From Rothia terrae (lineage in GTDB: Bacteria > Actinomycetota > Actinomycetes > Actinomycetales > Micrococcaceae), in contig NZ_JAAXPV010000005.1 of the NCBI RefSeq assembly GCF_012396615.1, positions 62,001-126,000 on the forward strand: a stretch of 64,000 nucleotides of DNA. The letters are read 5' to 3'. The notes under the pieces are model-generated. The model was given only the letters and a program-made list of their open reading frames with translations. It did no database searches and had not been told where the DNA came from. The first letter of the stretch is position 1. Each line of letters starts with the position of its first letter. The position numbers and the translations under genes were made by a program. This document shows positions 1 to 64,000 of this stretch, piece by piece.

Positions 1-122
1 GGTGTATGTTCAAAGGGTTATACCCATAACATCTTGCGAAAACAGTAACCACAGCCGTGCGGTATCGGTGTCCTAGCACCAGATTTTCCGAGAACCGTGC
101 ACGGAATATAAAAGATATAAAA

Positions 123-236
123 ATGAAATTTAAACGTAAGCCACTGGATAAAAACGGCAATACTATTTGGGACTACGTGTGGCTTGTGATCCTGCTAATC
201 GTCATCGTAAAAATCATTGAAATTCTGCCCTTTTAG
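123..236 (+). CDS. Small single-pass membrane protein, 37 aa
   Basis: This is a short open frame with ATG at 123 and TAG at 234-236. It starts with a charged stretch (MKFKRKPLDKNG) followed by one strongly hydrophobic segment of about 18 residues (roughly residues 18-35). The layout is that of a one-pass membrane peptide with a basic N-terminus. The next gene, also a membrane protein, begins 53 bases downstream on the same strand, so the two may be co-transcribed. The upstream bases are A/T rich and lack a clear Shine-Dalgarno site, which lowers confidence. No family is recognised. Confidence 0.45.
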   Translation: MKFKRKPLDKNGNTIWDYVWLVILLIVIVKIIEILPF

Positions 237-289
237 AATGAACCACTTTTCTTGCCGTCAGGCGAGACAATACCTAAAGAAACGCGGAA

Positions 290-721
290 ATGTCAGAAAA
301 TCCCAAGAGCCAGGCCACTGGCACTGCTCAGGCTAAGAACCCCCAATCTTCGATTGCAACTGAAAGGCTCAAGCGCACCTATGAACACGGCAAAAAATCA
401 CTCACAGCTCTGTCAATAGTTTTATTAGCAGGTGCTAGCGATGTGATTGAGTCAGCGTTCAAGCGGTCGCTCACTGTCGATGGCATCATTATCTGGCTTC
501 TTGGTGTGACGCTTCTTGCCTATCTTTACTTTAAAAAGAAATCTTTGAGCCCAAAGATTCTGGGGTTCACGTTTGTGGTTATCGCTTTACTAGCAGTGAT
601 GCTCCACTCCATTAATGGGTCTTATACCTGGCTCATGGCGAAGTATTCAATGGTCTATGGCATGGCTTATCTTTCTCTGACATATCTCATCGCTAAATAC
701 AGGGCAAGGGCAGAAGACTAG
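290..721 (+). CDS. Hypothetical membrane protein, 143 aa
   Basis: I do not recognise this family. The first 35 residues are polar and rich in Gln, Ala and Lys. Hydrophobic stretches follow at about residues 37-50, 65-82, 90-107 and 113-134, suggesting three to four transmembrane segments with a cytoplasmic N-terminus. A basic loop (YFKKKSLSPK) separates the second and third segments, in line with the positive-inside rule. It follows the 37-residue membrane peptide and precedes a sugar kinase that has its own weak start region. The composition matches the neighbouring genes and nothing suggests recent transfer. The call as a real gene is good; its function is unknown. Confidence 0.7.
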   Translation: MSENPKSQATGTAQAKNPQSSIATERLKRTYEHGKKSLTALSIVLLAGASDVIESAFKRSLTVDGIIIWLLGVTLLAYLYFKKKSLSPKILGFTFVVIALLAVMLHSINGSYTWLMAKYSMVYGMAYLSLTYLIAKYRARAED

Positions 722-779
722 TCCGACGAAATGCGTTCACTCCCGCGTCTCTTCCCACCTCCGCTGGTAAAATTGAGCC

Positions 780-1724
780 ATGTTGACTGTAATTGGCGAA
801 GCCCTCGTAGACGTTGTTAAGCGTCCTGACCAGCCCGAACACGCGTACCCCGGTGGTAGCCCCATGAATGTGGCTATCGGTGTCTCCCGTTTGGGGCACA
901 AGACCCAGTTCATCGGCCGCTATGGTGACGATGAGAACGGCAAGATGATCGACGCGCACCTGCGCGACTCCGGCGTCCTTCTGCCTGTGGGTGCTGACGA
1001 TAAAAAGACATCCACTGCCCAGGCGAACATCGGTGAAACCGGTGCCGCCGAATACGAGTTCGATCTCGACTGGTCGCTGGACGCCGCCAAAGACACCCTG
1101 CGCGAGGTTGCCGAAACAGCCACCGCAATCCACGTAGGCTCCATTGGCGCAATGCTCGAACCCGGTGCAACAACCGTCGTCGAAACCCTGCAGGCAGCAG
1201 ACGGCACCGCGCTGATTACCTATGACCCCAACTGTCGTCCCACTATCATTCCCGACTCATCCGTCGCCCGCGACTGGGCGCAGCGCATCATCAAGCACGC
1301 CGATGTTGTCAAAGCAAGCGACGAAGACCTGCTGTGGCTCTACCCCAACCGCACCCTCGAAGACACCGCGAAAGCATGGCTAGAAGCCGGCGTTAACCTC
1401 GTGATCGTGACGCGCGGTGAAATGGGCCCCTGCGCCTTCACCAAGTCAGTGGCATCCCAGGGTGTCGCAGTCCCCGCGCACAAGGTAGAGGTAGCAGACA
1501 CCGTCGGCGCTGGCGACTCCCTCATGGCAGCGCTGATTACCACCCTGTTAGACCGCGGCATCGAAGGTGCAGACGCATCCACAAAAATTGAGGAACTCAC
1601 CGAAGACGACCTCAAAGAAATCCTGACCTTCAGCGCAACCGCAGCGGGCATCACCGTCTCACGCGCAGGCGCTCACCCGCCCACTCGCGAAGAACTAGAG
1701 ACGGTTCTCAGCAACCGCAAGTAA
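780..1724 (+). CDS. PfkB-family sugar kinase (fructokinase-like)
   Basis: A cytoplasmic ATP-dependent carbohydrate kinase of the ribokinase/PfkB fold, 314 residues, the usual length. PfkB signature 1 is at about residues 25-39 (GGSPMNVAIGVSRLG). Signature 2 (DTVGAGDS) is at about 240-247, and its Asp246 is the expected catalytic base next to the anion hole. An ITYDPNCRP segment near residue 150 matches fructokinases better than ribokinases, so transfer of phosphate to fructose or a related sugar is the likely reaction. The exact substrate is inference. The start is the ATG at 780; the upstream Shine-Dalgarno is weak. A hairpin follows the gene. Confidence 0.88.
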   Translation: MLTVIGEALVDVVKRPDQPEHAYPGGSPMNVAIGVSRLGHKTQFIGRYGDDENGKMIDAHLRDSGVLLPVGADDKKTSTAQANIGETGAAEYEFDLDWSLDAAKDTLREVAETATAIHVGSIGAMLEPGATTVVETLQAADGTALITYDPNCRPTIIPDSSVARDWAQRIIKHADVVKASDEDLLWLYPNRTLEDTAKAWLEAGVNLVIVTRGEMGPCAFTKSVASQGVAVPAHKVEVADTVGAGDSLMAALITTLLDRGIEGADASTKIEELTEDDLKEILTFSATAAGITVSRAGAHPPTREELETVLSNRK

Positions 1725-1735
1725 TCGCTAGTATG

Positions 1736-1767
1736 GAGGGTGTACTCGAGAAATCGTGTGCACCCTC
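1736..1767 (+). terminator. Possible hairpin between the sugar kinase and the PEBP gene
   Basis: The arms GAGGGTGTAC (1736-1745) and GTGCACCCTC (1758-1767) pair with a single G:T wobble around a 12-base loop. Only a short T-rich stretch follows, so this may be a weak terminator or attenuator rather than a strong stop. Confidence 0.4.
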
Positions 1768-1802
1768 GCGGTTTCTTAGACGCATATATTCAAGGAGGAA
1801 TC

Positions 1803-2321
1803 ATGCTCAATCGTGAACCTTACGCAGACCTGCCCGAACTGCCCACCTTCACCCTGACTTCAGAGGACATTAAAGACGGCGACCAGGCACCCGACTGGAT
1901 GCTCTCCAAGGCAATGGGCATTGAGAAGGGCGAAGACACCAACCCGCAGCTATCGTGGAGCGGATTCCCCGAAGAAACCAAGTCGTTCGTCATTACCTGC
2001 TATGACCCAGATGCGCCGACCCCCAGCGGTTTCTGGCACTGGACTGCCTCCAACATCCCGGCAGACATCACCTCTGTTGCACGCGGCGCGGCAGATGAGC
2101 TCAAGGCAGTTAAGCACACCAACGACGGCGGCACCGACTCTTTCATGGGCTTCGCACCTCCTGAAGGTCACGGCGCGCACCGCTACATCTTCTGCGTCAC
2201 CGCTGTAGACACCGAAGAACTCGACATCGATGCAAGCGCCAGCCCCGCCGTCGTGAACTTCAACCTGTTCTTCCACGGCATTGCTCGCGCCTTCCTCACC
2301 GTCACCCACGAAGAAAAGTAA
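1803..2321 (+). CDS. YbhB/YbcL-type PEBP (Raf kinase inhibitor-like) protein
   Basis: A member of the phosphatidylethanolamine-binding protein family, 172 residues. The diagnostic segment DPDAPTPSGFWHW lies in the first half and the GAHRYIF motif in the second. These two line the conserved anion-binding pocket of the family. It has no signal peptide, so it should be cytoplasmic. The ATG at 1803 is chosen over an upstream in-frame start because a perfect AAGGAGG sits at 1793-1799, and the residues before it (Arg, His and Pro rich) look non-coding. In bacteria the physiological role of YbhB-like proteins is not settled; I assign only the family. The HAD hydrolase follows 18 bases later, probably in the same transcript. 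Confidence 0.9.
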   Translation: MLNREPYADLPELPTFTLTSEDIKDGDQAPDWMLSKAMGIEKGEDTNPQLSWSGFPEETKSFVITCYDPDAPTPSGFWHWTASNIPADITSVARGAADELKAVKHTNDGGTDSFMGFAPPEGHGAHRYIFCVTAVDTEELDIDASASPAVVNFNLFFHGIARAFLTVTHEEK

Positions 2322-2339
2322 GAGAGCACCTGACGCACC

Positions 2340-3182
2340 ATGATCAAACTGATCGCCAGCGATCTTGATGGCACGCTGATTGGGCACGACTTTAAGTTCC
2401 GCCCGCGCACGCTTGCCGCGCTGAAATCCGTGCAGGACGCTGGCGTCCAGGTGGTTCTGGTGACGGGGCGTCCGCACCGCTGGCTAGAAGCCGTGGTGGA
2501 GCAGATGGACGGCTACAACTCTTACGCTATTTGCTCAAACGGTGCGGTGACCTACCACCTGGGTCGCGCCGAAGTTGTTTCAACGCACACGATGGCAGGG
2601 CGTGAAATCCACCGCGTCCACCAGCTGTTAGAGAAGGAATTTCCCGAGGCTCGTTTTACCGCAGAAACGCTGGACACAGCCTACCTGCAAAATGCTGAGG
2701 ACACTCCCGCGCAACCCGGTGGTCCGCTAGAGAATATCGAGCTGGTCTACGGCCCGTTAGGCGAGGTTCTGCCTGCTGATGCGCAGGTCGTGAAGTACCT
2801 GATGTTCTCAGGGGCTTACCAACCAGAAACGCTGTTGAAAAAGGTGCGCGATATTGCGGGGGAGCGGGTCTCGGTTACCCACGCTGTACCGGGTAACCCA
2901 TTGATTGAAATGTCACTACACGGCATGAATAAAGGCTCTGTTCTAGCTGAGTTCGCCCGCGAAAGAGGAATTACCCCGGACGAGGTGGTTGCTTTTGGCG
3001 ATATGCCCAATGACACCGAGATGCTGAGATGGGCAGGTCGAGGTTACGCAATGGCATCAGGTGCTCCTGCGCTGATTGAATCTGTAGAACGCGTGTGTCC
3101 GGGATTCGACGAAGACGGTGTGGCGCAGAAAATCGAGAAGCTCCTCGGGCTATCTGAGGGTTTCAACGACATCCAACGGTAG
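2340..3182 (+). CDS. HAD-superfamily Cof-type phosphatase
   Basis: A cytoplasmic Mg-dependent phosphatase of HAD subfamily IIB, 280 residues. Motif I is SDLDGTL with nucleophile Asp8 and acid/base Asp10. Motif II is the Thr of VLVTGRP near residue 40. Motif III is the Lys of MNKGSVL near 200, and motif IV is VAFGDMPNDTEML near 220. A cap domain lies between motifs II and III. Enzymes of this type dephosphorylate sugar phosphates, nucleotides or flavin precursors, and the substrate cannot be told from sequence. It is probably translated together with the PEBP gene upstream. The start is the ATG at 2340, right at the predicted N-terminal strand. Confidence 0.9.
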   Translation: MIKLIASDLDGTLIGHDFKFRPRTLAALKSVQDAGVQVVLVTGRPHRWLEAVVEQMDGYNSYAICSNGAVTYHLGRAEVVSTHTMAGREIHRVHQLLEKEFPEARFTAETLDTAYLQNAEDTPAQPGGPLENIELVYGPLGEVLPADAQVVKYLMFSGAYQPETLLKKVRDIAGERVSVTHAVPGNPLIEMSLHGMNKGSVLAEFARERGITPDEVVAFGDMPNDTEMLRWAGRGYAMASGAPALIESVERVCPGFDEDGVAQKIEKLLGLSEGFNDIQR

Positions 3183-3310
3183 CTATTATTCTTTCGATTT
3201 GAAGTTTTTCTTCGTAATATAGGGTGAGATTAGTCCCTATTCTAGGACGCTTAATGCGCGGCTAGGTGAAACCCTCATTAGGTTACTACTCGGTAGTGTA
3301 AGTTGAGCTT

Positions 3311-4150
3311 ATGCCTTTTCCTCAGCACACTGGCGTCACACACACCACTGCCTCACACCAGCTAGAAATCTTTGCCCATCGTGGCCTTAGCCTCGACTCA
3401 CCCGAAAATACTCTCGCATCTTTCAAAGCAGTAGAAGCATATGAAGATGCGTGGGTAGAAATCGATGTTCACACTACCGCAGACGGCATCGCAGTTGTTT
3501 CCCATGACCCAACGCTTGACCGTGTTGCGGGTGTCCCCGGCAAAATTGCTGCCATGAGCTTTGCTCAACTACAAGCCATAGATTTGCCTGATGGCCATAA
3601 AGTACCTACCTTGTTGCAGACCCTCCAAGAATTTCCGAAACTCTCTTTCAACATAGATATGAAAGACTATGCCTCGGCTCGAACAGTTCCTCAGGTATTA
3701 GGGCAGATTGATAACCCCAAACGTATCCGTATCACCTCATTTTCAGAACGTACCCGCCGCCGTGCCTACAAAGAGTTGTGCGCTCTCGGCCTAGAGAAAA
3801 TGGTGCCGCTGGGCGCATCAGAAATTCTGATGGGACTCATTTACATTTCATCGTGGTTCGGTCCTCGCGTATGGATAAAGCTAGCCCCGCTGGTGCATCG
3901 CTACCTGCCCGTTGCCGACGCCCTGCAGATTCCAGAATCCTATGAGATCCTTGGTCGCACTTGGAACATTCTTACACCTTCCCTGCTGAAAACAGCGCAT
4001 GTCAACGGTTACAAGGTGCACGTATGGACGGTCGACGAGCCTTCCTGTATGCGACGCCTCTTTGATATGGGAGTCAACGGCATCGTGAGTAATCGCATCG
4101 ACATACTTGAAAGTGTACGACGCGAATACACTGCGGTAGAAAGCAACTAA
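3311..4150 (+). CDS. Glycerophosphodiester phosphodiesterase (GDPD family)
   Basis: A TIM-barrel enzyme of 279 residues that hydrolyses glycerophosphodiesters to glycerol-3-phosphate and an alcohol. The catalytic His23-Arg24-Gly25 (AHRG) is followed by PENTLASF, the metal ligands Glu and Asp of EIDVHTTADG, and the second catalytic His of VSHDPTLDR. The C-terminal VWTVDEP and GVNGIVSNRID strands are typical of the family. There is no signal peptide, so it acts on internal or imported phosphodiesters. The 128-base gap upstream contains only A/T-rich sequence that may hold its own promoter. The gene ends about 190 bases before the next real start codon. Confidence 0.92.
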   Translation: MPFPQHTGVTHTTASHQLEIFAHRGLSLDSPENTLASFKAVEAYEDAWVEIDVHTTADGIAVVSHDPTLDRVAGVPGKIAAMSFAQLQAIDLPDGHKVPTLLQTLQEFPKLSFNIDMKDYASARTVPQVLGQIDNPKRIRITSFSERTRRRAYKELCALGLEKMVPLGASEILMGLIYISSWFGPRVWIKLAPLVHRYLPVADALQIPESYEILGRTWNILTPSLLKTAHVNGYKVHVWTVDEPSCMRRLFDMGVNGIVSNRIDILESVRREYTAVESN

Positions 4151-4339
4151 ACCTTCTTTTCTTTTCCCGGTCTATAAATAATCCCGCGAAACTCGTGCAT
4201 GCAAGGTGCAGGATTTTCTGTTGTGACGAACTGCCCGCATCACTAATTCTCGCTACTATTGAAAGTTTGCTTTTTAACTGAGAAAATAACTGCCACTTCA
4301 TGGAGCCTCTCCAATTTGCTGTGGAAAGGGATACGCTTT

Positions 4340-4920
4340 GTGAACAATTATTTTTCTCGTCGTAAGTTTGCTAAAAGCGCCGTGTGGGCAACCCCGGTAG
4401 TGCTCGGCGCCACAAGTGTGCCAGCTTATGCAGCGTCTACGCGTCAATTAAGTCTGATGGGTAGTGGTCGTATTACCAAGAACACTAACTGGGCGGAAAC
4501 CGAAGTAGATGGTCTAAAAAATACAAAATTTATACGACAGATCCCGGATATTATGTGCAGGGCACCGAGGCCGGCGATACCATCGATAACTTTCGAATTA
4601 CTATTTGGTTGGCGGGATCCGACGCATTTTTCTCACCAGGTGCTCTTACTAACCCCGATGGTTGGACGACGCTAACACGCGACCCTTCAATTCCTGATGA
4701 AACACGTGCTGGCATAACCTATTACGCCTATACGATGACATTCGCGGAAGAAATCTTTGCCCTTGACGGCACAACTTATCTTCACGGTTTTTCATTTGAA
4801 AGCGATTTTGATTCTGCCCCCAACCCAGGAGAAGACGCTTTCAAAATTCTGAGCAGTATCGACGTCAACGGAGAAACTCTTTCCTTTGAAACGTGGAGCA
4901 CTATCGCTGTGCTTACTTAG
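4340..4920 (+). pseudogene. Frameshifted Tat-exported protein of unknown function
   Basis: The gene starts at GTG 4340 behind GGAAAGGGA. Its N-terminus carries a twin-arginine signal: SRRKFAKSA, a hydrophobic stretch and a VPAYA cleavage site at about residue 34. The frame runs to about 4515 and then leaves the homologous frame. The rest of the protein continues, one base back, from about 4519 to the TAG at 4918-4920. The switch sits in the A6 run of TCTAAAAAATAC (4517-4528). A seventh A would restore one 193-codon reading frame. The codons around the run (CTA AAA AAT) also fit a -1 slippery heptamer, A AAA AAT. The mature part is rich in Thr, Asp and Ser and resembles no family I know. Sequencing error, phase variation and programmed frameshifting all remain possible. 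Confidence 0.6.
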
Positions 4921-4936
4921 TAAGCTACCAATCTAG

Positions 4937-4995
4937 ACATACGAAATTCCCGAGGTACATATGGTTTTCATATGTACCTCGGGAATTTTGTATGT
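4937..4995. repeat. Long intergenic palindrome, family A copy 1
   Basis: Arms of 27 bases at 4937-4963 and 4969-4995 pair with one G:T around a 5-base loop. The left arm begins ACATACGAAATTCCCGAG. A second copy lies at 15166-15224 with different internal bases that still pair. The element follows the Tat protein gene. The remaining 4996-5218 holds no gene that I can support. Confidence 0.85.
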
Positions 4996-5218
4996 GGTCA
5001 CCGGTATCGACAAGGACGCTTGTCTGCTGTCGTCCTATATGGTGGCGGATACGCGCCGGAACGAGGGTTCGTGTTGGATTTTATGTCAACGTAAAGCTTA
5101 TGGGTACCGGTGTATCCCCTTGGAAATTCAGGTCAAAATCACCTTTTCTTCACTGTCTAGATAAGCGCATCTGCCTGCCTACTAGGCATTATTTACCGAA
5201 AATTAACAGGTTTCTTCT

Positions 5219-5248
5219 TTGGGGCAATAATCTCTCTAGGTGTATAAC
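5219..5248 (+). promoter_or_regulatory. Candidate promoter of the urease operon
   Basis: TTGGGG at 5219-5224 and TATAAC at 5243-5248 are separated by 18 bases and lie 64 bases before the ureA start codon. This is a pattern match only. I see no obvious nickel or nitrogen regulator site beside it. Confidence 0.35.
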
Positions 5249-5311
5249 GTAAATAGAGAACCATTTGGCACTCTGTGTGTTTAAGTAGGAATTTGTGAGG
5301 TAAGGAACCCG

Positions 5312-5614
5312 ATGCACCTACAACCCAAAGATCAAGAAAAGCTGCTGGTAGTAGTTGCCGCAGACCTGGCGCGTCGTCGTCAGGCTCGAGGTCTCAAACT
5401 CAACTACCCCGAAGCTATCGCTATCATCACCTACGAACTGCTGGAAGGCGCTCGCGACGGCCGCACCGTTGCAGACCTCATGAACTGGGGTAGCACCATC
5501 CTCACTCGTGAGGACGTCATGGAGGGGGTTCCCGAGATGATTCCCGATGTGCAGGTTGAAGCCACTTTCCCCGACGGTACCAAGCTTGTGACCGTCCATC
5601 ACCCCATTCGCTAG
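5312..5614 (+). CDS. ureA: Urease subunit gamma
   Basis: The smallest structural subunit of urease, 100 residues, exactly the family length. It has the usual start [12 protein letters not shown], the NYPEAIA and [12 protein letters not shown] segments, and the C-terminal VTVHHPI. It assembles with UreB and UreC into the (UreABC)3 nickel enzyme that hydrolyses urea to ammonia and carbamate in the cytoplasm. The start is ATG 5312 with a GGTAAGGAA site just upstream. It is the first gene of a same-strand operon, with ureB starting 9 bases after its stop. Confidence 0.98.
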
Positions 5615-5623
5615 GAGCTGTCG

Positions 5624-6061
5624 ATGATTCCCGGAGAATACATTCTTTCCAAAGACCCCGTGATCTGCAACGAAGGACGCGAGGCAATCACCCTTGAGGT
5701 GCTCAACCGTGGCGACCGCCCCGTTCAGGTAGGTTCACACTTCCATTTTGCTGAAGCTAACCGTGCCCTCGAATTTGATCGTCAGGCAGCACTAGGATGC
5801 CGCCTCGACATTCCTGCTGGCACCGCGGTTCGCTTGGAACCCGGTGATAAGACCACCGTGAGTCTGATTCCGATGGGTGGCGATCGCATTGTGTACGGCT
5901 TCCGCGACCTTGTTGACGGTCCGCTGGATCCTCATGAAGCAACCACTTTCGACGATGAAGCTTACGAGTACAAGCAGCGTCCTCGTCGTTCATCGGTAGG
6001 TGGCGACGCGCCTCAGCCGCTCAATGAGCGCGAAGGCTATTCGAACGAGACTAACGACTAA
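5624..6061 (+). CDS. ureB: Urease subunit beta
   Basis: The beta subunit of urease, 145 residues. The conserved core IPGEYIL, the VQVGSHFHF motif and NRALEFDR occupy the first 50 residues, and the YGFRDLVDG segment lies near 100. The last 35 or so residues are a polar, disordered-looking extension that goes beyond the roughly 100-residue core. Such tails are common in actinobacterial UreB. The spacing of 9 bases from ureA and 17 bases to ureC indicates translational coupling in one transcript. Confidence 0.97.
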
Positions 6062-6078
6062 GGCTGAGGAGCATAATA

Positions 6079-7794
6079 ATGAGTTTTGAACTGAGCCGCG
6101 AACGCTACACCAGCCTTTACGGACCGACCACCGGCGATGCGATTCGCCTGGCAGATACCGAGCTGTTCGCAGAAGTTGAATACGACCTCACCACCCCCGG
6201 CGAAGAAGCTGTGTTCGGTGGCGGCAAGGTTGTTCGTGACGGCATGGGCCAGAACAGCCACATGGTGCGCGATATGGGTATTCCCGATCTCGTGATCACC
6301 AACGTTGTGGTCATTGACTACACCGGTATTTACAAGGCTGACGTTGCTGTCCGCGACGGTCACATTATGGCAATCGGTAAAGCAGGCAACCCGCACACCA
6401 TGGATGGTGTGACCATTCCTATTGGTGTGGCAACCGATATCGTGGCAGGTGAGGGCAAGATTCTGACCGCTGGCGGTATCGACACCCACATCCACTTCAT
6501 CAGCCCCGACCAGATTGAAACCGCTCTGGTTTCAGGTATCACCACCATGTTCGGTGGCGGTACCGGCCCCAGCGAATCGACCAAGGCAACCACCATCACT
6601 CCCGGTGAGCGCAACATCCACAACATGTTGCAGGCTTTTGAAGAGTTCCCCATGAACTTTGGTCTGCTGGGCAAGGGCCACGGCTCGTCCATCTCACCTA
6701 TGGCTGAGCAGATTCGCGCCGGTGCTGTGGGCCTGAAGATTCACGAAGACTGGGGCGCAACCCCGTCATCCATCAACACTGCGCTTGAGGTAGCTGACCA
6801 GTACGACGTTCAGGTGGCAATTCACACTGACACCCTGAACGAGGCTGGCTTTGTTGAAGACACCCGCGCAGCAATCGCAGGACGCGTTATCCACACCTTC
6901 CACACTGAAGGTGCGGGCGGCGGCCACGCACCGGACATCATCGAGTTGGCTGGCGACGAGAACATCCTTCCCGCATCCACCAACCCGACTCTGCCCTACA
7001 CCAAGAACACTCTTGAAGAGCACCTCGATATGCTCATGGTCTGCCACCACCTCAACCCCTCAATCCCTGAGGACGTTGCCTTCGCAGACTCCCGCATCCG
7101 CAAAGAAACCATTGCGGCTGAGGACGTTCTGCAGGACATGGGCGTGTTCTCCATGACCTCGTCTGACTCGCAGGCTATGGGACGCGTGGGCGAAGTAATC
7201 ATGCGCACCTGGCAGGTTGCGGACTCCATGAAGAAGCAGCGCGGCCAGCTACCTGAGGACGAAGGTAAAACCGGCGATAACTTCCGCATCAAGCGCTTTA
7301 TCGCTAAGTACACCATCAACCCGGCTATTGCGCACGGTATCTCGCACGTGGTGGGTTCTGTTGAGCCCGGCAAGTTCGCTGACCTGGTGCTCTGGGAACC
7401 GCAGTTCTTCGGTGTTAAGCCCGATCTGATCATCAAGGGTGGTCAGATGGTCAACAGCATCATGGGTGATCCCAACGCATCGATTCCTACCCCGCAGCCA
7501 CGCTGGTACCGCAAGGCATTCGGTGCCTACGGAAGCGCTGTTCACAGCACCTCCATCACCTTCATGTCGCAAGCATCCCTGCTCAACGGCGTCTCACGCC
7601 AGCTGGGTTTGAAGAAGCACGTGCGCGCGGTCAAGGGTATTCGCGATCTCAAGAAGTCAGATCTGAAGCTCAACGGCGAAATGCCCAAGCTCAGCGTTGA
7701 CCCCGAGACCTACGAAGTACGCGTGAACGGTGAAGTAATCACCGCTAAGGCTCAGGACGAGCTGCCCATGGCTCAGCGCTACTTCATGTTCTAA
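6079..7794 (+). CDS. ureC: Urease subunit alpha (catalytic)
   Basis: The catalytic subunit, 571 residues, carries the dinuclear nickel site. All key residues are present by alignment with Klebsiella UreC: nickel ligands His137, His139, His249, His275 and Asp363, the bridging carbamylated Lys220 (in [12 protein letters not shown]), the substrate-binding His222, and the flap Cys322-His323. The complete active site argues for a working enzyme. A GCTGAGGAG Shine-Dalgarno precedes ATG 6079. It is followed after 12 bases by ureE, so structural and accessory genes share one message. Confidence 0.99.
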
Positions 7795-7806
7795 GAAGGA
7801 AAATTC

Positions 7807-8298
7807 TTGATTATTACCGAAATTCTAGGCAATACTCACGAGGCTGACGGTGCAGCGCTGGTTGAGGGACGCCACCTTGAAAAAGTCGTCCTGCCCAGTG
7901 CTGACCTGGTCAAACGCATTCAGCGTTTGACCACCGACCACAATAACGAGGTAGGTTTGCGCCTGCCCGCCAGCTCACCCGATCTCAAAGACGGCGATAT
8001 TCTCGCGCTTGAAGATTCCGGTGAGCACGGCAATGCCATTGTGGTCTCGGTACTGCCCACCGACGTGCTGGTGATCGCGGCGTCCTCCATTGTAGAAATG
8101 GCGTTCGTGGCGCACTCACTGGGCAACCGTCACCTTCAGGCACAGTTCTTCGACACCGACAGCGAATATCAGGCTGCAGTCATGGTTGTGCAGTATGACC
8201 ACACCGTCGAAGACTTCCTCAAGCACCACAAGGTCGCGTACTCGCGTCAAGAACGCGTCATGCCCGTGCCCTTCCGCCACGCTGAGCACACGCACTAG
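7807..8298 (+). CDS. ureE: Urease accessory protein UreE (nickel metallochaperone)
   Basis: UreE dimers deliver nickel to the UreG-containing activation complex. The protein is 163 residues, with an N-terminal peptide-binding-like domain and a C-terminal metal-binding ferredoxin-like domain. The VMPVPFRHAEHTH tail gives a short His cluster for nickel in place of the long poly-His tail of some species. The start is a TTG at 7807, chosen because AAGAAGGAAAA lies 4-14 bases upstream and the translated N-terminus (IITEILGN) matches the family. ureF begins 3 bases after the stop. Confidence 0.95.
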   Translation: MIITEILGNTHEADGAALVEGRHLEKVVLPSADLVKRIQRLTTDHNNEVGLRLPASSPDLKDGDILALEDSGEHGNAIVVSVLPTDVLVIAASSIVEMAFVAHSLGNRHLQAQFFDTDSEYQAAVMVVQYDHTVEDFLKHHKVAYSRQERVMPVPFRHAEHTH

Positions 8299-8301
8299 AA
8301 C

Positions 8302-8991
8302 ATGGTGAATACATCGCTGGCATCCATGCTGGGAATGATGCAGCTAACCGACTCAGCCCTTCCCACCGGCGCATTTAGTCACTCCCTCGGGTTTGAAACC
8401 TACATGCACCGCGAAGAGCTAGAGGACGAAGCCTCGTTCTCAGCGTGGATGCGCATGTTTGTGGAACAGCAGCTCACCTACACGGACGCGTTGGCTATTC
8501 GTATGGTCTACGCGGCGCACTCTTTCGACGACGTCGCTGACCTTGATGAGCTGGTGACCGCTCAGGCGCTACCGCAGCAGATTCGCGACGGCGGCATCAC
8601 CATGGGCAAGCGTCTGCTGTCTTTGGCGTCGGCGTCATACCCCAGCGAATGGGCGGACGCTTACGCCGCCGGGGTAGCGGACGGCAGTCTCTACTCGCAT
8701 CAGGCTGTTGTGTGGGGGGTGATTGCGCGTGATCTTGAGGTGCCGGTGGACGAGGCCGTGGCGTCACACCTTTATGCCACCGTTATCTCGCTGACGCAGA
8801 ACGCTGTGCGCGCGATTCCGCTGGGGCAGAACACCGGTCAGCGCGTGATCCGTGCGGCTCAGGAGTGGATTGCCCGCGCCGTTGAGGAGTCTGCTGCGCT
8901 CGATGAGGAAGACCTGGGCGCTATTGCCCCCGGCCTTGAAATCGCGCAGATGCAACACGAGCGTCAGCGCGCGCGTCTGTTTATGAGTTAA
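8302..8991 (+). CDS. ureF: Urease accessory protein UreF
   Basis: UreF, 229 residues, all alpha-helical. It acts as a gatekeeper in the UreD-UreF-UreG complex that carboxylates the active-site lysine and inserts nickel. The family landmarks are the LTDSALPTGAFSHS start, GFETYM, the TDALAIR segment and the AVRAIPLGQ.TGQR region. It is read from ATG 8302, 3 bases after the ureE stop. Unlike the tight spacing before it, a 194-base gap with a structured repeat separates it from ureG. That gap may set different expression for the distal part of the operon. Confidence 0.96.
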   Translation: MVNTSLASMLGMMQLTDSALPTGAFSHSLGFETYMHREELEDEASFSAWMRMFVEQQLTYTDALAIRMVYAAHSFDDVADLDELVTAQALPQQIRDGGITMGKRLLSLASASYPSEWADAYAAGVADGSLYSHQAVVWGVIARDLEVPVDEAVASHLYATVISLTQNAVRAIPLGQNTGQRVIRAAQEWIARAVEESAALDEEDLGAIAPGLEIAQMQHERQRARLFMS

Positions 8992-9013
8992 GTGTAAGGC
9001 TGCTAGGGATAGA

Positions 9014-9128
9014 GCGATTCCGCGATGCGCTATCGTCAGCAGTCCCTCTCGCTTCACTCGCGCGGGGCGCTCGGAAGCGATTCACGCCAGCCCCGATGCC
9101 AGCTGGCGATAGTGCATCGCGGACTCGC
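9014..9128. repeat. Structured dispersed element inside the urease operon
   Basis: Outer arms of 22 bases (9014-9035 and 9107-9128) pair with two mismatches. They enclose a roughly 70-base core containing CAGCAGTCCCTCT, GCGCGGGGCGCTC and GATTCACGCCAGCCCCGA. The same core recurs at 46258-46326 with unrelated but again complementary arms, and a shortened inverted copy lies at 46453-46506. It occupies most of the gap between ureF and ureG. It may be a mobile or structured RNA element, or a processing or attenuation site. Confidence 0.75.
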
Positions 9129-9185
9129 TAGTGGTTCACTCCACTGAAGTTTTTAAACCAGAAGATTTTGAAAGAAGGTTTGACT

Positions 9186-9800
9186 ATGGATCCGATTATT
9201 ATTGGTATTGGCGGCCCCGTGGGCGCCGGCAAGACCCAGCTGATTGAACGCATTTCACGTTCTATGAGCGATGAAATTTCAATGGCTGCAATCACCAACG
9301 ATATTTACACCATTGAGGACGCTAAGATTCTGGCGCGCAATTCCGTGCTCCCTGAATCTCGCATCATTGGTATTGAGACCGGCGGTTGCCCGCACACCGC
9401 TATTCGCGAAGACACCTCGATGAATGAGGCAGCTATTGAAGAGCTGAAGAAGCGTTTTGATGACCTGCAGATCATCTTCGTGGAATCCGGTGGCGATAAC
9501 CTTTCGGCAACCTTCAGCCCCGAACTTGTTGACTTCTCTATTTACGTGATTGACGTGGCGCAGGGTGAGAAGATTCCGCGTAAAGCTGGTCAGGGCATGA
9601 TCAAGTCAGATCTGTTCGTAATCAACAAGACCGACCTCGCACCGCACGTGGGTGCTGACCTGGACGTTATGGAAGCCGACTCCAAGGTCTTCCGCAAGAA
9701 CAAGCCCTACGCTTTCACCAACCTGAAGACCGACGAAGGCCTTGAGACCGTGGAGAACTGGATTCGCCACGACGTGCTCATGCTCGACCTCGCATCCTAA
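9186..9800 (+). CDS. ureG: Urease accessory GTPase UreG
   Basis: A SIMIBI-class GTPase, 204 residues, that couples GTP hydrolysis to nickel insertion into urease. The P-loop GPVGAGKT covers residues 10-17. The nickel-binding Cys68-Pro-His70 lies in [31 protein letters not shown] and the guanine-specificity motif NKTD follow. ATG 9186 is preferred over an upstream in-frame TTG at 9168 because GAAAGAAGG is correctly spaced before it and family members start at this point. UreD follows after 6 bases. Confidence 0.97.
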
Positions 9801-9806
9801 TTTTCG

Positions 9807-10673
9807 ATGGCTACTGAACACGAAACCCATAACTGGGCAGGCGTGCTTAAGCTCGGTGTCACCGAACGCAATGGACGTTCGGTGGCTAAGAGCCAGTACC
9901 ACGAGGGCGCGTTGCGTATTCTTCGCCCGCATTACCTGGATGCGTCCGGGCAGGTCACCTACACCGCCATTAACCCCGGCGGTGCATACTTTGGCGCGGA
10001 CCGCTACCTGCTGGATCTGAAGGTTGAGCAGGGCGCGTCACTACTGCTGACCACGCAGTCGGCAACCAAGGTGTACAAGACTCCGCAGGGTCCCGCCTAC
10101 CAAGAGATGACGGTGAATCTTGGCCCCGGCGCTGTCTTCGAGTATGTGCCTGACCAGCTGATTGTCTACCGTGAAGGCGCGTACAAACAGCGCACACTGG
10201 TGACCATGGATCCTACCGCCTCGCTAGTGATGTCAGAAATCATCACGCCGGGCTGGGCGCCGGACGGCTCGTCCTTCAAATACCAAGAGTTGCGTATGCG
10301 CACCGAAATTCGCGTGACGGGGGAGGGCGGTGACAAGCGTCTAGCGGTTGATCAGCTGCGCCTCAAGCCCAGCGAACTCGGTGATATCCGCGGCGTCGGG
10401 CTCATGGAGGGGCATAGTCACACCGGGCAGCTACTCCTAGCGGACGCCCGCATCGACGATGCCCTCTATGACGAGCTGGCGGCAATGGTGGAAGGCTCCA
10501 ATACGCTCTCTGGCATCACCCGTGCAGGACGCGACGCTCACGGTGTGCACTGCGTGGCGGTGCGCTCCCTGGCGAACTCCACCGCCGACATTGCTCAGTT
10601 GCACCAGGACATCATTAACCTCACCCGTAAAACCTGGCGTTACCAGGCGAAACTTGATCTACGAAAGCACTAA
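9807..10673 (+). CDS. ureD: Urease accessory protein UreD (UreH)
   Basis: UreD, 288 residues, is the scaffold that binds apo-urease directly and recruits UreF and UreG during nickel insertion. Recognisable features are the N-terminal LRPHYLD and NPGGAYFGADRY region, the QSATKVYKT segment, and the GPGAVFEYVPDQLIVY core, which is the best-conserved part of the family. The order ureABCEF-GD is a common actinobacterial arrangement. It ends 18 bases before the urea transporter gene. Confidence 0.95.
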   Translation: MATEHETHNWAGVLKLGVTERNGRSVAKSQYHEGALRILRPHYLDASGQVTYTAINPGGAYFGADRYLLDLKVEQGASLLLTTQSATKVYKTPQGPAYQEMTVNLGPGAVFEYVPDQLIVYREGAYKQRTLVTMDPTASLVMSEIITPGWAPDGSSFKYQELRMRTEIRVTGEGGDKRLAVDQLRLKPSELGDIRGVGLMEGHSHTGQLLLADARIDDALYDELAAMVEGSNTLSGITRAGRDAHGVHCVAVRSLANSTADIAQLHQDIINLTRKTWRYQAKLDLRKH

Positions 10674-10691
10674 AAAGAGGAAACACGAACC

Positions 10692-11573
10692 ATGAAGATT
10701 CAGGATGTTCTACGGGGTGTCTCCCAAATCTACTTTGCGCGAAGCTCCGCCACCGGCGTCCTGATTCTTGCAGGCGTTGCACTTTTTGATCTGCGTACTG
10801 CCGTGCTCATGGCACTCGGTGCTCTCGTGCAGACACTGACCGGTCTTGCCGTGAAGCGGCCTGAGGCTGTGACTGACGGTCTCTTTGGCTTCAACGGCGC
10901 GCTCGTTGGTGCTGCCGCCGGTGTTCAGTTGCAGAACTGGCCCATCGGTTTAGCAATGACAGTGGTCGGTGCTGCACTGTGCACCCCCGTGCACTTTGCC
11001 TTTGAAAAGCTCTTTGCCACCAAAGCTCTGCGCGGTGCGGCACTTCCTGTCTCTACCGCACCGTTCTGCACTGTCACTGGCATCCTCATCACCCTGCTCG
11101 CAGGCTTCAAAGCAACCGGCGGTGCGTTGAGCTCCGGAACCGGCGTGAACGGGGTTTATGTGGGGCTCACCAACAATATCGCCGAGGTTGTTCTTGCTGA
11201 CGGTGCGGTGACGGGCGTTCTGATTGCAGCAGGTTTGTTTGCAGCATCCCTCGTGCTTGGTGGCTTCGCCCTGTGGGGTAGCGTACTGAGCCTGCTCATC
11301 GCGTCCCTGGTGCACGGCGGTCTTGCTACCACCTCAACCGGACTCTTCGGTTACAGCGCGGTGCTCGTCTCTATCGCTATCGGTGCCACCTTCTGGAACG
11401 ACCGCCCGCTATCAGCGCGCATCACCGGTGCAACCGTGGGCATCCTGCTCACCCTGTGCATCCAACCCCTGCTGACACTGACCCCGATTCCCGTCTACAC
11501 CTGGCCCTTCCTGCTCTCCATGTGGATTGTGATGCTGGTAGGCTCAAAGTTCACACCAACCGCCCAGAAATAG
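10692..11573 (+). CDS. Urea transporter (UT family)
   Basis: An integral membrane urea channel of the UT/Yut type, 293 residues with about ten hydrophobic segments. The paired signature segments FGFNGALVGAAAG and, in the second half, FGYSAVLVSIAIGA mark the internally duplicated fold of this family. It lets urea cross the membrane down its gradient, feeding the urease encoded just upstream. An AAAGAGGAAA site precedes ATG 10692. The position directly after ureD and the matching strand make co-expression with urease likely. Confidence 0.9.
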   Translation: MKIQDVLRGVSQIYFARSSATGVLILAGVALFDLRTAVLMALGALVQTLTGLAVKRPEAVTDGLFGFNGALVGAAAGVQLQNWPIGLAMTVVGAALCTPVHFAFEKLFATKALRGAALPVSTAPFCTVTGILITLLAGFKATGGALSSGTGVNGVYVGLTNNIAEVVLADGAVTGVLIAAGLFAASLVLGGFALWGSVLSLLIASLVHGGLATTSTGLFGYSAVLVSIAIGATFWNDRPLSARITGATVGILLTLCIQPLLTLTPIPVYTWPFLLSMWIVMLVGSKFTPTAQK

Positions 11574-11589
11574 GCGTTACTCTATCTCA

Positions 11590-12675
11590 GTGACTGTGCA
11601 ACAACAGAAAATTCAAGATGACCCGCTGGGGCTCAAAAGCTTGCGTACCCGCGTACTGGTATGGGCTACAGTGCTCCTGATAGCGCTCGCGGTCGCCGCT
11701 TTTCTAGGGATTACTGTAGGCGCTGTGCCACTGACCTTGGGGGAAACTCTCAACGTTATTGCGCACCATACTCTCACCCCTCACAGCCCAATTACGTGGT
11801 CACCTTCTGTGGACGCCATCATCTGGCAGGTGCGTTTACCGCGTGTTCTGCTTGCTGTAGTTGTCGGTGCGAGTCTTGCCGTGAGCGGCATGGTCTTGCA
11901 GGCGATGGTACGCAATGTTCTGGCTGAACCATACCTGCTCGGCATTAACTCGGGTGCTTCAGCGGGTGCTGCACTGGCGATTCTCTTTGGTGCAGGCGTT
12001 GGTGCGTTTGGTGCTCATGCTCTACAAGCAACCGCTTTTCTAGGGGCGCTAGCGTCGTCCATTGCGGTCTACCTTCTAGCTCGGACGGGCGGACGCATTA
12101 CCTCCCTGCGTCTGCTTTTGGCTGGTGTGGCTGTGGGCTACGCTCTCAACGCTGTTACCAGCTTCTTAATCTTTGCTAGCGGCGATGCCGAAGGTACGCG
12201 TTCTGTGATGTTCTGGTTGCTCGGTTCACTCTCGCTTGCCGCCTGGGGAACTCCGCTGACAGCAACAGTCATTATTACTGCACTTACCGGGATTATCTTC
12301 TGGGCGATGAGCAAACACCTTGACGTCCTATCTGTTGGCGATGAATCGGCGGTAAGCCTTGGTATCTCACCCGAGAAAATCCGCCTCATCCTGCTCGTTA
12401 TCATCTCGCTTAACGTGGGCGTAGTGGTTGCCACAGCGGGCAGTATCGGCTTTGTTGGACTCATCATCCCGCATCTTGCCCGACGATGCGCCGGTGCCCT
12501 ACATCGCGCGTCCTTACCCATTGCCGCCCTGATGGGTGCAACCCTGCTCACCCTTGCAGACCTTGTAGCGCGCACGGTCTTAGCACCCCAAGAAATACCC
12601 ATCGGCATCCTTACCGCCTTAGTGGGCACACCATTCTTGCTGGTACTGATTAAGAAAATGCGCTCGTACTCCTAG
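11590..12675 (+). CDS. FecCD-family ABC importer permease
   Basis: A permease of the BtuC/FecD type, 361 residues with about ten transmembrane segments. The RLPRVLLAVVVGASLAVSG region and the EPYLLGINSGASAGA segment are diagnostic. Near the C-terminus, GFVGLIIPHLARR is the coupling helix that contacts the ATPase. It starts at GTG 11590, 16 bases after the urea transporter. With the lipoprotein and ATPase that follow it forms a complete importer for a metal chelate. Its place in the urease operon suggests nickel (free or chelated), but that is inference; heme, cobalamin and siderophores use the same family. Confidence 0.92.
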   Translation: MTVQQQKIQDDPLGLKSLRTRVLVWATVLLIALAVAAFLGITVGAVPLTLGETLNVIAHHTLTPHSPITWSPSVDAIIWQVRLPRVLLAVVVGASLAVSGMVLQAMVRNVLAEPYLLGINSGASAGAALAILFGAGVGAFGAHALQATAFLGALASSIAVYLLARTGGRITSLRLLLAGVAVGYALNAVTSFLIFASGDAEGTRSVMFWLLGSLSLAAWGTPLTATVIITALTGIIFWAMSKHLDVLSVGDESAVSLGISPEKIRLILLVIISLNVGVVVATAGSIGFVGLIIPHLARRCAGALHRASLPIAALMGATLLTLADLVARTVLAPQEIPIGILTALVGTPFLLVLIKKMRSYS

Positions 12676-12690
12676 AAAGACCTAAGCTTT

Positions 12691-13671
12691 ATGAAACACT
12701 TATTCACTGTTGTTGGTGCGCTGGCAGCTGTAGGAGCACTTGTGCTGACAGGATGCTCTAGCGCAGAAAATTCCTCGGCTGGGGCATCGGGAGAATCGGT
12801 GACCGTGCAGAACTGCGGTACTGACGTCACCTTCAATAAAACACCCGAACGCATGGTTTTGCTCAAGTCCGCAGCTGTTCCGGCATTGCACGACCTCGGT
12901 GTACTTGACCAGGTGGTAGCCCGCGCGGGCGCCTACCCAGACGCGTACTACGATCAGGCAACCCGCGATGAACTGAACAAGATTCCCATGCTGTCCGACG
13001 ACTTAGATGCCGGTGGCCACCTGAACATCTCAAAAGACACGGTGATTGCCCAGCAACCAGACCTCGTACTGGGTGAAGTCGATAACCTCGACCGCGCTTC
13101 TCTTTCGCAACTTGGTATCCCGCTGATTGAAGAACCTGCCATGTGCAAAAGCGGGGCCCCCGAGCATCAAAGCTTTGACTCTATCTACGATCAGCTTGAA
13201 ACGTACGGCACTATTTTTAATAAAAAAGACCGGGCGGACGCTGCAATCAGCGACCTCAAAACCCGAGTGGACGCGGTGAAAAAGCAGGTGGGTGACGGCG
13301 ACGGACGCACCGCTGCCGTCCTTTACCCCACGGTGGGTGGCGGTACTACCTACGCCTACGGCAGCAAATCGATGGCAGAACCTCAGCTAGAAGCTGCCGG
13401 TTTTAAGAACGTTTTCGGTGACGTTGACCAGCGCGTTTTTGAAGTCACCGGCGAAGAACTGATTAACCGCAACCCCGACGTTCTGATTCTTCTCTACTCG
13501 GAGGGTGATGAACAGGCCGTCGCTGACGCCGTCAAAAACCTCCCGGGCGCAGACTCAATCACTGCTGTGCGCGACAACCAGATGCTGGTTCAACTCATGA
13601 ACTTCACCGAACCCGCAACCCCTCTGGTGGTGGACGGTCTTGAACGCATTGTTGAAAGGTTCTATCAGTGA
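12691..13671 (+). CDS. Substrate-binding lipoprotein of the FecBCD-type importer
   Basis: A periplasmic-binding-like protein of class III, 326 residues. The N-terminus has a charged start, a hydrophobic stretch and the lipobox LTGC at about residue 21, so it should be lipid-anchored on the outer face. The NCGTDVTFNKTPERMVLL start of the mature domain and the helical backbone near the middle are typical of FepB/BtuF proteins. Residue pairs NCG and AMCKSG supply cysteines that are also present in the second, broken system at 25.7 kb. It precedes the ATPase with a 4-base overlap. The ligand is unknown; nickel or a nickel chelate is suggested by context. Confidence 0.9.
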   Translation: MKHLFTVVGALAAVGALVLTGCSSAENSSAGASGESVTVQNCGTDVTFNKTPERMVLLKSAAVPALHDLGVLDQVVARAGAYPDAYYDQATRDELNKIPMLSDDLDAGGHLNISKDTVIAQQPDLVLGEVDNLDRASLSQLGIPLIEEPAMCKSGAPEHQSFDSIYDQLETYGTIFNKKDRADAAISDLKTRVDAVKKQVGDGDGRTAAVLYPTVGGGTTYAYGSKSMAEPQLEAAGFKNVFGDVDQRVFEVTGEELINRNPDVLILLYSEGDEQAVADAVKNLPGADSITAVRDNQMLVQLMNFTEPATPLVVDGLERIVERFYQ

Positions 13672-14441
13672 TTCGCGCGCAGAACCTCACCTACGCCTAC
13701 GGCACTCAGACTGTTTTACACGGTGTAAATCTTGAACAGCGAGTGGGGCGGGTGCTGGGACTGGTGGGCCCTAACGGTAGTGGAAAATCAACACTGATTC
13801 GCAACCTCAGCGGCGGTTTAAAACCGGTTGAAGGACGCGTCACCATCGGCGGAAAAGACCTAGGGTCCTACTCGGCTCAAGAACTCGCGCGGGAAGTTTC
13901 TACCGTCATTCAAGAACGAGACAGCGAACCCGGGTTAACCGTTGCGCAGATGGTGATGCTCGGTCGCACCCCTCGCCTTGGCATGTTCGCGCGACCGGGA
14001 GCGTCCGATGAAGAAAAGGTCATTCGCAGTCTTGAATCGGTCAATGCTCTGCACCTTGCCCAGCGGTTCTTTGCAGAACTCTCCGGCGGCGAAAAACAGC
14101 GCGTTCTCATCGCCCGATCGCTAGCGCAAGATACGCCCTACATCTTCTTAGATGAGCCCACCAACCACCTCGACATCAGACACCAGCACGAGCTGCTGGG
14201 ACTGATTCGCACCAACTCGCGTAACACCGTGATTGTTCTGCACGATCTCAATCTCGCCGCGCAATATTGCGATGACGTGGTGCTCCTCGACTCTGGACGC
14301 GTGGTCGCACAAGGTCCCGTGGGCGACGTCTTGACGCCTGCGTATCTAGAGCCCGTTTACGACATGGCCGTTCATCGCATAGAACACCACGGCAAAACCC
14401 ACCTACTATTCGAGCCGCGCAACCCCGAAGGGAGCTCATGA
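13668..14441 (+). CDS. ATPase of the FecBCD-type importer
   Basis: An ABC ATPase, 257 residues, of the FepC/BtuD group. Walker A is GPNGSGKST near residue 33-41. The Q-loop QERDSEPG follows, then the signature LSGGEKQR near 142, Walker B IFLDEPTNHLD and the H-loop LHDLN. All motifs are intact. It overlaps the lipoprotein gene by 4 bases (ATGA-like coupling) and overlaps the methyltransferase gene by 4 bases, so these products are expected in fixed ratio. It powers uptake by the permease encoded at 11.6 kb. Confidence 0.94.
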   Translation: MIRAQNLTYAYGTQTVLHGVNLEQRVGRVLGLVGPNGSGKSTLIRNLSGGLKPVEGRVTIGGKDLGSYSAQELAREVSTVIQERDSEPGLTVAQMVMLGRTPRLGMFARPGASDEEKVIRSLESVNALHLAQRFFAELSGGEKQRVLIARSLAQDTPYIFLDEPTNHLDIRHQHELLGLIRTNSRNTVIVLHDLNLAAQYCDDVVLLDSGRVVAQGPVGDVLTPAYLEPVYDMAVHRIEHHGKTHLLFEPRNPEGSS

Positions 14442-15151
14442 GCGCACAGGAATCAATCAACGCCTACTGGGATCAGCGCGCTGAAACCTACCATCGCTTG
14501 CAACAGCGTCCAGACCGTAAAAATGTTGACCGTGAAGTATGGGGCGACATCATGCGCGATGCCCTGCCCTCTCATGCGCAGAGAGTCCTTGATATCGGCA
14601 CAGGCTCAGGATTTCTCGCTTTCGTGCATTCTGACGTGGGCAAACAGGTCACAGGCGTAGATTTATCAGAACAGATGCTGGAGATCGCAAGACACGAGGC
14701 TCTCAATCTACCCGAGCAGCAGCGTCCTGAATTCATCATGGCGGACGCGGTTGAGCCAGCACTCACCCTTGGTGAGCGAACCTTCGACGCGGTCACCAGC
14801 CGCTACCTCATGTGGACGCTCCGCCACCCGGTTGAAGCGTTGAAAAACTGGCGAGGGCTTTTGGTTCCCGGTGGCACACTGATCGTAATCGATGCGCCCT
14901 GGTTTCCTCGCGGTTTGGATGAGAATAAGACCGAAAACTTCGCTGAACTTTACGATGAAACCGTACGCGCAGAACTGCCGCTGGCCGAGGCGCAAAGCAT
15001 CGAATCAACCGTTGCGGTCATTGAGCGGGCGGGCTTTATCGACATTCAGGTGCGCGAGCTGACCCAGGTGCTTGAACTGGACTTAGCCCAGGGCGCTACT
15101 CCCGGGCATCAGCCGACCCTGCAGTACCTAGTGAGCGCGACGCGTCCTTAG
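14438..15151 (+). CDS. Class I SAM-dependent methyltransferase linked to the metal importer
   Basis: A 237-residue methyltransferase with the Rossmann-fold SAM motif VLDIGTGSGFLAF near residue 45, an acidic VTGVDLSEQMLEIAR loop, and a YLMWTL segment that fits motif IV. It starts inside the last codons of the ATPase gene, so it belongs to the importer operon. Methyltransferases of this kind accompany FecBCD importers in many bacteria, where they may modify the imported metal chelate or its ligand; that role is inference. The true substrate is unknown. The gene ends 14 bases before a long palindrome. Confidence 0.85.
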   Translation: MSAQESINAYWDQRAETYHRLQQRPDRKNVDREVWGDIMRDALPSHAQRVLDIGTGSGFLAFVHSDVGKQVTGVDLSEQMLEIARHEALNLPEQQRPEFIMADAVEPALTLGERTFDAVTSRYLMWTLRHPVEALKNWRGLLVPGGTLIVIDAPWFPRGLDENKTENFAELYDETVRAELPLAEAQSIESTVAVIERAGFIDIQVRELTQVLELDLAQGATPGHQPTLQYLVSATRP

Positions 15152-15165
15152 ATATAACCGTTGCT

Positions 15166-15224
15166 ACATACGAAATGCCCGAGCTACATATGATTTTCAT
15201 GTGTAGCTCGGGCATTTCGTATGT
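15166..15224. repeat. Long intergenic palindrome, family A copy 2
   Basis: Arms of 27 bases at 15166-15192 and 15198-15224 pair around a short loop. Compared with copy 1 at 4937-4995, the left arm reads ATGCCCGAGC in place of ATTCCCGAGG, and the right arm carries the matching complementary changes. It lies between convergent genes (methyltransferase and permease), where a two-way transcription stop would make sense. Confidence 0.85.
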
Positions 15225-15246
15225 GGTTGGTCGGGGCGCGAGGACG

Positions 15247-16590
15247 CTAGTGCGCCGCCGCTTCCGGAGATTTGGGGTCGGTCGCGTCCGGCGTGAGCGG
15301 GTCTGCCCCAGCGGCACCGGTTCCCTTATTGATAGCTGCCATGACGTGGTAGATCACCAGGGTGGCGGCGGTACCCAGGGCAATGCCCGCGAACTGCAGG
15401 TTGCTGAACTCCCAGGTGTAGTCGGCGATACCGATGATCATAGCGATGGACGCGGTGGTCAGGTTCACCTGGTTAGAGAAATCCACGCGGTTCTGCACCC
15501 AGATGCGCACACCGAGCATACCGATCATGCCGTAAAGAACGGTTGCAGCACCGCCCAGGACGCCCGCGGGCACGGTTGCCACGGCGGCACCGAAAACGGG
15601 GAAGATAGACAGCAGAATCGCGAAAATTGCAGCTACCCAGTAAGCGGCGGTGGAGTAGACCTTGGTCGCCGCCATCACGCCAATGTTCTCAGCGTAGGTG
15701 GTGGTGCCTGAACCGCCGCCCATGCCCGCAACGGTGGTTGCCAGGCCGTCAGCCATGATCGCGCGTCCTGAGTAGGCGTCCAGGTTAGTGTTGGTCATCA
15801 GCGCCACCGATTTCACGTGGCCGATGTTCTCGGCAACCAGCACGAGAATCACGGGAATAAACAGGCCAGCTAGGTTCCAGTGGAACTCAGGATGCTGAAA
15901 GTGCGGCAGACCAATCAGACCCTCGGATTCCCAGGTCTGGTGAATGGTCGTGAAGTCTACTTCGCCGCGCAGGACAGCGGTGATGTAGCCGATGATGACG
16001 CCCAGAAGAATAGACAGGCGTCCGATCATTCCCTTGAAAATGACCGAAATCAGCACGATGCTGGTGAGCGTGACCAGCGCGGTGATAGGTGCCTTCATAA
16101 AGTTGTCTTTAGCGGACGGCGCCAGGTTGAAGCCGATGAGCGCCACGATAGAGCCGGTCACCAGCGGTGGCATGAGCTTGGTCAGCCAACCCGTGCCCGC
16201 AAACTGCACAATCAAACCGATGATGAACAGCGAAATACCCGCCATCACAATGCCGCCCAGTGAGCCGCCGGGGCCGTACTGGTTGGACGCTGCCGCAAGG
16301 GGAGCGATGAAGGCGAAGGACGAGCCCAGGTAGGAGGGCACGCGTCCTGCCGTCAGAAGCAGGAAGATGATGGTGCCGATACCCGAGAAGAACAGGGTAG
16401 TCGCCGGCGGAAAACCGGTCAGCAGGGGCACAAGGAAGGTCGCACCAAACATTGCGATCACGTGCTGCGCGCCAATGCCGATAGTGCGACCCCACGAAAG
16501 ACGTTCATGCGGAGCAACAACTGCGCCGGGGGCAATAGCCTTGCCGTTGCCGTGCAGCTGCCATGAAAAAGGAGAGCGAGAAGATGCCAC
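15247..16590 (-). CDS. NCS2-family uracil/xanthine permease
   Basis: A nucleobase:proton symporter of the UraA/PyrP type, 447 residues and about 14 transmembrane segments. The family features are the N-terminal FGATFLVPLLTGFPP, the SYLGSSFAFIAP loop, and the two transmembrane glutamates in AENIGHVKS and AENIGVMAATK. In UraA these bind uracil and proton. A polar tail rich in Ala, Asp and Pro ends the protein. It is read from ATG at 16588-16590 on the minus strand and has no partner genes. The first line of defence for specificity is the UraA-like spacing; xanthine cannot be excluded. Confidence 0.9.
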   Translation of the reverse strand: MASSRSPFSWQLHGNGKAIAPGAVVAPHERLSWGRTIGIGAQHVIAMFGATFLVPLLTGFPPATTLFFSGIGTIIFLLLTAGRVPSYLGSSFAFIAPLAAASNQYGPGGSLGGIVMAGISLFIIGLIVQFAGTGWLTKLMPPLVTGSIVALIGFNLAPSAKDNFMKAPITALVTLTSIVLISVIFKGMIGRLSILLGVIIGYITAVLRGEVDFTTIHQTWESEGLIGLPHFQHPEFHWNLAGLFIPVILVLVAENIGHVKSVALMTNTNLDAYSGRAIMADGLATTVAGMGGGSGTTTYAENIGVMAATKVYSTAAYWVAAIFAILLSIFPVFGAAVATVPAGVLGGAATVLYGMIGMLGVRIWVQNRVDFSNQVNLTTASIAMIIGIADYTWEFSNLQFAGIALGTAATLVIYHVMAAINKGTGAAGADPLTPDATDPKSPEAAAH

Positions 16591-16964
16591 GAGAGTTCAT
16601 CCAAACCATAGAGTGCGAGATAAATCGTGGCTAGTTTACTCTGCTTGCCTTAGAGGTGACCACGTAAACACCGCAGTGACCACAAAAGCGTCAAAACCCA
16701 CGGGAAAAACGGTGTACATTGACGTTATCATGGTCACTCTGATGTTTTTGTGGTCACCTTCGAAAGGCCGCGGTCGTTCGGGGTAAGTTTTGCGCCGGCG
16801 TCATAAACGTTATTTTATACCAAGGTTTGTACCGCGTGAAAAGCAGAAAAAACAGCATATTCCCATAAAAAGAGCTTTATTTTGTGGAACCCACCATAAC
16901 ACTAAGTGCACTTTATTAGCTAAACTGAGTAAAGATAAACCCCAGACACATGTAAGGCCCACTC
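16591..16964. repeat. 374-base intergenic stretch with a nested GTGACCAC palindrome (copy 1)
   Basis: This gap between the divergent permease and Mrp genes contains two direct GTGACCAC sites (16656-16663, 16676-16683) and their complements ATGGTCAC (16730-16737) and GTGGTCAC (16750-16757). The inner stem adds AAAAGCGTCAAAA against TTGACGTTATC. Three more copies of this family lie at 52476, 54193 and 61043. Promoters for both flanking genes must also be here. The A/T-rich 16790-16960 part shows no other feature. Confidence 0.75.
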
Positions 16965-19900
16965 GTGACCTTAATTCTTATTGCTTTCTTTGTGTGTTCG
17001 TTGGTGACTCCCGCCCTTTTTAAGAAGTTTGGCGTTAAAACCTTCTACGCACTTGCAGTCGTACCCGCACTCAGCCTTGCCGCTGTGCTGACTCAAACTT
17101 CACGCATCCTTCACGGTGAGGACGCGTGGGTTGAGTCTGTGCCGTGGATTCCTCAGCTGAACCTCTCCCTGACCTTCCGTCTTGATGTTCTGTCGTTCAT
17201 CATGTGCTTGCTGGTGCTGGGCGTGGGTTCGCTGGTGCTGTTCTACTGCGCGTCCTATTTCTCGCCTAAGCAGAAGGGCGTGGGGGCGTTTGCTGCCTAC
17301 CTCTTTGGCTTTGCCGGTGCGATGTTCGGTTTGGTGACCTCTGACGACGTTTTGGTGATGTTCATTTTCTGGGAGATCACCACCATTTTGTCGTATCTGC
17401 TGATTGGCTTCTCACGTACGCGTTTGTCTGCGCGTCGTTCGGCCTTGCAGGCGATGACCATTACGACCTTCGGCGGTCTTGCCATGTTCATTGGTTTGGT
17501 CATTGTTGGTCAGGCGCTGGGTACATACAGTTTGCACGAGTGGACGCTGCGCGGTGCTGACTGGGCTGCGGACATTCAGGCTGGTCACGGCAATATTTCT
17601 TTGGGTCTGCTGTCTACGGCAATGATATTGATTCTGGCCGGCGCCGTTTCTAAATCAGCGTTGATTCCCATGCATTTCTGGTTGCCGGGCGCGATGGCTG
17701 CACCGACCCCTGTGAGTGCTTACCTGCACGCGGCGGCAATGGTGAAGGCCGGTATCTACCTTTTGCTGCGCCTGTCGCCTGCTTTTGCTCAGGTGGATGC
17801 TTGGCATTACACCCTTCTTATTTTGGGTTCTTTCACCATGATTTTTGGTGGCTATGTGGCGCTCAAGCAGTTCGACCTCAAACTCATTCTTGCCTACGGT
17901 ACTGTCTCGCAGTTGGGCTTCTTAGCGCTCATTATTTCGCTGGGAACTCCGGATGCGATTTATGCGGCAATCGCTATGACACTGGCACACTCCATGTTCA
18001 AGGCTGCTCTCTTTTTGACCGTGGGCATTATCGACCATCAGGCGGGTACCCGCGATATTCGCAAGATGTCGGGTATCTACCGTCGAGCACCCAAGCTTTT
18101 TGCAGTGGGCGCGATTTCGGCGGCATCTATGGCTGGCGTACCGCTGTTTGCCGGGTTCGTGGCTAAAGAAGCTGTGCTAGAAACAGCGATTCACGACCTC
18201 TCAACCTGGGCGGGTATGTTTGCGTTTGCTTCTGTGGTGATTGGTTCTATCTTCACCTTCGCGTATTCTGCCCGCTTTGTCTGGGGCGCTTTTGCTCGTA
18301 AGCGTGAGAGCTACATGCTCGATGAAGGTGTTAAATACTGTGCCGATGTAGATTATGCGCTGGCTAAGCACGGTAAGAACCAGTACAGCCCCGATACCCA
18401 GTTCCATTCGGTTGAGGGCAGTTTCTTAGCTGCTCCTGCCGTTCTTACCTTGCTCACCGTGGTATTCGGTCTTTACCCCGAACCCTTGCACAAGCTCATT
18501 GCAGCACATGTGAAAACTGTTGGTGAGTACGAACTTCACCTTGCTCTGTGGCACGGTCTTACCCCTGCGCTCTTTACATCGCTGGGAATCATGGTCGTAG
18601 GTCTGCTGATTTTCCTCTTCCGCGAGCCGGTTGAGAAGATCCAGACCTCGATTCCTGAGCTGCCTCGCGCGCGTCATATCCACCGCGGCGTCATGGACGT
18701 TCTCGACCGCTTTGCTGTGTGGGTCACCGCGAAAACCCAGCGTGGTTCGCTGGCGTTCTACCTCTCCGTCATTCTGGTGACGGCAGTGACCGTTCCAACC
18801 GTTGCGCTGTTTGTGCAGGAGACCCCGCCGCTCAAGGGCGTGCGCGTGACCGAATCACCGGTGCAGTGGGTCATCGCAATCGTGATGATTGTGGCAGCTA
18901 TTGTTGCAGCAACCGTTCGCAAGCGCTTCCTCGCTATCTTGATGGTGTCGGTTACCGGCTACGGCATGGTGCTGATTTTCGCCCTGCGTTCGGCACCCGA
19001 CCTGGCTCTGACCCAGTTGCTGGTTGAGACCATCTCGATGATTGCCTTCGTGCTTGCGCTGCGCGTCCTACCCCGCGAAATGCCGCGTGAGGACGTCGGT
19101 GAGCGCAAGAACCCGCTTAACAAGACCACGCGCCTGGTTATCGCTATTGGCTTTGCCGTGCTGATGATGGCGCTGGCAATGTTCACGTTCTCATCGCGTT
19201 CGCTAGATCCCATTTCTCTTGAGATGCCCAAGCTCGCCTACGAGCACGGTCACGGCTATAACACCGTGAACGTCACGCTCGTTGATATGCGCGGCTGGGA
19301 CACCTTCGGCGAAATTTCCGTGCTTGCGCTGGCAGCTACCGGCGTCGCGTCCTTGATCTTTATTGGCGGACGCAACGACTCGATAGGTGCGCACCCGACG
19401 ACAGAGGCACTGCGCGTTGTTGAGCAGTCCTACGCAGAAGGTGAGCAGAGCCGTCAACGTCAGATCTCTACAGAGTTCGGCCACGTTGAAGAAGAACGCG
19501 ATCCATTTTTGCTGGCAGGACGCACACTGCCCCCCGAATCACGTTCGCTACTGATGGAAGTCATGACTCGTCTGATTTTCCACACTTTGCTGATCGTTTC
19601 GCTGTACATGCTTGTAGCTGGTCACAACCTGCCCGGCGGTGGCTTTGCCGGCGGTTTGATTGCAGGTTTGGCGTTCTCCATTCGCTACCTCGCAGGTGGT
19701 GGCACAGAGCTACGCATGGCAACGCCTTTTAGCGCTGGTACCTTCCTCGGTGCCGGTCTAGCGATTGCGGTGCTCTACGTAGTGTGGCCACTGTTCATTG
19801 GCGATGCGGCCTTTACCTCCCATGTCTATGACTTCTGGTTACCGGTGTTCGGTGACGTCCACTTCGTAACAACGATTATTTTCGACGTTGGCGTCTACCT

Positions 19901-20030
19901 GCTGGTTATCGGCCTGGTTCTCGATATTCTGCGCAGCCTCGGCCAGGGTGTTGACGACGCGATTGCCGACCACACCGTGAACATCAACGAAGAAGTAGTT
20001 GCAACACCCCACCGAAAGGCAGACTCATGA
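16965..20030 (+). CDS. mnhA: Mrp/Mnh Na+/H+ antiporter subunit A fused to subunit B
   Basis: The large proton-translocating subunit of the multi-subunit Na+/H+ antiporter, 1021 residues and more than 20 hydrophobic segments. The core homologous to complex I subunit NuoL contains the essential Glu of FIFWEITTILSYL (about residue 136) and the Lys of SKSALIPMHFWLPG (about 227). The last 150 residues (from about 860) correspond to the separate MnhB/MrpB subunit (HNLPGGGFAGGL), so A and B are one polypeptide. The start is GTG 16965; a shadow ATG nearby is out of frame. It heads the operon mnhA-C-D-E-F-G and overlaps mnhC by 4 bases. It functions in Na+ and pH homeostasis. Confidence 0.95.
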   Translation: MTLILIAFFVCSLVTPALFKKFGVKTFYALAVVPALSLAAVLTQTSRILHGEDAWVESVPWIPQLNLSLTFRLDVLSFIMCLLVLGVGSLVLFYCASYFSPKQKGVGAFAAYLFGFAGAMFGLVTSDDVLVMFIFWEITTILSYLLIGFSRTRLSARRSALQAMTITTFGGLAMFIGLVIVGQALGTYSLHEWTLRGADWAADIQAGHGNISLGLLSTAMILILAGAVSKSALIPMHFWLPGAMAAPTPVSAYLHAAAMVKAGIYLLLRLSPAFAQVDAWHYTLLILGSFTMIFGGYVALKQFDLKLILAYGTVSQLGFLALIISLGTPDAIYAAIAMTLAHSMFKAALFLTVGIIDHQAGTRDIRKMSGIYRRAPKLFAVGAISAASMAGVPLFAGFVAKEAVLETAIHDLSTWAGMFAFASVVIGSIFTFAYSARFVWGAFARKRESYMLDEGVKYCADVDYALAKHGKNQYSPDTQFHSVEGSFLAAPAVLTLLTVVFGLYPEPLHKLIAAHVKTVGEYELHLALWHGLTPALFTSLGIMVVGLLIFLFREPVEKIQTSIPELPRARHIHRGVMDVLDRFAVWVTAKTQRGSLAFYLSVILVTAVTVPTVALFVQETPPLKGVRVTESPVQWVIAIVMIVAAIVAATVRKRFLAILMVSVTGYGMVLIFALRSAPDLALTQLLVETISMIAFVLALRVLPREMPREDVGERKNPLNKTTRLVIAIGFAVLMMALAMFTFSSRSLDPISLEMPKLAYEHGHGYNTVNVTLVDMRGWDTFGEISVLALAATGVASLIFIGGRNDSIGAHPTTEALRVVEQSYAEGEQSRQRQISTEFGHVEEERDPFLLAGRTLPPESRSLLMEVMTRLIFHTLLIVSLYMLVAGHNLPGGGFAGGLIAGLAFSIRYLAGGGTELRMATPFSAGTFLGAGLAIAVLYVVWPLFIGDAAFTSHVYDFWLPVFGDVHFVTTIIFDVGVYLLVIGLVLDILRSLGQGVDDAIADHTVNINEEVVATPHRKADS

Positions 20031-20626
20031 TTATCGATTTGAGCCTCATTCTCGTGATGGGTGTGCTCTACGCCGTGGGCGTCTACCTGGTGCTCGCTCG
20101 CACGCTCACCCGCGTCCTGCTCGGACTCATGCTGATTTCAAACGCAACCAACCTGCTGATTGTTCACGCGGGCGGGCCTGCGCTATTACCGACCTTCTAC
20201 GAGAAGGACATTCCGGCTGACCAGTACACCGATCCGCTCCCGCAGGCGCTGACGCTTACCGCCATCGTGATTGGTGCGGCAATGGTCGCCTTCGTGCTCG
20301 GTATGATTTACCGCGGCTGGGTTCTGGCACGTGCCGATGAAATTCAGGACGATGACGAAGACTTGCGCGTTGCAACCAGCGACCACTTCGACACCGAAGA
20401 AGACACTCCGATTGAAGATGACGAATCAGAGTTCGAAGGTGATGAAGAAAGCCGCAAGCTTCAAGAAGAAGAACTTCAAGACGAGCAAGCGCATCTGCAC
20501 GCAGGTCAAGAGAAACTGCGCCGAGCACAGACCAGCACCGACAACCCGGATGAGCTGATAAATCTTGCGTACAAAGAACACAACTTGGCAGAAAAAGAAT
20601 CAGCAACAAGAGGAAAGGAGAACTAA
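20027..20626 (+). CDS. mnhC: Mrp/Mnh antiporter subunit C with acidic tail
   Basis: The NuoK-like subunit C, 199 residues. Residues 1-110 contain the three transmembrane helices expected for the family (GVYLVLARTLTRVLLGLML, then SNATNLL and ALTLTAIVIGAAMVAFV). Residues 115-199 are an unusual hydrophilic extension very rich in Glu, Asp and Lys, probably cytoplasmic; ordinary MnhC proteins stop near 110-125 residues. The tail could be a regulatory or coiled-coil segment. The gene overlaps mnhA by 4 bases and ends 3 bases before mnhD. Confidence 0.93.
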   Translation: MIIDLSLILVMGVLYAVGVYLVLARTLTRVLLGLMLISNATNLLIVHAGGPALLPTFYEKDIPADQYTDPLPQALTLTAIVIGAAMVAFVLGMIYRGWVLARADEIQDDDEDLRVATSDHFDTEEDTPIEDDESEFEGDEESRKLQEEELQDEQAHLHAGQEKLRRAQTSTDNPDELINLAYKEHNLAEKESATRGKEN

Positions 20627-20629
20627 AAC

Positions 20630-22225
20630 GTGAATATTTTCTCGCTTGCTCCGCTCTCTGTTGCCATTCTCTTTTTTGCTGCAGCGCTGACCTTCATCCT
20701 GCTACGTTTTCCTCGTGTGCAGGCGGTTATCTCGTTCGGTGCTATCGTCGTTACTTTAGCCCTCGATATTGTCTTGCTGCTTGCAGTGTGGGGACGCGAA
20801 CCTCAGGCTGTGAAGTTGGGTGGCTGGGACGCTCCCTTTGGTATTGTGCTGGTTGTCGATCAGCTCTCAGCTCTTATGCTGGTAGTTTCATTGATTGTCT
20901 CCCTCGCCGTGCTCATCTTCGCAACCGGTCAGCATCTGGCAGATGAGGACGATGAAGTGCCGATTTCGGTGTATTACCCCACCTACTTGCTTCTGATTGC
21001 AGGTGTTTCAAACGCCTTCTTGGCAGGGGACCTCTTTAACCTCTACGTGGGCTTTGAGATTCTGCTGTTTGCGTCCTACGTGCTTATGACCATGAACGCG
21101 AGCACCCCGCGAATTCGCGCCGGCGTCACCTACGTGGTGGTCTCCATCATCTCGTCCATGCTGTTCTTGATTGCTATTGCTTTCGTATACGCATCCGTAG
21201 GTACCGTGAACATGGCTGACCTTGCCCTCAAGCTTGGCACCTTGCCCGAGGGCACACGTATGCAGTTGCACCTGATGCTTCTGATTGCTTTTGGTATTAA
21301 AGCAGCAGTCTTTCCCCTATCGCTCTGGTTGCCGGACTCCTACCCAACAGCCCCTGCACCCGTTACCGCGGTGTTTGCTGGATTGTTGACCAAGGTCGGT
21401 GTCTACTCAATTATTCGTACCGAAACCCTGCTCTTTCCCGGTGGCCACCTCAACACGCTGCTATCCATCGTGGCGATCCTGACGCTGTTCGTCGGTATCC
21501 TCGGCGCGCTGGCACAAAAAGACATCAAACGTCTGCTCTCCTTCACCCTCATCAGCCACATCGGCTACATGATTTGGGGTATCGCCTTGAATACTGAAGC
21601 CGGTCTTACCACCGTCGTCTTCTACATTGCCCACCACATCGTTATCCAGACCGCCCTATTTATGGTGGTTGGTCTGATCGAACGACGCGCGGGCACTACC
21701 AACACCGACTGTCTCGGTGGCCTCATGGCAATCTCACCGACGCTCGCAGTGCTCTACTTTGTACCCGCACTGAACCTGGGCGGCATCCCGCCGTTCTCCG
21801 GCTTCATCGGCAAAATTGGTCTGCTGCAAGCAAGCGCGAACGTTGGAACCTGGCAGGCATACACCATGGCGGGCGTCGGCGTCTTTGTCTCACTACTGAC
21901 CCTCATTGCCCTGTTACGCGTATGGAACAAAGCCTTCTGGCGTCCTGCCGAACAAGCGAACAACCCCGTTGACGCTCTGGTGGAGGCAGAAGCATCCTCA
22001 AACCCCGCAGAATACGCACGCAAGCCCATTCCGCGCTCGATGAAGTTCTCAACCATCGGCTTGGTCAGCGTCAGCGTAGCCATCACTCTGCTGGCAGCCC
22101 CGCTGTACAACCTGGCGGATCACGCATCAGACAACCTCTTTGAACCCGACCGCTACGTACACGCTGTCTTCGGTGATAACGCATCGACCATTGAACAGTA
22201 CTGGGCAGAAAACGGGGGCAAATAA
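20630..22225 (+). CDS. mnhD: Mrp/Mnh antiporter subunit D
   Basis: The second large NuoM/NuoN-like subunit, 531 residues with about 14 transmembrane segments. NLYVGFEILLFASYVL carries the conserved membrane Glu near residue 140. KAAVFPLSLWLPDSYPTAP holds the conserved Lys, and the KDIKRLLSFTLISHIGYM segment is typical of this superfamily. It is thought to form one half-channel for proton movement together with MnhA. AGGAAAGGAGA lies 9-19 bases before the GTG at 20630. Its last base is shared with the start of mnhE. Confidence 0.95.
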   Translation: MNIFSLAPLSVAILFFAAALTFILLRFPRVQAVISFGAIVVTLALDIVLLLAVWGREPQAVKLGGWDAPFGIVLVVDQLSALMLVVSLIVSLAVLIFATGQHLADEDDEVPISVYYPTYLLLIAGVSNAFLAGDLFNLYVGFEILLFASYVLMTMNASTPRIRAGVTYVVVSIISSMLFLIAIAFVYASVGTVNMADLALKLGTLPEGTRMQLHLMLLIAFGIKAAVFPLSLWLPDSYPTAPAPVTAVFAGLLTKVGVYSIIRTETLLFPGGHLNTLLSIVAILTLFVGILGALAQKDIKRLLSFTLISHIGYMIWGIALNTEAGLTTVVFYIAHHIVIQTALFMVVGLIERRAGTTNTDCLGGLMAISPTLAVLYFVPALNLGGIPPFSGFIGKIGLLQASANVGTWQAYTMAGVGVFVSLLTLIALLRVWNKAFWRPAEQANNPVDALVEAEASSNPAEYARKPIPRSMKFSTIGLVSVSVAITLLAAPLYNLADHASDNLFEPDRYVHAVFGDNASTIEQYWAENGGK

Positions 22226-22881
22226 TGCGCCAAATTAGAGACTTCATTCTTCATGGACTGCCGCCGCTACTCTGGCTGGTTTTGGTCTGGTGCGCGCTGT
22301 GGCAGGACTTCTCAGTGCCCAACGTTGCCTTTGGCTTACTGCTGTCGATTCTTGTCACCTACGTGTTCCGCATGCCGCGCCTCTACCTGTCTGACAGGTT
22401 TAATCTGTGGCACTCGCTGAAGTTCCTTGCGTACTTTCTCTGGGGAGTCACGGTGGCAAGTTACCAGCTGGCCAAGCTATCTTTCGCTTTCGGTAAGCCC
22501 ATCAATAGCGCGATGGTTGCTGTTGAGCTGCGCACCCGCTCAGATTTGTTTATCACCGCAACCTCGCACGCGCTCTCACTGATTCCCGGCTCGCTGGTGG
22601 TAGACGTCGACCGCGCGCACTCCATTCTCTACCTGCACGTGATTGACGTGGACACCCCTGAAGGGGTCGAGGAATACCGTGTCAGCGCCCAGAAGATTGA
22701 GGCAATGATTCTGCGCGCGGCAGGTCACTCTGACGAGTACGAAGCACTGCTGCGTGAGGACGTAGAAACCGACGAAGACTACGCCCGCACCGTTGACGCC
22801 GCAGAACGCGGTGAACACGAGCTTCAAGAGCAAGACGAACGCAAAACCGTTGTTAACGAGATTGGAGGGCACGACTCATGA
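22225..22881 (+). CDS. mnhE: Mrp/Mnh antiporter subunit E
   Basis: Subunit E, 218 residues, one of the small subunits that exist only in Mrp complexes. It has two to three N-terminal hydrophobic helices (about residues 10-75). The MVAVELRTRSDLFITATSHALSLIPG domain is characteristic, followed by the conserved VDVD.AHSILYLHVID strand. The last 50 residues are charged. The gene starts on the last base of mnhD and overlaps mnhF by 4 bases, giving tight coupling. Confidence 0.93.
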   Translation: MRQIRDFILHGLPPLLWLVLVWCALWQDFSVPNVAFGLLLSILVTYVFRMPRLYLSDRFNLWHSLKFLAYFLWGVTVASYQLAKLSFAFGKPINSAMVAVELRTRSDLFITATSHALSLIPGSLVVDVDRAHSILYLHVIDVDTPEGVEEYRVSAQKIEAMILRAAGHSDEYEALLREDVETDEDYARTVDAAERGEHELQEQDERKTVVNEIGGHDS

Positions 22882-23216
22882 CCGCAGTAATTTGGGCGTG
22901 CGGCATTATTCTTGCCGTGGCAACTATTGGCACCCTCTACCGCCTGTGGAAGGGCCCGACTCTGCTGGACCGCGTGGTTTCATCGGACGTCCTGCTCACC
23001 ATCATCGCCGCCGGTATTTGCCTGCTGGTCTTTGCCTACGACCGCTACATTTACCTGCCGATCCTCGTGGTTCTGTCCATGATCGGCTTTATCAGCTCGG
23101 TGACGGTGGCGCGCTTTGCATCCAACGCCCCGGTGAACGCTGAGATTGACCGTGTGACAGAGGTTGACCAAAAGGACGTTGAGAAAAACCTAGAAACCGG
23201 TTCTGAGGAGGGCTAA
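22878..23216 (+). CDS. mnhF: Mrp/Mnh antiporter subunit F
   Basis: Subunit F, 112 residues with three transmembrane helices. The conserved RLWKGPTLLDRVVSSDVL loop between helices one and two identifies the family. A charged C-terminal tail follows helix three. It overlaps mnhE by 4 bases and is separated from mnhG by 3 bases, as in other Mrp operons. It is required for assembly of the whole complex and has no catalytic role alone. Confidence 0.93.
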   Translation: MTAVIWACGIILAVATIGTLYRLWKGPTLLDRVVSSDVLLTIIAAGICLLVFAYDRYIYLPILVVLSMIGFISSVTVARFASNAPVNAEIDRVTEVDQKDVEKNLETGSEEG

Positions 23217-23219
23217 CCC

Positions 23220-23621
23220 ATGATTGATATTATTGCCGCTCTCTGCATGATTATCGGTTGCCTCATGTCGCTGGCAGCGGCTGCTGGTCTCTACCGTTTT
23301 CCGGATCTTCTGACGCGTCTGCACGCCGGCTCTAAGCCGCAGGTATTCGGTCTGATGATGTTGCTGTTGGGCATCGCCTTGGATGCGGGTACCTGGAAGG
23401 TTGTGCCGGTTCTTTTGGTCGCGCTCATCCTGCAGTTTTTGACCATTCCGATTTCAACGCACATGATGGCGCGTTCGGGCTATCGCAATAAGCACTTCCG
23501 CCGTCAGGATCTGGTGCGCGATGATTTGCGTGCCCGCGTTGAAGATGAACTAGAAACCGAACAGCGCGAGGGCGTTCCCGCCGAGGAACGCATGCCACAC
23601 CAGCAAGGCGGCAGGGCATAG
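23220..23621 (+). CDS. mnhG: Mrp/Mnh antiporter subunit G
   Basis: Subunit G, 133 residues with three membrane segments. The signature AAAGLYRFPDLLTRLHAGSK sits after the first helix and is nearly invariant in the family. A charged tail ends the protein. This is the last gene of the Mrp operon; the set A(B)-C-D-E-F-G is complete, so the antiporter should be functional. Its stop is followed by a hairpin-rich repeat region. Confidence 0.94.
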   Translation: MIDIIAALCMIIGCLMSLAAAAGLYRFPDLLTRLHAGSKPQVFGLMMLLLGIALDAGTWKVVPVLLVALILQFLTIPISTHMMARSGYRNKHFRRQDLVRDDLRARVEDELETEQREGVPAEERMPHQQGGRA

Positions 23622-23750
23622 GCTAGCTGGGGGGCTTCCCGAGTGAGCGAGGAAATAAAAATCCTCAGCTAGAAAACCCACTGTCTCTTCTTGTGAGAGG
23701 GGAGCGATGTACCACTTTTCACCCGAAAAATGGCACATCGCTCCCCTCTC
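23622..23750. repeat. Hairpin repeats after the Mrp operon (GAGAGGGG family)
   Basis: An imperfect hairpin with CTAGCTGG/CAGCTAG ends spans about 23623-23672 and has CGAGTGAGCGAGGAAATAAAAAT in its loop. The same loop motif recurs at 63345-63367. A second, longer palindrome (23695-23750) begins GAGAGGGGAGCGATGT and closes with the complement. A close relative lies at 63434-63493. Confidence 0.7.
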
Positions 23751-23829
23751 GGTGTATCTGTATTCTTACTCGCATCAGTTATAAGCTGGCGGTGCGTGGC
23801 GTTGTCTAACCCGCACCCTTCCCACTATT

Positions 23830-23848
23830 ATTGAGAATCATTATCAAT
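23830..23848. promoter_or_regulatory. Zur/Fur-type operator candidate
   Basis: The 19-mer ATTGAGAATCATTATCAAT is an inverted repeat with one mismatched pair around a central C. It resembles Zur and Fur boxes with an AAT-N-ATT core. It lies 22 bases upstream of the TTG start of a FecCD permease gene, with the Shine-Dalgarno GGGAGGGG in between. Binding would block transcription when zinc or iron is plentiful. Zur is the better guess for an actinobacterium. Confidence 0.55.
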
Positions 23849-23870
23849 AATAATTTGGGAGGGGACGCGT

Positions 23871-24901
23871 TTGTCTGCCACCGCCCGTTGTCGCCTGTGG
23901 ATGCTGGCTGCCACCTTGAGCATCATCGCGCTGGTGGTCGCATCCACCGCCCACGGTTCGCTGGGTACCTCACCAGCAACCGCCGCCAAAATCGTCCTCG
24001 GTCATCTACTTCCCGGCATGCTCTGGATGAGCGACGGCAGCATCCCCCTGCCCAAGACCAAGCCGTCTGGAACTCCCGCCTGCCCCGTGTTCTACTTGCT
24101 ATCGTGGCCGGGGCTGCGCTCTCGCTCGCTGGCGTCATCTTGCAGATGATTGTGCGTAATCCGCTAGCGGAACCTTACATCCTGGGTATTTCAGCCGGTG
24201 CGGGGCTCGGAGCCGTGGTGGCCATTGTTGCGGGATCAACTGCTCTAGCGGGCATCGCTCTGAACGTCTCAGCATTTATCGGTGCTGCCATCACCATTGC
24301 GTTGGTCTACTCACTGGCGCTCAAGCGCGGAATCATCATGCCCTCACGCCTGATTCTGGTGGGCGTTGCGGTGGGGTCTCTCTTCGCCGCCGTGACCAAC
24401 TTCTTAATCATGACCACCGATGCCCAGAACATCTACAGCATCCTGCACTTTATGCTGGGCTCTGTCTCAGCAGCGCATTGGGAAAGTCTGACGCTACCTA
24501 CCCTCGCGCTGGTGATCGGGCTGGTGACGGTTGGCTTTAAGACTCGCGCCATGAACGCCCTGCTCGTAGGCGATGAAACCGCGACCGCGCTGGGTGTCAA
24601 CGTCTCATCCCTGCGCAAAATTCTTCTGCTGGTGACTGCCATGCTGACGGCTGCCACCGTTTCTGTTGCCGGCGGCATCGGCTTTGTGGGGCTCATTATC
24701 CCGCACCTGACGCGCATGCTAGTGGGAGCCGACCACCGCCGACTCATCCCGTTGAGCGCACTCGGTGGCGGTGCATTTTTGGGACTCTGCGACTTTTTAG
24801 CTCGCACCCTAGCTGAGCCGGTGGAAATCCCCATCGGCATCCTAACCGCCGTCGTTGGCGCGCCCTTCTTCCTCTGGCTGATGCGAACCAAGGACGCCTA
24901 A
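23871..24901 (+). pseudogene. FecCD-type permease, frameshifted
   Basis: The gene opens at TTG 23871 behind GGGAGGGG with a typical FecCD N-terminus (first transmembrane helix SIIALVVAST). It then leaves frame in the C5 run at 24044-24048. The remainder, from the NSRLPRVLLAI motif through EPYILGISAGAG and GFVGLIIPHLTR, continues in another frame to 24901. Adding one C gives a single open frame of normal length (about 344 residues). It is homologous to the intact permease at 11.6 kb. It is preceded by a Zur/Fur-like operator and followed after 2 bases by the ATPase gene, so it was the first gene of a metal-uptake operon. Confidence 0.75.
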
Positions 24902-24903
24902 AC

Positions 24904-25673
24904 ATGAACTTAGAATTCAAAAATATAATCGTTGACATGGGGCAACGTCGCATCCTTGATAACGTGAGCCTGCGTGTTGAACCCGGCACCGTCACCGGAC
25001 TCATCGGTTCGAATGGCAGTGGTAAGTCCACCCTGCTCAAGACCGCCTACCGCGTACAGCCGCCCACACAGGGCGCAGTGTTCGCCGACGGGAAGGACGT
25101 GGCGTCCCTCAGTTCAGTAGAGGTCGCACGACGTATCGCTGTGATGGCGCAGGAAATCAGCTCCGACTTTCCGCTGACCGGACGCGAAGTGGCGATGCTA
25201 GGACGCGTGCCCCACCAGCGCGGATTTGGTGCGGATTCCCCCCGAGATATTGAGATTGTCGAAACCGCGCTCGTAGAAGTGAGTGCGCAGAAATTCGCTG
25301 ACCGCACGTTTTCATCGCTATCTGGCGGTGAGAAGCAGAGAATCTTGCTGGCGCGTGTTTTGGCGCAGGAAAGCCCGTTCTGATTCTGGATGAACCCACT
25401 AACCACGCCGATTTGGGCTTTCAGCACGAACTTCTGCACCTGGTCACCGCACGCGGTGGAACCACCCTGGCTGCCCTGCACGACGTCAACCTCGCTCTTG
25501 CCTACTGTGACCGGGTAGCCGTCCTCCAAGCGGGCAAGCCGGTCGCGCACGGCCCGGCAACCAGCGTCCTTGTGCCCGACCTCGTGGATGAGGTGCTGGG
25601 CGTGGAATCCGTAGCACTCGATGATCCGCGAGGCGGGCACACTCTCTCATTTAGACGACACACTCACTTATAA
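24904..25673 (+). pseudogene. FecBCD-type importer ATPase, frameshifted
   Basis: The N-terminal half (24904-25383) has Walker A GSNGSGKST near residue 38-46 and the signature LSGGEKQR near 140. It then terminates at TGA 25381-25383. The Walker B segment (VLILDEPTNHAD), the H-loop ALHDVN and the C-terminus continue in a second frame up to 25673. One missing base near 25374-25379 (CCG in place of CCGG) explains the break. Without Walker B the short product cannot hydrolyse ATP. Flanked by two other frameshifted genes of the same importer. Confidence 0.78.
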
Positions 25674-25690
25674 CCCTCAAACGAGATTCC

Positions 25691-26693
25691 ATGAAGCACA
25701 CGCGTGCCACTACTTTTTACGCATCCTTGGCACTTGCTGGCTTGGTAGCGCTGACCGGCTGTGGGCAGTCCGTTACCGAAAACACCGCGCAGAGCTCGCA
25801 GTCGCAGAATGTTTCGCTTGAAAACTGCGGTGAGCCGGTGGACTTTGCCACTAATCCCGAGCGCATTGTGGCGCTGAACCCCGGACAGGCTGATCTCATG
25901 GCGCGTTTGGGCGCCGGCGATAAGGTAATCGGTGTTGCCCCAGACCAACGGCAAAGAACTGCCAGAGTCACTGACTAGCCAAGGCCATAACCCGCAGGTG
26001 ATCAGTGAGGATGCGCCGCCCTCCCGCGAGGATTTGCTCAAACTCAACCCTGATCTTGTTCTTTCACCCACCACCTACGAGTTCACCGCTGAACAGGGGT
26101 ATGCAACCCAGGATCAGCTGAAAGAAGCGGGTGCGGCGTCTTACGTTGCAGAAGCTGGCTGCTTTAATAACCGCTCCACCGCGAAGGTGAGCGATTTGCT
26201 GACTGACATTGAGGCATACGGCAAGATTCTGGGCAAGGAGGACGAGGCGAAGAAGCTGTCCGAGCAGGCTCAGGCTCAGCTGGATGAGGCTAAGAAGCGT
26301 TCTGAGGGAAAAGAGAAGCAGACCCTGGCGCAGCTCTATATTGAGGGTGACACTCTGACGGCTATCGGCGCTGGTGTTGAGCACAGCATGGCTGAAGCCG
26401 CCGGTGCGCAGAATGTCTTTAATCCTGAAGATTCCGGCTTCAAAGACTTCTTTGCTGCTGAAGTGTCACGCGAAGAACTGCTGAAGAAGAATCCGGATGT
26501 CATTGTATTCACCACCACCAGCGAGGAACATGAAAAGACCACTCGCGAGTGGTTAAAGAAGAACCTGAGCGGCGTCAAAGCAGTGCAGGATGACCGCCTG
26601 GTGGCAATCCCGTCCTCAGACACCTTGCCGGGAACCTGGGGCACCCTCGACACCGTCACCACCATCAGCAAGGCGCTGTACCCGGATAGCTAG
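25691..26693 (+). pseudogene. FecBCD-type substrate-binding lipoprotein, frameshifted
   Basis: The N-terminus has a signal sequence with lipobox LTGC near residue 21 and a mature start (ENCGEPVDFATNPERIVAL) that parallels the intact lipoprotein at 12.7 kb. Reading stops after about 95 residues at 25978. The rest of the domain continues in another frame from about 25940 to 26693 (LKLNPDLVLSPTTYEF, then the long backbone helix and the IPSSDTLPG end). One extra C in the C4 run 25938-25941 causes the break. All three genes of this operon are therefore interrupted by single-base changes. Confidence 0.78.
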
Positions 26694-26713
26694 TTCTAGG
26701 AATTTACATTCGC

Positions 26714-26772
26714 CGAGAGTGCACTTTAACCCCCTGGTTTTTACTGAAAATCGGGGTTAAAGTGCACTTTCG
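26714..26772. repeat. TTTAACCC-family palindrome, copy 1 (likely two-way terminator)
   Basis: The arms 26714-26733 and 26753-26772 (CGAGAGTGCACTTTAACCCC and its complement) differ at one position. It lies between the convergent importer and glycosyltransferase genes. Copies 2 and 3 are at 44394 and 50891. It fits a bidirectional terminator, although long T-runs are absent. Confidence 0.7.
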
Positions 26773-26803
26773 CCGTTGAACGGTGAAAGCTCTCTGCCCA
26801 CGA

Positions 26804-27637
26804 TTAGACCAGTTCCCACCGGTCTTTCACGCGCCGTACCGCACCGGCAGCTTCAAATTCTTTGAGCCAGTCAAGCATGGCCCACTGCCCCCATTTCTCA
26901 TAGAAGGTGTTGGCATTGGCAACAATATCTGTCAGGTTTTCCCAGGGTGGCGATGAGACGGGGTGCCACACGTGGTAGGCGTGCGCACCGCCAACCCACC
27001 ACAGCTCAACATCGTGCTCGCGTAGCTTCCACCCAAAATCGGTGTCTTCGCCACCGTAGCCTTTGAAGTCTTCATCGAATCCGCCCCACTTGGCACGGAT
27101 TTTCTTCCATGTGCTAGCTCGAAGGGCGAAAGTGAGTGACCAAAAGACGTTGTACTGGTCGGGGGTGGCCGCGAACATGGTGCCCTCTTCGGGGTACGGA
27201 CGTGCCGGATGCGGGCTGGTCACGGCGTCCAAAGTGGCAGGGCTGGCGCAGTACTTTGCTACCTGTTGCTCTGTAGAGTCCTGAGCTTCTAGATAGGTCA
27301 CAGGGCCGGTGACCACCGCGTGCGGGTGTTCATCTAGTGCCTGCACATACCGCTCAATCAGGTGTTTTCCCGGTAGGCAGTCAGCATCTAGAAAAATGAT
27401 GATTTCATCGTCAGAGTTTTGGGCGGCCCAGTCTCCTGCCGCGTTGCGCGCGTGGGCGAGCAGCGGCTTGTCGTCGCTCAAATGCGCAATGGTTTGAACA
27501 CCGTCAACGGAGAATTCTTCGTGTTTGAGCACCACCAGGCCGTGAGAAATATCCGGGGCTGATTGTGTCAATGCTACATGCTGGTTCTGAATGCGTTGAT
27601 GACGCGCGGCATCAGCCAGGGTTACGAGACTCACCAT
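26804..27637 (-). CDS. Glycosyltransferase family 2 protein
   Basis: A GT-A fold glycosyltransferase, 277 residues. It has the DxD-containing IIIFLDADCLPG segment near residue 75, an FEHARNAAG-type loop (LLAHARNAAGDWA), and the C-terminal GGFDEDFKGYGGEDTDFGWKL motif. The last is typical of galactosyl- and GalNAc-type transferases with an ExxE-like catalytic loop. There is no signal peptide or transmembrane helix, so it acts in the cytoplasm or at the membrane face. It is the last gene of the minus-strand glycan set and overlaps the gene upstream by 7 bases. The sugar donor and acceptor are unknown. Confidence 0.88.
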   Translation of the reverse strand: MVSLVTLADAARHQRIQNQHVALTQSAPDISHGLVVLKHEEFSVDGVQTIAHLSDDKPLLAHARNAAGDWAAQNSDDEIIIFLDADCLPGKHLIERYVQALDEHPHAVVTGPVTYLEAQDSTEQQVAKYCASPATLDAVTSPHPARPYPEEGTMFAATPDQYNVFWSLTFALRASTWKKIRAKWGGFDEDFKGYGGEDTDFGWKLREHDVELWWVGGAHAYHVWHPVSSPPWENLTDIVANANTFYEKWGQWAMLDWLKEFEAAGAVRRVKDRWELV

Positions 27638-28626
27638 GTTTTTCCTGCCTTTTCTTCAATGATGCGCGCGGCGCGCTGGGCTGCACCGACCACCTGCCAG
27701 CGGTTCCACTGTGCCGGTTTCTTGCAGGCTTGTTCTAAGATTCCTGCCCAGGTGTTCTCCTGCGGTAAATCCCACACGACGGTAGCTAACCCCAGGTTTT
27801 CAAGAACCCGGGCTGTTGCCCGCTGCTCACCGAATGCCCGCTCTTGCGGGATAAAAATCGCTGACGTTCCCGCCAGAGCTATGTCGGCTACCGAATTTTG
27901 CCCGGATGCGCTGATCACGACGTCGGCGTGCGTGAGATAGGGCATCGGATTCTCCACCCGGTTGTTTCCGCCAAGTACCGTGAAGTTCCAGCTAGGGCAG
28001 GCGAGTGCCACCGCGTCCCAGTAGTCTTGCGTCCACGCTGTTCCGCCGCGTCCTTGAAGAACTACAGCCTGCATCTTTTTAGGTTGTTCTGTATAGGGGC
28101 TTTCACTGGTCAACGATTCTTGGGCTTCAAAGCGAGAGATGCCACCGACTGCATAGAGTTTATCCGCAAAACCTTGCAGGTGTGCAGGCACGGGAGCATC
28201 AGAAGGACATGCCGCAATTAATGCTGTGGCTTGGGCATACATGGTCTGATGTGGTGTATCGGTGCGTTCACCGGGCATGGCAATAGTAATCACCGGCACT
28301 CCCATGAGCCTGACAAACTGAGCGACTTCAACGGAGACATCAACAAAGAAAACATCGGGTTTGTTGATCTGAATCCACTGGGCAATCAACGCCATTCGCT
28401 GTCTTAACCCATCCACGTGCAATGGCACCCAGTGCAAAGTATTGTCCGCTGTGAACTCGGCGTAGTTTTCAATCTCAGGGGCGGTATCTAAGGGCAGGCC
28501 GATGTCCGCATCGGGCAGTGACGACAAAATAGTGACCTGCGCGTTCAGATGCTCAGCAATCGCTCGGCAACGTTGCAGGTGCCCGGCTCCCTGATGATGC
28601 GCATACATTCCCACGGTAATGTTCAC
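27631..28626 (-). CDS. MurG/GT28-like glycosyltransferase
   Basis: A two-domain GT-B protein, 331 residues. The N-terminal GMYAHHQGAGHLQRCRAIAEHL resembles the Gly-rich loop of GT28 and UDP-sugar transferases. The C-terminal half has HADVVISASGQNSVADIALAG, the nucleotide-sugar binding part that in MurG reads like SGAGT. It is read from ATG at 28626, overlaps the 706-residue transferase by 4 bases and the GT2 gene by 7 bases. The tight overlaps suggest that the three proteins work in sequence on one glycan. The acceptor is unknown; a secondary cell-wall or surface glycan is the inferred product. Confidence 0.82.
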   Translation of the reverse strand: MNITVGMYAHHQGAGHLQRCRAIAEHLNAQVTILSSLPDADIGLPLDTAPEIENYAEFTADNTLHWVPLHVDGLRQRMALIAQWIQINKPDVFFVDVSVEVAQFVRLMGVPVITIAMPGERTDTPHQTMYAQATALIAACPSDAPVPAHLQGFADKLYAVGGISRFEAQESLTSESPYTEQPKKMQAVVLQGRGGTAWTQDYWDAVALACPSWNFTVLGGNNRVENPMPYLTHADVVISASGQNSVADIALAGTSAIFIPQERAFGEQRATARVLENLGLATVVWDLPQENTWAGILEQACKKPAQWNRWQVVGAAQRAARIIEEKAGKTW

Positions 28627-30743
28627 AGTACTTCACCGACCGTCTGGCTAAAGAGATTGGTGTAGCGTTTGGCGAGTTCTTTACTGCCAAAGGTGCTGTG
28701 TGCCCAGCGGGATAATTCAGCGCGACTCAGCTCTAAAGCACGAGGTACCGCGTTGGCTAACCCGGTAGCACCCTCGGCTGGGCTTACTAAAAGCTGAGGG
28801 TAATCTGCCAGAATTTCGGGAATGCCACCGCGAGCAAAGGCAACTACTGGGGTTCCGCATGCTAGCGCCTCAATGACCACCATGCCGAAGGGCTCATCCC
28901 ATTGCGGAGTAACAAAGCAGATTGCCGCCTTACCTACTTGGGTGCGCAGTTCCTGCTGACTACACTCAGAAACCATCTCGACATCAGTACCTAGTCGCGG
29001 AGAAATCTCAGCGTCGAAATATTCGGGATCTCCGACTCTGCCAATGACAGTGATGCTTAGACCGGCTTGACGCGCGGCGTCAATCGCTAGGTGTGGGCCT
29101 TTTTCGGGTACCACTCGACCAAACCATACGGCTCTTTGTCCACCGGGGCCGGGCGTCCATAGGTTTTCGTTCATGCTGTTAGGGATAATGTGCGCGGGAG
29201 CAGGCAAACCCCAGGTGGATGCGCTTGCCTGGCTGACCGCCGTGAAAACACCGGCACCGGTTGCGCCGTGCTGACTGACCGCCTGTGCAATGCCTTCTTG
29301 CATTTCTTCGAAGGCAGGAGTGTGCAAGGTGGTGATGAGCCGTGGATGCAAGGCGCTACCGAAGAACTCGGGGTGTAGCGAGTTGTTGTAGACCAGGTCA
29401 ATAATCCCGTTGGCTAGGTCTTTTTCTAACCGCTGGCGGAGGACGCGAAATTCGGCGTCCTCTTTCTCTCGTTCACCGGGCGGGTAGGTGTGGTCGGTCA
29501 TTTGATGCTCGTAACCAGTCCAGTCGATGCCCGAAAACTCAAAATTTTTGGTGTTTCCCGCTGAACCTTGAGCGGCGTAAAAATCAACGCGATGCCCAAA
29601 CTCCCTCAGCGCACGCACCGTGCTGGCACAAAATGCCTCTAACCCGCCAGCATAGGGCTCCACAATCGGAAACCTGTTAGGTGCTACGAAGGCGATATTG
29701 AACTTTTGACCACTCAATTCCTCAGCCATTTGGTGGTGAAGGGAAACTGCGTTCTTAAGCTGGTGCGCTCGATTGCCTTGGTAGGGAATATGTCCGCGGG
29801 CAGCTAGGTTCGATGCTGCTTTACCGGCTAGATTGCCATCTCCCGTGGGGTAGGTGGCAACCGCGTCCGCAGAATCTGCCTGCCCACTAAAACAACCGCA
29901 ATCAGGCACTGCTACGGGTACGGAAAGGTCGCGGCACATTTCCATCCATCCGGAGTGCGTGCCTCCCTGATAGGGGAGCAAGACAGCCTGGCAGCTGGCG
30001 ATTGCAGCAAAGAGCTGGTCGTCGGAAAATTCATCGTGCGCTCGTAGATCAATATCTGCGCAGTTCTCTAACTGTTTGAATAGTTCAGTGTCTTGTTGAT
30101 CTTGATGAATAAAGACGCTCAGACGCTGACCTTGCTGTGCGCACTGCGCGGCGGCATCCTTGTAGAACTGAAAATCACTAACTACGTTAGAGCGCACGGA
30201 TTTAAGAAAAGTACCCACCTGCACGGGTGGATGTGCGGGCTGTACGGTGGTCTCGGCAGGGACAACTTGGGGGTGCGCGACCACCTGAATACGGGCAGGG
30301 TCGACGTTAAATTCCTGGGTAAGTCGCTGAGATGCTAGAGGGGTAAGGGTGAGGATGCGTGCGGCGTCCTCAAGCAATACCCTCAACTGCTGGTGGTAAG
30401 AACTTTGATCGTTGAGGTGCGGGTTGTCGATATCGTGCACAGTAATAATCAGTGGGATGCGACGGCGGCGAAGTTCTGCCACAAATTCGCGGGTTTCTTG
30501 CACGCTGAGGTGTTCGAATCCAAAGTGAACATGCACCGTATCGATGGACTGTTTATCCTGCCAAGAAGTGTCGGCGGTATCTTGTTGCCACCACTGCGGT
30601 GTGAAAGCGGGATGCGGCCACCACCGCGCGGGCTCCTGCGGGTCTAAGAGCGGATCGTCTAATACCTTTACATCATGTACAGTGAGGCGGGGGTAAATTG
30701 AGCGCACGTAAGGGTGCTGGGAGGGTATAGATAAAACTGCCAC
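28623..30743 (-). CDS. Large two-module glycosyltransferase (GT4 C-terminal domain)
   Basis: A 706-residue protein built of two GT-B-like halves. Residues 1-320 resemble a GT4-type N-terminal half that begins with LCVAVLSIPSQHPYVRSIYP. From about 350 a full GT4 transferase follows, with the FVAPNRFPIVEPYAGGLEAF donor loop and the PEKGPHLAIDAARQAG motif. The E-x7-E-like EPFGMVVIEALACG is near residue 640. GTG 30743 is chosen because GGAAAGGA lies at 30751-30758, just upstream of it; an ATG 16 codons earlier has no such site. It heads the minus-strand triplet 26.8-30.7 kb and is transcribed divergently from the WcbI-like gene. Confidence 0.82.
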   Translation of the reverse strand: MAVLSIPSQHPYVRSIYPRLTVHDVKVLDDPLLDPQEPARWWPHPAFTPQWWQQDTADTSWQDKQSIDTVHVHFGFEHLSVQETREFVAELRRRRIPLIITVHDIDNPHLNDQSSYHQQLRVLLEDAARILTLTPLASQRLTQEFNVDPARIQVVAHPQVVPAETTVQPAHPPVQVGTFLKSVRSNVVSDFQFYKDAAAQCAQQGQRLSVFIHQDQQDTELFKQLENCADIDLRAHDEFSDDQLFAAIASCQAVLLPYQGGTHSGWMEMCRDLSVPVAVPDCGCFSGQADSADAVATYPTGDGNLAGKAASNLAARGHIPYQGNRAHQLKNAVSLHHQMAEELSGQKFNIAFVAPNRFPIVEPYAGGLEAFCASTVRALREFGHRVDFYAAQGSAGNTKNFEFSGIDWTGYEHQMTDHTYPPGEREKEDAEFRVLRQRLEKDLANGIIDLVYNNSLHPEFFGSALHPRLITTLHTPAFEEMQEGIAQAVSQHGATGAGVFTAVSQASASTWGLPAPAHIIPNSMNENLWTPGPGGQRAVWFGRVVPEKGPHLAIDAARQAGLSITVIGRVGDPEYFDAEISPRLGTDVEMVSECSQQELRTQVGKAAICFVTPQWDEPFGMVVIEALACGTPVVAFARGGIPEILADYPQLLVSPAEGATGLANAVPRALELSRAELSRWAHSTFGSKELAKRYTNLFSQTVGEVL

Positions 30744-30905
30744 GCAGAGTTCCTTTCCAAGAACGTTACCCCGCTGTTGCCAGAAGTACATACTCTTTAT
30801 CAGGGTTCTACGGCTATCTTACGGCAAGAGTTAAGTATGCTTATTAGAGGACGGTGATGTTTTCACCCCTCACCTTATTTTCGCGTCGTGGCTAGGGAAG
30901 GCACA

Positions 30906-31898
30906 ATGAAACAACAAGAGCGTACAGAAGCTGTTTTGCCTCCTGCCGAGGAAACAATAACCGGACGGCACCACCACTACGGTGAGTTCTATCGCCTCAA
31001 ACACGTAAATTCACCTGAAGATTCTGCCCACCTGCCCCGCGTCGCCGTTGTCGGTAACTGTCAGGCAGAATCCTTGCGCATCCTTCTTGACTCATCGGGT
31101 GCTGTGAGTTCCTACCGCATTCCGCCTGTTCACGAATGGACAGCAGACGATATGCGCTATGTTGGCGCTACTCTTGCTCAAACCGATGTGTTGATTTCTC
31201 AACCTATCCGCGATAACTATCGTGACTTACCCAGCGGTACTCAGCAACTAACGCAATTGCTGCCGCAAGACGCCCGAGTGATTAAATTTCCCGTTCTACG
31301 CTTTAACGGTTTGAACCCCGCCATCGCGATCGTGCGTTCACCGCAGGACCCCTCACTCAACCCGCCGGTGGTGCCCTATCACGACCTGACTCTTATTGCC
31401 GAGGTTGCCGGTATAGAAAAGACTCGACCGGTCGACTACCTTGCCTGCGCACAGCAGAGCATCCGTCAGCTCGCAAGCCGAGAGGACGCCCACGGTTGTG
31501 TACGAATCTCTGACGTTCTGGCTCATAACCCGGTCTGGCATATTCTCAACCACCCCGATAACAGCACATTGACGACGCTAGCTCAGCGCGTCCTCAAAGC
31601 TATCGACCCGCAGATTTCAGATGCGGCAGTGTCAGCTGTCGGAGCTGACCACGAACTCCTGGGAAATCTACAATCGCCCATCGACCCGCACGCTGCCGCC
31701 TTCTTTGAGATCAATGAGCGTCGCGATCAGTGGACTCTCAACGGCGAGGTTATTCCGGAGGATAAAATCCGCACCGAACAACTGGCGTTTTACAAGAAAC
31801 ACCCGGAAATCATTGACGCTGCCCTCACCCGTCACCGCGCACTCCTGAGCTACTTGGGGTACGACGTTCCCGCATTACCGCAAGAAAGCAATAAGTGA
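30906..31898 (+). CDS. WcbI-like polysaccharide biosynthesis protein
   Basis: A protein of about 330 residues with a WcbI domain. VAVVGNCQAESLRILL near residue 47-62 matches the CoA-binding, Cys-containing loop of WcbI, and DVLISQPIRDNYR near 100 is the second conserved strand. WcbI proteins are put forward as acetyltransferases in capsule synthesis, so a role in modifying the surface glycan fits the neighbours. ATG 30906 is preferred over GTG 30888 because AGGGAAGG precedes it. The 3' end overlaps the next glycosyltransferase by 4 bases. The enzymatic role is inferred from the family. Confidence 0.8.
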   Translation: MKQQERTEAVLPPAEETITGRHHHYGEFYRLKHVNSPEDSAHLPRVAVVGNCQAESLRILLDSSGAVSSYRIPPVHEWTADDMRYVGATLAQTDVLISQPIRDNYRDLPSGTQQLTQLLPQDARVIKFPVLRFNGLNPAIAIVRSPQDPSLNPPVVPYHDLTLIAEVAGIEKTRPVDYLACAQQSIRQLASREDAHGCVRISDVLAHNPVWHILNHPDNSTLTTLAQRVLKAIDPQISDAAVSAVGADHELLGNLQSPIDPHAAAFFEINERRDQWTLNGEVIPEDKIRTEQLAFYKKHPEIIDAALTRHRALLSYLGYDVPALPQESNK

Positions 31899-34207
31899 AG
31901 AATTCTCCTCAGCACATCGTCGTCGGCCCCGCTGAACACGGTGTAGTGACCTACGCACTTCAGCTGTGCGATGCACTGAATGTAGAACCCTTATGCTTTG
32001 AGTCCTGGCAAGACCTTGAAAGAGCGTTGCCTTTGACTCTTGAAACGCAGAGCGTTCACATCTGTTTCACCGACCATCTACTAGGCGACACCCCGGCGCG
32101 GGCTGTACAACTCATGCATCGCCTGGGTGAACAGTTTTACCTAAGCATCTCTTTTCACGATGTGCCGCAGGTACAAGAGGGTGAAGAGAGGTTTGCCTCT
32201 CGCACTCGCGCCTACGTTGAGTTAGGTGAGCGCGCCGATGTTTTGGTGGTTAATTCCGAACATGAAGCAGCTTTTTTCAGACGGCACTGCCGAAAAGCTG
32301 TGTACCCGCTAGTTCTTCCCCTACCGCTTGCCGCCGTTGAAACTCAAGGCAACTACCGGGCAAAGCCGCTCACTGAGCAGCCACTAGATATTAGTGTCAT
32401 GGGTTTTCTCTACCCCGGTAAAGGGCATCAAGAATTACTGGAATCGCTGAACGGTGTTAACGCTAACGTGCGAGCCTTAGGCAAGATCTCAGAAGGCTAT
32501 GACTGGTTGCTCGAAAAGTTAGAAGCAACAGCGCAAAACGCCGGGGCCGGTTTTGAAGTCACCGGCTACCTCAGCGAACCTGAATTAGAAGAGCAGATGC
32601 TGCGCACTCAAATTCCAGTGTGTGCACACCGCCATTTCTCTGCCTCGGGCTCACTGATGAAATGGATCAGCTTAGGACGACGCGTGCTGGTTTCAGACAA
32701 CACGTATTCGCGTGAGCTAGCGAAAATCTGGGGCGATTTCATCACCCTGGTTCCCAACGATGAGTGGGCACGCGTCATTAAGAACCTACCCGTTGATTTT
32801 TCACAACGTTTAGAAGCCCCCACCAACTGGACCTGGGCTCATGTTGCCCAAGGCTACGAACGCGCATGGGCATCAGGGATTTTTCCTGAGCAAGACCCGC
32901 ACACGCTGGTAGAACGTGAACCGAGAAACTGGCCAAGCGTGAGCGTTGTAGTTCCCTACTTTGAAAACCCTGACGGCCTCACCGCCATTTTCAGAGCACT
33001 TGAACACCAGGATTATGCCGGCAAGATCGAATGTATTGTCGCCGATGATGGCTCTGCTGATACCCCGCCGGTGCCGGACAACCTGAGCTTTCCTGTGAAA
33101 GTTGTTCGTCAAGACAACCTGGGTTTCAGAGCAGCTGCTGTTCGTAATCTCGGGGCGCAGGCGGCATCGCATGACGTTCTGGCTCTCATCGATGGCGATA
33201 CCGTTCCGCGACACGACTATCTGCGCCATGCGGTTGCCTTGCTGGCGCATCAGCCACACGCGCTCGTCGTCGGCACACGTGTACACGGCGATGGCAAAGA
33301 GCCAGCCTGGTTGCAGGACGCCTGGGCACAGACCAATCACCTTGCAAAGGCCGATGATTCCGCCTGGCGATTTATCATCTCTGCTGTACTCACCTGCTCC
33401 CGTGATTTCTTTCACCGCGTGGGTGGCTTTGACGAAAGCATGGTCGGTTACGGGGGAGAGGACTGGGAATTTGCCTGGCGCGCATGGAACTGCGGGGCAA
33501 GATTCTGGCATAGTGAGCTAGCGGTGGCTGATCACCCCGAGGACGATTGGGGTAAACGGTTTACCGATGACACCGCAGCTATCGCCCAAAAGAACTGGGA
33601 ATCGGTGATGCTGGCACAACGTATTACCCACCCTATGGCGCGTCCCTCGCACACGATATTTACCCGCCCAGACATCGAAATTCTTATCCCCGAAGAAGCG
33701 AAATTCTGGCAACCGGGTGTGCTCGAAACAGTGATTGAGGGGTGGCTTGCACTACCCGGTGTTCATATCATCGCGCCGTGGGTGGAAAGCGCAGCTACGG
33801 TGTTCACAGCAGACCCGCGGGTACATCTCCTCAAAAACGGTGAGGCTGGTTTGCCCGGTGGCAACCATGGCACTGCTCGCCTTCGTGTGCATCTTTTGCA
33901 AGCTACTACCGTGGAAAACCTCAATGATATTTACCGCGTAGAAAACCACGACGGCAATGCCCTGCTCACAGACAGCACAGGCCGTAAAAAATTCGCCCGG
34001 GTAGATAGTGCTCGCTGGCGTAGCCGCCGAGCAAACGCTTCTGTTGCCTGGGTGGGCGCAGGGAGGGAAACCGAGGACGCATCACCTCTTGTGGCGTCCT
34101 CGGCGATGGTCCCAGCAGGTGGCAAATGCTCGACTTTCACCGTAGAAGCGCAGTGGACGATCTTTGATGAACCCGTGCGTTTAGAAGGTTTCTTCGCGGG
34201 GTGGTAG
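31895..34207 (+). CDS. Bifunctional glycosyltransferase (GT-B module fused to GT2 module)
   Basis: A 770-residue protein. Residues 1-330 form a GT-B-like half with DISVMGFLYPGKGHQELLESL and LGRRVLVSDNTYSRELAK, resembling the C-terminal domain of GT4 enzymes. Residues 345-620 are a complete GT2/GT-A domain with VSVVVPYFENPDGL, VADDGSADT, LIDGDTVP (DxD) and the GYGGEDWEFAWR catalytic end. About 150 residues follow with no clear match. GTG 31895 overlaps the WcbI gene. Two transferase domains in one chain suggest transfer of two sugars, or a catalytic plus a recognition domain. Confidence 0.83.
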   Translation: MKNSPQHIVVGPAEHGVVTYALQLCDALNVEPLCFESWQDLERALPLTLETQSVHICFTDHLLGDTPARAVQLMHRLGEQFYLSISFHDVPQVQEGEERFASRTRAYVELGERADVLVVNSEHEAAFFRRHCRKAVYPLVLPLPLAAVETQGNYRAKPLTEQPLDISVMGFLYPGKGHQELLESLNGVNANVRALGKISEGYDWLLEKLEATAQNAGAGFEVTGYLSEPELEEQMLRTQIPVCAHRHFSASGSLMKWISLGRRVLVSDNTYSRELAKIWGDFITLVPNDEWARVIKNLPVDFSQRLEAPTNWTWAHVAQGYERAWASGIFPEQDPHTLVEREPRNWPSVSVVVPYFENPDGLTAIFRALEHQDYAGKIECIVADDGSADTPPVPDNLSFPVKVVRQDNLGFRAAAVRNLGAQAASHDVLALIDGDTVPRHDYLRHAVALLAHQPHALVVGTRVHGDGKEPAWLQDAWAQTNHLAKADDSAWRFIISAVLTCSRDFFHRVGGFDESMVGYGGEDWEFAWRAWNCGARFWHSELAVADHPEDDWGKRFTDDTAAIAQKNWESVMLAQRITHPMARPSHTIFTRPDIEILIPEEAKFWQPGVLETVIEGWLALPGVHIIAPWVESAATVFTADPRVHLLKNGEAGLPGGNHGTARLRVHLLQATTVENLNDIYRVENHDGNALLTDSTGRKKFARVDSARWRSRRANASVAWVGAGRETEDASPLVASSAMVPAGGKCSTFTVEAQWTIFDEPVRLEGFFAGW

Positions 34208-34228
34208 CCAAAGATTACAGGGTGTTCT

Positions 34229-35086
34229 CTACCAGTGAGTAGAGGGCACCCTGGGCGCCTTTAAGAGGCGTCTAACAGCAACTGTCGGTGGGAGAGGCTC
34301 GTTAGCTGGCGATGCTTTTTCGGCAATGAGATCAGCCAAGTAGGTGCTAAAACCGTGCACCACGCGTCCTTGTACTCGACCCGAAGTTACCGCGCGAATA
34401 CGGTCGGTCTTCAGCATCTCAAACCCGGCATCCTCTACAGCTTTCACCAATGAGGAATCTTCAGAGTGTAAGAGGGGCAAGAACCCGCCAACCTGTTGGT
34501 AGGCAGATGCACGCACCCCCAAATTTGCGCCGAAAATATGCTTGTGGCCTTCGCAGAAATCGTGACGCTCTCGCCACAGATTGTAGACCTGATCTCCTAG
34601 CTCAGATTTGCGTGGTTCTACTGTGCCCACCACGCAGTCAGTGCCGTTGTTTGCGGCAGTTATTTGGTCGGTTAACCAGTTGAGCGGTACAACGGTGTCC
34701 GCATCCGTCATGGCAACCCAAGCGTTATGTGCCGGGCACGACGAGAACCGGTGAACGTAGGCAAAAAACTGTTGGATGCCGTAGTCGCGAGTGAGCCCCG
34801 GTTTGCGAAAATCCACCTGAAGAAGGTGCAGGTTATCGACGTCGGTGAAATTTTTTAGAACGATGTTCTCGGTGTCATCGGTGCAGTTATCAGCTACGCA
34901 CCATATTGAAACATTTAGATGCGGATACTTTGTGCGGGCATCTTTGCGCGCTGCAACGATGGCGGTGAGGCACTGTGTGATGTCTTCGGCTTCGTTGTGT
35001 GCGGGAATAATGATTCCCACGTGTGTGATGGCTCGGTCCGCTGAGCCTGTGACTGGAAGGGTAATGAAATTTCTCCTCGATTGCAC
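34229..35086 (-). CDS. Glycosyltransferase family 2 protein
   Basis: A 285-residue GT-A transferase with the N-terminal GIIIPAHNEAEDI strand, the CVADNCTDDTE metal-site strand, and AMTDADTVVP (DxD) near residue 125. A C-terminal helix set follows (EDSSLVKAVEDAGFEML). The start is uncertain: GTG 35086 gives the reading shown, but a GAGGAG lies inside codons 4-6, so a start about 8 codons later is possible. It is oriented against the preceding transferase and ends 21 bases from it. Related enzymes make lipid-linked or cell-wall glycans; the target is unknown. Confidence 0.78.
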   Translation of the reverse strand: MQSRRNFITLPVTGSADRAITHVGIIIPAHNEAEDITQCLTAIVAARKDARTKYPHLNVSIWCVADNCTDDTENIVLKNFTDVDNLHLLQVDFRKPGLTRDYGIQQFFAYVHRFSSCPAHNAWVAMTDADTVVPLNWLTDQITAANNGTDCVVGTVEPRKSELGDQVYNLWRERHDFCEGHKHIFGANLGVRASAYQQVGGFLPLLHSEDSSLVKAVEDAGFEMLKTDRIRAVTSGRVQGRVVHGFSTYLADLIAEKASPANEPLPPTVAVRRLLKAPRVPSTHW

Positions 35087-35325
35087 AATGAATAGGTGGA
35101 TAGAAAGAGCTTTGACTCGTCAATCTCGGGTTACTGGGGAGACGCGTCATGCTATAAGCACCCTTATGAGATGATAATAAGCGTACTGAAAGCATTCGTG
35201 TGGTTAAAAATGTGCAAACTTAAATAATTAGGATCGCTCGTACAAATAAATGCGCGAGAAATGCTCACATCTTTACTTTCCCCTGGTCTTCAGTTAATAC
35301 AAACAGACATCAACAAGGAGTACTC

Positions 35326-36519
35326 ATGCGTGCTTTAACCTGGCAAGAACCAGGGAAAGTCGAAGTCATCGACGTTCCTAAACCCACCATTCAAGATCCC
35401 ACGGATGCGATTATTCGCGTCACCTCCACCGCAATCTGCGGTTCAGACTTGCACCTCTACGGCGTGCTTGGCCCCTACCTCGGCAAAGGCGATGTGCTCG
35501 GCCACGAGTTCATGGGCATCGTTGAAGACACCGGATCGCAGGTCGCCAACCTTGTTCCCGGCGACCGCGTGGTAGTTCCCTTCAATATTTCTTGCGGTAA
35601 ATGCTGGATGTGCTCTCGCGGTTTCTTTGCCCAATGTGAGACTACCCAAAATACCAAGTATGACAAGGGTGCCTCTCTCTTCGGCTTCTCCAAAATGTAC
35701 GGTGAAGTTCCCGGTGGGCAGGCAGAATACGTTCGCGTACCTCACGCAGACTTCGGCCCCGTGAAGGTACCTGAAGGCTTTGCAGATGAACGCGCGCTTT
35801 ACCTCTCAGATATCCTGCCTACTGCTTGGCAGGGTGTGAAGTGGGCGAATGTTCCCAAGGGTGGTTCTTTAGCTATCATTGGCGCTGGCCCGGTTGGTCA
35901 GCTGGCGGTGCGCTCAGCTATTCAGCAAGGCAATGCTGAACAAATTATTGTTGTGGATCTTGTGGACGAGCGTTTGGAACTAGCGCGCGACTGGGGTGCG
36001 CAGACTATCGACCTGCGCGAGGTAAAGAGCGTTGGCGACGCTATTCGTGACCTCACCGCTGGTCGCGGCGCTGATTCCGTACTGGACGCGGTGGGTATGG
36101 AAGCTCACGGCAACCCTGTGCGCGAGAAGGTCATCAACACTGTGGGTAAGTTGCCCGGTGTTGTTGCTCAGCCGCTGATCAATAAAGCCGGTATTGATCG
36201 CACCGCTGCACTGATGAGCGCAATCGATGGCGTGCGCCGTGCGGGCACGGTTTCGCTGAGCGGTGTTTACGGTGGTAACGCTGATCCCATGCCCATGATG
36301 AAGATGTTTGATAAGGGTATTCGCATGACTATGGGTCAGTGCCATGTTCGTCAGTGGACGGATGAGCTCTCAGATATCCTCTTTCAGGATGAGGATGTCT
36401 TGGGCGTGGAGCAACTAGCAACCCACCATGTTGGCTTGTCGCAGGCGGCTTCTGCCTATGACATGTTCCAGAAGAAGCATGATGGTTGCATCAAGGTAGT
36501 GCTTGATCCTACTCGATAA
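35326..36519 (+). CDS. Zinc-dependent alcohol dehydrogenase
   Basis: A medium-chain dehydrogenase, 397 residues, that oxidises an alcohol with NAD. The catalytic zinc ligands sit in AICGSDLHLYG and GHEFMGIVEDTG. The structural zinc cluster is CGKCWMCSRGFFAQC near residue 86-100. The nucleotide-binding IIGAGPVGQLAVRSA starts near 184. The size and the long 90-100 insert resemble glutathione-independent formaldehyde and other polyol dehydrogenases; the substrate is unknown. AAGGAG precedes ATG 35326. A strong terminator at 36536-36578 ends the unit, so it is monocistronic. Confidence 0.9.
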   Translation: MRALTWQEPGKVEVIDVPKPTIQDPTDAIIRVTSTAICGSDLHLYGVLGPYLGKGDVLGHEFMGIVEDTGSQVANLVPGDRVVVPFNISCGKCWMCSRGFFAQCETTQNTKYDKGASLFGFSKMYGEVPGGQAEYVRVPHADFGPVKVPEGFADERALYLSDILPTAWQGVKWANVPKGGSLAIIGAGPVGQLAVRSAIQQGNAEQIIVVDLVDERLELARDWGAQTIDLREVKSVGDAIRDLTAGRGADSVLDAVGMEAHGNPVREKVINTVGKLPGVVAQPLINKAGIDRTAALMSAIDGVRRAGTVSLSGVYGGNADPMPMMKMFDKGIRMTMGQCHVRQWTDELSDILFQDEDVLGVEQLATHHVGLSQAASAYDMFQKKHDGCIKVVLDPTR

Positions 36520-36535
36520 ATAGATGTATAAACCT

Positions 36536-36578
36536 AAGGTGGGCCGAGAAGTTTTTCTTCCCGACCCACCTTACTTTT
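36536..36578 (+). terminator. Rho-independent terminator of the dehydrogenase gene
   Basis: The arms AAGGTGGGCCGAGAAG (36536-36551) and CTTCCCGACCCACCTT (36557-36572) pair with minor wobble around a T-rich loop. A short T-rich tail follows. It also ends the minus-strand remnant converging from 36593. Confidence 0.75.
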
Positions 36579-36592
36579 AAGAACGGTTTTTC

Positions 36593-37144
36593 CTAGCGAG
36601 AAGGGTGTTCTTGGTTCTTCTTGCTGGCGCGATCGCCTAAGAAGGTCAGTACTTTCAGCGGAAGTGACGTCTTCGGGTTTTTGACGTCGCGTCCTTCTTG
36701 GGGTTCACCCGCATTGGCTTCGGTTGAACCAGAGGGCAGAACGCGGGACACCAATCCCAGCCCCTTGACCACGAGTTGCGGTGATAGGCCGTGGATGCGC
36801 ATGCCGATCTTGGCAATGGGGATGAGGATGACGTGCGTTTTGCCCGAGAGGGTGCCGGTAACGATGCGTGCTGCCGTCCTGCGGGGGAGAGCAGCGATGA
36901 CGACTCGCGCACGCTCGGGTGGAAGGATCGCGGTTGAAGTGGGGCGTGCACGAGCGCAAAACTCCCCGGTTTCGGGGTCGCAAGAATAGATGCCGGCGGG
37001 AAGGTCGAATCCCTCCCCGCACAGCAGGTGCCACTGAAGCGGATAACAACCGCCCGCAGACGGCACTCCGCGCTTGCGCACACTCGTGGATGCGCCCACG
37101 CCCCTTAAAGACGGCGGGCATCTGGGTTGGTTTTCGCCTGACAC
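36593..37144 (-). pseudogene. Chimeric remnant: SagB-like nitroreductase start joined to SDR-like end
   Basis: Reading from GTG 37144 on the minus strand gives 183 residues. Codons upstream (PTPSRSFSAV) continue the frame for a dozen residues before a stop, so the original start is missing. Residues up to about 60 contain PSAGGCYPLQWHLL and LPAGIYSCDPETG, which match SagB-type nitroreductases. From about 80 the text (TGTLSGKTHVILIPIAKIG, then HGLSPQLVVKGLGLVSRV) reads like the C-terminal end of a short-chain dehydrogenase. A deletion that joined two genes explains this. Family assignments are from motif memory only. Confidence 0.5.
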
Positions 37145-37174
37145 TGCGCTGAATGAGCGCGACGGGGTGGGGCG

Positions 37175-38865
37175 ATGAGTAACTTTTTAGGCGAGATTCG
37201 TCGGTTTTCTCGGCTCAAACAGTGGAGCGCACCAGTTCTGGTGGAGGGCCAATACTTTCACCTCTTTCGCCCCGAAGGTATGTTTGCTTCTGAACTCTGG
37301 CAAGGGCAGGAAGAACAACTTCTGGCGGGTGATCCCGGTGAGCTGGTTGCTCAGGTGAACTCGACACTAGCATCCTTGCCCAACCAGCGCGCTGTCGGGC
37401 TTTTGGCATCTGAGCACCGAGTGTTGATCTGCTTGCGCAATACCGCTGATGAGAGGCTGAGCGTCATGAACATGGCGGGCGAAATTATTGCCGCCGCCCT
37501 GTCGCCGTTAGCACCCCCGGCGCTCAGCTCTGCCGGTGAATTGGTTCTTTTGCCGCCGCCGGCTCGCGGGGAGCGTCTGCGCTATACCGAGGTTCGTGTG
37601 GATGGCACGCTTCAGCCCTGCCTGGTACGTATGAGCGGCGGTGAAACCACGATTATCGAAGCAGAAGTGGACGCCACCGGGCAGTTGCGCGCCCGCACTC
37701 AAGAACCGCTATTGGTGAGTAAAAATGGTGAAAAAATCTGGCTGGCCGGGGAGAAAATTTTCAGTGTTTCGGGTGGCTCCCTCCTGGATCTGGCGGGGTT
37801 TAGCTACCCTGTACCCGACGGAAAAATCCTGGCAGTGAGCGCTCCTTGCGCCAGCAACTCACACATCTTCATCGCGGTGCGACAGTGCGACGAGACCGGG
37901 CCGAGTACGCGCATCCTTGCTCTATTTCCCGGGCGAAATCCACAGCTCATCGCCGAACTTCCTACGGGAGTAAAGCTGCGGGGATTTTCTGCGGATGAGA
38001 GTGGTCGACTATGGCTGACTCTCGCTGAAGCATCGCGGGGCAGCAACCTAGCATCCGTGGACTCGGAGTCTTTAGAACTTCAGAGTCAATGTACAGATAC
38101 TGAAGGGGAGATCATCTACGAGCAACACACTGTTCGTTCTGATGATGGTCAGAGTATCCCCTACATTCTTGCCTTTTCGCCTGAGCATCGTCGCGATAAT
38201 TCACCTCTTCTACTCACGGTGTATGGCGGGTTCGGTATTGAAAATGCCCCGGATGCTGAACCGACCCTTCCCGCCTGGGCGAAAGCCGGTGGAATTATGG
38301 TGTTTGCGCAGGTCAGGTGTGGTTCTGAAAAGGAGAAGACTGGCATAGAGCGGGGCAAGGAGCATCAAAGATGCGCACTATCAATGATGTTTTAACCGTT
38401 GCACAGGCAGTGCGGGAGCATTCGCGCGGACGGCTGACCATCTGCGGCGCATCCTTTGGCGGTCTCACGGCACTGATCTCTGCGCTCGAGGCGGATGCTC
38501 GCGGGTGCGCACTTTTTGACGGCATTGTGGTGACCTCGCCTCTACTAGATGCCTTGCATCTAGACCGCCACCCTAACGGAGCTTTTTGGGAGAGCGAACT
38601 GCCAGCCGATGAAGCCGCGCGCGCTGATCTCTCGCCACTGCATCGTCTGCGAAATTTTATCGGAGACACTCTGCCGCCACTGTGGTTGGCATCTACCGGG
38701 CAGGACGCCCGGCTTGCCGATAATGCACCCGAGTTTGCAGAACTCTGGTCGGCATTCGGGTAAGTGCAACATTGGCGCGACGAAAACCTCGGACACGTTG
38801 GTGCCCCGTTAAAGCGCATCGGCGCGCGTGCCGCATCCCTCTTGCAATTTCGCTGCGGCGGGTAG
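37175..38865 (+). pseudogene. Prolyl-oligopeptidase-like S9 peptidase, frameshifted and with a stop
   Basis: The N-terminal beta-propeller-like part and the start of the catalytic domain (PLLLTVYGGFGIENAPDAEP) run in one frame from ATG 37175 to about 38340. The catalytic domain then continues one base off from about 38341 (WHRAGQGASK). It carries the nucleophile Ser in ICGASFGGLTAL and the LASTGQDAR segment that should hold the Asp. An in-frame TAA at 38761-38763 interrupts the domain before the catalytic His of DENLGHVGAP, and the frame ends at TAG 38863-38865. Restoring function needs at least one inserted base and loss of the stop, so real decay is more likely here than elsewhere. Confidence 0.72.
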
Positions 38866-38876
38866 GTAGAGGGCGG

Positions 38877-39002
38877 TTAGGCCAGGAAAAAGACCACCGC
38901 GAGAACCACGATGAGAGCTAGGGACCCACCTATCGCGGCATTCGCAGCTGGAGAGCCTCCTGAACTTTTTGTAATTCCAAGAAAATCTAGAACGCGACGC
39001 AC
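38877..39002 (-). CDS. Small membrane protein, 41 aa
   Basis: A short frame from GTG 39002 to TAA 38877-38879 on the minus strand. It starts with VRRVLDFLGI, continues through a Gly/Ser/Ala linker and ends with one hydrophobic helix of about 17 residues (SLALIVVLAVVFFLA). AAAGGGGCG lies 6 bases before the start, a good Shine-Dalgarno. It converges on the broken S9 peptidase gene and shares no operon. No family recognised; the layout of basic start, flexible linker and C-terminal helix suggests a tail-anchored peptide. Confidence 0.55.
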   Translation of the reverse strand: MRRVLDFLGITKSSGGSPAANAAIGGSLALIVVLAVVFFLA

Positions 39003-39107
39003 AAGGTCGCCCCTTTCTGAGATGTAGGTGCCGAGAGGCCACTTTAAGACAGCTTTTCTCTCAAAACCTGTCTTGAAATTGACCCCTCGGCATGAAATGG
39101 TCAGTGC

Positions 39108-40436
39108 CTAGTTCTCCAGCGCGCGTCCGCGGAACTCCGGAAGGGTGAAAGCCACCACCGCTGCGATCATAAAAGCGGCAGCGAACACCGCAAAGAGTGC
39201 GCTCGCGCCCCAGCCTGCGAGAATAGGCGGCACGATCAGCGGGGCAATGATCGACGCGATTCTGCCAAAACCGGCGGCTGCTCCGGTGCCGCGTCCACGC
39301 AAGTGGGTGGGGTAAAGCTCCGGGCCAATGGCGTACAGCGCGCCCCACGCGCCCAAATTGAAGAATGATAGTAGGCAGCCGGCAATAATCAGCTGAGTTT
39401 CCGAGGACGCAAAACCATACAGTCCCGCCGAAAGAGCAGATCCAACCAAAAAGGTTGCGAGGGTAGAGCGGCGTCCCCACTTTTCAATGAGGTAGGCGGA
39501 CACTGCGTACCCCGGTAGCTGGGCAAGCGTCATTAATAGCGTGAACGTAAATGATTTCACCAGCGTGAACCCCTGCGCGTGAAGAAGCGAGGGAATCCAG
39601 ATAAACGCGCCGTAGTAGGAGAGATTGATGCAGAACCACATGGTCCACAGCGCAAAAGTACGACGCCGCAACACCGCTGACCAGAGTGAAGACGCATCCT
39701 GAACTTCATGCTGGGCAGGTGTAGAGGCTACCTGACGTTCGCGTGGTTTAGAAGGGGCGAACATCGCCGGGGACTGCTCAAAGCTACGGAAAATTTTCTG
39801 TGCCTTCTCGTGTTCGCCTCGCGATTCAAGGTAGCGCACAGACTCCGGCGTGCCCCAGCGAATCACCAGTGAATACAGTGCCGGTAAAATACCGATTGCC
39901 AGCGCCCATCGCCAGCCGTTATCCGATGCCGTCACCACGAAGGTGCCAATGCACGCGGCCGCAATCCAGCCAACAGCCCAAAAGCCTTCAAGAATAACTA
40001 CGATGCGTCCGCGAATACGCGCCGGGGCAAACTCTGACATCAAAGTGGACGCCACCGGTAGCTCAGCGCCGAGACCCAGCCCCACCACAAAACGGAAAAT
40101 CAATAGCATCACGAGCGATGTTGAGAGGGCGGATGCGCCGGTCGCCAGCCCGTAAATAAGCAGGGTGAGCGCAAAGATATGACGCCTGCCGAACTTGTCG
40201 GCGAGTAGCCCGCCAAAGGTTGCCCCCAGTGCCATGCCCATAAAGCCTATTGACCCTAGCCAGGACGCCTGATGTGGGGTGAGCTGCCATTCGGCGATGA
40301 GGGCTGCCATGATGAAGGAGATGAGACCGACATCCATAGAGTCCAGTGCCCAGCCGATGCCGGAGACCGTCAAAAGTTTGCCGTGTTTGCGGGTGAAGGG
40401 GAGTTGCTCAAGGCGTTCAGTAGTAGAGGTTTTCAT
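39108..40436 (-). CDS. MFS transporter (sugar/aromatic acid porter type)
   Basis: A 12-helix major facilitator, about 442 residues. The A-like motif GGLLADKFGRRHIF lies near residue 70. RFVVGLGLGAELPVASTLMSEF matches the porter signature of the sugar/aromatic-acid groups, and GGLLADK repeats in the second half as YLIEKWGRRSTL. Proton-linked uptake of a small organic acid or sugar is likely; the substrate cannot be set. ATG 40436 is chosen as it begins the conserved part; an upstream TTG at 40463 adds nine residues and has no Shine-Dalgarno. The gap 40437-40632 upstream shows no other feature. Confidence 0.85.
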   Translation of the reverse strand: MKTSTTERLEQLPFTRKHGKLLTVSGIGWALDSMDVGLISFIMAALIAEWQLTPHQASWLGSIGFMGMALGATFGGLLADKFGRRHIFALTLLIYGLATGASALSTSLVMLLIFRFVVGLGLGAELPVASTLMSEFAPARIRGRIVVILEGFWAVGWIAAACIGTFVVTASDNGWRWALAIGILPALYSLVIRWGTPESVRYLESRGEHEKAQKIFRSFEQSPAMFAPSKPRERQVASTPAQHEVQDASSLWSAVLRRRTFALWTMWFCINLSYYGAFIWIPSLLHAQGFTLVKSFTFTLLMTLAQLPGYAVSAYLIEKWGRRSTLATFLVGSALSAGLYGFASSETQLIIAGCLLSFFNLGAWGALYAIGPELYPTHLRGRGTGAAAGFGRIASIIAPLIVPPILAGWGASALFAVFAAAFMIAAVVAFTLPEFRGRALEN

Positions 40437-40632
40437 GTTTTCTGTTGTGGTGAGGGAAGCCAATACTGTAAAGGTTGTTAATACCTTAAGCTTTTGACGT
40501 GGAAAAACAATGTTTTCAAAAGATATTTCTTTACCTGTGTTGAGTAACTTGATGCTAGAGAATCTTCAGCTTTTGCCTGCGGTGATAGGTTCTTCACTCG
40601 TAAAAGGTGAAAGAAAGAAGCCAGAAGGCTTT

Positions 40633-40677
40633 CTAGGGGTAAAAATGTATATGCTCGCTCGATATTTTCACCCCTAG
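40633..40677 (-). terminator. Terminator hairpin downstream of nrdF
   Basis: CTAGGGGTAAAAATGTAT (40633-40650) pairs with ATATTTTCACCCCTAG (40662-40677) with one mismatch. It lies 32 bases past the frame-corrected nrdF stop. A second small hairpin with AAAGCC/GGCTTT arms follows toward 40614, so transcription of the nrdIF unit should end here. Confidence 0.6.
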
Positions 40678-40708
40678 CTTTTAGTCATCAGAACCAGAAA
40701 ATGCGGGG

Positions 40709-41732
<1,024 letters not shown>

Positions 41733-41770
41733 AGTGATTCCCCTGAAATGTTGGTCCAAAATTCGGTAAG

Positions 41771-42217
41771 TCAGCGGGTAACAGTGCGTACATCGTCCTG
41801 AGTGCCGAGCAGTTCAAAGGGGTAGAGCTGTGGCACTTTGCATTTGCGTGAGATGACGCTGCCTGTCAGGCAAAAGTCGGCGCCAAAGTTAGTGTTGCCC
41901 GATGAGATGACGCCTCGCATCAGCGACCTGTTGACGGGGTCCTTGAGAAAAGCGATGACTTGCGGCGGCACGGCCTTGGCAACGCGTCCACTGCCGTAGG
42001 TGGGCACCACCAGCACGTAGGGTTTGTGGACGCGGATCATTCCCTCTGCGCGCGGGGCTAGCGGGATGCGGGTGGCCGGCCTGCCCAGTCTTTCCACGAA
42101 TCTTTTGGTGTTTTCGGATGCGCTGGAGAAGTAGACCAGGCCGGTGCAGCTCTCGGTGGGAAGGTCGATAAACCTAAATGTTTTTCGCGGCGGTGTTTCT
42201 GTGGGTAGTGGCATCAA
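41771..42217 (-). CDS. nrdI: Flavodoxin-like NrdI activator of NrdF
   Basis: A 148-residue FMN protein of the NrdI family. [18 protein letters not shown] forms the phosphate-binding loop, [17 protein letters not shown] the second FMN contact, and [20 protein letters not shown] the conserved C-terminal part. In class Ib and Ie systems reduced NrdI makes superoxide that activates the NrdF tyrosine; in class Ie it is needed to form the DOPA radical. Its stop lies 38 bases before the nrdF ATG, so the two form a unit. nrdE and nrdH, which usually accompany it, are absent here. Confidence 0.95.
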
Positions 42218-42280
42218 AAGTGTCTCTCGGTAGAACTTTTTGGGGTTTTGGTGCGCGCGAGAACAGCTTATCGTTAATTA

Positions 42281-42294
42281 TTCGTCTAGGCGAA
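42281..42294. promoter_or_regulatory. Candidate operator upstream of nrdI
   Basis: TTCGTCTAGGCGAA is a near-palindrome (12 of 14 bases pair) about 64 bases before the nrdI start codon. It does not match the NrdR box that I know of. It could be an operator for the nrdIF unit, but the support is weak. Confidence 0.25.
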
Positions 42295-42364
42295 CAATTT
42301 TAATGAGATTAAACGAACTTAACGGGTGGGAGAGTTCAATCCCAGAACCTCCTTAAACACCGCC

Positions 42365-42417
42365 AGGGGTCACCTATCATTCAAAAATCGTCTGATTTTG
42401 AACGATAAGGGACCCCT
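42365..42417. terminator. Palindrome downstream of the peptide transporter gene
   Basis: AGGGGTCACCTATC with TTCAAAAATC pairs against GATTTTGAACGATAAGGGACCCCT with two or three mismatches. It spans 42365-42417, just past the stop of the POT transporter, and separates it from the nrdI promoter region. A terminator role is likely, though it looks like the other long intergenic palindromes. Confidence 0.55.
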
Positions 42418-42434
42418 CGCGGGTCAAAGAGGAC

Positions 42435-43919
42435 TTAGCGAACGCCTGCCATCTTGCGGGTAATCCACTTGTTAAGGCTCCACAAGATGAAGCCGACGAT
42501 GATGGTGCCGATACCCAACCACAGGAAGTAGGGAACTTCAGTTTCTAGCGAGTAGAACTTACCTAGCCAGCCTGCAAGTACAGTACCCAGTGCTACTGAA
42601 GTGAAGTACAGTGCCACCATGTTTACGCGGTGACGCGCGGGTGCAAGCTTGGTTGAGAGTGAGGAACCGACCGGTGAGATCGAAAGCTCTGCCAAGGTGC
42701 ACACGAAGAGGATAAGCACAATCCATCCAACGTTCACGCTCATGTTGCCTGCCTGGGTGAGGAAGATGAGGAATGCGATGCCTACGCCGATGATACCCAG
42801 CGAGAATTTTGACACTGAACCGGGCTGGCGTGAGCCTAGGCGGGTCCACATAATAGAGAACAGCGGTGCAAAGATGATGATGAAGATTGGGTTAATGGAG
42901 TTCACCAAGTTAGGGGTAAGTTCCATGCCCAAGATATGCCAGTTTAGGCGGGTATCTGAATAAACCGCCATCACGGTAAACTGCTGCTGGTAGAGTGCCC
43001 AGAAAACCGCGTTACCAATCCACATGGGGATGAATGAGACCACGCGTGAGTGTTCTTCAGGGGTAATCTGCTTATCGCGCAGCATCAAGGTGAAAAGGAC
43101 AATCGCCCCAATGAAAATAAATGCCATTACCCAGCTTGCCAAATTGGTAGGGGTGATAAGGCCAGTCAAAACAAGAATGACTACGATGGCAAGAATTGCT
43201 ACTGCCAACAGTGAGTACTTCTTTTTCTCGCTCGAGGAGAGGGGTGAGGAAAGTTCATGTGCTGACGCGGGAAGGTTTTTGCGAGTCAGGGCGTACTGGG
43301 TCAGACCAATTGCCATGCCGATTGCAGCCATCAAGAAGCCAGCGTGGAAACCCCAGCGATTCCAGCCCCAGCCTGTAAGGATCGGGCCAAAGAGTGAGCC
43401 GATGTTGACACCCATGTAGAAGATGGTGAAGCCAGCATCGCGACGTTCATCGGTGCGGCTGTAGAGCGATCCGACTAGAGCTGATGCGTTAGTCTTCAGG
43501 CCACCTGAACCTAATGCAACAAGAATGAGGCCGACAACAACGCCAGCTACGCCCGGGATGACAGCTAGGCCAATGTGACCGGCCATAATCAATAGCGCTG
43601 AATAGAACAAGGTACGTTCAGGACCTAGAATGCGGTCACCCACAAAGCCGCCAACGATAGCTAGCAAGTAGACCATGCCGCCGTATGCACCGATAATGCC
43701 GGTTGCGGCTGTTTGATCAATACCTAGACCACTCTCGGTGACAGAGTAGTAGAGGTAGTAAATCATAATGCCCTGCATACCGTAGTACGAGAAGCGTTCC
43801 CACATTTCTACTGAGAAGAGGTTTGCGAGCATGCGGGGGTGGCCGAAGAAGGTCTTGCCCTCGCTGTTGTGCTGAGCGTTAGGCGGGGTTGCCTGTGCGC
43901 TCTCGGAGACTGATGCCAT
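42435..43919 (-). CDS. POT-family proton-coupled peptide transporter
   Basis: A di/tripeptide:H+ symporter of the PTR2/DtpT type, 494 residues from the ATG at 43919. The first helix contains FSVEMWERFSYYGMQG, the ExxERFxYYG motif that couples protons. GGFVGDRILGPERTL follows in loop 2-3. About 14 hydrophobic segments follow, the bacterial number. An upstream ATG 34 codons earlier is rejected since the extra sequence is rich in His and Thr and lacks conservation. Two palindromic sites at 44011-44032 and 44055-44076 lie in the upstream region and may regulate it. Confidence 0.92.
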   Translation of the reverse strand: MASVSESAQATPPNAQHNSEGKTFFGHPRMLANLFSVEMWERFSYYGMQGIMIYYLYYSVTESGLGIDQTAATGIIGAYGGMVYLLAIVGGFVGDRILGPERTLFYSALLIMAGHIGLAVIPGVAGVVVGLILVALGSGGLKTNASALVGSLYSRTDERRDAGFTIFYMGVNIGSLFGPILTGWGWNRWGFHAGFLMAAIGMAIGLTQYALTRKNLPASAHELSSPLSSSEKKKYSLLAVAILAIVVILVLTGLITPTNLASWVMAFIFIGAIVLFTLMLRDKQITPEEHSRVVSFIPMWIGNAVFWALYQQQFTVMAVYSDTRLNWHILGMELTPNLVNSINPIFIIIFAPLFSIMWTRLGSRQPGSVSKFSLGIIGVGIAFLIFLTQAGNMSVNVGWIVLILFVCTLAELSISPVGSSLSTKLAPARHRVNMVALYFTSVALGTVLAGWLGKFYSLETEVPYFLWLGIGTIIVGFILWSLNKWITRKMAGVR

Positions 43920-44010
43920 GAGATTCTCTATATGCCGAAGTAAGCGTCCGTGTGTATGTGTGCGGGCGCATGTTTGTTTGTGTGTGAGTTTACTCCTTAA
44001 GCACAAATAT

Positions 44011-44032
44011 TTATTCACGTGGGTATGAATAA
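44011..44032. promoter_or_regulatory. Inverted repeat upstream of the peptide transporter
   Basis: TTATTCA and TGAATAA arms are separated by 8 bases. The site lies about 92 bases upstream of the transporter start codon, inside likely promoter sequence. It could be a repressor or activator operator. The regulator is unknown. Confidence 0.4.
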
Positions 44033-44054
44033 AAATTCACTTTAAATGGGGTGT

Positions 44055-44076
44055 AAACCGCGTCATGACGCGGTTT
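44055..44076. promoter_or_regulatory. Perfect 22-base palindrome between divergent genes
   Basis: AAACCGCGTCA is followed directly by its exact complement TGACGCGGTTT, with no spacer. It sits 113 bases before the small gene at 44189 and 136 bases before the peptide transporter. With no gene ending nearby, an operator is more likely than a terminator, although TTTTATA follows on the plus strand. Confidence 0.45.
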
Positions 44077-44188
44077 TATAGGGGTGTCGTGCGGCACATA
44101 GAATTCAGGGGGTGTGGGATAAATTACTTTAAATAGGATAAAGCGCGACAATTTTTAACATGGTGAGATGACATGAAGGTAGAGATAC

Positions 44189-44389
44189 ATGGTTGGTCGG
44201 CGGAGAAACTCCACGCCGCAAGGTGCAGTGGACGTGGCGACTCCTGTGCTCTCTGATGATGACGAATTTCCCAAAGGCTTCTACCTGCGGGTGGTCGACG
44301 ATGTGCCGTGGCTACGCGGGTACAGGTGCGATGATCTGTACATGCACCCGCTGGAAAGCCAGTTTCTCTTTGTGAAAACACCGGCTTAA
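44189..44389 (+). CDS. Small hypothetical protein, 66 aa
   Basis: A short, soluble, acidic-plus-basic protein that starts with VGRRRNSTPQG and continues with LSDDDEFPKGFYLRVVDDVPW. It has no hydrophobic helix. AAGGTAGAGA lies 6-15 bases before ATG 44189. Coding character is reasonable, but the antisense frame over the same bases is also open for 85 codons, so the call needs care. It ends 5 bases before a TTTAACCC-family palindrome that would act as its terminator. No family recognised. Confidence 0.45.
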   Translation: MVGRRRNSTPQGAVDVATPVLSDDDEFPKGFYLRVVDDVPWLRGYRCDDLYMHPLESQFLFVKTPA

Positions 44390-44393
44390 ACGT

Positions 44394-44450
44394 CGAAAGT
44401 GCAGTTTAACCCGGATTTTGAGTAAAAAACCGGGTTAAACTGCATTCTCG
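44394..44450. repeat. TTTAACCC-family palindrome, copy 2
   Basis: CGAAAGTGCAGTTTAACCCGG (44394-44414) pairs with 44430-44450 with two mismatches around an A/T-rich loop. It lies between convergent genes, the small protein and phosphoglucomutase, and probably ends both transcripts. Compared with copy 1, the GCAG and CCCGG bases differ and are matched by complementary changes. Confidence 0.7.
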
Positions 44451-44468
44451 GCGCGGGCGTCCTAGACG

Positions 44469-46106
44469 TTAGGCTATGACGCCGTCCACCAGTGCCTTCG
44501 CTTCCTTCTGAACCTGCGCTAGGTGGTCAGCGCCCTTGAAGGATTCAGCGTAAATTTTGTAGACATCCTCGGTGCCAGAGGGGCGAGCCGCGAACCAGGC
44601 GCTCTCGGTAGTCACCTTTAGACCGCCGATGGACGCGCCGTTACCCGGTGCCTCGGTCAGCTTGGCGGTGATGGTCTCACCGGCAAGTTCGGACGCGGTG
44701 ACGTCCGCAGGCGATAGCTTGCTCAGCTTTGCCTTCTGCTCGCGGGTGGCGGCAGCGTCCACACGGGCGTAGGCGGGGTCACCGAAGGAGCGGGTGAGCT
44801 CAGCGTAACGCTGCGACGGGGTCTTGCCGGTAACAGCGGTCATCTCGGATGCCAGCAGGGCCAGGATGATGCCGTCCTTGTCGGTGGTCCACACCTTGCC
44901 ATCGCGCATCAAGAAGGACGCGCCAGCAGACTCCTCGCCACCAAAACCTATGGTTCCATTGCTCAAGCCGTCCACAAAGTACTTAAAGCCCACGGGAACC
45001 TCAACCAGCGCGCGACCCAAAGAGTCAGCCACACGGTCGATAATCGACGATGACACCAGGGTCTTGCCCACGCCAGCGTCCTGCGCCCAGCCGGTGCGGT
45101 TGCGGTAGAGATAATCGATAGCGGTTGCCAGGTAGTGGTTGGGGTTCATCAGACCGTGATCGGGGGTGACAATACCGTGGCGGTCTGAGTCGGCATCGTT
45201 ACCGGTGGCGATATCGTACTTGTCGCGGTTAGCAATCAAGGACGCCATCGCGTTGGGTGAGGAGCAGTCCATGCGGATTTTCTCATCCCAATCCAAAGTC
45301 ATGAACGCCCACTGCGGGTCAACCTGCGGGTTCACAACGTCCATGTTGAGCTTGTACTGCTCGGCAATACGTTGCCAGTAAGCCACGGACGCGCTACCCA
45401 TGGGGTCCGCGCCAATCTTCAGGCCGGAGGACGCGATAGCCTCCATATCGATGACGTCACCGAGTTCGTCAACATAGGAGCCCAGGTAGTCGTAGGTACC
45501 GGTGGTCTCAGCGGCCTGAGCTTTCTCAAGCGACAGACGCACGACGTCCTTGTTGCCACCTTCCAGCAACTCGTTAGCGCGATTAGCGATCCAACCGGTT
45601 GCATCAGAGTCAGCCGGGCCGCCGTGAGGAGGGTTGTACTTGAAGCCACCGTCAGCAGGCGGGTTGTGGCTAGGGGTAATCACGATGCCGTCAGCCTGCG
45701 CGGTGTTCGCGGGGTTGGCGTTGTGCACAATAATCGCGCGAGATAGCGCGGGAGTGGGCACAAAACCGTCAGCTGCATCCAGCAGAACGGTGACGCCATT
45801 AGCCGCCAGAACCTCCAGCGCGGTATCCTGTGCGGGGCCAGAAAGAGCGTGGGTGTCTTTACCCATGAAGAGCGGACCAGTAATCCCCTGACCCTTACGG
45901 TACTCAGCAATCGCCTGCGAAATAGCGGCAATGTGAGCGTCATTAAAGGAGCTCTTGAACGAGCTACCGCGGTGACCGGAGGTACCAAACGCTACACGCT
46001 GTGCAGGGTCTGACATCTCGGGAGTGAGGTCGTAATAAGCGCTGATCAGCGCATCAATATCAACAAGATCTTCTGGGGTGGCAACAGTGCCGGCACGATT
46101 AGACAT
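44469..46106 (-). CDS. pgm: Phosphoglucomutase (alpha-D-glucose specific)
   Basis: A 545-residue phosphohexomutase that interconverts glucose-1-phosphate and glucose-6-phosphate. The active-site phosphoserine loop is [10 protein letters not shown] near residue 42-51. The metal loop is NDADSDRHG near 302. The sugar-recognition loop EESAGASFL is near 380, and the phosphate-binding [13 protein letters not shown] is near the C-terminus. All four catalytic segments are intact. It connects glycolysis with sugar-nucleotide and glycogen synthesis and so can feed the glycan cluster elsewhere in this window. It is monocistronic, read on the minus strand from ATG 46106; the Shine-Dalgarno is weak. Confidence 0.96.
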
Positions 46107-46566
46107 ACTTTAAGACTAGCCCGACAACCCTGATACGTGGGTGAGCATTGCCTGTATTAAGCCTAATTGTGGACGCGGGTGGGCGGGGTGGTGACGCGGA
46201 GCCAAGACGCCCCTCGCGCCAGAGGTCAGCCAGGTAAAAGCAGGACACCCCTCGCGCCAGCAGTCCCTCTTGTGGTCTCGCGCGGGGCGCTCGCCCACGA
46301 TTCACGCCAGCCCCGAGCCAGCTGGCGCGTACGGGCGTCCTGCTCACTCGCATCCGTTCATGCCTTGAACCGGCTTAAAACGCGTGAACCGGCGGTTGGC
46401 TACCGCCGGTTCACATAAAAACGCCGGGTCAGCGACGAGAAGGACGTCGGATCTAGTAGCTGGCTCGGGGCTGGCGGTTAGGGGAGGCTGCTGGCTCCGG
46501 CGTCCTGATGGCCGCGTAAGCTAGCTGGTTCCCTTTCGCGGCAGCCCTTGATACGAGCAAGCAAGG
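46107..46566. repeat. 460-base non-coding stretch with copies 2 and 3 of the structured element
   Basis: Copy 2 (about 46241-46341) has arms beginning GGACACCCCTCGCGCCAG and closing CTGGCGCGTACGGGCGTCC, around the same CAGTCCCTCT, GCGCGGGGCGCTC, GATTCACGCCAGCCCCGA core seen at 9036-9106. An additional CGCCCCTCGCGCCAG lies at 46208-46222. A shortened copy 3 lies in opposite orientation at about 46453-46506 (CTGGCTCGGGGCTGGCG). A further hairpin, GAACCGGCGG/CCGCCGGTTC, lies at 46385-46411. No gene is supported. Confidence 0.7.
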
Positions 46567-47949
46567 TTAGCTGAGCTTGGTTCCGCGAATCAGCTTCTCG
46601 TTGGTGAACTCGAGCAGGCCCCATTGGGTGAGCTCGCGTCCGTAACCTGACTTGTTGATGCCGCCGAACGGCAAATCAGCCTGGGTGACAACGTGTTCGT
46701 TGACCAGCACCATGCCTGCTTCAATCTGGTCGGCTACTTCAAGGCCGTGGTCCATATCGGCGGTCCATACGGATGCCTGTAGGCCGTACTCGCTGGCGTT
46801 GGCGAACTTGATGGCTGCTGCCTCGTCCTTGACCTTGTAGACAACCAGTGCAGGGCCAAAGAGCTCGTTGCATGAGAGGTCGTCGTCAAAGTCAACGTCG
46901 GTGAGCAGCGCGGGGCTCATGAACCAGCCGGGGCGGTCCAGCTTCTTGCCGCCTACGTGCAGGGTTGCGCCGTCCTTGACTGCCTGCTCGATGCGCTCTA
47001 CAGCGTCATCACGTGCTGATTCTGAGGACAACGGGCCCATCTGAGTCTTGGGGTCATCGGCATCGCCCACCACAAAGTTTTCAACAGCGGTCTTGGCTGC
47101 CTCAACGAACTCGTCGTAGATATCCTCAACCACGATGATGCGCTTGGGTGAGGTGCAGACCTGACCTGCGTTGGAGAAACGCAAACCCGCGAGGGTTTCA
47201 GCTACCTTGCCAACGTTGTCAACATCGGATAGGACGATGGCGGGGTCGTTGCCGCCGAGCTCCATGACAGACTTCTTGAGGTTCTGTGCTGCTAGCTCGG
47301 CAACCGCAACACCGGCACGCTCTGAACCGGTGACGGATGCGCCCTTCACACGGAAGTCTTCCATGATCTGCTTGACGTCCTCGGTGTTGAGGTAGAGGTT
47401 CTGGTAGGCGCCCTTGGTCAGACCAGCGTCCAGTAGAACTTCTTCGAAAGCTGCTGATGAAACGGGGCAGATAGATGCTTGCTTCATGAGAATAGTGTTG
47501 CCCACCAGCAGGTTGGGTGCTGCAAAGCGTGCTAGCTGGTAGTAGGGGAAGTTCCACGGCATGACGCCCAGCAGGATGCCCAGCGGGTCGTGACGCACGA
47601 AGTTTACGGGTGCGCCTTCAGCGTTGAGAGGTGAATCTTCAAGGTGCGCCGGGCCTTCGGTTGCGTACCAGTTGAAGATATCCACTACGAGCTGGATTTC
47701 TGCCAGTGCCTCTTCGCGCGGCTTACCCATTTCGCGTCCGATAATCTCAGCAAGTTCGTCCTTGCGAGCGTCGAAGCCCTTGGAAGCTGCCGAGAGAATC
47801 TTGGCGCGCTCTTCTACGGAGTTGGTCTTCCAGGAGAGGTAAGCCTCGTGTGCTGCATCGATGATGCCGGGAATGTCGCTGGACTTCAGCGAATCAAAAG
47901 TCTTCTCAACTTCACCGGTGTTGGCGTTGGTCAGTGCGTAGGTGCTCAT
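46567..47949 (-). CDS. Aldehyde dehydrogenase (succinate-semialdehyde dehydrogenase-like)
   Basis: A 460-residue NAD(P)-dependent aldehyde dehydrogenase. The catalytic Cys is in FSNAGQVCTSPKR and the general base Glu in KSVMELGGNDPAIVL. Both active residues are present and the length matches short GabD/Sad proteins. LGVMPWNFPYYQLARFAAP is the typical N-terminal nucleotide-contact segment. ATG 47949 has a perfect AAGGAGG upstream; a longer frame starting 75 codons earlier has no such site and is rejected. Oxidation of succinate semialdehyde or a similar small aldehyde is the likely reaction. It is divergent from the rhodanese gene. Confidence 0.92.
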   Translation of the reverse strand: MSTYALTNANTGEVEKTFDSLKSSDIPGIIDAAHEAYLSWKTNSVEERAKILSAASKGFDARKDELAEIIGREMGKPREEALAEIQLVVDIFNWYATEGPAHLEDSPLNAEGAPVNFVRHDPLGILLGVMPWNFPYYQLARFAAPNLLVGNTILMKQASICPVSSAAFEEVLLDAGLTKGAYQNLYLNTEDVKQIMEDFRVKGASVTGSERAGVAVAELAAQNLKKSVMELGGNDPAIVLSDVDNVGKVAETLAGLRFSNAGQVCTSPKRIIVVEDIYDEFVEAAKTAVENFVVGDADDPKTQMGPLSSESARDDAVERIEQAVKDGATLHVGGKKLDRPGWFMSPALLTDVDFDDDLSCNELFGPALVVYKVKDEAAAIKFANASEYGLQASVWTADMDHGLEVADQIEAGMVLVNEHVVTQADLPFGGINKSGYGRELTQWGLLEFTNEKLIRGTKLS

Positions 47950-48172
47950 GGCAACCTCCTTTGAATCAGCGCACGCTTTTATAAGCGTGCTTTTTATTAA
48001 CTGTAGTCGCCTATGCTGGTTCGTCAAAGAGCTAACCTCAGAAAGCTCTGCGCTAAAAGCGTAGCGACAGCAAACCCGCGTCTTTGATTTCGATACCGGC
48101 TGAACAGCTTGTGAGCCGTGAACCATCCTGTCTAAGCTGAAATCGATAAAGCTAACGAAAGGACTTTCAATC

Positions 48173-48502
48173 ATGAACGAAGATATTCCCCAGGTAACTG
48201 TTGACCAGATTCCTTCAGACGCAAAGATCTTGGATGTGCGTGAGGACTACGAGTGGCAAGAAGGTCACATTGAGGGGGCACAGCACTTGCCGCTGGGTGA
48301 AGTTCCTGAGCGTTACGGTGAAGTTCCGCTAGACGAAGACGTTTACGTTATTTGCCGTGCCGGTGGACGCTCACTGCGCGCCGCAGCCTACCTGAACCAG
48401 TACGGTTTTGACGCGATCAACGTTATCGGTGGCATGGGCGCATGGCAGGATGCCGAACTGCCCATGGTTTCAGAAAACGGCGAAACCCCGCAGGTGCGTT
48501 AG
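48173..48502 (+). CDS. Rhodanese-domain protein
   Basis: A single-domain rhodanese, 109 residues, with the expected LDVREDYEWQEGHI segment and the active-site Cys61 in YVICRAGGRS. Such proteins carry sulfane sulfur as a persulfide and transfer it to acceptors, but the partner here is unknown. It has no signal peptide, so it is cytoplasmic. GAAAGGAC precedes ATG 48173. It is a one-gene unit ended by the hairpin at 48527-48570. Confidence 0.93.
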   Translation: MNEDIPQVTVDQIPSDAKILDVREDYEWQEGHIEGAQHLPLGEVPERYGEVPLDEDVYVICRAGGRSLRAAAYLNQYGFDAINVIGGMGAWQDAELPMVSENGETPQVR

Positions 48503-48526
48503 GCTACCTTTTATGTGGTGCGAAAG

Positions 48527-48570
48527 GGTAGGGAGGGACCGTTTTTATCTAAAAAAGGTCCCTCCCTACC
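48527..48570 (+). terminator. Terminator hairpin after the rhodanese gene
   Basis: GGTAGGGAGGGACC (48527-48540) pairs exactly with GGTCCCTCCCTACC (48557-48570), and the stem is extended by T5 and A6 in the loop. The purine-rich arms resemble the GAGAGGGG palindromes at 23695 and 63434. The rest of the 290-base gap to 48792 shows no gene that I can support. Confidence 0.65.
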
Positions 48571-48792
48571 TTCTCGCGATTTTCGATTAGTTGTCACCAC
48601 ACTTTGGGGACAGTGCGCTCTTGCACAAGGCAACCTGCGCTCGAACCGGTTAATATATTCTGGTGGCTACTTTTCCTCGTCATGCTTCTTCTCACATGAG
48701 TTCAAGGAGCGGGCGAGGATTTTTTATACCCTTCACTGCGCCTTTTCAGAACGTCGGGATACAGATGGCGTCCGTATGGTTAGAATTTGTGA

Positions 48793-50352
48793 GTGAAGTT
48801 CAACGATGGCTATTCCAGCAACGGCGTGATGTACGAGTCCTACAGCTCAACTGATTTTCCTTTCGATTCCGATTACCCCAACAGCCGCGGCGCCCAGTTG
48901 CATACGCGCGTCCTTGATGTAGAGATTGACTGCGCGAATGCTTACCGGCTGATTTCGTCGGTTTCTGCATATTCGTTTTGGTTAGACTCTGCGCGCGAAG
49001 AATCACCCATGTCACGCTACTCGTACATGGGTGTTGTGCCTGATGAGGCAACGATTTTGCTTGATGCGAATGTCAGCGAGTTCTACAGTCATGAGGTTCC
49101 GGGGGCGCATGCTACCTATGAATTTGACGGTACAGGTAAAGAAATCTCGCGCAGTACCGGCAACGTTGCGCAAACGCTCCGCACTTTTCTTTCATTCGCA
49201 CCGAAGGTAGTGGACGCTCCCGCTGAGCTTTCGCAGGCTTTACTGGGAGGCTACGTGGGGTACTTTGGCTATGAATTCCGTGCACACACTGAGCCTGCCT
49301 CGCCAGTGACTCATCATGCCTCCACCCCCGATGCCCTGTGGATGCAGGCGGTGCGCTACATGATTCACGACCACCATACAGGCACAAACTGGCTGGTAGG
49401 TGATTCTCAGTGGCTCGATGAAATTGAGACAGTTCTGCGGACGTTTGCGGAATCAAACGACAACGCCGCGACTTCAAGTCAACAAAACCCCTTGTCAGAA
49501 TTGGTTTTTGCTGTGCCTACGCGCGAGAGCTACACCGCCGACGTTCGCGAGTGCCAACGCGAAATCTATGAAGGCAACAGCTACGAAATCTGCCTCACCG
49601 CACAGACCCGTGCACAAGCGTCCGCGTCCGTGAGCAAAGAAGACGCTCTTGCCATCTACCTCGCCCAGCGTCAGCACAATGCCGCCCCTTATGCGGCGTT
49701 TGTGCACTGCAATGACTTCTATATTCTCAGTTCATCACCCGAGCGATTTTTGTCTATTAGCCCCGCCGGGCGCGCAGAAACCAAGCCCATCAAGGGAACC
49801 ATCGCACGTTTTACTGATCCGGCAGAGGATGCTCGCCGCGCCACCTGGCTGAAAAATGACCCCAAAACCCGCGCCGAAAACCTCATGATCGTGGATCTGC
49901 TGCGTAATGATTTATCGCGGGTGAGCTATTCGGATTCTGTGCAAGTACCCGTGCTCATGGGTGTGGAATCGTACTCGACCGTTCACCAGCTGGTTTCTAC
50001 AGTGCGCTCATTAGTGCGTCCCGATGTTCATCCGGTTGATGCTGTGCTGGCGTGTTTTCCCGGTGGCTCCATGACGGGAGCACCTAAACCATCGACCATG
50101 GACATCATCGACCGCCTGGAGGGGCGTGCTCGCGGCGTCTACTCGGGCGCACTGGGTTTTTTCTCAGAGTCCGGTGCGGTGAATCTTTCTATTGTGATTA
50201 GGACGCTGGTGGTTGCCGCGTCCGGCGAGGTCACGCTTAGCGCGGGCGGCGCAATCGTGGCTGACTCAGATCCGGACGCAGAGTATGACGAGATGGTCAC
50301 CAAATTGCGCGCCGCCCTGCCGCCTGGGGTGGGGAAGGTCGCCGCGTACTAG
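48793..50352 (+). CDS. pabB: Aminodeoxychorismate synthase component I
   Basis: A 519-residue chorismate-binding enzyme that makes 4-amino-4-deoxychorismate for folate. The PIKGT motif with its Lys (residues about 328-332) separates PabB from anthranilate synthase TrpE, which has Ala there. SYEICLTAQ, NLMIVDLLRNDLSRV and GSMTGAPKPSTMDIID are the chorismate-binding segments. No glutamine amidotransferase domain is fused, so a PabA partner elsewhere is expected. The start is uncertain: GTG 48793 is taken, while ATG 48829 is twelve codons later; neither has a good Shine-Dalgarno. Confidence 0.9.
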   Translation: MKFNDGYSSNGVMYESYSSTDFPFDSDYPNSRGAQLHTRVLDVEIDCANAYRLISSVSAYSFWLDSAREESPMSRYSYMGVVPDEATILLDANVSEFYSHEVPGAHATYEFDGTGKEISRSTGNVAQTLRTFLSFAPKVVDAPAELSQALLGGYVGYFGYEFRAHTEPASPVTHHASTPDALWMQAVRYMIHDHHTGTNWLVGDSQWLDEIETVLRTFAESNDNAATSSQQNPLSELVFAVPTRESYTADVRECQREIYEGNSYEICLTAQTRAQASASVSKEDALAIYLAQRQHNAAPYAAFVHCNDFYILSSSPERFLSISPAGRAETKPIKGTIARFTDPAEDARRATWLKNDPKTRAENLMIVDLLRNDLSRVSYSDSVQVPVLMGVESYSTVHQLVSTVRSLVRPDVHPVDAVLACFPGGSMTGAPKPSTMDIIDRLEGRARGVYSGALGFFSESGAVNLSIVIRTLVVAASGEVTLSAGGAIVADSDPDAEYDEMVTKLRAALPPGVGKVAAY

Positions 50353-50439
50353 GTGACCGGGCCGTTTCGCACACCCTTTCTCTCTTTGTACACGGATAAT
50401 CGGTGTACGCGGAAAGAAACAGTGCACAAAACGGGGGTG

Positions 50440-50859
50440 CTACTTCTTTGCCACGTACAGTGCCCCGGCGATCATCGGAATCTGCATGGGCAGGCGGCGC
50501 AGGCGCTTGGCGTCAGTGTCTAGGAGTCCGGGAACATCAATGCGCTCGGTGTATTGGTAGACATTGGCGGGAAAGACCGCTGCGAACAGAGTGGCGGCGC
50601 CGAGTCCGGATGCGCGTCGTGCGCTCGGTGCAGTCAGCATACTCAGGCCCAGAGCAAGTTCAGCCACGCCGGATGCGTATACCGTGGTTTCGGGTTTACC
50701 GGGCATCCACGGCGGAACGATGGATGCGAACGACGGCACGGAGTCTTTTTTGAAGTGCAAAGCACCCATGAAAGTCAGGCCTGCACCCATTCCTAGGCGG
50801 GTAAGTTTCTGACCGGTGGTCTCGGTGGGGTCTTTCTTAAAAGGATTCATGTTTTCCAT
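50440..50859 (-). CDS. DoxX-like membrane protein
   Basis: A 139-residue integral membrane protein with four hydrophobic helices. MGAGLTFMGALHF near residue 27 and the ASGVAELALGLSML segment near 62, then ATLFAAVFPANVYQY, match the DoxX/DUF4267-like group. The function of this group is not settled; a role in redox or membrane homeostasis has been suggested for DoxX proteins. It is divergent from pyrE, and the 132-base gap holds the third TTTAACCC palindrome. Confidence 0.75.
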   Translation of the reverse strand: MENMNPFKKDPTETTGQKLTRLGMGAGLTFMGALHFKKDSVPSFASIVPPWMPGKPETTVYASGVAELALGLSMLTAPSARRASGLGAATLFAAVFPANVYQYTERIDVPGLLDTDAKRLRRLPMQIPMIAGALYVAKK

Positions 50860-50890
50860 GCTACGCCTACTGACTGACCTGCCAACCCCT

Positions 50891-50950
50891 CCGAGATGCC
50901 ACTTTGACCCCGATTTCTGCCCAAAACCCGGGTTAAAGTGGCGGTCTTGG
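50891..50950. repeat. TTTAACCC-family palindrome, copy 3
   Basis: The arms start near 50891 (CCGAGATGCCACTTTGACCC) and end near 50950 (GGGTTAAAGTGGCGGTCTTG) with about five mismatches. Unlike copies 1 and 2 it lies between divergent genes (doxX-like and pyrE), so a pure terminator role does not fit. Confidence 0.6.
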
Positions 50951-50991
50951 CGTCATGAAAAACACCTGTGCTACCCACTACACTAGAAAAC

Positions 50992-51573
50992 ATGACTAAC
51001 CTCTCTGAAACTCTCCCCATTGAAGAAGCACGCGAACGCCTGCGCCAGCTGATCTCAGAACTCGCTGTGGTGCGCGGCAAGGTGACCCTCGCGTCCGGCA
51101 AAGAAGCTGACTACTACGTTGACCTGCGCCGCATTACTCTGCACCACGAGGCATCACGCCTGGTAGGTCAGGTCATGCTTGACCTGCTTGATCAGAACGG
51201 CATCGAGTTCGACGCTGCCGGCGGCCTCACCATGGGCGCTGACCCCGTAGGTCACGCGATTATGCGCACCGCAGGCGACCAGAACCGCGCTATCGACACT
51301 TTTGTAGTGCGTAAAGCGCAGAAGTCCTACGGTATGGGTCGCCAGGTTGAAGGCCCCTCAGTTGAAGGACGCCGCGTCGTCGCCGTTGAAGACACCTCAA
51401 CCACCGGCGGTTCCGCGCTGACCGCTGTTGAAGCGCTGAAGAAGGCGGGCGCAGAAGTGGTTGCCGTTGCCGTCATCGTTGACCGCGCAACCGGCGCTAA
51501 GGAGCACATCGAAGAAGTTGCGGGCGTCCCCTGCTTCTACGCGTACTCCAAGGACGACCTCGGTCTCGATTAA
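50992..51573 (+). CDS. pyrE: Orotate phosphoribosyltransferase
   Basis: The enzyme that joins orotate with PRPP to form orotidine 5'-phosphate in pyrimidine synthesis, 193 residues. The PRPP-binding loop VVAVEDTSTTGGSALTAVEA lies near residue 122-141. The conserved TLASGKEADYYVDLRRITLH covers residues 30-50, and the loop Lys is in VVRKAQKSYGMGRQVEG. ATG 50992 is chosen over GTG 50968 as it fits the family start. The SpoU methyltransferase starts 68 bases after it on the same strand. Confidence 0.95.
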   Translation: MTNLSETLPIEEARERLRQLISELAVVRGKVTLASGKEADYYVDLRRITLHHEASRLVGQVMLDLLDQNGIEFDAAGGLTMGADPVGHAIMRTAGDQNRAIDTFVVRKAQKSYGMGRQVEGPSVEGRRVVAVEDTSTTGGSALTAVEALKKAGAEVVAVAVIVDRATGAKEHIEEVAGVPCFYAYSKDDLGLD

Positions 51574-51641
51574 AGAAAATTCTTGAGTGAGAACGCTGCC
51601 GGTAAACTTATCGGTGGCGTTTTTACTTTTGGGTGAGGGTT

Positions 51642-52376
51642 ATGAATTCAGAAAATTTTGAGCAGGACGCGGCGCAGCAGTCCGTCGAAGCACAGGCAAG
51701 CGCCGAGCAGGTTCCCGGTGAGGCCGTGGCAGAGGCATCGGAGAAGACTTCTGCTGAGGCTAACCACGTGATTGGTGTTGGCCCTTGGGAGGGCGAGTGG
51801 CCTTCAGGTGACCACTGGGATGAGGAGCTTTTGCGTGAGGGCGACCGCCGCAACGTGGTTGATAAGTACCGCTACTGGAGCATGGACGCGATTATCGCTG
51901 ACCTCGACACGCAGCGTCATGAGTTTCATGTGGCAATTGAGAACTGGCAGCACGATCTGAACATTGGCACCGTGGTGCGCACCGCCAACGCGTTTCTGGC
52001 GAAAGAAGTGCACATTATTGGTAAGAAGCGCTGGAATCGACGCGGCGCTATGGTGACCGATCGTTACCAGCACGTGCGTCACCACCCCACGATTGAAGAC
52101 TTTTTGGCGTGGGCTGAATCCGAGGGCGTTGCCGTGATTGGTATTGATATCTTCCCGGATTCCCAGCAGCTTGAAACCTACGACCTTCCCGAAAAGTGCG
52201 TGCTGGTTTTTGGGCAGGAAGGCCCCGGTCTTTCCCCTGAAATTCATGAGGCAGCGCAGGCTACCCTATCAATCGAGCAGTTCGGTTCGACGCGGTCCAT
52301 GAACGCCGCGTCTGCCGCTGCTGTGGCCATGCACGCCTGGGTACGACGCCACGTCTTCGGGCAGAAGGTTAAGTAG
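51642..52376 (+). CDS. TrmH/SpoU-family RNA 2'-O-methyltransferase
   Basis: A 244-residue SPOUT methyltransferase with a 35-residue acidic, Ala/Glu-rich start that looks disordered. Motif 1 is HDLNIGTVVRTANAF, motif 2 is CVLVFGQEGPGLSPEI, and motif 3 is SMNAASAAAVAMHAW with the knot-forming Asn-Ala-Ser. It methylates the ribose of tRNA or rRNA with SAM; the target nucleotide is unknown. ATG 51642 is preferred to GTG 51633 since GGGTGAGGG precedes it. The stop overlaps an AGGACGC word (52375-52381). Confidence 0.9.
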   Translation: MNSENFEQDAAQQSVEAQASAEQVPGEAVAEASEKTSAEANHVIGVGPWEGEWPSGDHWDEELLREGDRRNVVDKYRYWSMDAIIADLDTQRHEFHVAIENWQHDLNIGTVVRTANAFLAKEVHIIGKKRWNRRGAMVTDRYQHVRHHPTIEDFLAWAESEGVAVIGIDIFPDSQQLETYDLPEKCVLVFGQEGPGLSPEIHEAAQATLSIEQFGSTRSMNAASAAAVAMHAWVRRHVFGQKVK

Positions 52377-52724
52377 GACGCGCGTCCGCCGCCCGGCTAC
52401 TCGCAGGCAGCTTGTTGCACCCCGCAACCACCGGCGTCCTACCCGACTACCCGGGGAGACTACAAAAGTTGCACTGTGACCACAAAACTCTCAAAAACAC
52501 CTCAAAAAACGGTGTACTTTGAGAGTTTCGTGGTCACTATGAAGCAAACGTGGTCACCTGCGCAGAACCGCATCATCGACAACCCCTAACCCTCATAACC
52601 GTGCATTCGACGCACGATTTTGAGGGTTTTGCTCTCATTACTGTTTTGCTCATCAAGCAAGAGGTATACCCTTGCCAAGGATGTAAATACCCGAGCCCGC
52701 CATCCAAACGAAACGAGGAAGACT
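52377..52724. repeat. 348-base intergenic stretch: GTGACCAC palindrome copy 2 and a terminator
   Basis: Copy 2 spans 52476-52557. GTGACCAC (52476-52483), AAAACTCTCAAA, then TTTGAGAGTTTC, GTGGTCAC (52530-52537), and a second GTGGTCAC at 52550-52557. Downstream, AACCCTCATAACCGTGC (52588-52604) pairs with GCACGATTTTGAGGGTT (52612-52628) with two mismatches and is followed by T-rich sequence, a likely terminator. The promoter of the MFS gene must lie in the last 100 bases. Confidence 0.75.
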
Positions 52725-54185
52725 GTGCCGCCTAACGCGCAAACGCATCCTAAGAAACTTTTATTTGCCCTACTCATCCCGCTGTTTATGGCACTTGTCG
52801 CGGTGTCTGTTGTCAACGTGGCGCTTACTCCCATCGGCAGTTCGCTGGGCGCATCATCAAGCCAAACGCAGTGGGTTGTCTCGGGTTACGCGCTAGCTTT
52901 TGGTGTGCCGCTGGTTGCCGCCGGACGCATCGGGGACGCGACGGGCCGCCGCCGCGTCTTTATCATCGGCATCGCTTTCTTCACCGTGGGCTCTTTGCTC
53001 AGCGGCCTCGCCCCTAACGCCGCGCTTCTCATCGCCGCACGCATCCTGCAAGGCCTCGGCGCAGGCTTTTTGAACCCGCAAACAACCGGCATCATTCAGC
53101 AGAACTTCTCGGGGCAATCTCGCGCCCGCGCGTACGGAATGTTCGGAACCACGGTGGCGCTCGCCGTGATTGTCGGTCCGGTGCTGGGCGGATTCTTGCT
53201 TAAAATCTTTGGCGATTCACTGGGCTGGCGCATGATGTTCTTGCTCAACGTGCCTATCGGTCTGCTAGGTATCATTCTGGCTTTGCGCTGGATTCCCGCT
53301 GACCGCGCGCAACTGGCAGCTACCAAAGATACCGCCACAACAGCGTCCGCTACCCCTGTTCGCAAGCGTCTGGATCTTGACCCCGTGGGCATGGTCTCCC
53401 TTGCGGTTGCGACGTTCGCGCTGCTACTGCCTTTCGTGCAACGCACCTTCACACCGGCAAGCTGGGTCATCCTGGCGGCGGGCATCGTACTGGTTCTCTT
53501 CTTCGTGTGGTGGGAAAACCGCTACAAGCGTGCAGGTAAACCGCCGATGCTTGACATGGATCTGCTCAAAGAACCTGCTTTCCGCAACGGCATTTTGATT
53601 GTGACCCTCTACTTCTTGGGCAATACGAGCGTGTGGCTGGTTATCCCGATTTATGTGCAGTCGCACCTGCACGGTAGTGCCCTGCTGGCTGCACTTATTG
53701 GCGTGCCATCGGCGCTTCTATCTGCTTTCGCCGCGCCGTGGGCTGGCAAGCGCGTGTTGGCCGCTGGCCGCCGCATGATGCTTGTTGGCTTTAGCTTTTC
53801 CATGCTCGCTATCGCGTCCACTCTCGTGCTGATTACCTGGGTTGATAACGGCACTTTGCCGGTGTGGACGCTTGCCTTCCCGCTGTCTTTGCTGGGCATC
53901 GGCGGCGGTCTGACGATTTCGCCCAACCAGACGCTGACGCTTAAATCCATGCCGCCGGAGGTGAGCGGTGTTGCCGGCGCGGTGATGTCGCTCGGTCAGC
54001 GTATGGGCACCGCTGTTGGTACGGCGCTTATTCCCAGCATCATGTTCGGACTGGTTGAGGCTGGTTATCACTGGAACATTGGTTTCATCGCGGCGTTTAG
54101 CGCGATCTTCCTGATGCTGGCAGCCGGCTTGTTCTTTACGGTCATGGATCGTCGCCGCGAGGTTCGAGAGGACGCGCGGGCTTAA
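52725..54185 (+). CDS. DHA2-family MFS drug transporter
   Basis: An EmrB/QacA-like proton-driven exporter, 486 residues and about 14 helices. VVNVALTPIGSSLGASSSQTQW is the typical first-helix segment (motif D1-like). GRIGDATGRRRVF is motif A near residue 65, and RILQGLGAGFLNPQ is motif C-like near 105. It most likely exports hydrophobic toxic compounds; the substrate is unknown. GTG 52725 is chosen as CGAGGAAGA lies before it and the upstream frame (Arg/His rich) is not conserved. It sits between two GTGACCAC palindromes. Confidence 0.87.
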   Translation: MPPNAQTHPKKLLFALLIPLFMALVAVSVVNVALTPIGSSLGASSSQTQWVVSGYALAFGVPLVAAGRIGDATGRRRVFIIGIAFFTVGSLLSGLAPNAALLIAARILQGLGAGFLNPQTTGIIQQNFSGQSRARAYGMFGTTVALAVIVGPVLGGFLLKIFGDSLGWRMMFLLNVPIGLLGIILALRWIPADRAQLAATKDTATTASATPVRKRLDLDPVGMVSLAVATFALLLPFVQRTFTPASWVILAAGIVLVLFFVWWENRYKRAGKPPMLDMDLLKEPAFRNGILIVTLYFLGNTSVWLVIPIYVQSHLHGSALLAALIGVPSALLSAFAAPWAGKRVLAAGRRMMLVGFSFSMLAIASTLVLITWVDNGTLPVWTLAFPLSLLGIGGGLTISPNQTLTLKSMPPEVSGVAGAVMSLGQRMGTAVGTALIPSIMFGLVEAGYHWNIGFIAAFSAIFLMLAAGLFFTVMDRRREVREDARA

Positions 54186-54192
54186 CCGCGTA

Positions 54193-54254
54193 GTGACCAC
54201 AAAAGCGTCAAAATACTCCGAAAAATGGGTATATTTTGACGCTTTCGTGGTCAC
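54193..54254. repeat. GTGACCAC palindrome, copy 3
   Basis: GTGACCACAAAAGCGTCAAAA starts at 54193 and pairs with TTTTGACGCTTTCGTGGTCAC ending at 54254, with one A:C-type mismatch. It lies between the convergent MFS gene and the glycoside hydrolase gene. This copy has only the inner stem, without the additional outer GTGGTCAC. Confidence 0.85.
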
Positions 54255-54321
54255 CTTGCCACTATGCGGGATGAGCGGAGGCGAGCAGGACGCGTGCCGG
54301 CTGGGCTACGCGTCCGCTAGA

Positions 54322-56199
54322 TTATGCACCGGGCCAGGGCTTTGCCATAAGCGGGGTCTTTTGGGTGAGTCGGTACATGAATGCAGCCATGACGTCGCGA
54401 GTGACGGGATCACCGGGGCGGAAAGTGCCGTCACCGTAACCGCGTGTCACACTCTGATCTTTGATCCATGCAATTTCTTTTTGAAATTCAGAGGTACGAG
54501 TGTCAGGGAAGCCACTTGTGCTGTTGGTGGCGGGGCTGCCCGCTGCGCGATACATGAAAGCCGCCATGGACTCACGGTTAATGGCATCTTCTGGACGGAA
54601 GGTGCCATCGCGATAACCTGTGGTGATTCCCACGGACTTCAGCCAAGTGATTTCTTTGTAGAAGACGTGGTTGGTGGGAACGTCGCTAAACGGTGACTGG
54701 GCGGGCGGTGTGAACTTGGGTGATCCCGCGAGGCGATACATGAATGCAGCCATAGCCCCTCTTTCAACGTTGGCGAGGGGACGGTACTGACGTCCTGCCG
54801 GGATTGACCAGCCAGCGGTGACACCAGTGTGTGCTAGCCACATGGTTTCGTTGTAGAAAGTGTCACCTGCTTTGAAGTCAATGAAAGATACAGGAGCTGG
54901 TTGTTTTACACTGGCAGACCACGCGAATTCGCTCTTCTTGGGCGCTGCGAGCAGGCCGTTCGGTCCGAACTTTTGCAGGGTTCCGATGTGCAAGAAACGC
55001 TGATTGCTAACGCAGGCGGTGGAGTTTTCGAAGAAGACTGCTTCTGCCTGGCAGTTGCCGTCGGCGCGGGTTTCGTAGCCTGCGCGCTCAAAGCGCCATG
55101 CTGCGGTTGCTAGGCGAAGCTGGCCGGATGCGTCCACAAACGCGTTGGAGCCGCCGGGGCCGCCTAAGCCCCAGGTCGCATCGTTAGAAAGCACGGGGGT
55201 GTGGCTGACGCGTCGGCAGGGGCCGGTTGCGCTGTCACATTCTGCGTAGCCGGTGCGGTAGTCAAGAGTTGAGTACTGGCTACCGGAGTAGAAGAGATAG
55301 TGCTTGCCCTGCCACTGAACCATGGAGGGATTTTCAATCACGGTTTCTTCCCAGGTTTGGGTGTCCCAGGTGCCGGTCTTTTTCATGACGCTGGTTTCGA
55401 GCAAGCTACGCTGTGTTGAGCCTGCTGCCCAGCCGGTGCCCGAGGAGTTAAGCTCGCGCACCCAGAGGTTGGTCTTGGTGGCTTTGGATGCGTTGCCCTC
55501 GTTCTTCCAGTAGAGGTAGAGCTTGCCGTCGGCGTCCTTGTAGAGGTCGGGGTCGATGGCGCCGGCGGGATCGTCTGAGCAGACGAAAGGTGTTGATGAG
55601 GTGTCGAAGAAGGGGCCGGTGGGCTTATCGCCTTGAGCTAGACCAATGCAGAAGCGGTTGACGCCGTTCACTGTTGAGGTGGTGCGTGCTGCGTACGCCA
55701 TTACGTACTTGCCGTTTGCTGCCTTTTCAACGGAGGGCGCCCAGATGTCGTAGCACCCTGAAACTGAGGTGTTGCATGAACCCTGGCGCATTGCCCATTT
55801 GCCGGGGAGTGCGAGGGCGTCATTGTAGTAGTAGTCGCCAGCGTTGAGAACCTGACGTCCGTCGGGGCTGGTCTTTGGCGGGGTGTAACGCTGGTTGGTG
55901 GTCCAGTTTTTGAGGTCTTTGGAGGTAATCAGCGGTACGTTGCGTCCGCCGCCGGTGGTTCCATAGGCGTAGTAGGTGCCGTTTTCTGCGTAGACGTTGG
56001 GGTCTGCGAGGTCGCCGATGGTGATGTTGTTGACCGGTACCCACTGGCCGGTGGTTACGTAGGGTTTGTTGGGAACAATCCAGGGGCCGTCAGGGTAAGC
56101 ATTTGCTGCGGGAGCTGCTGTTAGAAGGGTGAGGACGCCTGTGAGGACTGCGATGAGCCAGCGCCTGAAGGTGCGCGCGGGGGAGGCTACAGAAGACAT
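54322..56199 (-). CDS. Secreted GH43-type glycoside hydrolase with three SLH domains
   Basis: A 625-residue exported protein. Residues 1-34 form a Sec signal peptide (FRRWLIAVLTGVLTLLTAAP, ANA cleavage). Residues 55-430 form a five-blade beta-propeller of the GH43 type with the triad Asp66 (LADPNVY), Asp215 (AIDPDLYKD) and Glu288 (VIENPSM). Such enzymes remove arabinose or xylose from polysaccharides. Three SLH repeats follow at about 437-490, 500-552 and 562-610 (each ending AAFMYRLAGSP or similar). SLH domains attach proteins to cell-wall-linked polymers, so the enzyme should be surface-held. The substrate specificity is inferred from the family only. Confidence 0.88.
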   Translation of the reverse strand: MSSVASPARTFRRWLIAVLTGVLTLLTAAPAANAYPDGPWIVPNKPYVTTGQWVPVNNITIGDLADPNVYAENGTYYAYGTTGGGRNVPLITSKDLKNWTTNQRYTPPKTSPDGRQVLNAGDYYYNDALALPGKWAMRQGSCNTSVSGCYDIWAPSVEKAANGKYVMAYAARTTSTVNGVNRFCIGLAQGDKPTGPFFDTSSTPFVCSDDPAGAIDPDLYKDADGKLYLYWKNEGNASKATKTNLWVRELNSSGTGWAAGSTQRSLLETSVMKKTGTWDTQTWEETVIENPSMVQWQGKHYLFYSGSQYSTLDYRTGYAECDSATGPCRRVSHTPVLSNDATWGLGGPGGSNAFVDASGQLRLATAAWRFERAGYETRADGNCQAEAVFFENSTACVSNQRFLHIGTLQKFGPNGLLAAPKKSEFAWSASVKQPAPVSFIDFKAGDTFYNETMWLAHTGVTAGWSIPAGRQYRPLANVERGAMAAFMYRLAGSPKFTPPAQSPFSDVPTNHVFYKEITWLKSVGITTGYRDGTFRPEDAINRESMAAFMYRAAGSPATNSTSGFPDTRTSEFQKEIAWIKDQSVTRGYGDGTFRPGDPVTRDVMAAFMYRLTQKTPLMAKPWPGA

Positions 56200-56664
56200 A
56201 GGTTCTGGTCTTTCATGTATAAGTGGGGGATGTGTTGCCTGCTTTTTCGGATCAAACCCCGATGGTGCACAGGCAACGTTTAGAGTAGCACGCGATTGTA
56301 ACCAATTCTGTGCTTTGTCCCCTATCTAGCCTATGCTTGTTGTGCATCCAGTTCGCGGTCTTTAGGTAAGAGGTGGCAGCGGCTCTCTTGGTCAAACATC
56401 CCTCAACCGCAACACTTACCACGCTGAGAATCGTTAAAAGCATCAAAAGTGTGAGTTTAGGTGCAAATAACCTGTTATACACCTGTTATTAAGTGGGTTT
56501 ATGTGCGATTTTTTTGAGAAAAACCCCTTGGGTTTACCCCTAACATTGGTAGACTTGTAAACAGGCACGACGCACGCGCCCGCCACGACAGGTAAGCGCA
56601 GGCGTCCTCAACTACACAGACCCGCCACCAAGGGCGGGCGAAAAATCCAATTCAAGGAGTCAGC
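56200..56664. other. 465-base intergenic stretch before the aldolase gene
   Basis: No gene is supported here. A -35-like TTGGGT at 56528-56533 and a -10-like TAGACT at 56550-56555 are spaced by 16 bases and may form the promoter of the aldolase gene. The minus-strand part near 56200-56300 is the upstream region of the GH43 gene. Confidence 0.35.
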
Positions 56665-57690
56665 ATGCCTATTGCAACCCCGGAAGTCTACGCAGAAATG
56701 CTCGACAACGCGAAGAACAAGGGCTTCGCGTACCCCGCAGTTAACGTCACCTCATCACAGACCCTGAACGCTGCAATCCAGGGCTTCGCAGAAGCTGGCT
56801 CAGACGGCATCATCCAGGCTTCAACCGGTGGCGCAGCATACTGGTCAGGTTCATCCAAGAAGCACATGGTAACCGGTGCTCTTGCAATGGCAGCATATGC
56901 ACGCGTTGTTGCTGAGCAGTACGACGTTAACATCGCACTGCACACCGACCACTGCCCCCAGGACAAGCTGGATGAATACCTGCTTCCCCTGCTCGCAGAG
57001 TCAGAAAAGGCTGTTGCACGCGGCGAAGACCCCATCTTCAACTCACATATGTGGGACGGTTCAGCAATCGCACTGAACGAAAACCTGAAGATCGCTGAAG
57101 ACATTCTTGCTCGTACCAACAAGGCAAAGATCGTTCTCGAGGTTGAGATCGGTGCTGTTGGTGGCGAAGAAGACGGTGTTGAGGGCGCAATTGACGACTC
57201 ACTGTACACCACCATTGCAGACGCTCAGCTGACCGTTGACTCACTGGGCCTCGGTGAAAACGGCCGTTACATGGCTGCACTGACCTTCGGTAACGTTCAC
57301 GGTGTTTACAAGCCCGGTAACGTTCACCTGCGCCCTGAGCTCCTGAAGGAAATTCAGGACGCTATTGGTCAGAAGTACGGCAAGGATAAGCCCTTCGACC
57401 TCGTCTTCCACGGTGGTTCAGGTTCAACCGATAAGGAAATTGCTGACGCTGTTTCATACGGTGTTATCAAGATGAACATTGATACCGACACTCAGTACGC
57501 ATACACCCGCCCCGTTGCAGATCACATGATGCGCAACTACGACGGTGTGCTCAAGGTTGACGGCGAAGTTGGTAATAAGAAGACCTACGATCCTCGCGTA
57601 TGGGGTGCTGCTGCTGAAAAGGGTATGGCTGCACGCGTTGTTGAGGCTGCAGCTCAGCTCGGTTCAACCGGTACCTCACTCGGCAAGTAA
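56665..57690 (+). CDS. fba: Class II fructose-bisphosphate aldolase
   Basis: A zinc-dependent aldolase, 341 residues, that splits fructose-1,6-bisphosphate in glycolysis and acts in reverse in gluconeogenesis. Zinc ligands lie in HTDHCPQDKLDEY, EVEIGAVGGEEDGVEG, FGNVHGVYKPGNV and FHGGSGSTDKEI. Codon use is strongly biased, as expected for a highly expressed gene. CAAGGAG lies before ATG 56665. It is followed by hairpin-rich sequence and the DUF3151 gene, an arrangement common in actinobacteria. Confidence 0.97.
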   Translation: MPIATPEVYAEMLDNAKNKGFAYPAVNVTSSQTLNAAIQGFAEAGSDGIIQASTGGAAYWSGSSKKHMVTGALAMAAYARVVAEQYDVNIALHTDHCPQDKLDEYLLPLLAESEKAVARGEDPIFNSHMWDGSAIALNENLKIAEDILARTNKAKIVLEVEIGAVGGEEDGVEGAIDDSLYTTIADAQLTVDSLGLGENGRYMAALTFGNVHGVYKPGNVHLRPELLKEIQDAIGQKYGKDKPFDLVFHGGSGSTDKEIADAVSYGVIKMNIDTDTQYAYTRPVADHMMRNYDGVLKVDGEVGNKKTYDPRVWGAAAEKGMAARVVEAAAQLGSTGTSLGK

Positions 57691-58049
57691 AGCACGGGAG
57701 CCCCTACGGGGCTCGCAAGAGTGCTTTGCTTGCTTCGAGCACAGCGAAGCGGCGAGAAGAGGACAGGCGGCGTAACCGCTCCTCAGATAAGCACTTAATT
57801 TGCTTTAGATCTCTGTAAAAGAGCGTTCTCCTAATTATTGGGGAGCGCCCTTTTGCATGCCCGTGTATTTGTTGCTGTGCCTGCGTCCTAGGTGCCGTAA
57901 CCACGCCAGAACCTTTCAAAACTCGACACTTTGGGGTCGTGTTTTGAAGGGTTCTGGCGTGGTTGTCATTGGGGGTGGAGTTTCGCTTGGTGGTGCCCTC
58001 CGAGTAGTCTGAAGGTGAGTTCTAACAACGACTAAAAGGAGCATTAGCC
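57691..58049. other. 359-base intergenic stretch with terminators and a long palindrome
   Basis: GAGCCCCTACGGGGCTC forms a compact hairpin at 57709-57725. AGAGCGTTCTCC and GGGGAGCGCCCTTTT (about 57822-57854) form a second one with a T-run, the likely aldolase terminator. A third, long palindrome lies at 57901-57962: CCACGCCAGAACCTTTCAAA pairs with its complement with one wobble. This last one is not part of the other families. Confidence 0.65.
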
Positions 58050-58466
58050 ATGTCACTTGCCGGTAAAAACCTGTTGGACGGCCCCGCGCCCACCTACCTG
58101 CCCGAAGAAGCCGAGGTAAAAACTGCTCTTGCCTCTGACGCATCCGCTGCTGAGGTGGCGCAGAAGTTCCCCAAGTCTTCGTTGGCGTGGGCAACTTTGG
58201 CTGAGCAGACGCTGGCTGAAGGACGCTTGATTGAAGGGTACGCGTTTGCGCGGGTGGGTTACCACCGCGGGTTGGACGCCCTGCGCGGCAATGGTTGGAA
58301 GGGCCACGGACCTATTCCGTTTGATCACGAGCCTAATCGCGGCTTCTTGAAGGCACTGTACTTGCTGGGCAAGGCAGCGGATGAAATTGGTGAGGCCGAT
58401 GAGGCGGAGCGCATTGAGAAGTTCCTCGATGACTCTGATCCCACTGCGCGTAAACAACTTTTATAG
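58050..58466 (+). CDS. DUF3151 family protein
   Basis: A 138-residue soluble protein of a family typical of actinobacteria. Segments FPKSSLAWATLAEQTL, GYAFARVGYHRGLDALRGNGWKG and PNRGFLKALYLLGKAADEIGE are the recognisable parts; the first two resemble helical repeats of TPR type. The function is unknown. In many actinobacteria the gene lies downstream of class II aldolase, as here, hinting at a role near glycolysis or cell-wall sugars; that is inference. AAAGGAGC precedes ATG 58050. Confidence 0.88.
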   Translation: MSLAGKNLLDGPAPTYLPEEAEVKTALASDASAAEVAQKFPKSSLAWATLAEQTLAEGRLIEGYAFARVGYHRGLDALRGNGWKGHGPIPFDHEPNRGFLKALYLLGKAADEIGEADEAERIEKFLDDSDPTARKQLL

Positions 58467-58597
58467 GTTGTCTGATTTTGTTTAAAATTCGACACTTCGG
58501 TCTGACTGGGTGAAATATCCTCAATGTTGTAATTATCAAGCAAACTGATTAACTTCGTTGCTCAGTTCGCTTATGTTTGCGACGGAAAGGAAATATC

Positions 58598-59155
58598 ATG
58601 CGTATTCAGACTAAGCTTGCAACCGCAACTGCAGTAGGTGCACTCCTGTTCACCGGCGTCCCCGCAGCAACCGCTGCCGACGCCGTGGCACCAGAGGCTC
58701 CCGCGGCAGCCACCGGCCTGTCATGCCCCAGTGCTGAAGACTTCTCACTGAGCGCACCCTCGCACACCGAGGTTGGCGGTAAGCTGCTTGATAAGCAGAT
58801 TACCTTCGGCGCTTACTGGGATGGCGGTAACCTTCCTGCTGAAACTCAGGCGACCTTGACTGCAGGTCCCGCTGAGGTCACCCTGCTCAACGGGCAGACT
58901 TACACTGCTCCCGTTGTAGCTGGTGGCTCAATTAGCGGTGTGTTCCCCGGCGGGGGTGCAGCGTTTGCGCCCAGCTTCCGCCTGGACAACTCATCAGCTA
59001 AATCACTCGGCGGTGCAACCGATAAGGATCATGTCACTAAGATTTCATATCCTGTGACTGTGAGCGGCAACTTCGGTAGCTGCACCTACACCGTTGAAGG
59101 TACCGCGAACTCCAAGTTCAACGTCACCTCCATCAACTTGGTTGACAAGCAGTAA
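58598..59155 (+). CDS. Secreted protein of unknown function, 185 aa
   Basis: A Sec-exported protein. Residues 1-27 form a signal peptide (ATATAVGALLFTGVPAATA). The mature part is rich in Ala, Gly, Ser and Thr, with two cysteines (TGLSCPSAED and GSCTYTVEG) that could form one disulfide. The segments PAEVTLLNGQ and PVTVSGNFGS suggest a beta-sandwich. ATG 58598 has GAAAGGAAA upstream. No family recognised. A terminator at 59194-59230 ends the gene, which is alone in its unit. Confidence 0.75.
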   Translation: MRIQTKLATATAVGALLFTGVPAATAADAVAPEAPAAATGLSCPSAEDFSLSAPSHTEVGGKLLDKQITFGAYWDGGNLPAETQATLTAGPAEVTLLNGQTYTAPVVAGGSISGVFPGGGAAFAPSFRLDNSSAKSLGGATDKDHVTKISYPVTVSGNFGSCTYTVEGTANSKFNVTSINLVDKQ

Positions 59156-59193
59156 TACGACTTCGCTTTCCTCCTGAGGAAAGTTGAGCCGAG

Positions 59194-59230
59194 AAAGGCG
59201 GGTCATCGCATACGCGGTGGCCCGCCTTTT
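59194..59230 (+). terminator. Rho-independent terminator of the secreted protein gene
   Basis: AAAGGCGGGTCATCGC pairs with GCGGTGGCCCGCCTTT with small wobble and is followed by TTTT. A preceding short palindrome CTTTCCTCCTGAGGAAAG lies at 59166-59183. Confidence 0.8.
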
Positions 59231-59244
59231 GCGCATATTGACGG

Positions 59245-59646
59245 CTAACCAACCGTGCTCACGGGTACTCGCCAGGGGATGCGGGATGTGATGAAGAATG
59301 AAAGCGCCACCAGGGCAAGCGTTGCCAGAAGAAGATCCACAAATCCCTCCACAGCCAGGAAAGTCACCAAGGAGATAATCAACAACGCGAAATACGACCA
59401 CATCGCCCAGTGCTTCACCATTTCATGATCGGGCTGGTTGTTGAGCTGATTTTTGTTTTGCCCGTAAATCACCAAACCTGTAAACAGCATCGTTGTAAGA
59501 AACGCCCACGGCTGAGGGATAGGTGGAGCAAGCATAATGGCAATAACAGGGAGGGTCAAAAGCACCCTGCCAACCCAGGGCATGCCTGTGACCAGATGAT
59601 ACTCCCGCCCCTCAGGGGTGCGCTTAATGGAGCTCGTCAATGGCAT
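59245..59646 (-). CDS. Small membrane protein, paralogue 1 of a local family
   Basis: A 133-residue protein with four hydrophobic helices after a polar start. The N-terminal EGREYHLVTGMPWVGRVLLTLP matches the EYLVTGAPTW segment of the gene at 62223 and the ASGAQTW segment at 62.9 kb. It is thus one of four related proteins in this 4-kb region. The start is the ATG at 59646. A longer frame upstream is rejected because conservation begins at MPLTSSIK. The function is unknown; membrane insertion and the shared charged loop NKNQLNN between helices are all that can be said. Confidence 0.65.
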   Translation of the reverse strand: MPLTSSIKRTPEGREYHLVTGMPWVGRVLLTLPVIAIMLAPPIPQPWAFLTTMLFTGLVIYGQNKNQLNNQPDHEMVKHWAMWSYFALLIISLVTFLAVEGFVDLLLATLALVALSFFITSRIPWRVPVSTVG

Positions 59647-59908
59647 CTGCACAAAATCACCTATTTGTGTTGTGTCTATCCATTGTATCTTTAGAACGGC
59701 CAATAGTGCCTCTGACTAAGGCATTTACTCGTGGCACGCACCCATAAGTTTGCGCTCGCGAAAGATAATTGCCGCCCGCGCAAAAGCCTTGTTCTTCTGT
59801 ACGCTGGGCCCGCAATCGCACGTTTCTTATGCATTCGTCCACTCTGCCCGCCAAGGAGTAGAGTGTACGAGGAACCTCCATCAATGGCGATAGGAAAGGA
59901 ACGGTGCA

Positions 59909-60994
59909 ATGCGCATCAGTATTCCCCGTGAAATTAAGCCCGGCGAACAGCGCGTAGGCGCAACCCCCGACGGTGTAAAAGCTCTCATCGAAGCAGAGCA
60001 CGAAGTCTTTATCGAAAAGGACGCTGGCAACGGTGCCGGCTTTACCAATGAGCAGTATCAGGACGCCGGCGCGCAACTGGTATCCGCTGATGAGGCCTGG
60101 GAAAAGGCCGAGCTGCTGGTCAAGGTTAAAGAACCTATCGAATCGGAATACAAATACTTTCGCGAAGACCTCACCCTCTTCACCTACCTACACCTGGCAG
60201 CCGAAGAAAAGCTCATCAAGGCACTGCTGGACGCGAAAACCCGCTCCATTGCCTATGAAACAGTAGCTGTGGGACGCGCCCTTCCCCTTCTTCTGCCCAT
60301 GTCAGAAGTTGCAGGACGCCTGGCGGCGCAAGCATCCGCCCAGTACCTGCTCAATAGCCAGGGTGGCCCCGGCATGCTTCTGGGCGGCGTGCCAGGTGTT
60401 GCACCGGCACGCGTCGTTGTGCTCGGTGGCGGCAACGTCGGCACCCAGGCGGCACTGCTGTCAGTGGGACTCGGTGCTGAAGTCACTATTCTTGAAGGCT
60501 ACGGCCCGCGCGTTCGCGAGCTCTCCACACAGTTCGGCTCAACCGCGCGCGTACTCACCAGCACCCCGGCGAATGTTGAACGCGAAATTCTGGATGCCGA
60601 TGTTGTTATTGGCTCTGTGCTGGTTCCCGGCGCTAAGGCGCCCAAGCTAGTGCGTCGCGAGCACCTGTCAAAGATGAAGCCCGATACCCTGCTGATTGAC
60701 GTGGCGATTGATCAGGGCGGTTGTTTTGAAACCTCGCATCCGACCACCTATGATGACCCGATCTACGAGGTAGACGGCATCCGCCACTACTGTGTTGCGA
60801 ACATGCCCGGTGCCGTGCCGCGCACCTCAACCATTGCGCTGACGGATGCGACGCTCGCGTACGTTCTCAAGCTGGCTGCCGGTATTGATGAGGCACTGGC
60901 TACTCACGATGATCTGGCGAAGGGCTTGAATACCGATGCCGGTAAGATCACGCACCCCGGTGTGGCAGCGGCTTACCCGGAGCTCGCGTCCTAA
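59909..60994 (+). CDS. ald: Alanine dehydrogenase
   Basis: An NAD-dependent alanine dehydrogenase, 361 residues, that converts L-alanine to pyruvate and ammonia and back. The active Lys is in LLVKVKEPIESEY near residue 72-75 and the catalytic His in FTYLHLAAEEK near 94. The NAD site is VVVLGGGNVGTQAA near 169-182. DVAIDQGGCFETSHPTTY is the conserved C-terminal loop. GGAAAGGAACGG precedes ATG 59909. It could capture ammonia made by urease or release ammonia from alanine; that link is inference. Confidence 0.95.
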   Translation: MRISIPREIKPGEQRVGATPDGVKALIEAEHEVFIEKDAGNGAGFTNEQYQDAGAQLVSADEAWEKAELLVKVKEPIESEYKYFREDLTLFTYLHLAAEEKLIKALLDAKTRSIAYETVAVGRALPLLLPMSEVAGRLAAQASAQYLLNSQGGPGMLLGGVPGVAPARVVVLGGGNVGTQAALLSVGLGAEVTILEGYGPRVRELSTQFGSTARVLTSTPANVEREILDADVVIGSVLVPGAKAPKLVRREHLSKMKPDTLLIDVAIDQGGCFETSHPTTYDDPIYEVDGIRHYCVANMPGAVPRTSTIALTDATLAYVLKLAAGIDEALATHDDLAKGLNTDAGKITHPGVAAAYPELAS

Positions 60995-61042
60995 CCTGAT
61001 TTCACACTGGGGATAGTCCGGCACGGGCTAAACTGCTCCCGA

Positions 61043-61146
61043 GGTGACCACAGAAACATCACTGTGACCACGAAACCGTCAAAAACCGCCTCAAAAAGGC
61101 CTGTTTTTGACGGTTTCGTGGTCACTATGAAGTAAACGTGGTCACC
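61043..61146. repeat. GTGACCAC palindrome, copy 4 (double stem)
   Basis: Outer GGTGACCAC (61043-61051) pairs with GTGGTCACC (61138-61146). The inner stem, GTGACCACGAAACCGTCAAA from 61064, pairs with TTTGACGGTTTCGTGGTCAC ending at 61125. It lies between convergent ald and the permease remnant. The inner bases CCGTC differ from GCGTC or CTCTC in other copies, and the partner strand is changed to match. Confidence 0.85.
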
Positions 61147-61177
61147 TTTTGCAAGGGCGCGCGGGGACGCGGCACGG

Positions 61178-61594
61178 CTAACGCACCCGGCATTCTTCGG
61201 TTTCGGGGACCTTCACGGCGATGCCCATAGTCCAGGTGGCGGGTTCGGGAACATGAAAAGTCGGATTCGTGCGCGCAAAACGCTCGGGCACTGCCTTGTA
61301 AACCCCCATAGCAAAGATGCCGCGCGCGGTGGGCAAGATAGTGGTTTGGCAGGTTGCCAGCGCTGAAACCGATACGGCAAGCACTAAAACCCAGCCTAGA
61401 GAGCCGAGTGTCGCATCCTTGAGGGCAAAGAAAACGTCATCGGCAATAGAGGCATTGCCGAGCCCGATAACGGTTGGTGATGCCAGCCCGAGCTTTCCCG
61501 CCGCAAGACCTTTGGAGTTTACTGATCCGTGAGCCGCCGGTGCTTGTGCAGATGCGCGAGATGAAGAAGCGTCGTGGGGCGCAAGACCGCGCAT
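61178..61594 (-). pseudogene. Remnant of an APC-family amino acid permease
   Basis: A 138-residue frame starting at ATG 61594 behind a good GGAGG. Residues 1-50 resemble a permease N-terminus. Residues 52-130 resemble an internal piece of an APC transporter (VSVSALATCQTTILPTARGIF and PERFARTNPTFHVPEPATW). The last residues (KVPETEECRVR) resemble a C-terminal end. Full permeases have about 450-500 residues and 12 helices; most are missing here, so internal deletions are inferred. The conserved start and ribosome site suggest it was once a functional gene. Confidence 0.6.
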
Positions 61595-61671
61595 GGTGCC
61601 TCCAAGCCAAAGAGTTAATATAAAACTTCTTTTATTTTAACGGCTGTGGAGAAAATACTAACGGTAGCTTG

Positions 61672-62133
61672 CTACCAGAGCACCGCGTCCTTGGGCTTCT
61701 CGGCGCGGATGCGGTCTTGCTCTTGCTGTGGAACAGGATAGAACCAGGGCATTGCCTTGAGCACGATAAAGAATGTAATTACAAAAAATAAGAGTGCGGC
61801 AAGCACAGCCGACCATAGGTGACGCGGTTCAGTGAAGGATGCCAGCATCCCCACAATGAACAAGCCGACGAAGGTCATGTCGAGCGGTTTAAAGGACGAA
61901 TACGAGGTGCCGCCTACTGAAAAATTATTCCTGTGGTGGAAGAAAGCGTAGAGGAGCATAGCGCCAAGCACGATAAGGGTGAGCCACCACCAGTTCAAAA
62001 AATGAGCAAGGGGGAAGGATGCAAAAACCAGCCCCATCCCCGTGGCGACATCCCACGGCGCGCCCTGTCTGCACTCCACAATCTCGTTCTTGGTCGTTTC
62101 AACATAGCGCGGGTGATTACGCATCTCTGCCAT
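61672..62133 (-). CDS. Small membrane protein, paralogue 2 of a local family
   Basis: A 153-residue protein with four hydrophobic helices and charged ends. CRQGAPWDVATGMGLVFASFP near residue 22-42 resembles the TGxPxW motif of its neighbours. AAGGAGTCC lies before ATG 62133. The C-terminal MPWFYPVPQQEQDRIRAEK end is polar. It is the most divergent of the four paralogues. The function is unknown; the group could be a membrane stress or transport accessory family. Confidence 0.65.
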   Translation of the reverse strand: MAEMRNHPRYVETTKNEIVECRQGAPWDVATGMGLVFASFPLAHFLNWWWLTLIVLGAMLLYAFFHHRNNFSVGGTSYSSFKPLDMTFVGLFIVGMLASFTEPRHLWSAVLAALLFFVITFFIVLKAMPWFYPVPQQEQDRIRAEKPKDAVLW

Positions 62134-62222
62134 GTTTACAGGACTCCTTTCACGTGTAGTTTGAGGTTTATTTATCAGGGTTTAAAAGGCCCCCATCAGC
62201 ACAGTGGCGGCAAAGCCTGCAG

Positions 62223-62690
62223 CTATCTAGCCTCTGCCGAGGCGTCCTCGCGCACAATCCACGGGGTATTGAACTTAGCGTTCAGAACGAGCACGACGTA
62301 AATCGACAGAGCAAGCACTAACGCCTGGATCGTTTCGATTGCTTGGTGCCGGATGAGTAGCACAACCACCGGAATGACCACGGCAATATTGACGGCGCTC
62401 GAGAGAATGTAGCGCTTGGGATTATTGCGCCTGTCTGTAAAACGCGAATACCCAAAGAGGATGAACTGGCCGCGTTTTACCGACCACCACCACTGCACTG
62501 CAAAGCCCACCAAGAAAACAACGAACATTAGAAAGTGCGCGCCATGTTTGGGAATCACCATGAACATCAGCGCGGGAATGTGCACGGTCATGAGCGCCGC
62601 ATCCAACCATGTAGGCGCACCGGTGACGAGATACTCGTGCTGACGGCGCGGCGTGAGATTGTGTTCTGCAGAAGCATTGGCGGGTCTCAT
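62223..62690 (-). CDS. Small membrane protein, paralogue 3 of a local family
   Basis: A 155-residue protein with the motif HEYLVTGAPTWLDAALMT near residue 19-36, four hydrophobic helices and the ending LNAKFNTPWIVREDASAEAR. It starts at ATG 62690 inside the last codons of the gene upstream (ATGA overlap), with GGAGGCACG as its ribosome site. It is the closest relative of the frameshifted gene just upstream, with LNAKFN-P and EDA shared at the C-terminus. The function is unknown. Confidence 0.7.
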   Translation of the reverse strand: MRPANASAEHNLTPRRQHEYLVTGAPTWLDAALMTVHIPALMFMVIPKHGAHFLMFVVFLVGFAVQWWWSVKRGQFILFGYSRFTDRRNNPKRYILSSAVNIAVVIPVVVLLIRHQAIETIQALVLALSIYVVLVLNAKFNTPWIVREDASAEAR

Positions 62691-63162
62691 CGTGCCTCCA
62701 TGCGGGGGAGCGCCGCGTCCTCGATATGCACTGACGGCACATTGAATTTAGCGTTGAGAGTGAGAATAGCGAATGATGCCACCCCGATAAGCGCCGCTGT
62801 TCCAGGGGGGACTTTAATCTGCTGGAAAGTACAGATGAGAAAAAAGGCCGTGACCGCGGAGAGGACGACATAGCACAACACAGTCCTCACGGGTTGAGTT
62901 CGCTTATCTATAACGCTACGGGTGCTGGGCTTGGGTTTGCGCACTTTGCTGAGAAAGAATAATTGGGCAATGCGGCCATAAGAACGAGAAGCGATAGCAG
63001 CGGCGAGGCATTATCCATCATCATAATCATCATGATGAGAGGGAATAACCAATACTCTTGCGCAGCTTCGGCCCACGTCTGCGCGCCCGAGGCGATGTAG
63101 GCGTGCGGTTCTCTTTCTTTGGCGCGATCAGGGACGCGCGGGGTCGGTCCGGCGGACATCAT
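62687..63162 (-). pseudogene. Small membrane protein, paralogue 4, frameshifted
   Basis: The start at ATG 63162 (or the adjacent ATG at 63165; AGGAGG upstream) gives about 70 residues with PHAYIASGAQTWAEAAQEYW, the family motif, and two helices. It then leaves frame near 62950-62980. The other part, FLSKVRKPKPSTRSVIDK to the end LNAKFNVPSVHIEDAALPR, continues in a second frame to 62687. One base change joins them into a protein of about 158 residues that matches the gene at 62223. The tandem pair is a duplication of which one copy is broken, or the assembly has an indel. Confidence 0.65.
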
Positions 63163-63181
63163 TATCCTCCTGAGATTGGTT

Positions 63182-63540
63182 CTTATCTCAGTTTACCAAA
63201 GAGGTGAGGAGGCTAGCCGCGGCGGATGCGAGTGAGCGAGCGTACAAAGAGCCGCGGCTAGAAGATACACCGAACTGGCCTGCTCACGCGGTGTGTTTGT
63301 GTGAAACTTTTGATGTATGTGAGAGGGGCTGTGGTGGCATTTTCCGAGCGAGTGAGGAAATAAAAATGCCACCACAGAAAGCTGATCGACCGGCCCGCTC
63401 GCGCGATGTTTCTATGTGAAACTTTTGATGTATGTGAGAGGGGAGGGATGGACCATTTTTCACCTGAAAAACGGTCCATCCCTCCCCTCTCACGGTTAAC
63501 AGCCGCACCCGGCGGCGTCAGCCCCTCTCACGGTTGGTAA
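63182..63540. repeat. Tandem repeat and palindrome region
   Basis: TGTGAAACTTTTGATGTATG followed by TGAGAGGGG occurs twice, at 63299-63327 and 63415-63443, so a unit of about 116 bases is repeated. Each unit ends in a palindrome: CTGTGGTGGCATTTT (63329-63343) pairs with 63362-63377, and GTGAGAGGGGAGGGATGGAC (from 63434) pairs with the complement ending at 63493. The loop of the first holds a CGAGCGAGTGAGGAAATAAA sequence also present near 23640. No gene is supported here. Confidence 0.7.
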
Positions 63541-63574
63541 CCCGACCTATATGAGTGATTGGTGGGTAGGTCCG

Positions 63575-64000
63575 CTACTTGCCATCCCAGCCTGCGCAAC
63601 CCCACGCGTCCTGCTGGGCCGAGCAGTTAGCGTCCACCAGCCCTGCTTCGGTGCGCCACACCTGAATAGTTTGCGGTGCGGACGCGACCTCATTAACGCC
63701 GTTCACCGGCAGCCACGGGCCGCCCTCCACCGAATAACGTCCGGTGTAAACAGTGGTTACGGATGCCTGATAGTCACCGGTCTGCGTGTACACGTGGGTG
63801 GTGGGGGTAGGAACGTCCCATTGATCCTCGCCCAGGGCATACCCCGGGTTGGTGCTGTCCAACGTCTGACCGTCGCCGTACGTGAACGCGAAGCGCGACG
63901 GCGTAGCAATAACATCAACGTTGCGACCGTTAATCTGCGTAGTAAAACGCTGCTCCTGCGGAACCGCCCACAGGTTCGTGTTGTAATTCTTCAGCGTGTG
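63575..64000 (-). CDS. C-terminal part of a secreted PKD-like protein, open at the window edge
   Basis: The frame is open from the right edge (64000) down to TAG at 63575-63577 and gives at least 141 residues. FAFTYGDGQT, then THVYTQTGDYQASVTT, resembles the end of a PKD-type beta-sandwich. The C-terminal CSAQQDAWGC and neighbouring Trp/Gly suggest a disulfide. A TTG inside the frame is not a plausible start since coding continues upstream. Similar short PKD-like proteins of Micrococcaceae are secreted. The role is unknown. Confidence 0.6.
   Translation of the reverse strand, partial: HTLKNYNTNLWAVPQEQRFTTQINGRNVDVIATPSRFAFTYGDGQTLDSTNPGYALGEDQWDVPTPTTHVYTQTGDYQASVTTVYTGRYSVEGGPWLPVNGVNEVASAPQTIQVWRTEAGLVDANCSAQQDAWGCAGWDGK

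Follow-up and report, generated by a model that had tools for sequence, protein, structure and literature searches.

A short over-represented word in a Rothia genome as a possible DNA uptake-type tag, with one-letter variants in related species

INTRODUCTION

The DUS of the Neisseriaceae is bound by the minor pilin ComP, and the USS of Haemophilus, which has AT-rich flanks, occurs at a density similar to that of the Rothia word described here. Chi, KOPS and HIP1 are other short words over-represented genome-wide; Chi and KOPS are polar, while HIP1 is palindromic and is an example of an abundant word with unsettled use. Micrococcus luteus belongs to the same family as Rothia.

Sequence-specific DNA uptake is ascribed to two families, the Pasteurellaceae and the Neisseriaceae, in the available text of PMC7811141 and PMC5031613. 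The accessible part of PMC3630211 gives about 1,900 copies of the DUS 10-mer in N. meningitidis and N. gonorrhoeae, with dialects distributed along the species tree and copies in inverted repeats. For the USS of Pasteurellaceae, a short word in many copies with two dialects, the words AAGTGCGGT/ACAAGCGGT are given in the available text of PMC12616744. M. luteus has two tad clusters, both needed for transformation (PMC4322843, available part), and the available portions of PMC4322843 and PMC8467076 mention no uptake word for its transformation, the term "uptake sequence" occurring 0 times.

The word under study, AGGACGC/GCGTCCT on the two strands, was proposed in an initial annotation as a possible uptake word of an actinobacterium, and the host is indeed one, Rothia. 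It resembles the DUS in its thousands of copies, dialect-like variants and inverted copies (PMC3630211, available part), but it is unrelated and shorter, 6 to 8 letters against 10 to 12, and its host is an actinobacterium with tad genes in which the pilin model PF07963 is unmatched. It shares with the USS the short word in many copies and two forms (PMC12616744, available part), but is unrelated to AAGTGCGGT/ACAAGCGGT and shows no AT-rich flanks. Chi, KOPS and HIP1 are similarly short and over-represented, but the Rothia word is neither polar nor palindromic.

RESULTS AND DISCUSSION

Abundance in the window and the genome

The window is the whole 64-kb stretch analyzed here, part of a 2.48-Mb Rothia genome (G000); the other G numbers denote further genomes in a set of 35 from Rothia. 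It contains 75 exact copies of the word, 36 AGGACGC and 39 GCGTCCT; the initial annotation had the second number right and counted 35 for the first, and ten of its eleven example coordinates were exact, the site given at 5976 starting at 5977. All sites below are exact matches, with gene calls used in addition for those placed between genes or at gene edges.

821..827, minus, word
973..979, minus, word
2434..2440, plus, word
3244..3250, plus, word, between genes
5013..5019, plus, word, between genes
5674..5680, plus, word
5977..5983, minus, word (5976 in the initial annotation)
6879..6885, plus, word
8080..8086, minus, word
9316..9322, plus, word
10526..10532, plus, word
10756..10762, minus, word
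12508..12514, minus, word
13832..13838, plus, word
14722..14728, minus, word
15142..15148, minus, word
15241..15247, plus, word, at gene edge
15557..15563, plus, word
15763..15769, minus, word
16342..16348, minus, word
17119..17125, plus, word
17250..17256, minus, word
19063..19069, minus, word
19347..19353, minus, word
19517..19523, plus, word
20112..20118, minus, word
21071..21077, minus, word
21940..21946, minus, word
24891..24897, plus, word
25200..25206, plus, word
25564..25570, minus, word
28048..28054, minus, word
29440..29446, plus, word, first arm of inverted pair inside gene (with 29455)
29455..29461, minus, word, second arm of inverted pair inside gene (with 29440)
30364..30370, minus, word
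31483..31489, plus, word
31588..31594, minus, word
33315..33321, plus, word
34074..34080, plus, word, first arm of inverted pair near 3' end of ORF 31895-34207
34094..34100, minus, word, second arm of inverted pair with 34074
34364..34370, minus, word
36689..36695, minus, word
38702..38708, plus, word, between genes
39404..39410, plus, word
40262..40268, plus, word
41425..41431, minus, word
44457..44463, minus, word, between genes
44915..44921, plus, word
45076..45082, minus, word
45239..45245, plus, word
45428..45434, plus, word
46335..46341, minus, word, between genes
46500..46506, minus, word, between genes
48908..48914, minus, word
50200..50206, plus, word
51366..51372, plus, word
51664..51670, plus, word
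52375..52381, plus, word, at gene edge, inverted pair with 52434
52434..52440, minus, word, between genes, inverted pair with 52375
54169..54175, plus, word
54287..54293, plus, word, between genes
55532..55538, minus, word
56132..56138, plus, word
56602..56608, minus, word, between genes
57356..57362, plus, word
57883..57889, minus, word, between genes
58220..58226, plus, word
60018..60024, plus, word, direct pair with 60060
60060..60066, plus, word, direct pair with 60018
60313..60319, plus, word
60986..60992, minus, word
61685..61691, minus, word
62242..62248, minus, word
62715..62721, minus, word, between genes
63606..63612, minus, word

An order-1 Markov model predicts 10.1 copies in the window, matching the figure of about 10 estimated earlier, and order-2 and order-3 models give 6.8 and 15.6. 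Under all three AGGACGC ranks first among the window's 7-mers, so the claimed over-representation holds and the low-order models fall short of the count. An order-5 model gives 77, near the observed 75, since the excess is already built into its 6-mers GGACGC and AGGACG. The whole genome carries 1,869 copies (931 + 938), compared with 461 (206 + 255) for the same word reversed, our control. As with DUS and USS, the copy number runs into the hundreds to thousands and greatly exceeds what composition and codons predict. The genome-wide density, about one per 1.3 kb, bears out the likeness to Haemophilus drawn in the initial annotation; the window lies above the genome average (75 versus 48), and the spread is fairly even (variance/mean of 1.4 over 83 bins).

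Codon usage and intergenic DNA

The first alternative is that codon usage, codon-pair preference or base composition produces the word. In one frame AGGACGC does match frequently used codons (NAG GAC GCN), departures of up to about twofold from the shuffle are seen for many other words, and in the R. nasimurium complex codon correction removes much of the excess over the reversed word, leaving 1.6- to 2.0-fold. However, 300 synonymous-codon shuffles of the window genes gave 18.0 copies (standard deviation, 3.5; maximum, 29) against 63 observed, and in G000 AGGACGC is raised 3.4-fold in genes and 8.6-fold between genes, where it is the top 7-mer (56 versus 4.9 expected). As is typical of DUS and USS, it is found in coding and noncoding DNA and in every frame: all six frame/orientation classes are raised, from 2-fold to 15-fold, and the frames that require uncommon codons are strongly enriched (62 versus 5.6 and 50 versus 8.4). 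The earlier argument that codon bias is insufficient is thus upheld. Orthologous genes of other species, at 70 to 73% protein identity, lack the word (31 versus 3 and 30 versus 9 sites). We regard this explanation as highly improbable, and for this genome the counts between genes refute it.

The same preference is visible at codon level, as GGA supplies 343 of the 532 glycine codons that precede CGC (64%) in this genome, compared with 12% of glycine codons overall, and 38 of 85 in G027, compared with 9%; in ten other species sampled this share was 0.06 to 0.24. Serine after GCG is encoded by TCC in 221 of 415 cases, versus 18%. In the window, the first gene calls leave 8,910 bp between genes, holding 10 whole sites and 2 partial ones; retrained calls give 11 and 2. 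Over 829 kb of this genome, AGGACGCG occurs 216 times in genes (42.6 expected) and 51 times between them (3.4 expected).

Strand polarity

Orientation is balanced by contig strand (302/306) and by majority gene strand (302/306), with little polarity by GC-skew strand (282/326), and both orientations are present in every one of 13 successive 20-kb stretches of C1. With these three proxies we found no Chi/KOPS-type polarity relative to replication; occurrence on both strands without such polarity is shared with DUS and USS, and the argument against Chi and KOPS from equal orientation stands. High density and fairly even spread would also suit a site bound throughout the genome by a protein of the chromosome or of recombination (Chi-like, KOPS-like or HIP1-like, or for a nucleoid protein), and HIP1 offers a precedent for abundant words of unsettled use. 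The balanced orientation disagrees with Chi and KOPS, and the two strands of the word read differently, unlike those of a HIP1-like palindrome. We consider this reading unlikely.

Shape of the word, pairs and hairpins

In a substitution scan of the core GGACGC, the C-to-T change keeps a 2.7-fold excess in genes (20 versus 4.2 between genes), while 15 of the 17 other single changes stand at 0.2 to 1.5 in genes. ACGACGCG is also raised (3.0-fold), as is ATGACGCG (1.9-fold; 13 versus 4.7 between genes). The preference reaches one letter on each flank of the core; the informative part is short, 6 to 8 letters, and the word is better written approximately as (A)GGA[C/T]GC(G). The T form GGATGCG/CGCATCC has 50 copies in the window, strands combined (examples at 1574, 6972, 7093, 30353, 46349 and 60735), with 11.8 (order-1) and 10.5 (order-2) expected.

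The 1,446 aligned GGACGC sites have almost nothing in common beyond one letter on each side, and no AT-rich flanks were seen in them. This profile largely refutes a short repeat or terminator that was copied to many places in the genome; some sites form perfect hairpins between genes, which would suit such an element, but AGGACGC lies mostly inside genes (497 versus 108 sites in G000), and we give the idea very little credence. With regard to a possible use of copies in terminators, as for DUS and USS, hairpins containing the word number 14 of 251 in G000, 2 of 37 in G002 and 1 of 20 in G003, with none in G027, G006, G001, G005 or G030; in G000 stems three other 6-mers match GGACGC in frequency. 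Close pairs between genes are inverted in 24 cases and direct in 8 (P = 0.007), while inside genes 52 are inverted and 51 direct. Inverted copies between genes are another trait of DUS and USS.

Variants in related Rothia species

The sister-species comparison suggested in the initial annotation shows that related species carry a one-letter variant. Only G000 and G027, 2 of the 35 genomes, have AGGACGCG at more than twice the number of its reversed control. In G000 both 6-mer forms are raised (GGACGC, 1,250 versus 484; GGATGC, 802 versus 484), and G027 shows a threefold rise of GGACGC (118 versus 37) with GGATGC unchanged (42 versus 44). G006 and G001 have more GGATGC and less GGACGC, and G017 the reverse. 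After codon correction GGATGCG is raised in G006 (93/34.2) and G001 (79/38.3), and GGACGCG is not (11/23.5 and 15/27.9). Thus the T form is found in G001 and G006 and the C form in G000 and G027, with both in G000; G001 and G006 group together in a tree of one gene from 30 of the 35 genomes, in which the position of G000 and G027 is not resolved. Such C/T variants among related species form a dialect-like pattern and may represent dialects, although the C/T balance in G006 and G001 also fits mutation.

That second possibility is that context-dependent mutation or repair (C methylation and deamination, or Vsr-like T-to-C repair) makes GGACGC or GGATGC, the word being functionless. C and T, the letters that interchange, are related by a transition, the shifts in G006 and G001 are opposite to that in G017, and the sums of both 6-mers lie near codon expectation (128 versus 106, 113 versus 100 and 89 versus 81, respectively), so C/T conversion may act in these three. 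It cannot explain G000, with both forms raised, or G027, because the C form is gained there without loss of the T form. With the next letter added, GGAYGCG sums exceed expectation in the T-form species too (56 versus 31 in G006 and 48 versus 34 in G001), the preference covers both flanking letters, and an inverted-pair excess limited to DNA between genes is not predicted. We judge this account improbable.

Six genomes combine little AGGACGC excess in genes with a raised count between them: G002 (9 versus 1.3), G003 (5 versus 1.6), G001 (5 versus 2.1), G005 (24 versus 3.9), G017 (12 versus 2.6) and G008 (4 versus 0.8). In genes common to G000 and G027, 9 of 40 sites are shared (5.3 expected from a 13% baseline); the sites are mostly in different places, as expected of a spreading tag.

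Competence machinery

This genome codes for ComEA, ComEC and two tad clusters, an equipment like that of M. luteus (PMC4322843, available part). As the check for competence genes proposed earlier revealed, such genes are also present in species without the word: ComEC is found in all 35 genomes, as is TadE (33 over the curated cutoff), and the word-poor G002 and G030 have homologs of most tad/com proteins. Competence genes therefore do not separate word-rich from word-poor species among the 35 genomes, and no receptor candidate stood out when the tad/com loci of 7 species were compared. The short type IV pilin model PF07963 had no match in the window's genome and exceeded the cutoff in 1 of the 35.

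Proposed explanation

On the genomic evidence we lean toward the word being a DNA uptake-type self tag that would have spread by biased uptake in this Rothia. Abundance, independence of codons and polarity, the preference for particular letters, the one-letter variants of related species, the inverted pairs between genes, the differing site positions in G000 and G027, and the com and tad genes support the original idea, whose element of preferential uptake we infer; the low count in two metal-gene contigs chosen afterwards points the same way. Counting against it are the short informative part, the raised ACGACGCG and ATGACGCG, the intergenic AGGACGC excess in species with little of it in genes, the word-bearing hairpins of G002 and G003 and the three equally frequent stem 6-mers of G000, the competence genes of word-poor species, the near balance of C and T forms in G006, G001 and G017, and the sites on the plasmid-like contig L246. 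The Flp/Tad-pilus competence machine would have a surface component with affinity for the word on free DNA; word-bearing DNA would then enter via ComEA/ComEC more often and recombine into the chromosome, and mutations creating the word would be reimported more often than the wordless version. Such preferential reimport would make the word accumulate on both strands, in and between genes and against codon preference. A C in one species and a T in another would go back to differing receptors, and both forms in this species could reflect a receptor accepting both or a species partway through a switch.

Whether uptake words have evolved independently a third time, here in an actinobacterium with a Flp/Tad pilus and with C/T dialects among Rothia, both in this genome, we hold to be close to an even question. 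If so, this genome would allow direct observation of a dialect switch or of a receptor for both dialects. Such a system, outside the known phylum and on a different pilus, would mean that transforming bacteria have come to recognize their own DNA more than once, and it would provide a natural experiment on word change in a genome. An uptake word also bears on a practical problem, as the lack of genetic transformability is the major obstacle to Rothia research according to the authors of PMC12613889 (available part).

Contigs of unusual content

Two metal-gene contigs, picked post hoc for being low, have 4 sites against 30.4 expected; they are probably acquired, judging from their GC content and genes. 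This scarcity is not predicted by a binding site, though recent arrival could explain it. The plasmid-like contig L246 has 3 sites, compared with 0.9 under the codon null.

Abundance of the word in the window and the genome

The word AGGACGC/GCGTCCT is present in the window as 36 copies of AGGACGC and 39 of GCGTCCT by exact match, in line with the approximately 74 (35 and 39) counted in the initial annotation. The expectation of about 10 given there is reproduced by a Markov model of order 1 (10.1 copies), and with orders 2 and 3 (6.8 and 15.6 copies) the word still ranks first among the 7-mers of the window by excess. The whole Rothia terrae genome (G000; 2,482,397 bases in 41 contigs, the window being C37:62001-126000) contains 931 and 938 copies in the two orientations versus 206 and 255 of the reversed word, i.e., the same letters read backwards, so that the word occurs once every 1.3 kb. 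Since the reversed word takes no account of codons, it makes a weak control, and the main claims are carried by codon-shuffled values. The window itself is denser in the word than the genome average (75 versus 48; p 2e-4). An aldolase encoded in it has matches in Rothia nasimurium (86%) and three Kocuria (75-81%).

Codon usage and gene context

Codon bias can be ruled out as the source of the word in R. terrae, as had been proposed from the sequence. The genes called in the window hold 63 copies, while synonymous shuffling of each gene predicts 18.0 (sd 3.5, maximum 29, n=300 shuffles). The word had also been described as occurring in all frames and in intergenic DNA, and in a 432-kb sample of the genome all six frame/orientation classes are indeed raised (observed/expected 6/0.4, 87/42, 62/5.6, 38/5.8, 35/13.5, and 50/8.4), with AGGACGC the top intergenic 7-mer (56 versus 4.9). 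Codon choice is pulled toward the word: GGA accounts for 343 of the 532 glycine codons preceding CGC versus 12% of glycine codons overall, and TCC for 221 of the 415 serine codons following GCG versus 18% overall. Over 829 kb, AGGACGC reaches 497 versus 146 in genes and 108 versus 12.6 between them, the latter class holding some coding DNA because the simple gene caller (654 of 829 kb coding) misses genes.

An apparent depletion of the word in divergent promoter regions (4.8 versus 11.7 and 12.8 per 10 kb in a first sample) was dropped, as the larger sample gave 7.6 versus 9.3 and 10.1 (p 0.55). A palindrome-like sequence, GGTGACCAC/GTGGTCACC, perhaps the operator of a regulator, likewise exceeds expectation in the window (10 versus 0.6-1.4), especially in intergenic DNA, where GTGACCA has 15 copies and GTGGTCA 13.

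Shape and orientation of the word

Among 1,446 aligned GGACGC sites, information outside the core is clear only at positions -1 (A 42%, G 10%) and +1 (G 44%, A 13%). In a single-substitution scan, AGGACGCG was observed at 216/42.6 in genes and 51/3.4 in intergenic DNA, and changes of its end letters were tolerated, with loss. Within the core, changing the fourth letter from C to T left a clear excess (113/43 in genes, 20/4.2 intergenic), and 15 of the 17 remaining single changes gave ratios of 0.2-1.5 in genes. The two exceptions affect the first G and give ACGACGCG (100/33 in genes, 6/3.5 intergenic) and ATGACGCG (49/25 and 13/4.7).

The two orientations are balanced, at 302/306 by contig and 282/326 by GC-skew strand, as the initial annotation had noted, and this rules out a polar recombination or segregation signal. 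A strand polarity apparent in the raw listings, in which forward matches come first, disappeared on reading the stretches themselves. A nonpolar protein with thousands of sites is a possible alternative. The best explanation, which we consider somewhat more probable than its competitors together, is a self tag that would have accumulated through biased uptake, with a receptor recognizing the word; both uptake and receptor are what we infer from the pattern. Biased uptake fits together the codon-defying spread, the nonpolarity, the letter preference, the one-letter variants, and the inverted pairs described below. Of the original proposal of an uptake-type word, the overrepresentation, codon independence, and nonpolarity stand as observations, as does the presence of competence genes, and the biased uptake itself stays at this grade.

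Relatives and C/T variants

A comparison with sister species had been suggested in the initial annotation. Among 35 Rothia genomes, AGGACGCG exceeds twice its reversed control only in R. terrae (821/193) and G027 (632/123), while CGGATGCG reaches about three times the control or more in nine (G000, G001, G006, G013, G014, G015, G025, G026, and G028), although this control is blind to codon usage. A codon-corrected comparison covered samples from twelve species. The C form, GGACGCG, is raised in G000 (3.8), G027 (5.4), and G017 (2.2), lies around 1 (0.8-1.1) in G005, G008, G014, and G025, and is low in G006 and G001 (0.5) and in G002, G030, and G003 (0.2-0.4). The T form, GGATGCG, has ratios of 2.7 in G000 and G006, 2.1 in G001, 1.8 in G014, 1.3 (weak) in G027, and 0.9 in G025. 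CGCATCC was the top 7-mer by codon-corrected rank in the first G006 sample and was not top in G001. Genes shared with R. terrae contain 3 sites in G006 versus 31, 9 in G002 versus 30, and 41 in G027 versus 40, of which 9 coincide (5.3 expected from a 13% baseline). G001 and G006 cluster with G034 in a ComEC tree that covers 30 of these 35 genomes, and G000 and G027 are early branches in it whose mutual order is not fixed.

A mutation or repair process converting between C and T could yield GGACGC and GGATGC without any word function. The two 6-mers sum to near expectation in G006 (128 versus 106), G001 (113 versus 100), and G017 (89 versus 81), so such a process may be at work in these genomes, but the mass balance fails in G000 and G027, and we regard it as improbable as the general explanation. 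Rothia might hold a third independent uptake-word system, in an actinobacterium with a Flp/Tad pilus and with C and T dialects of which R. terrae carries both, a tentative reading to which we give slightly less than even chances. No report of an uptake word in Rothia or another actinobacterium was found in the accessible part of the open-access literature, where AGGACGC appeared only in a cancer-xenograft context.

In the R. nasimurium complex, an eight-species cluster whose member G016 agrees with R. nasimurium irhom_31 (G219) in all four counts of AGGACGCG and its control, AGGACGC is about 1.8-2.0 times the codon null in genes, and G005 has 24 intergenic copies versus 3.9. Plain reversed-word counts overstate the number of word-bearing species, because codon bias explains much of the excess in this complex, with a 1.6-2.0-fold excess remaining after correction. 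The strongest words there are shifted, possibly as a further dialect: after codon correction, samples of G018, G019, and G020 (L120-L122) gave GCGGACG at 41 versus 13.3 and GGCGGACG at 24 versus 4.2, and G005 gave GGCGGACG at 19 versus 5.2.

Outside Rothia, no genus exceeds 1.7 times the reversed word in a by-eye reading of the table for 197 Micrococcaceae (13 Rothia, 184 others), the highest ratio being that of G075 (1,192/712). Among individual samples (the all-N stretch L108 was left out), those of G002 (L110, L189-L192, and L220-L222) contain AGGACGC at 9 versus 1.3 in intergenic DNA and 28 versus 21 in genes. GCTAGC/AGCTAGC is 2.3-2.7-fold over codon expectation in G030 (L185-L188), a species without the word. 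In the 20-kb stretch L117 (G014:C1:100001-120000), CATTGAG occurs 84 times, which probably reflects a repeat-rich gene; the stretch belongs to the G014 sample of the twelve-species comparison and not to the other G014 sample.

Competence machinery

A check for competence genes, suggested in the initial annotation, recovered ComEA (with SLBB and HHH domains) adjoining ComEC and two tad clusters in R. terrae. Each cluster codes for a T2SSE ATPase; one has two T2SSF proteins and a TadE match (C1:144390-144518), and the other has TadE and a DUF4244 protein that reads as Flp-like. The tad route was examined because type IV pilins were rare, with 1 of the 35 Rothia genomes over the cutoff for the PF07963 profile. 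A study of Micrococcus luteus indicates that its transformation requires two tad clusters (PMC4322843). ComEC was found in all 35 genomes, as was TadE (33 over the cutoff). This machinery is a necessary background and not evidence by itself, because the word-poor G002 and G030 keep homologs of most tad and com proteins. No receptor candidate stood out on comparison of the tad and com loci of seven species, and two small open reading frames next to a tad cluster, one read as Flp-like (L096:4562-4765) and one as TadE-like (L096:3711-4187), had no Pfam match.

Paired sites, hairpins, and contigs poor in the word

Neighboring GGACGC sites of R. terrae that lie 6-50 bp apart and not wholly in a gene are more often inverted (24) than direct (8; p 0.007), and pairs inside genes are 52 inverted and 51 direct. 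Its 251 perfect intergenic hairpins include 11 with GGACGC in the stem and 3 with GGATGC, and three other stem 6-mers are as common as GGACGC. Elsewhere, GGACGC occurs in 2 of 37 hairpins in G002 and GGATGC in 1 of 20 in G003, with neither in those of G027 (0/43), G006 (0/25), G001 (0/16), G005 (0/27), or G030 (0/13).

AGGACGC is absent from the rRNA-gene contig of R. terrae. Two contigs picked post hoc for low counts (L241 and L244, own contigs C19 and C22) hold 4 sites versus 30.4 expected; they have a GC content of approximately 0.60-0.63 versus about 0.53 for the genome, with metal-transport genes as judged by eye from protein starts, and are also under their own codon null (2 versus 4.3 and 1 versus 3.3). 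A further contig, L246, plasmid-like by eye, has 3 sites versus a codon null of 0.9.
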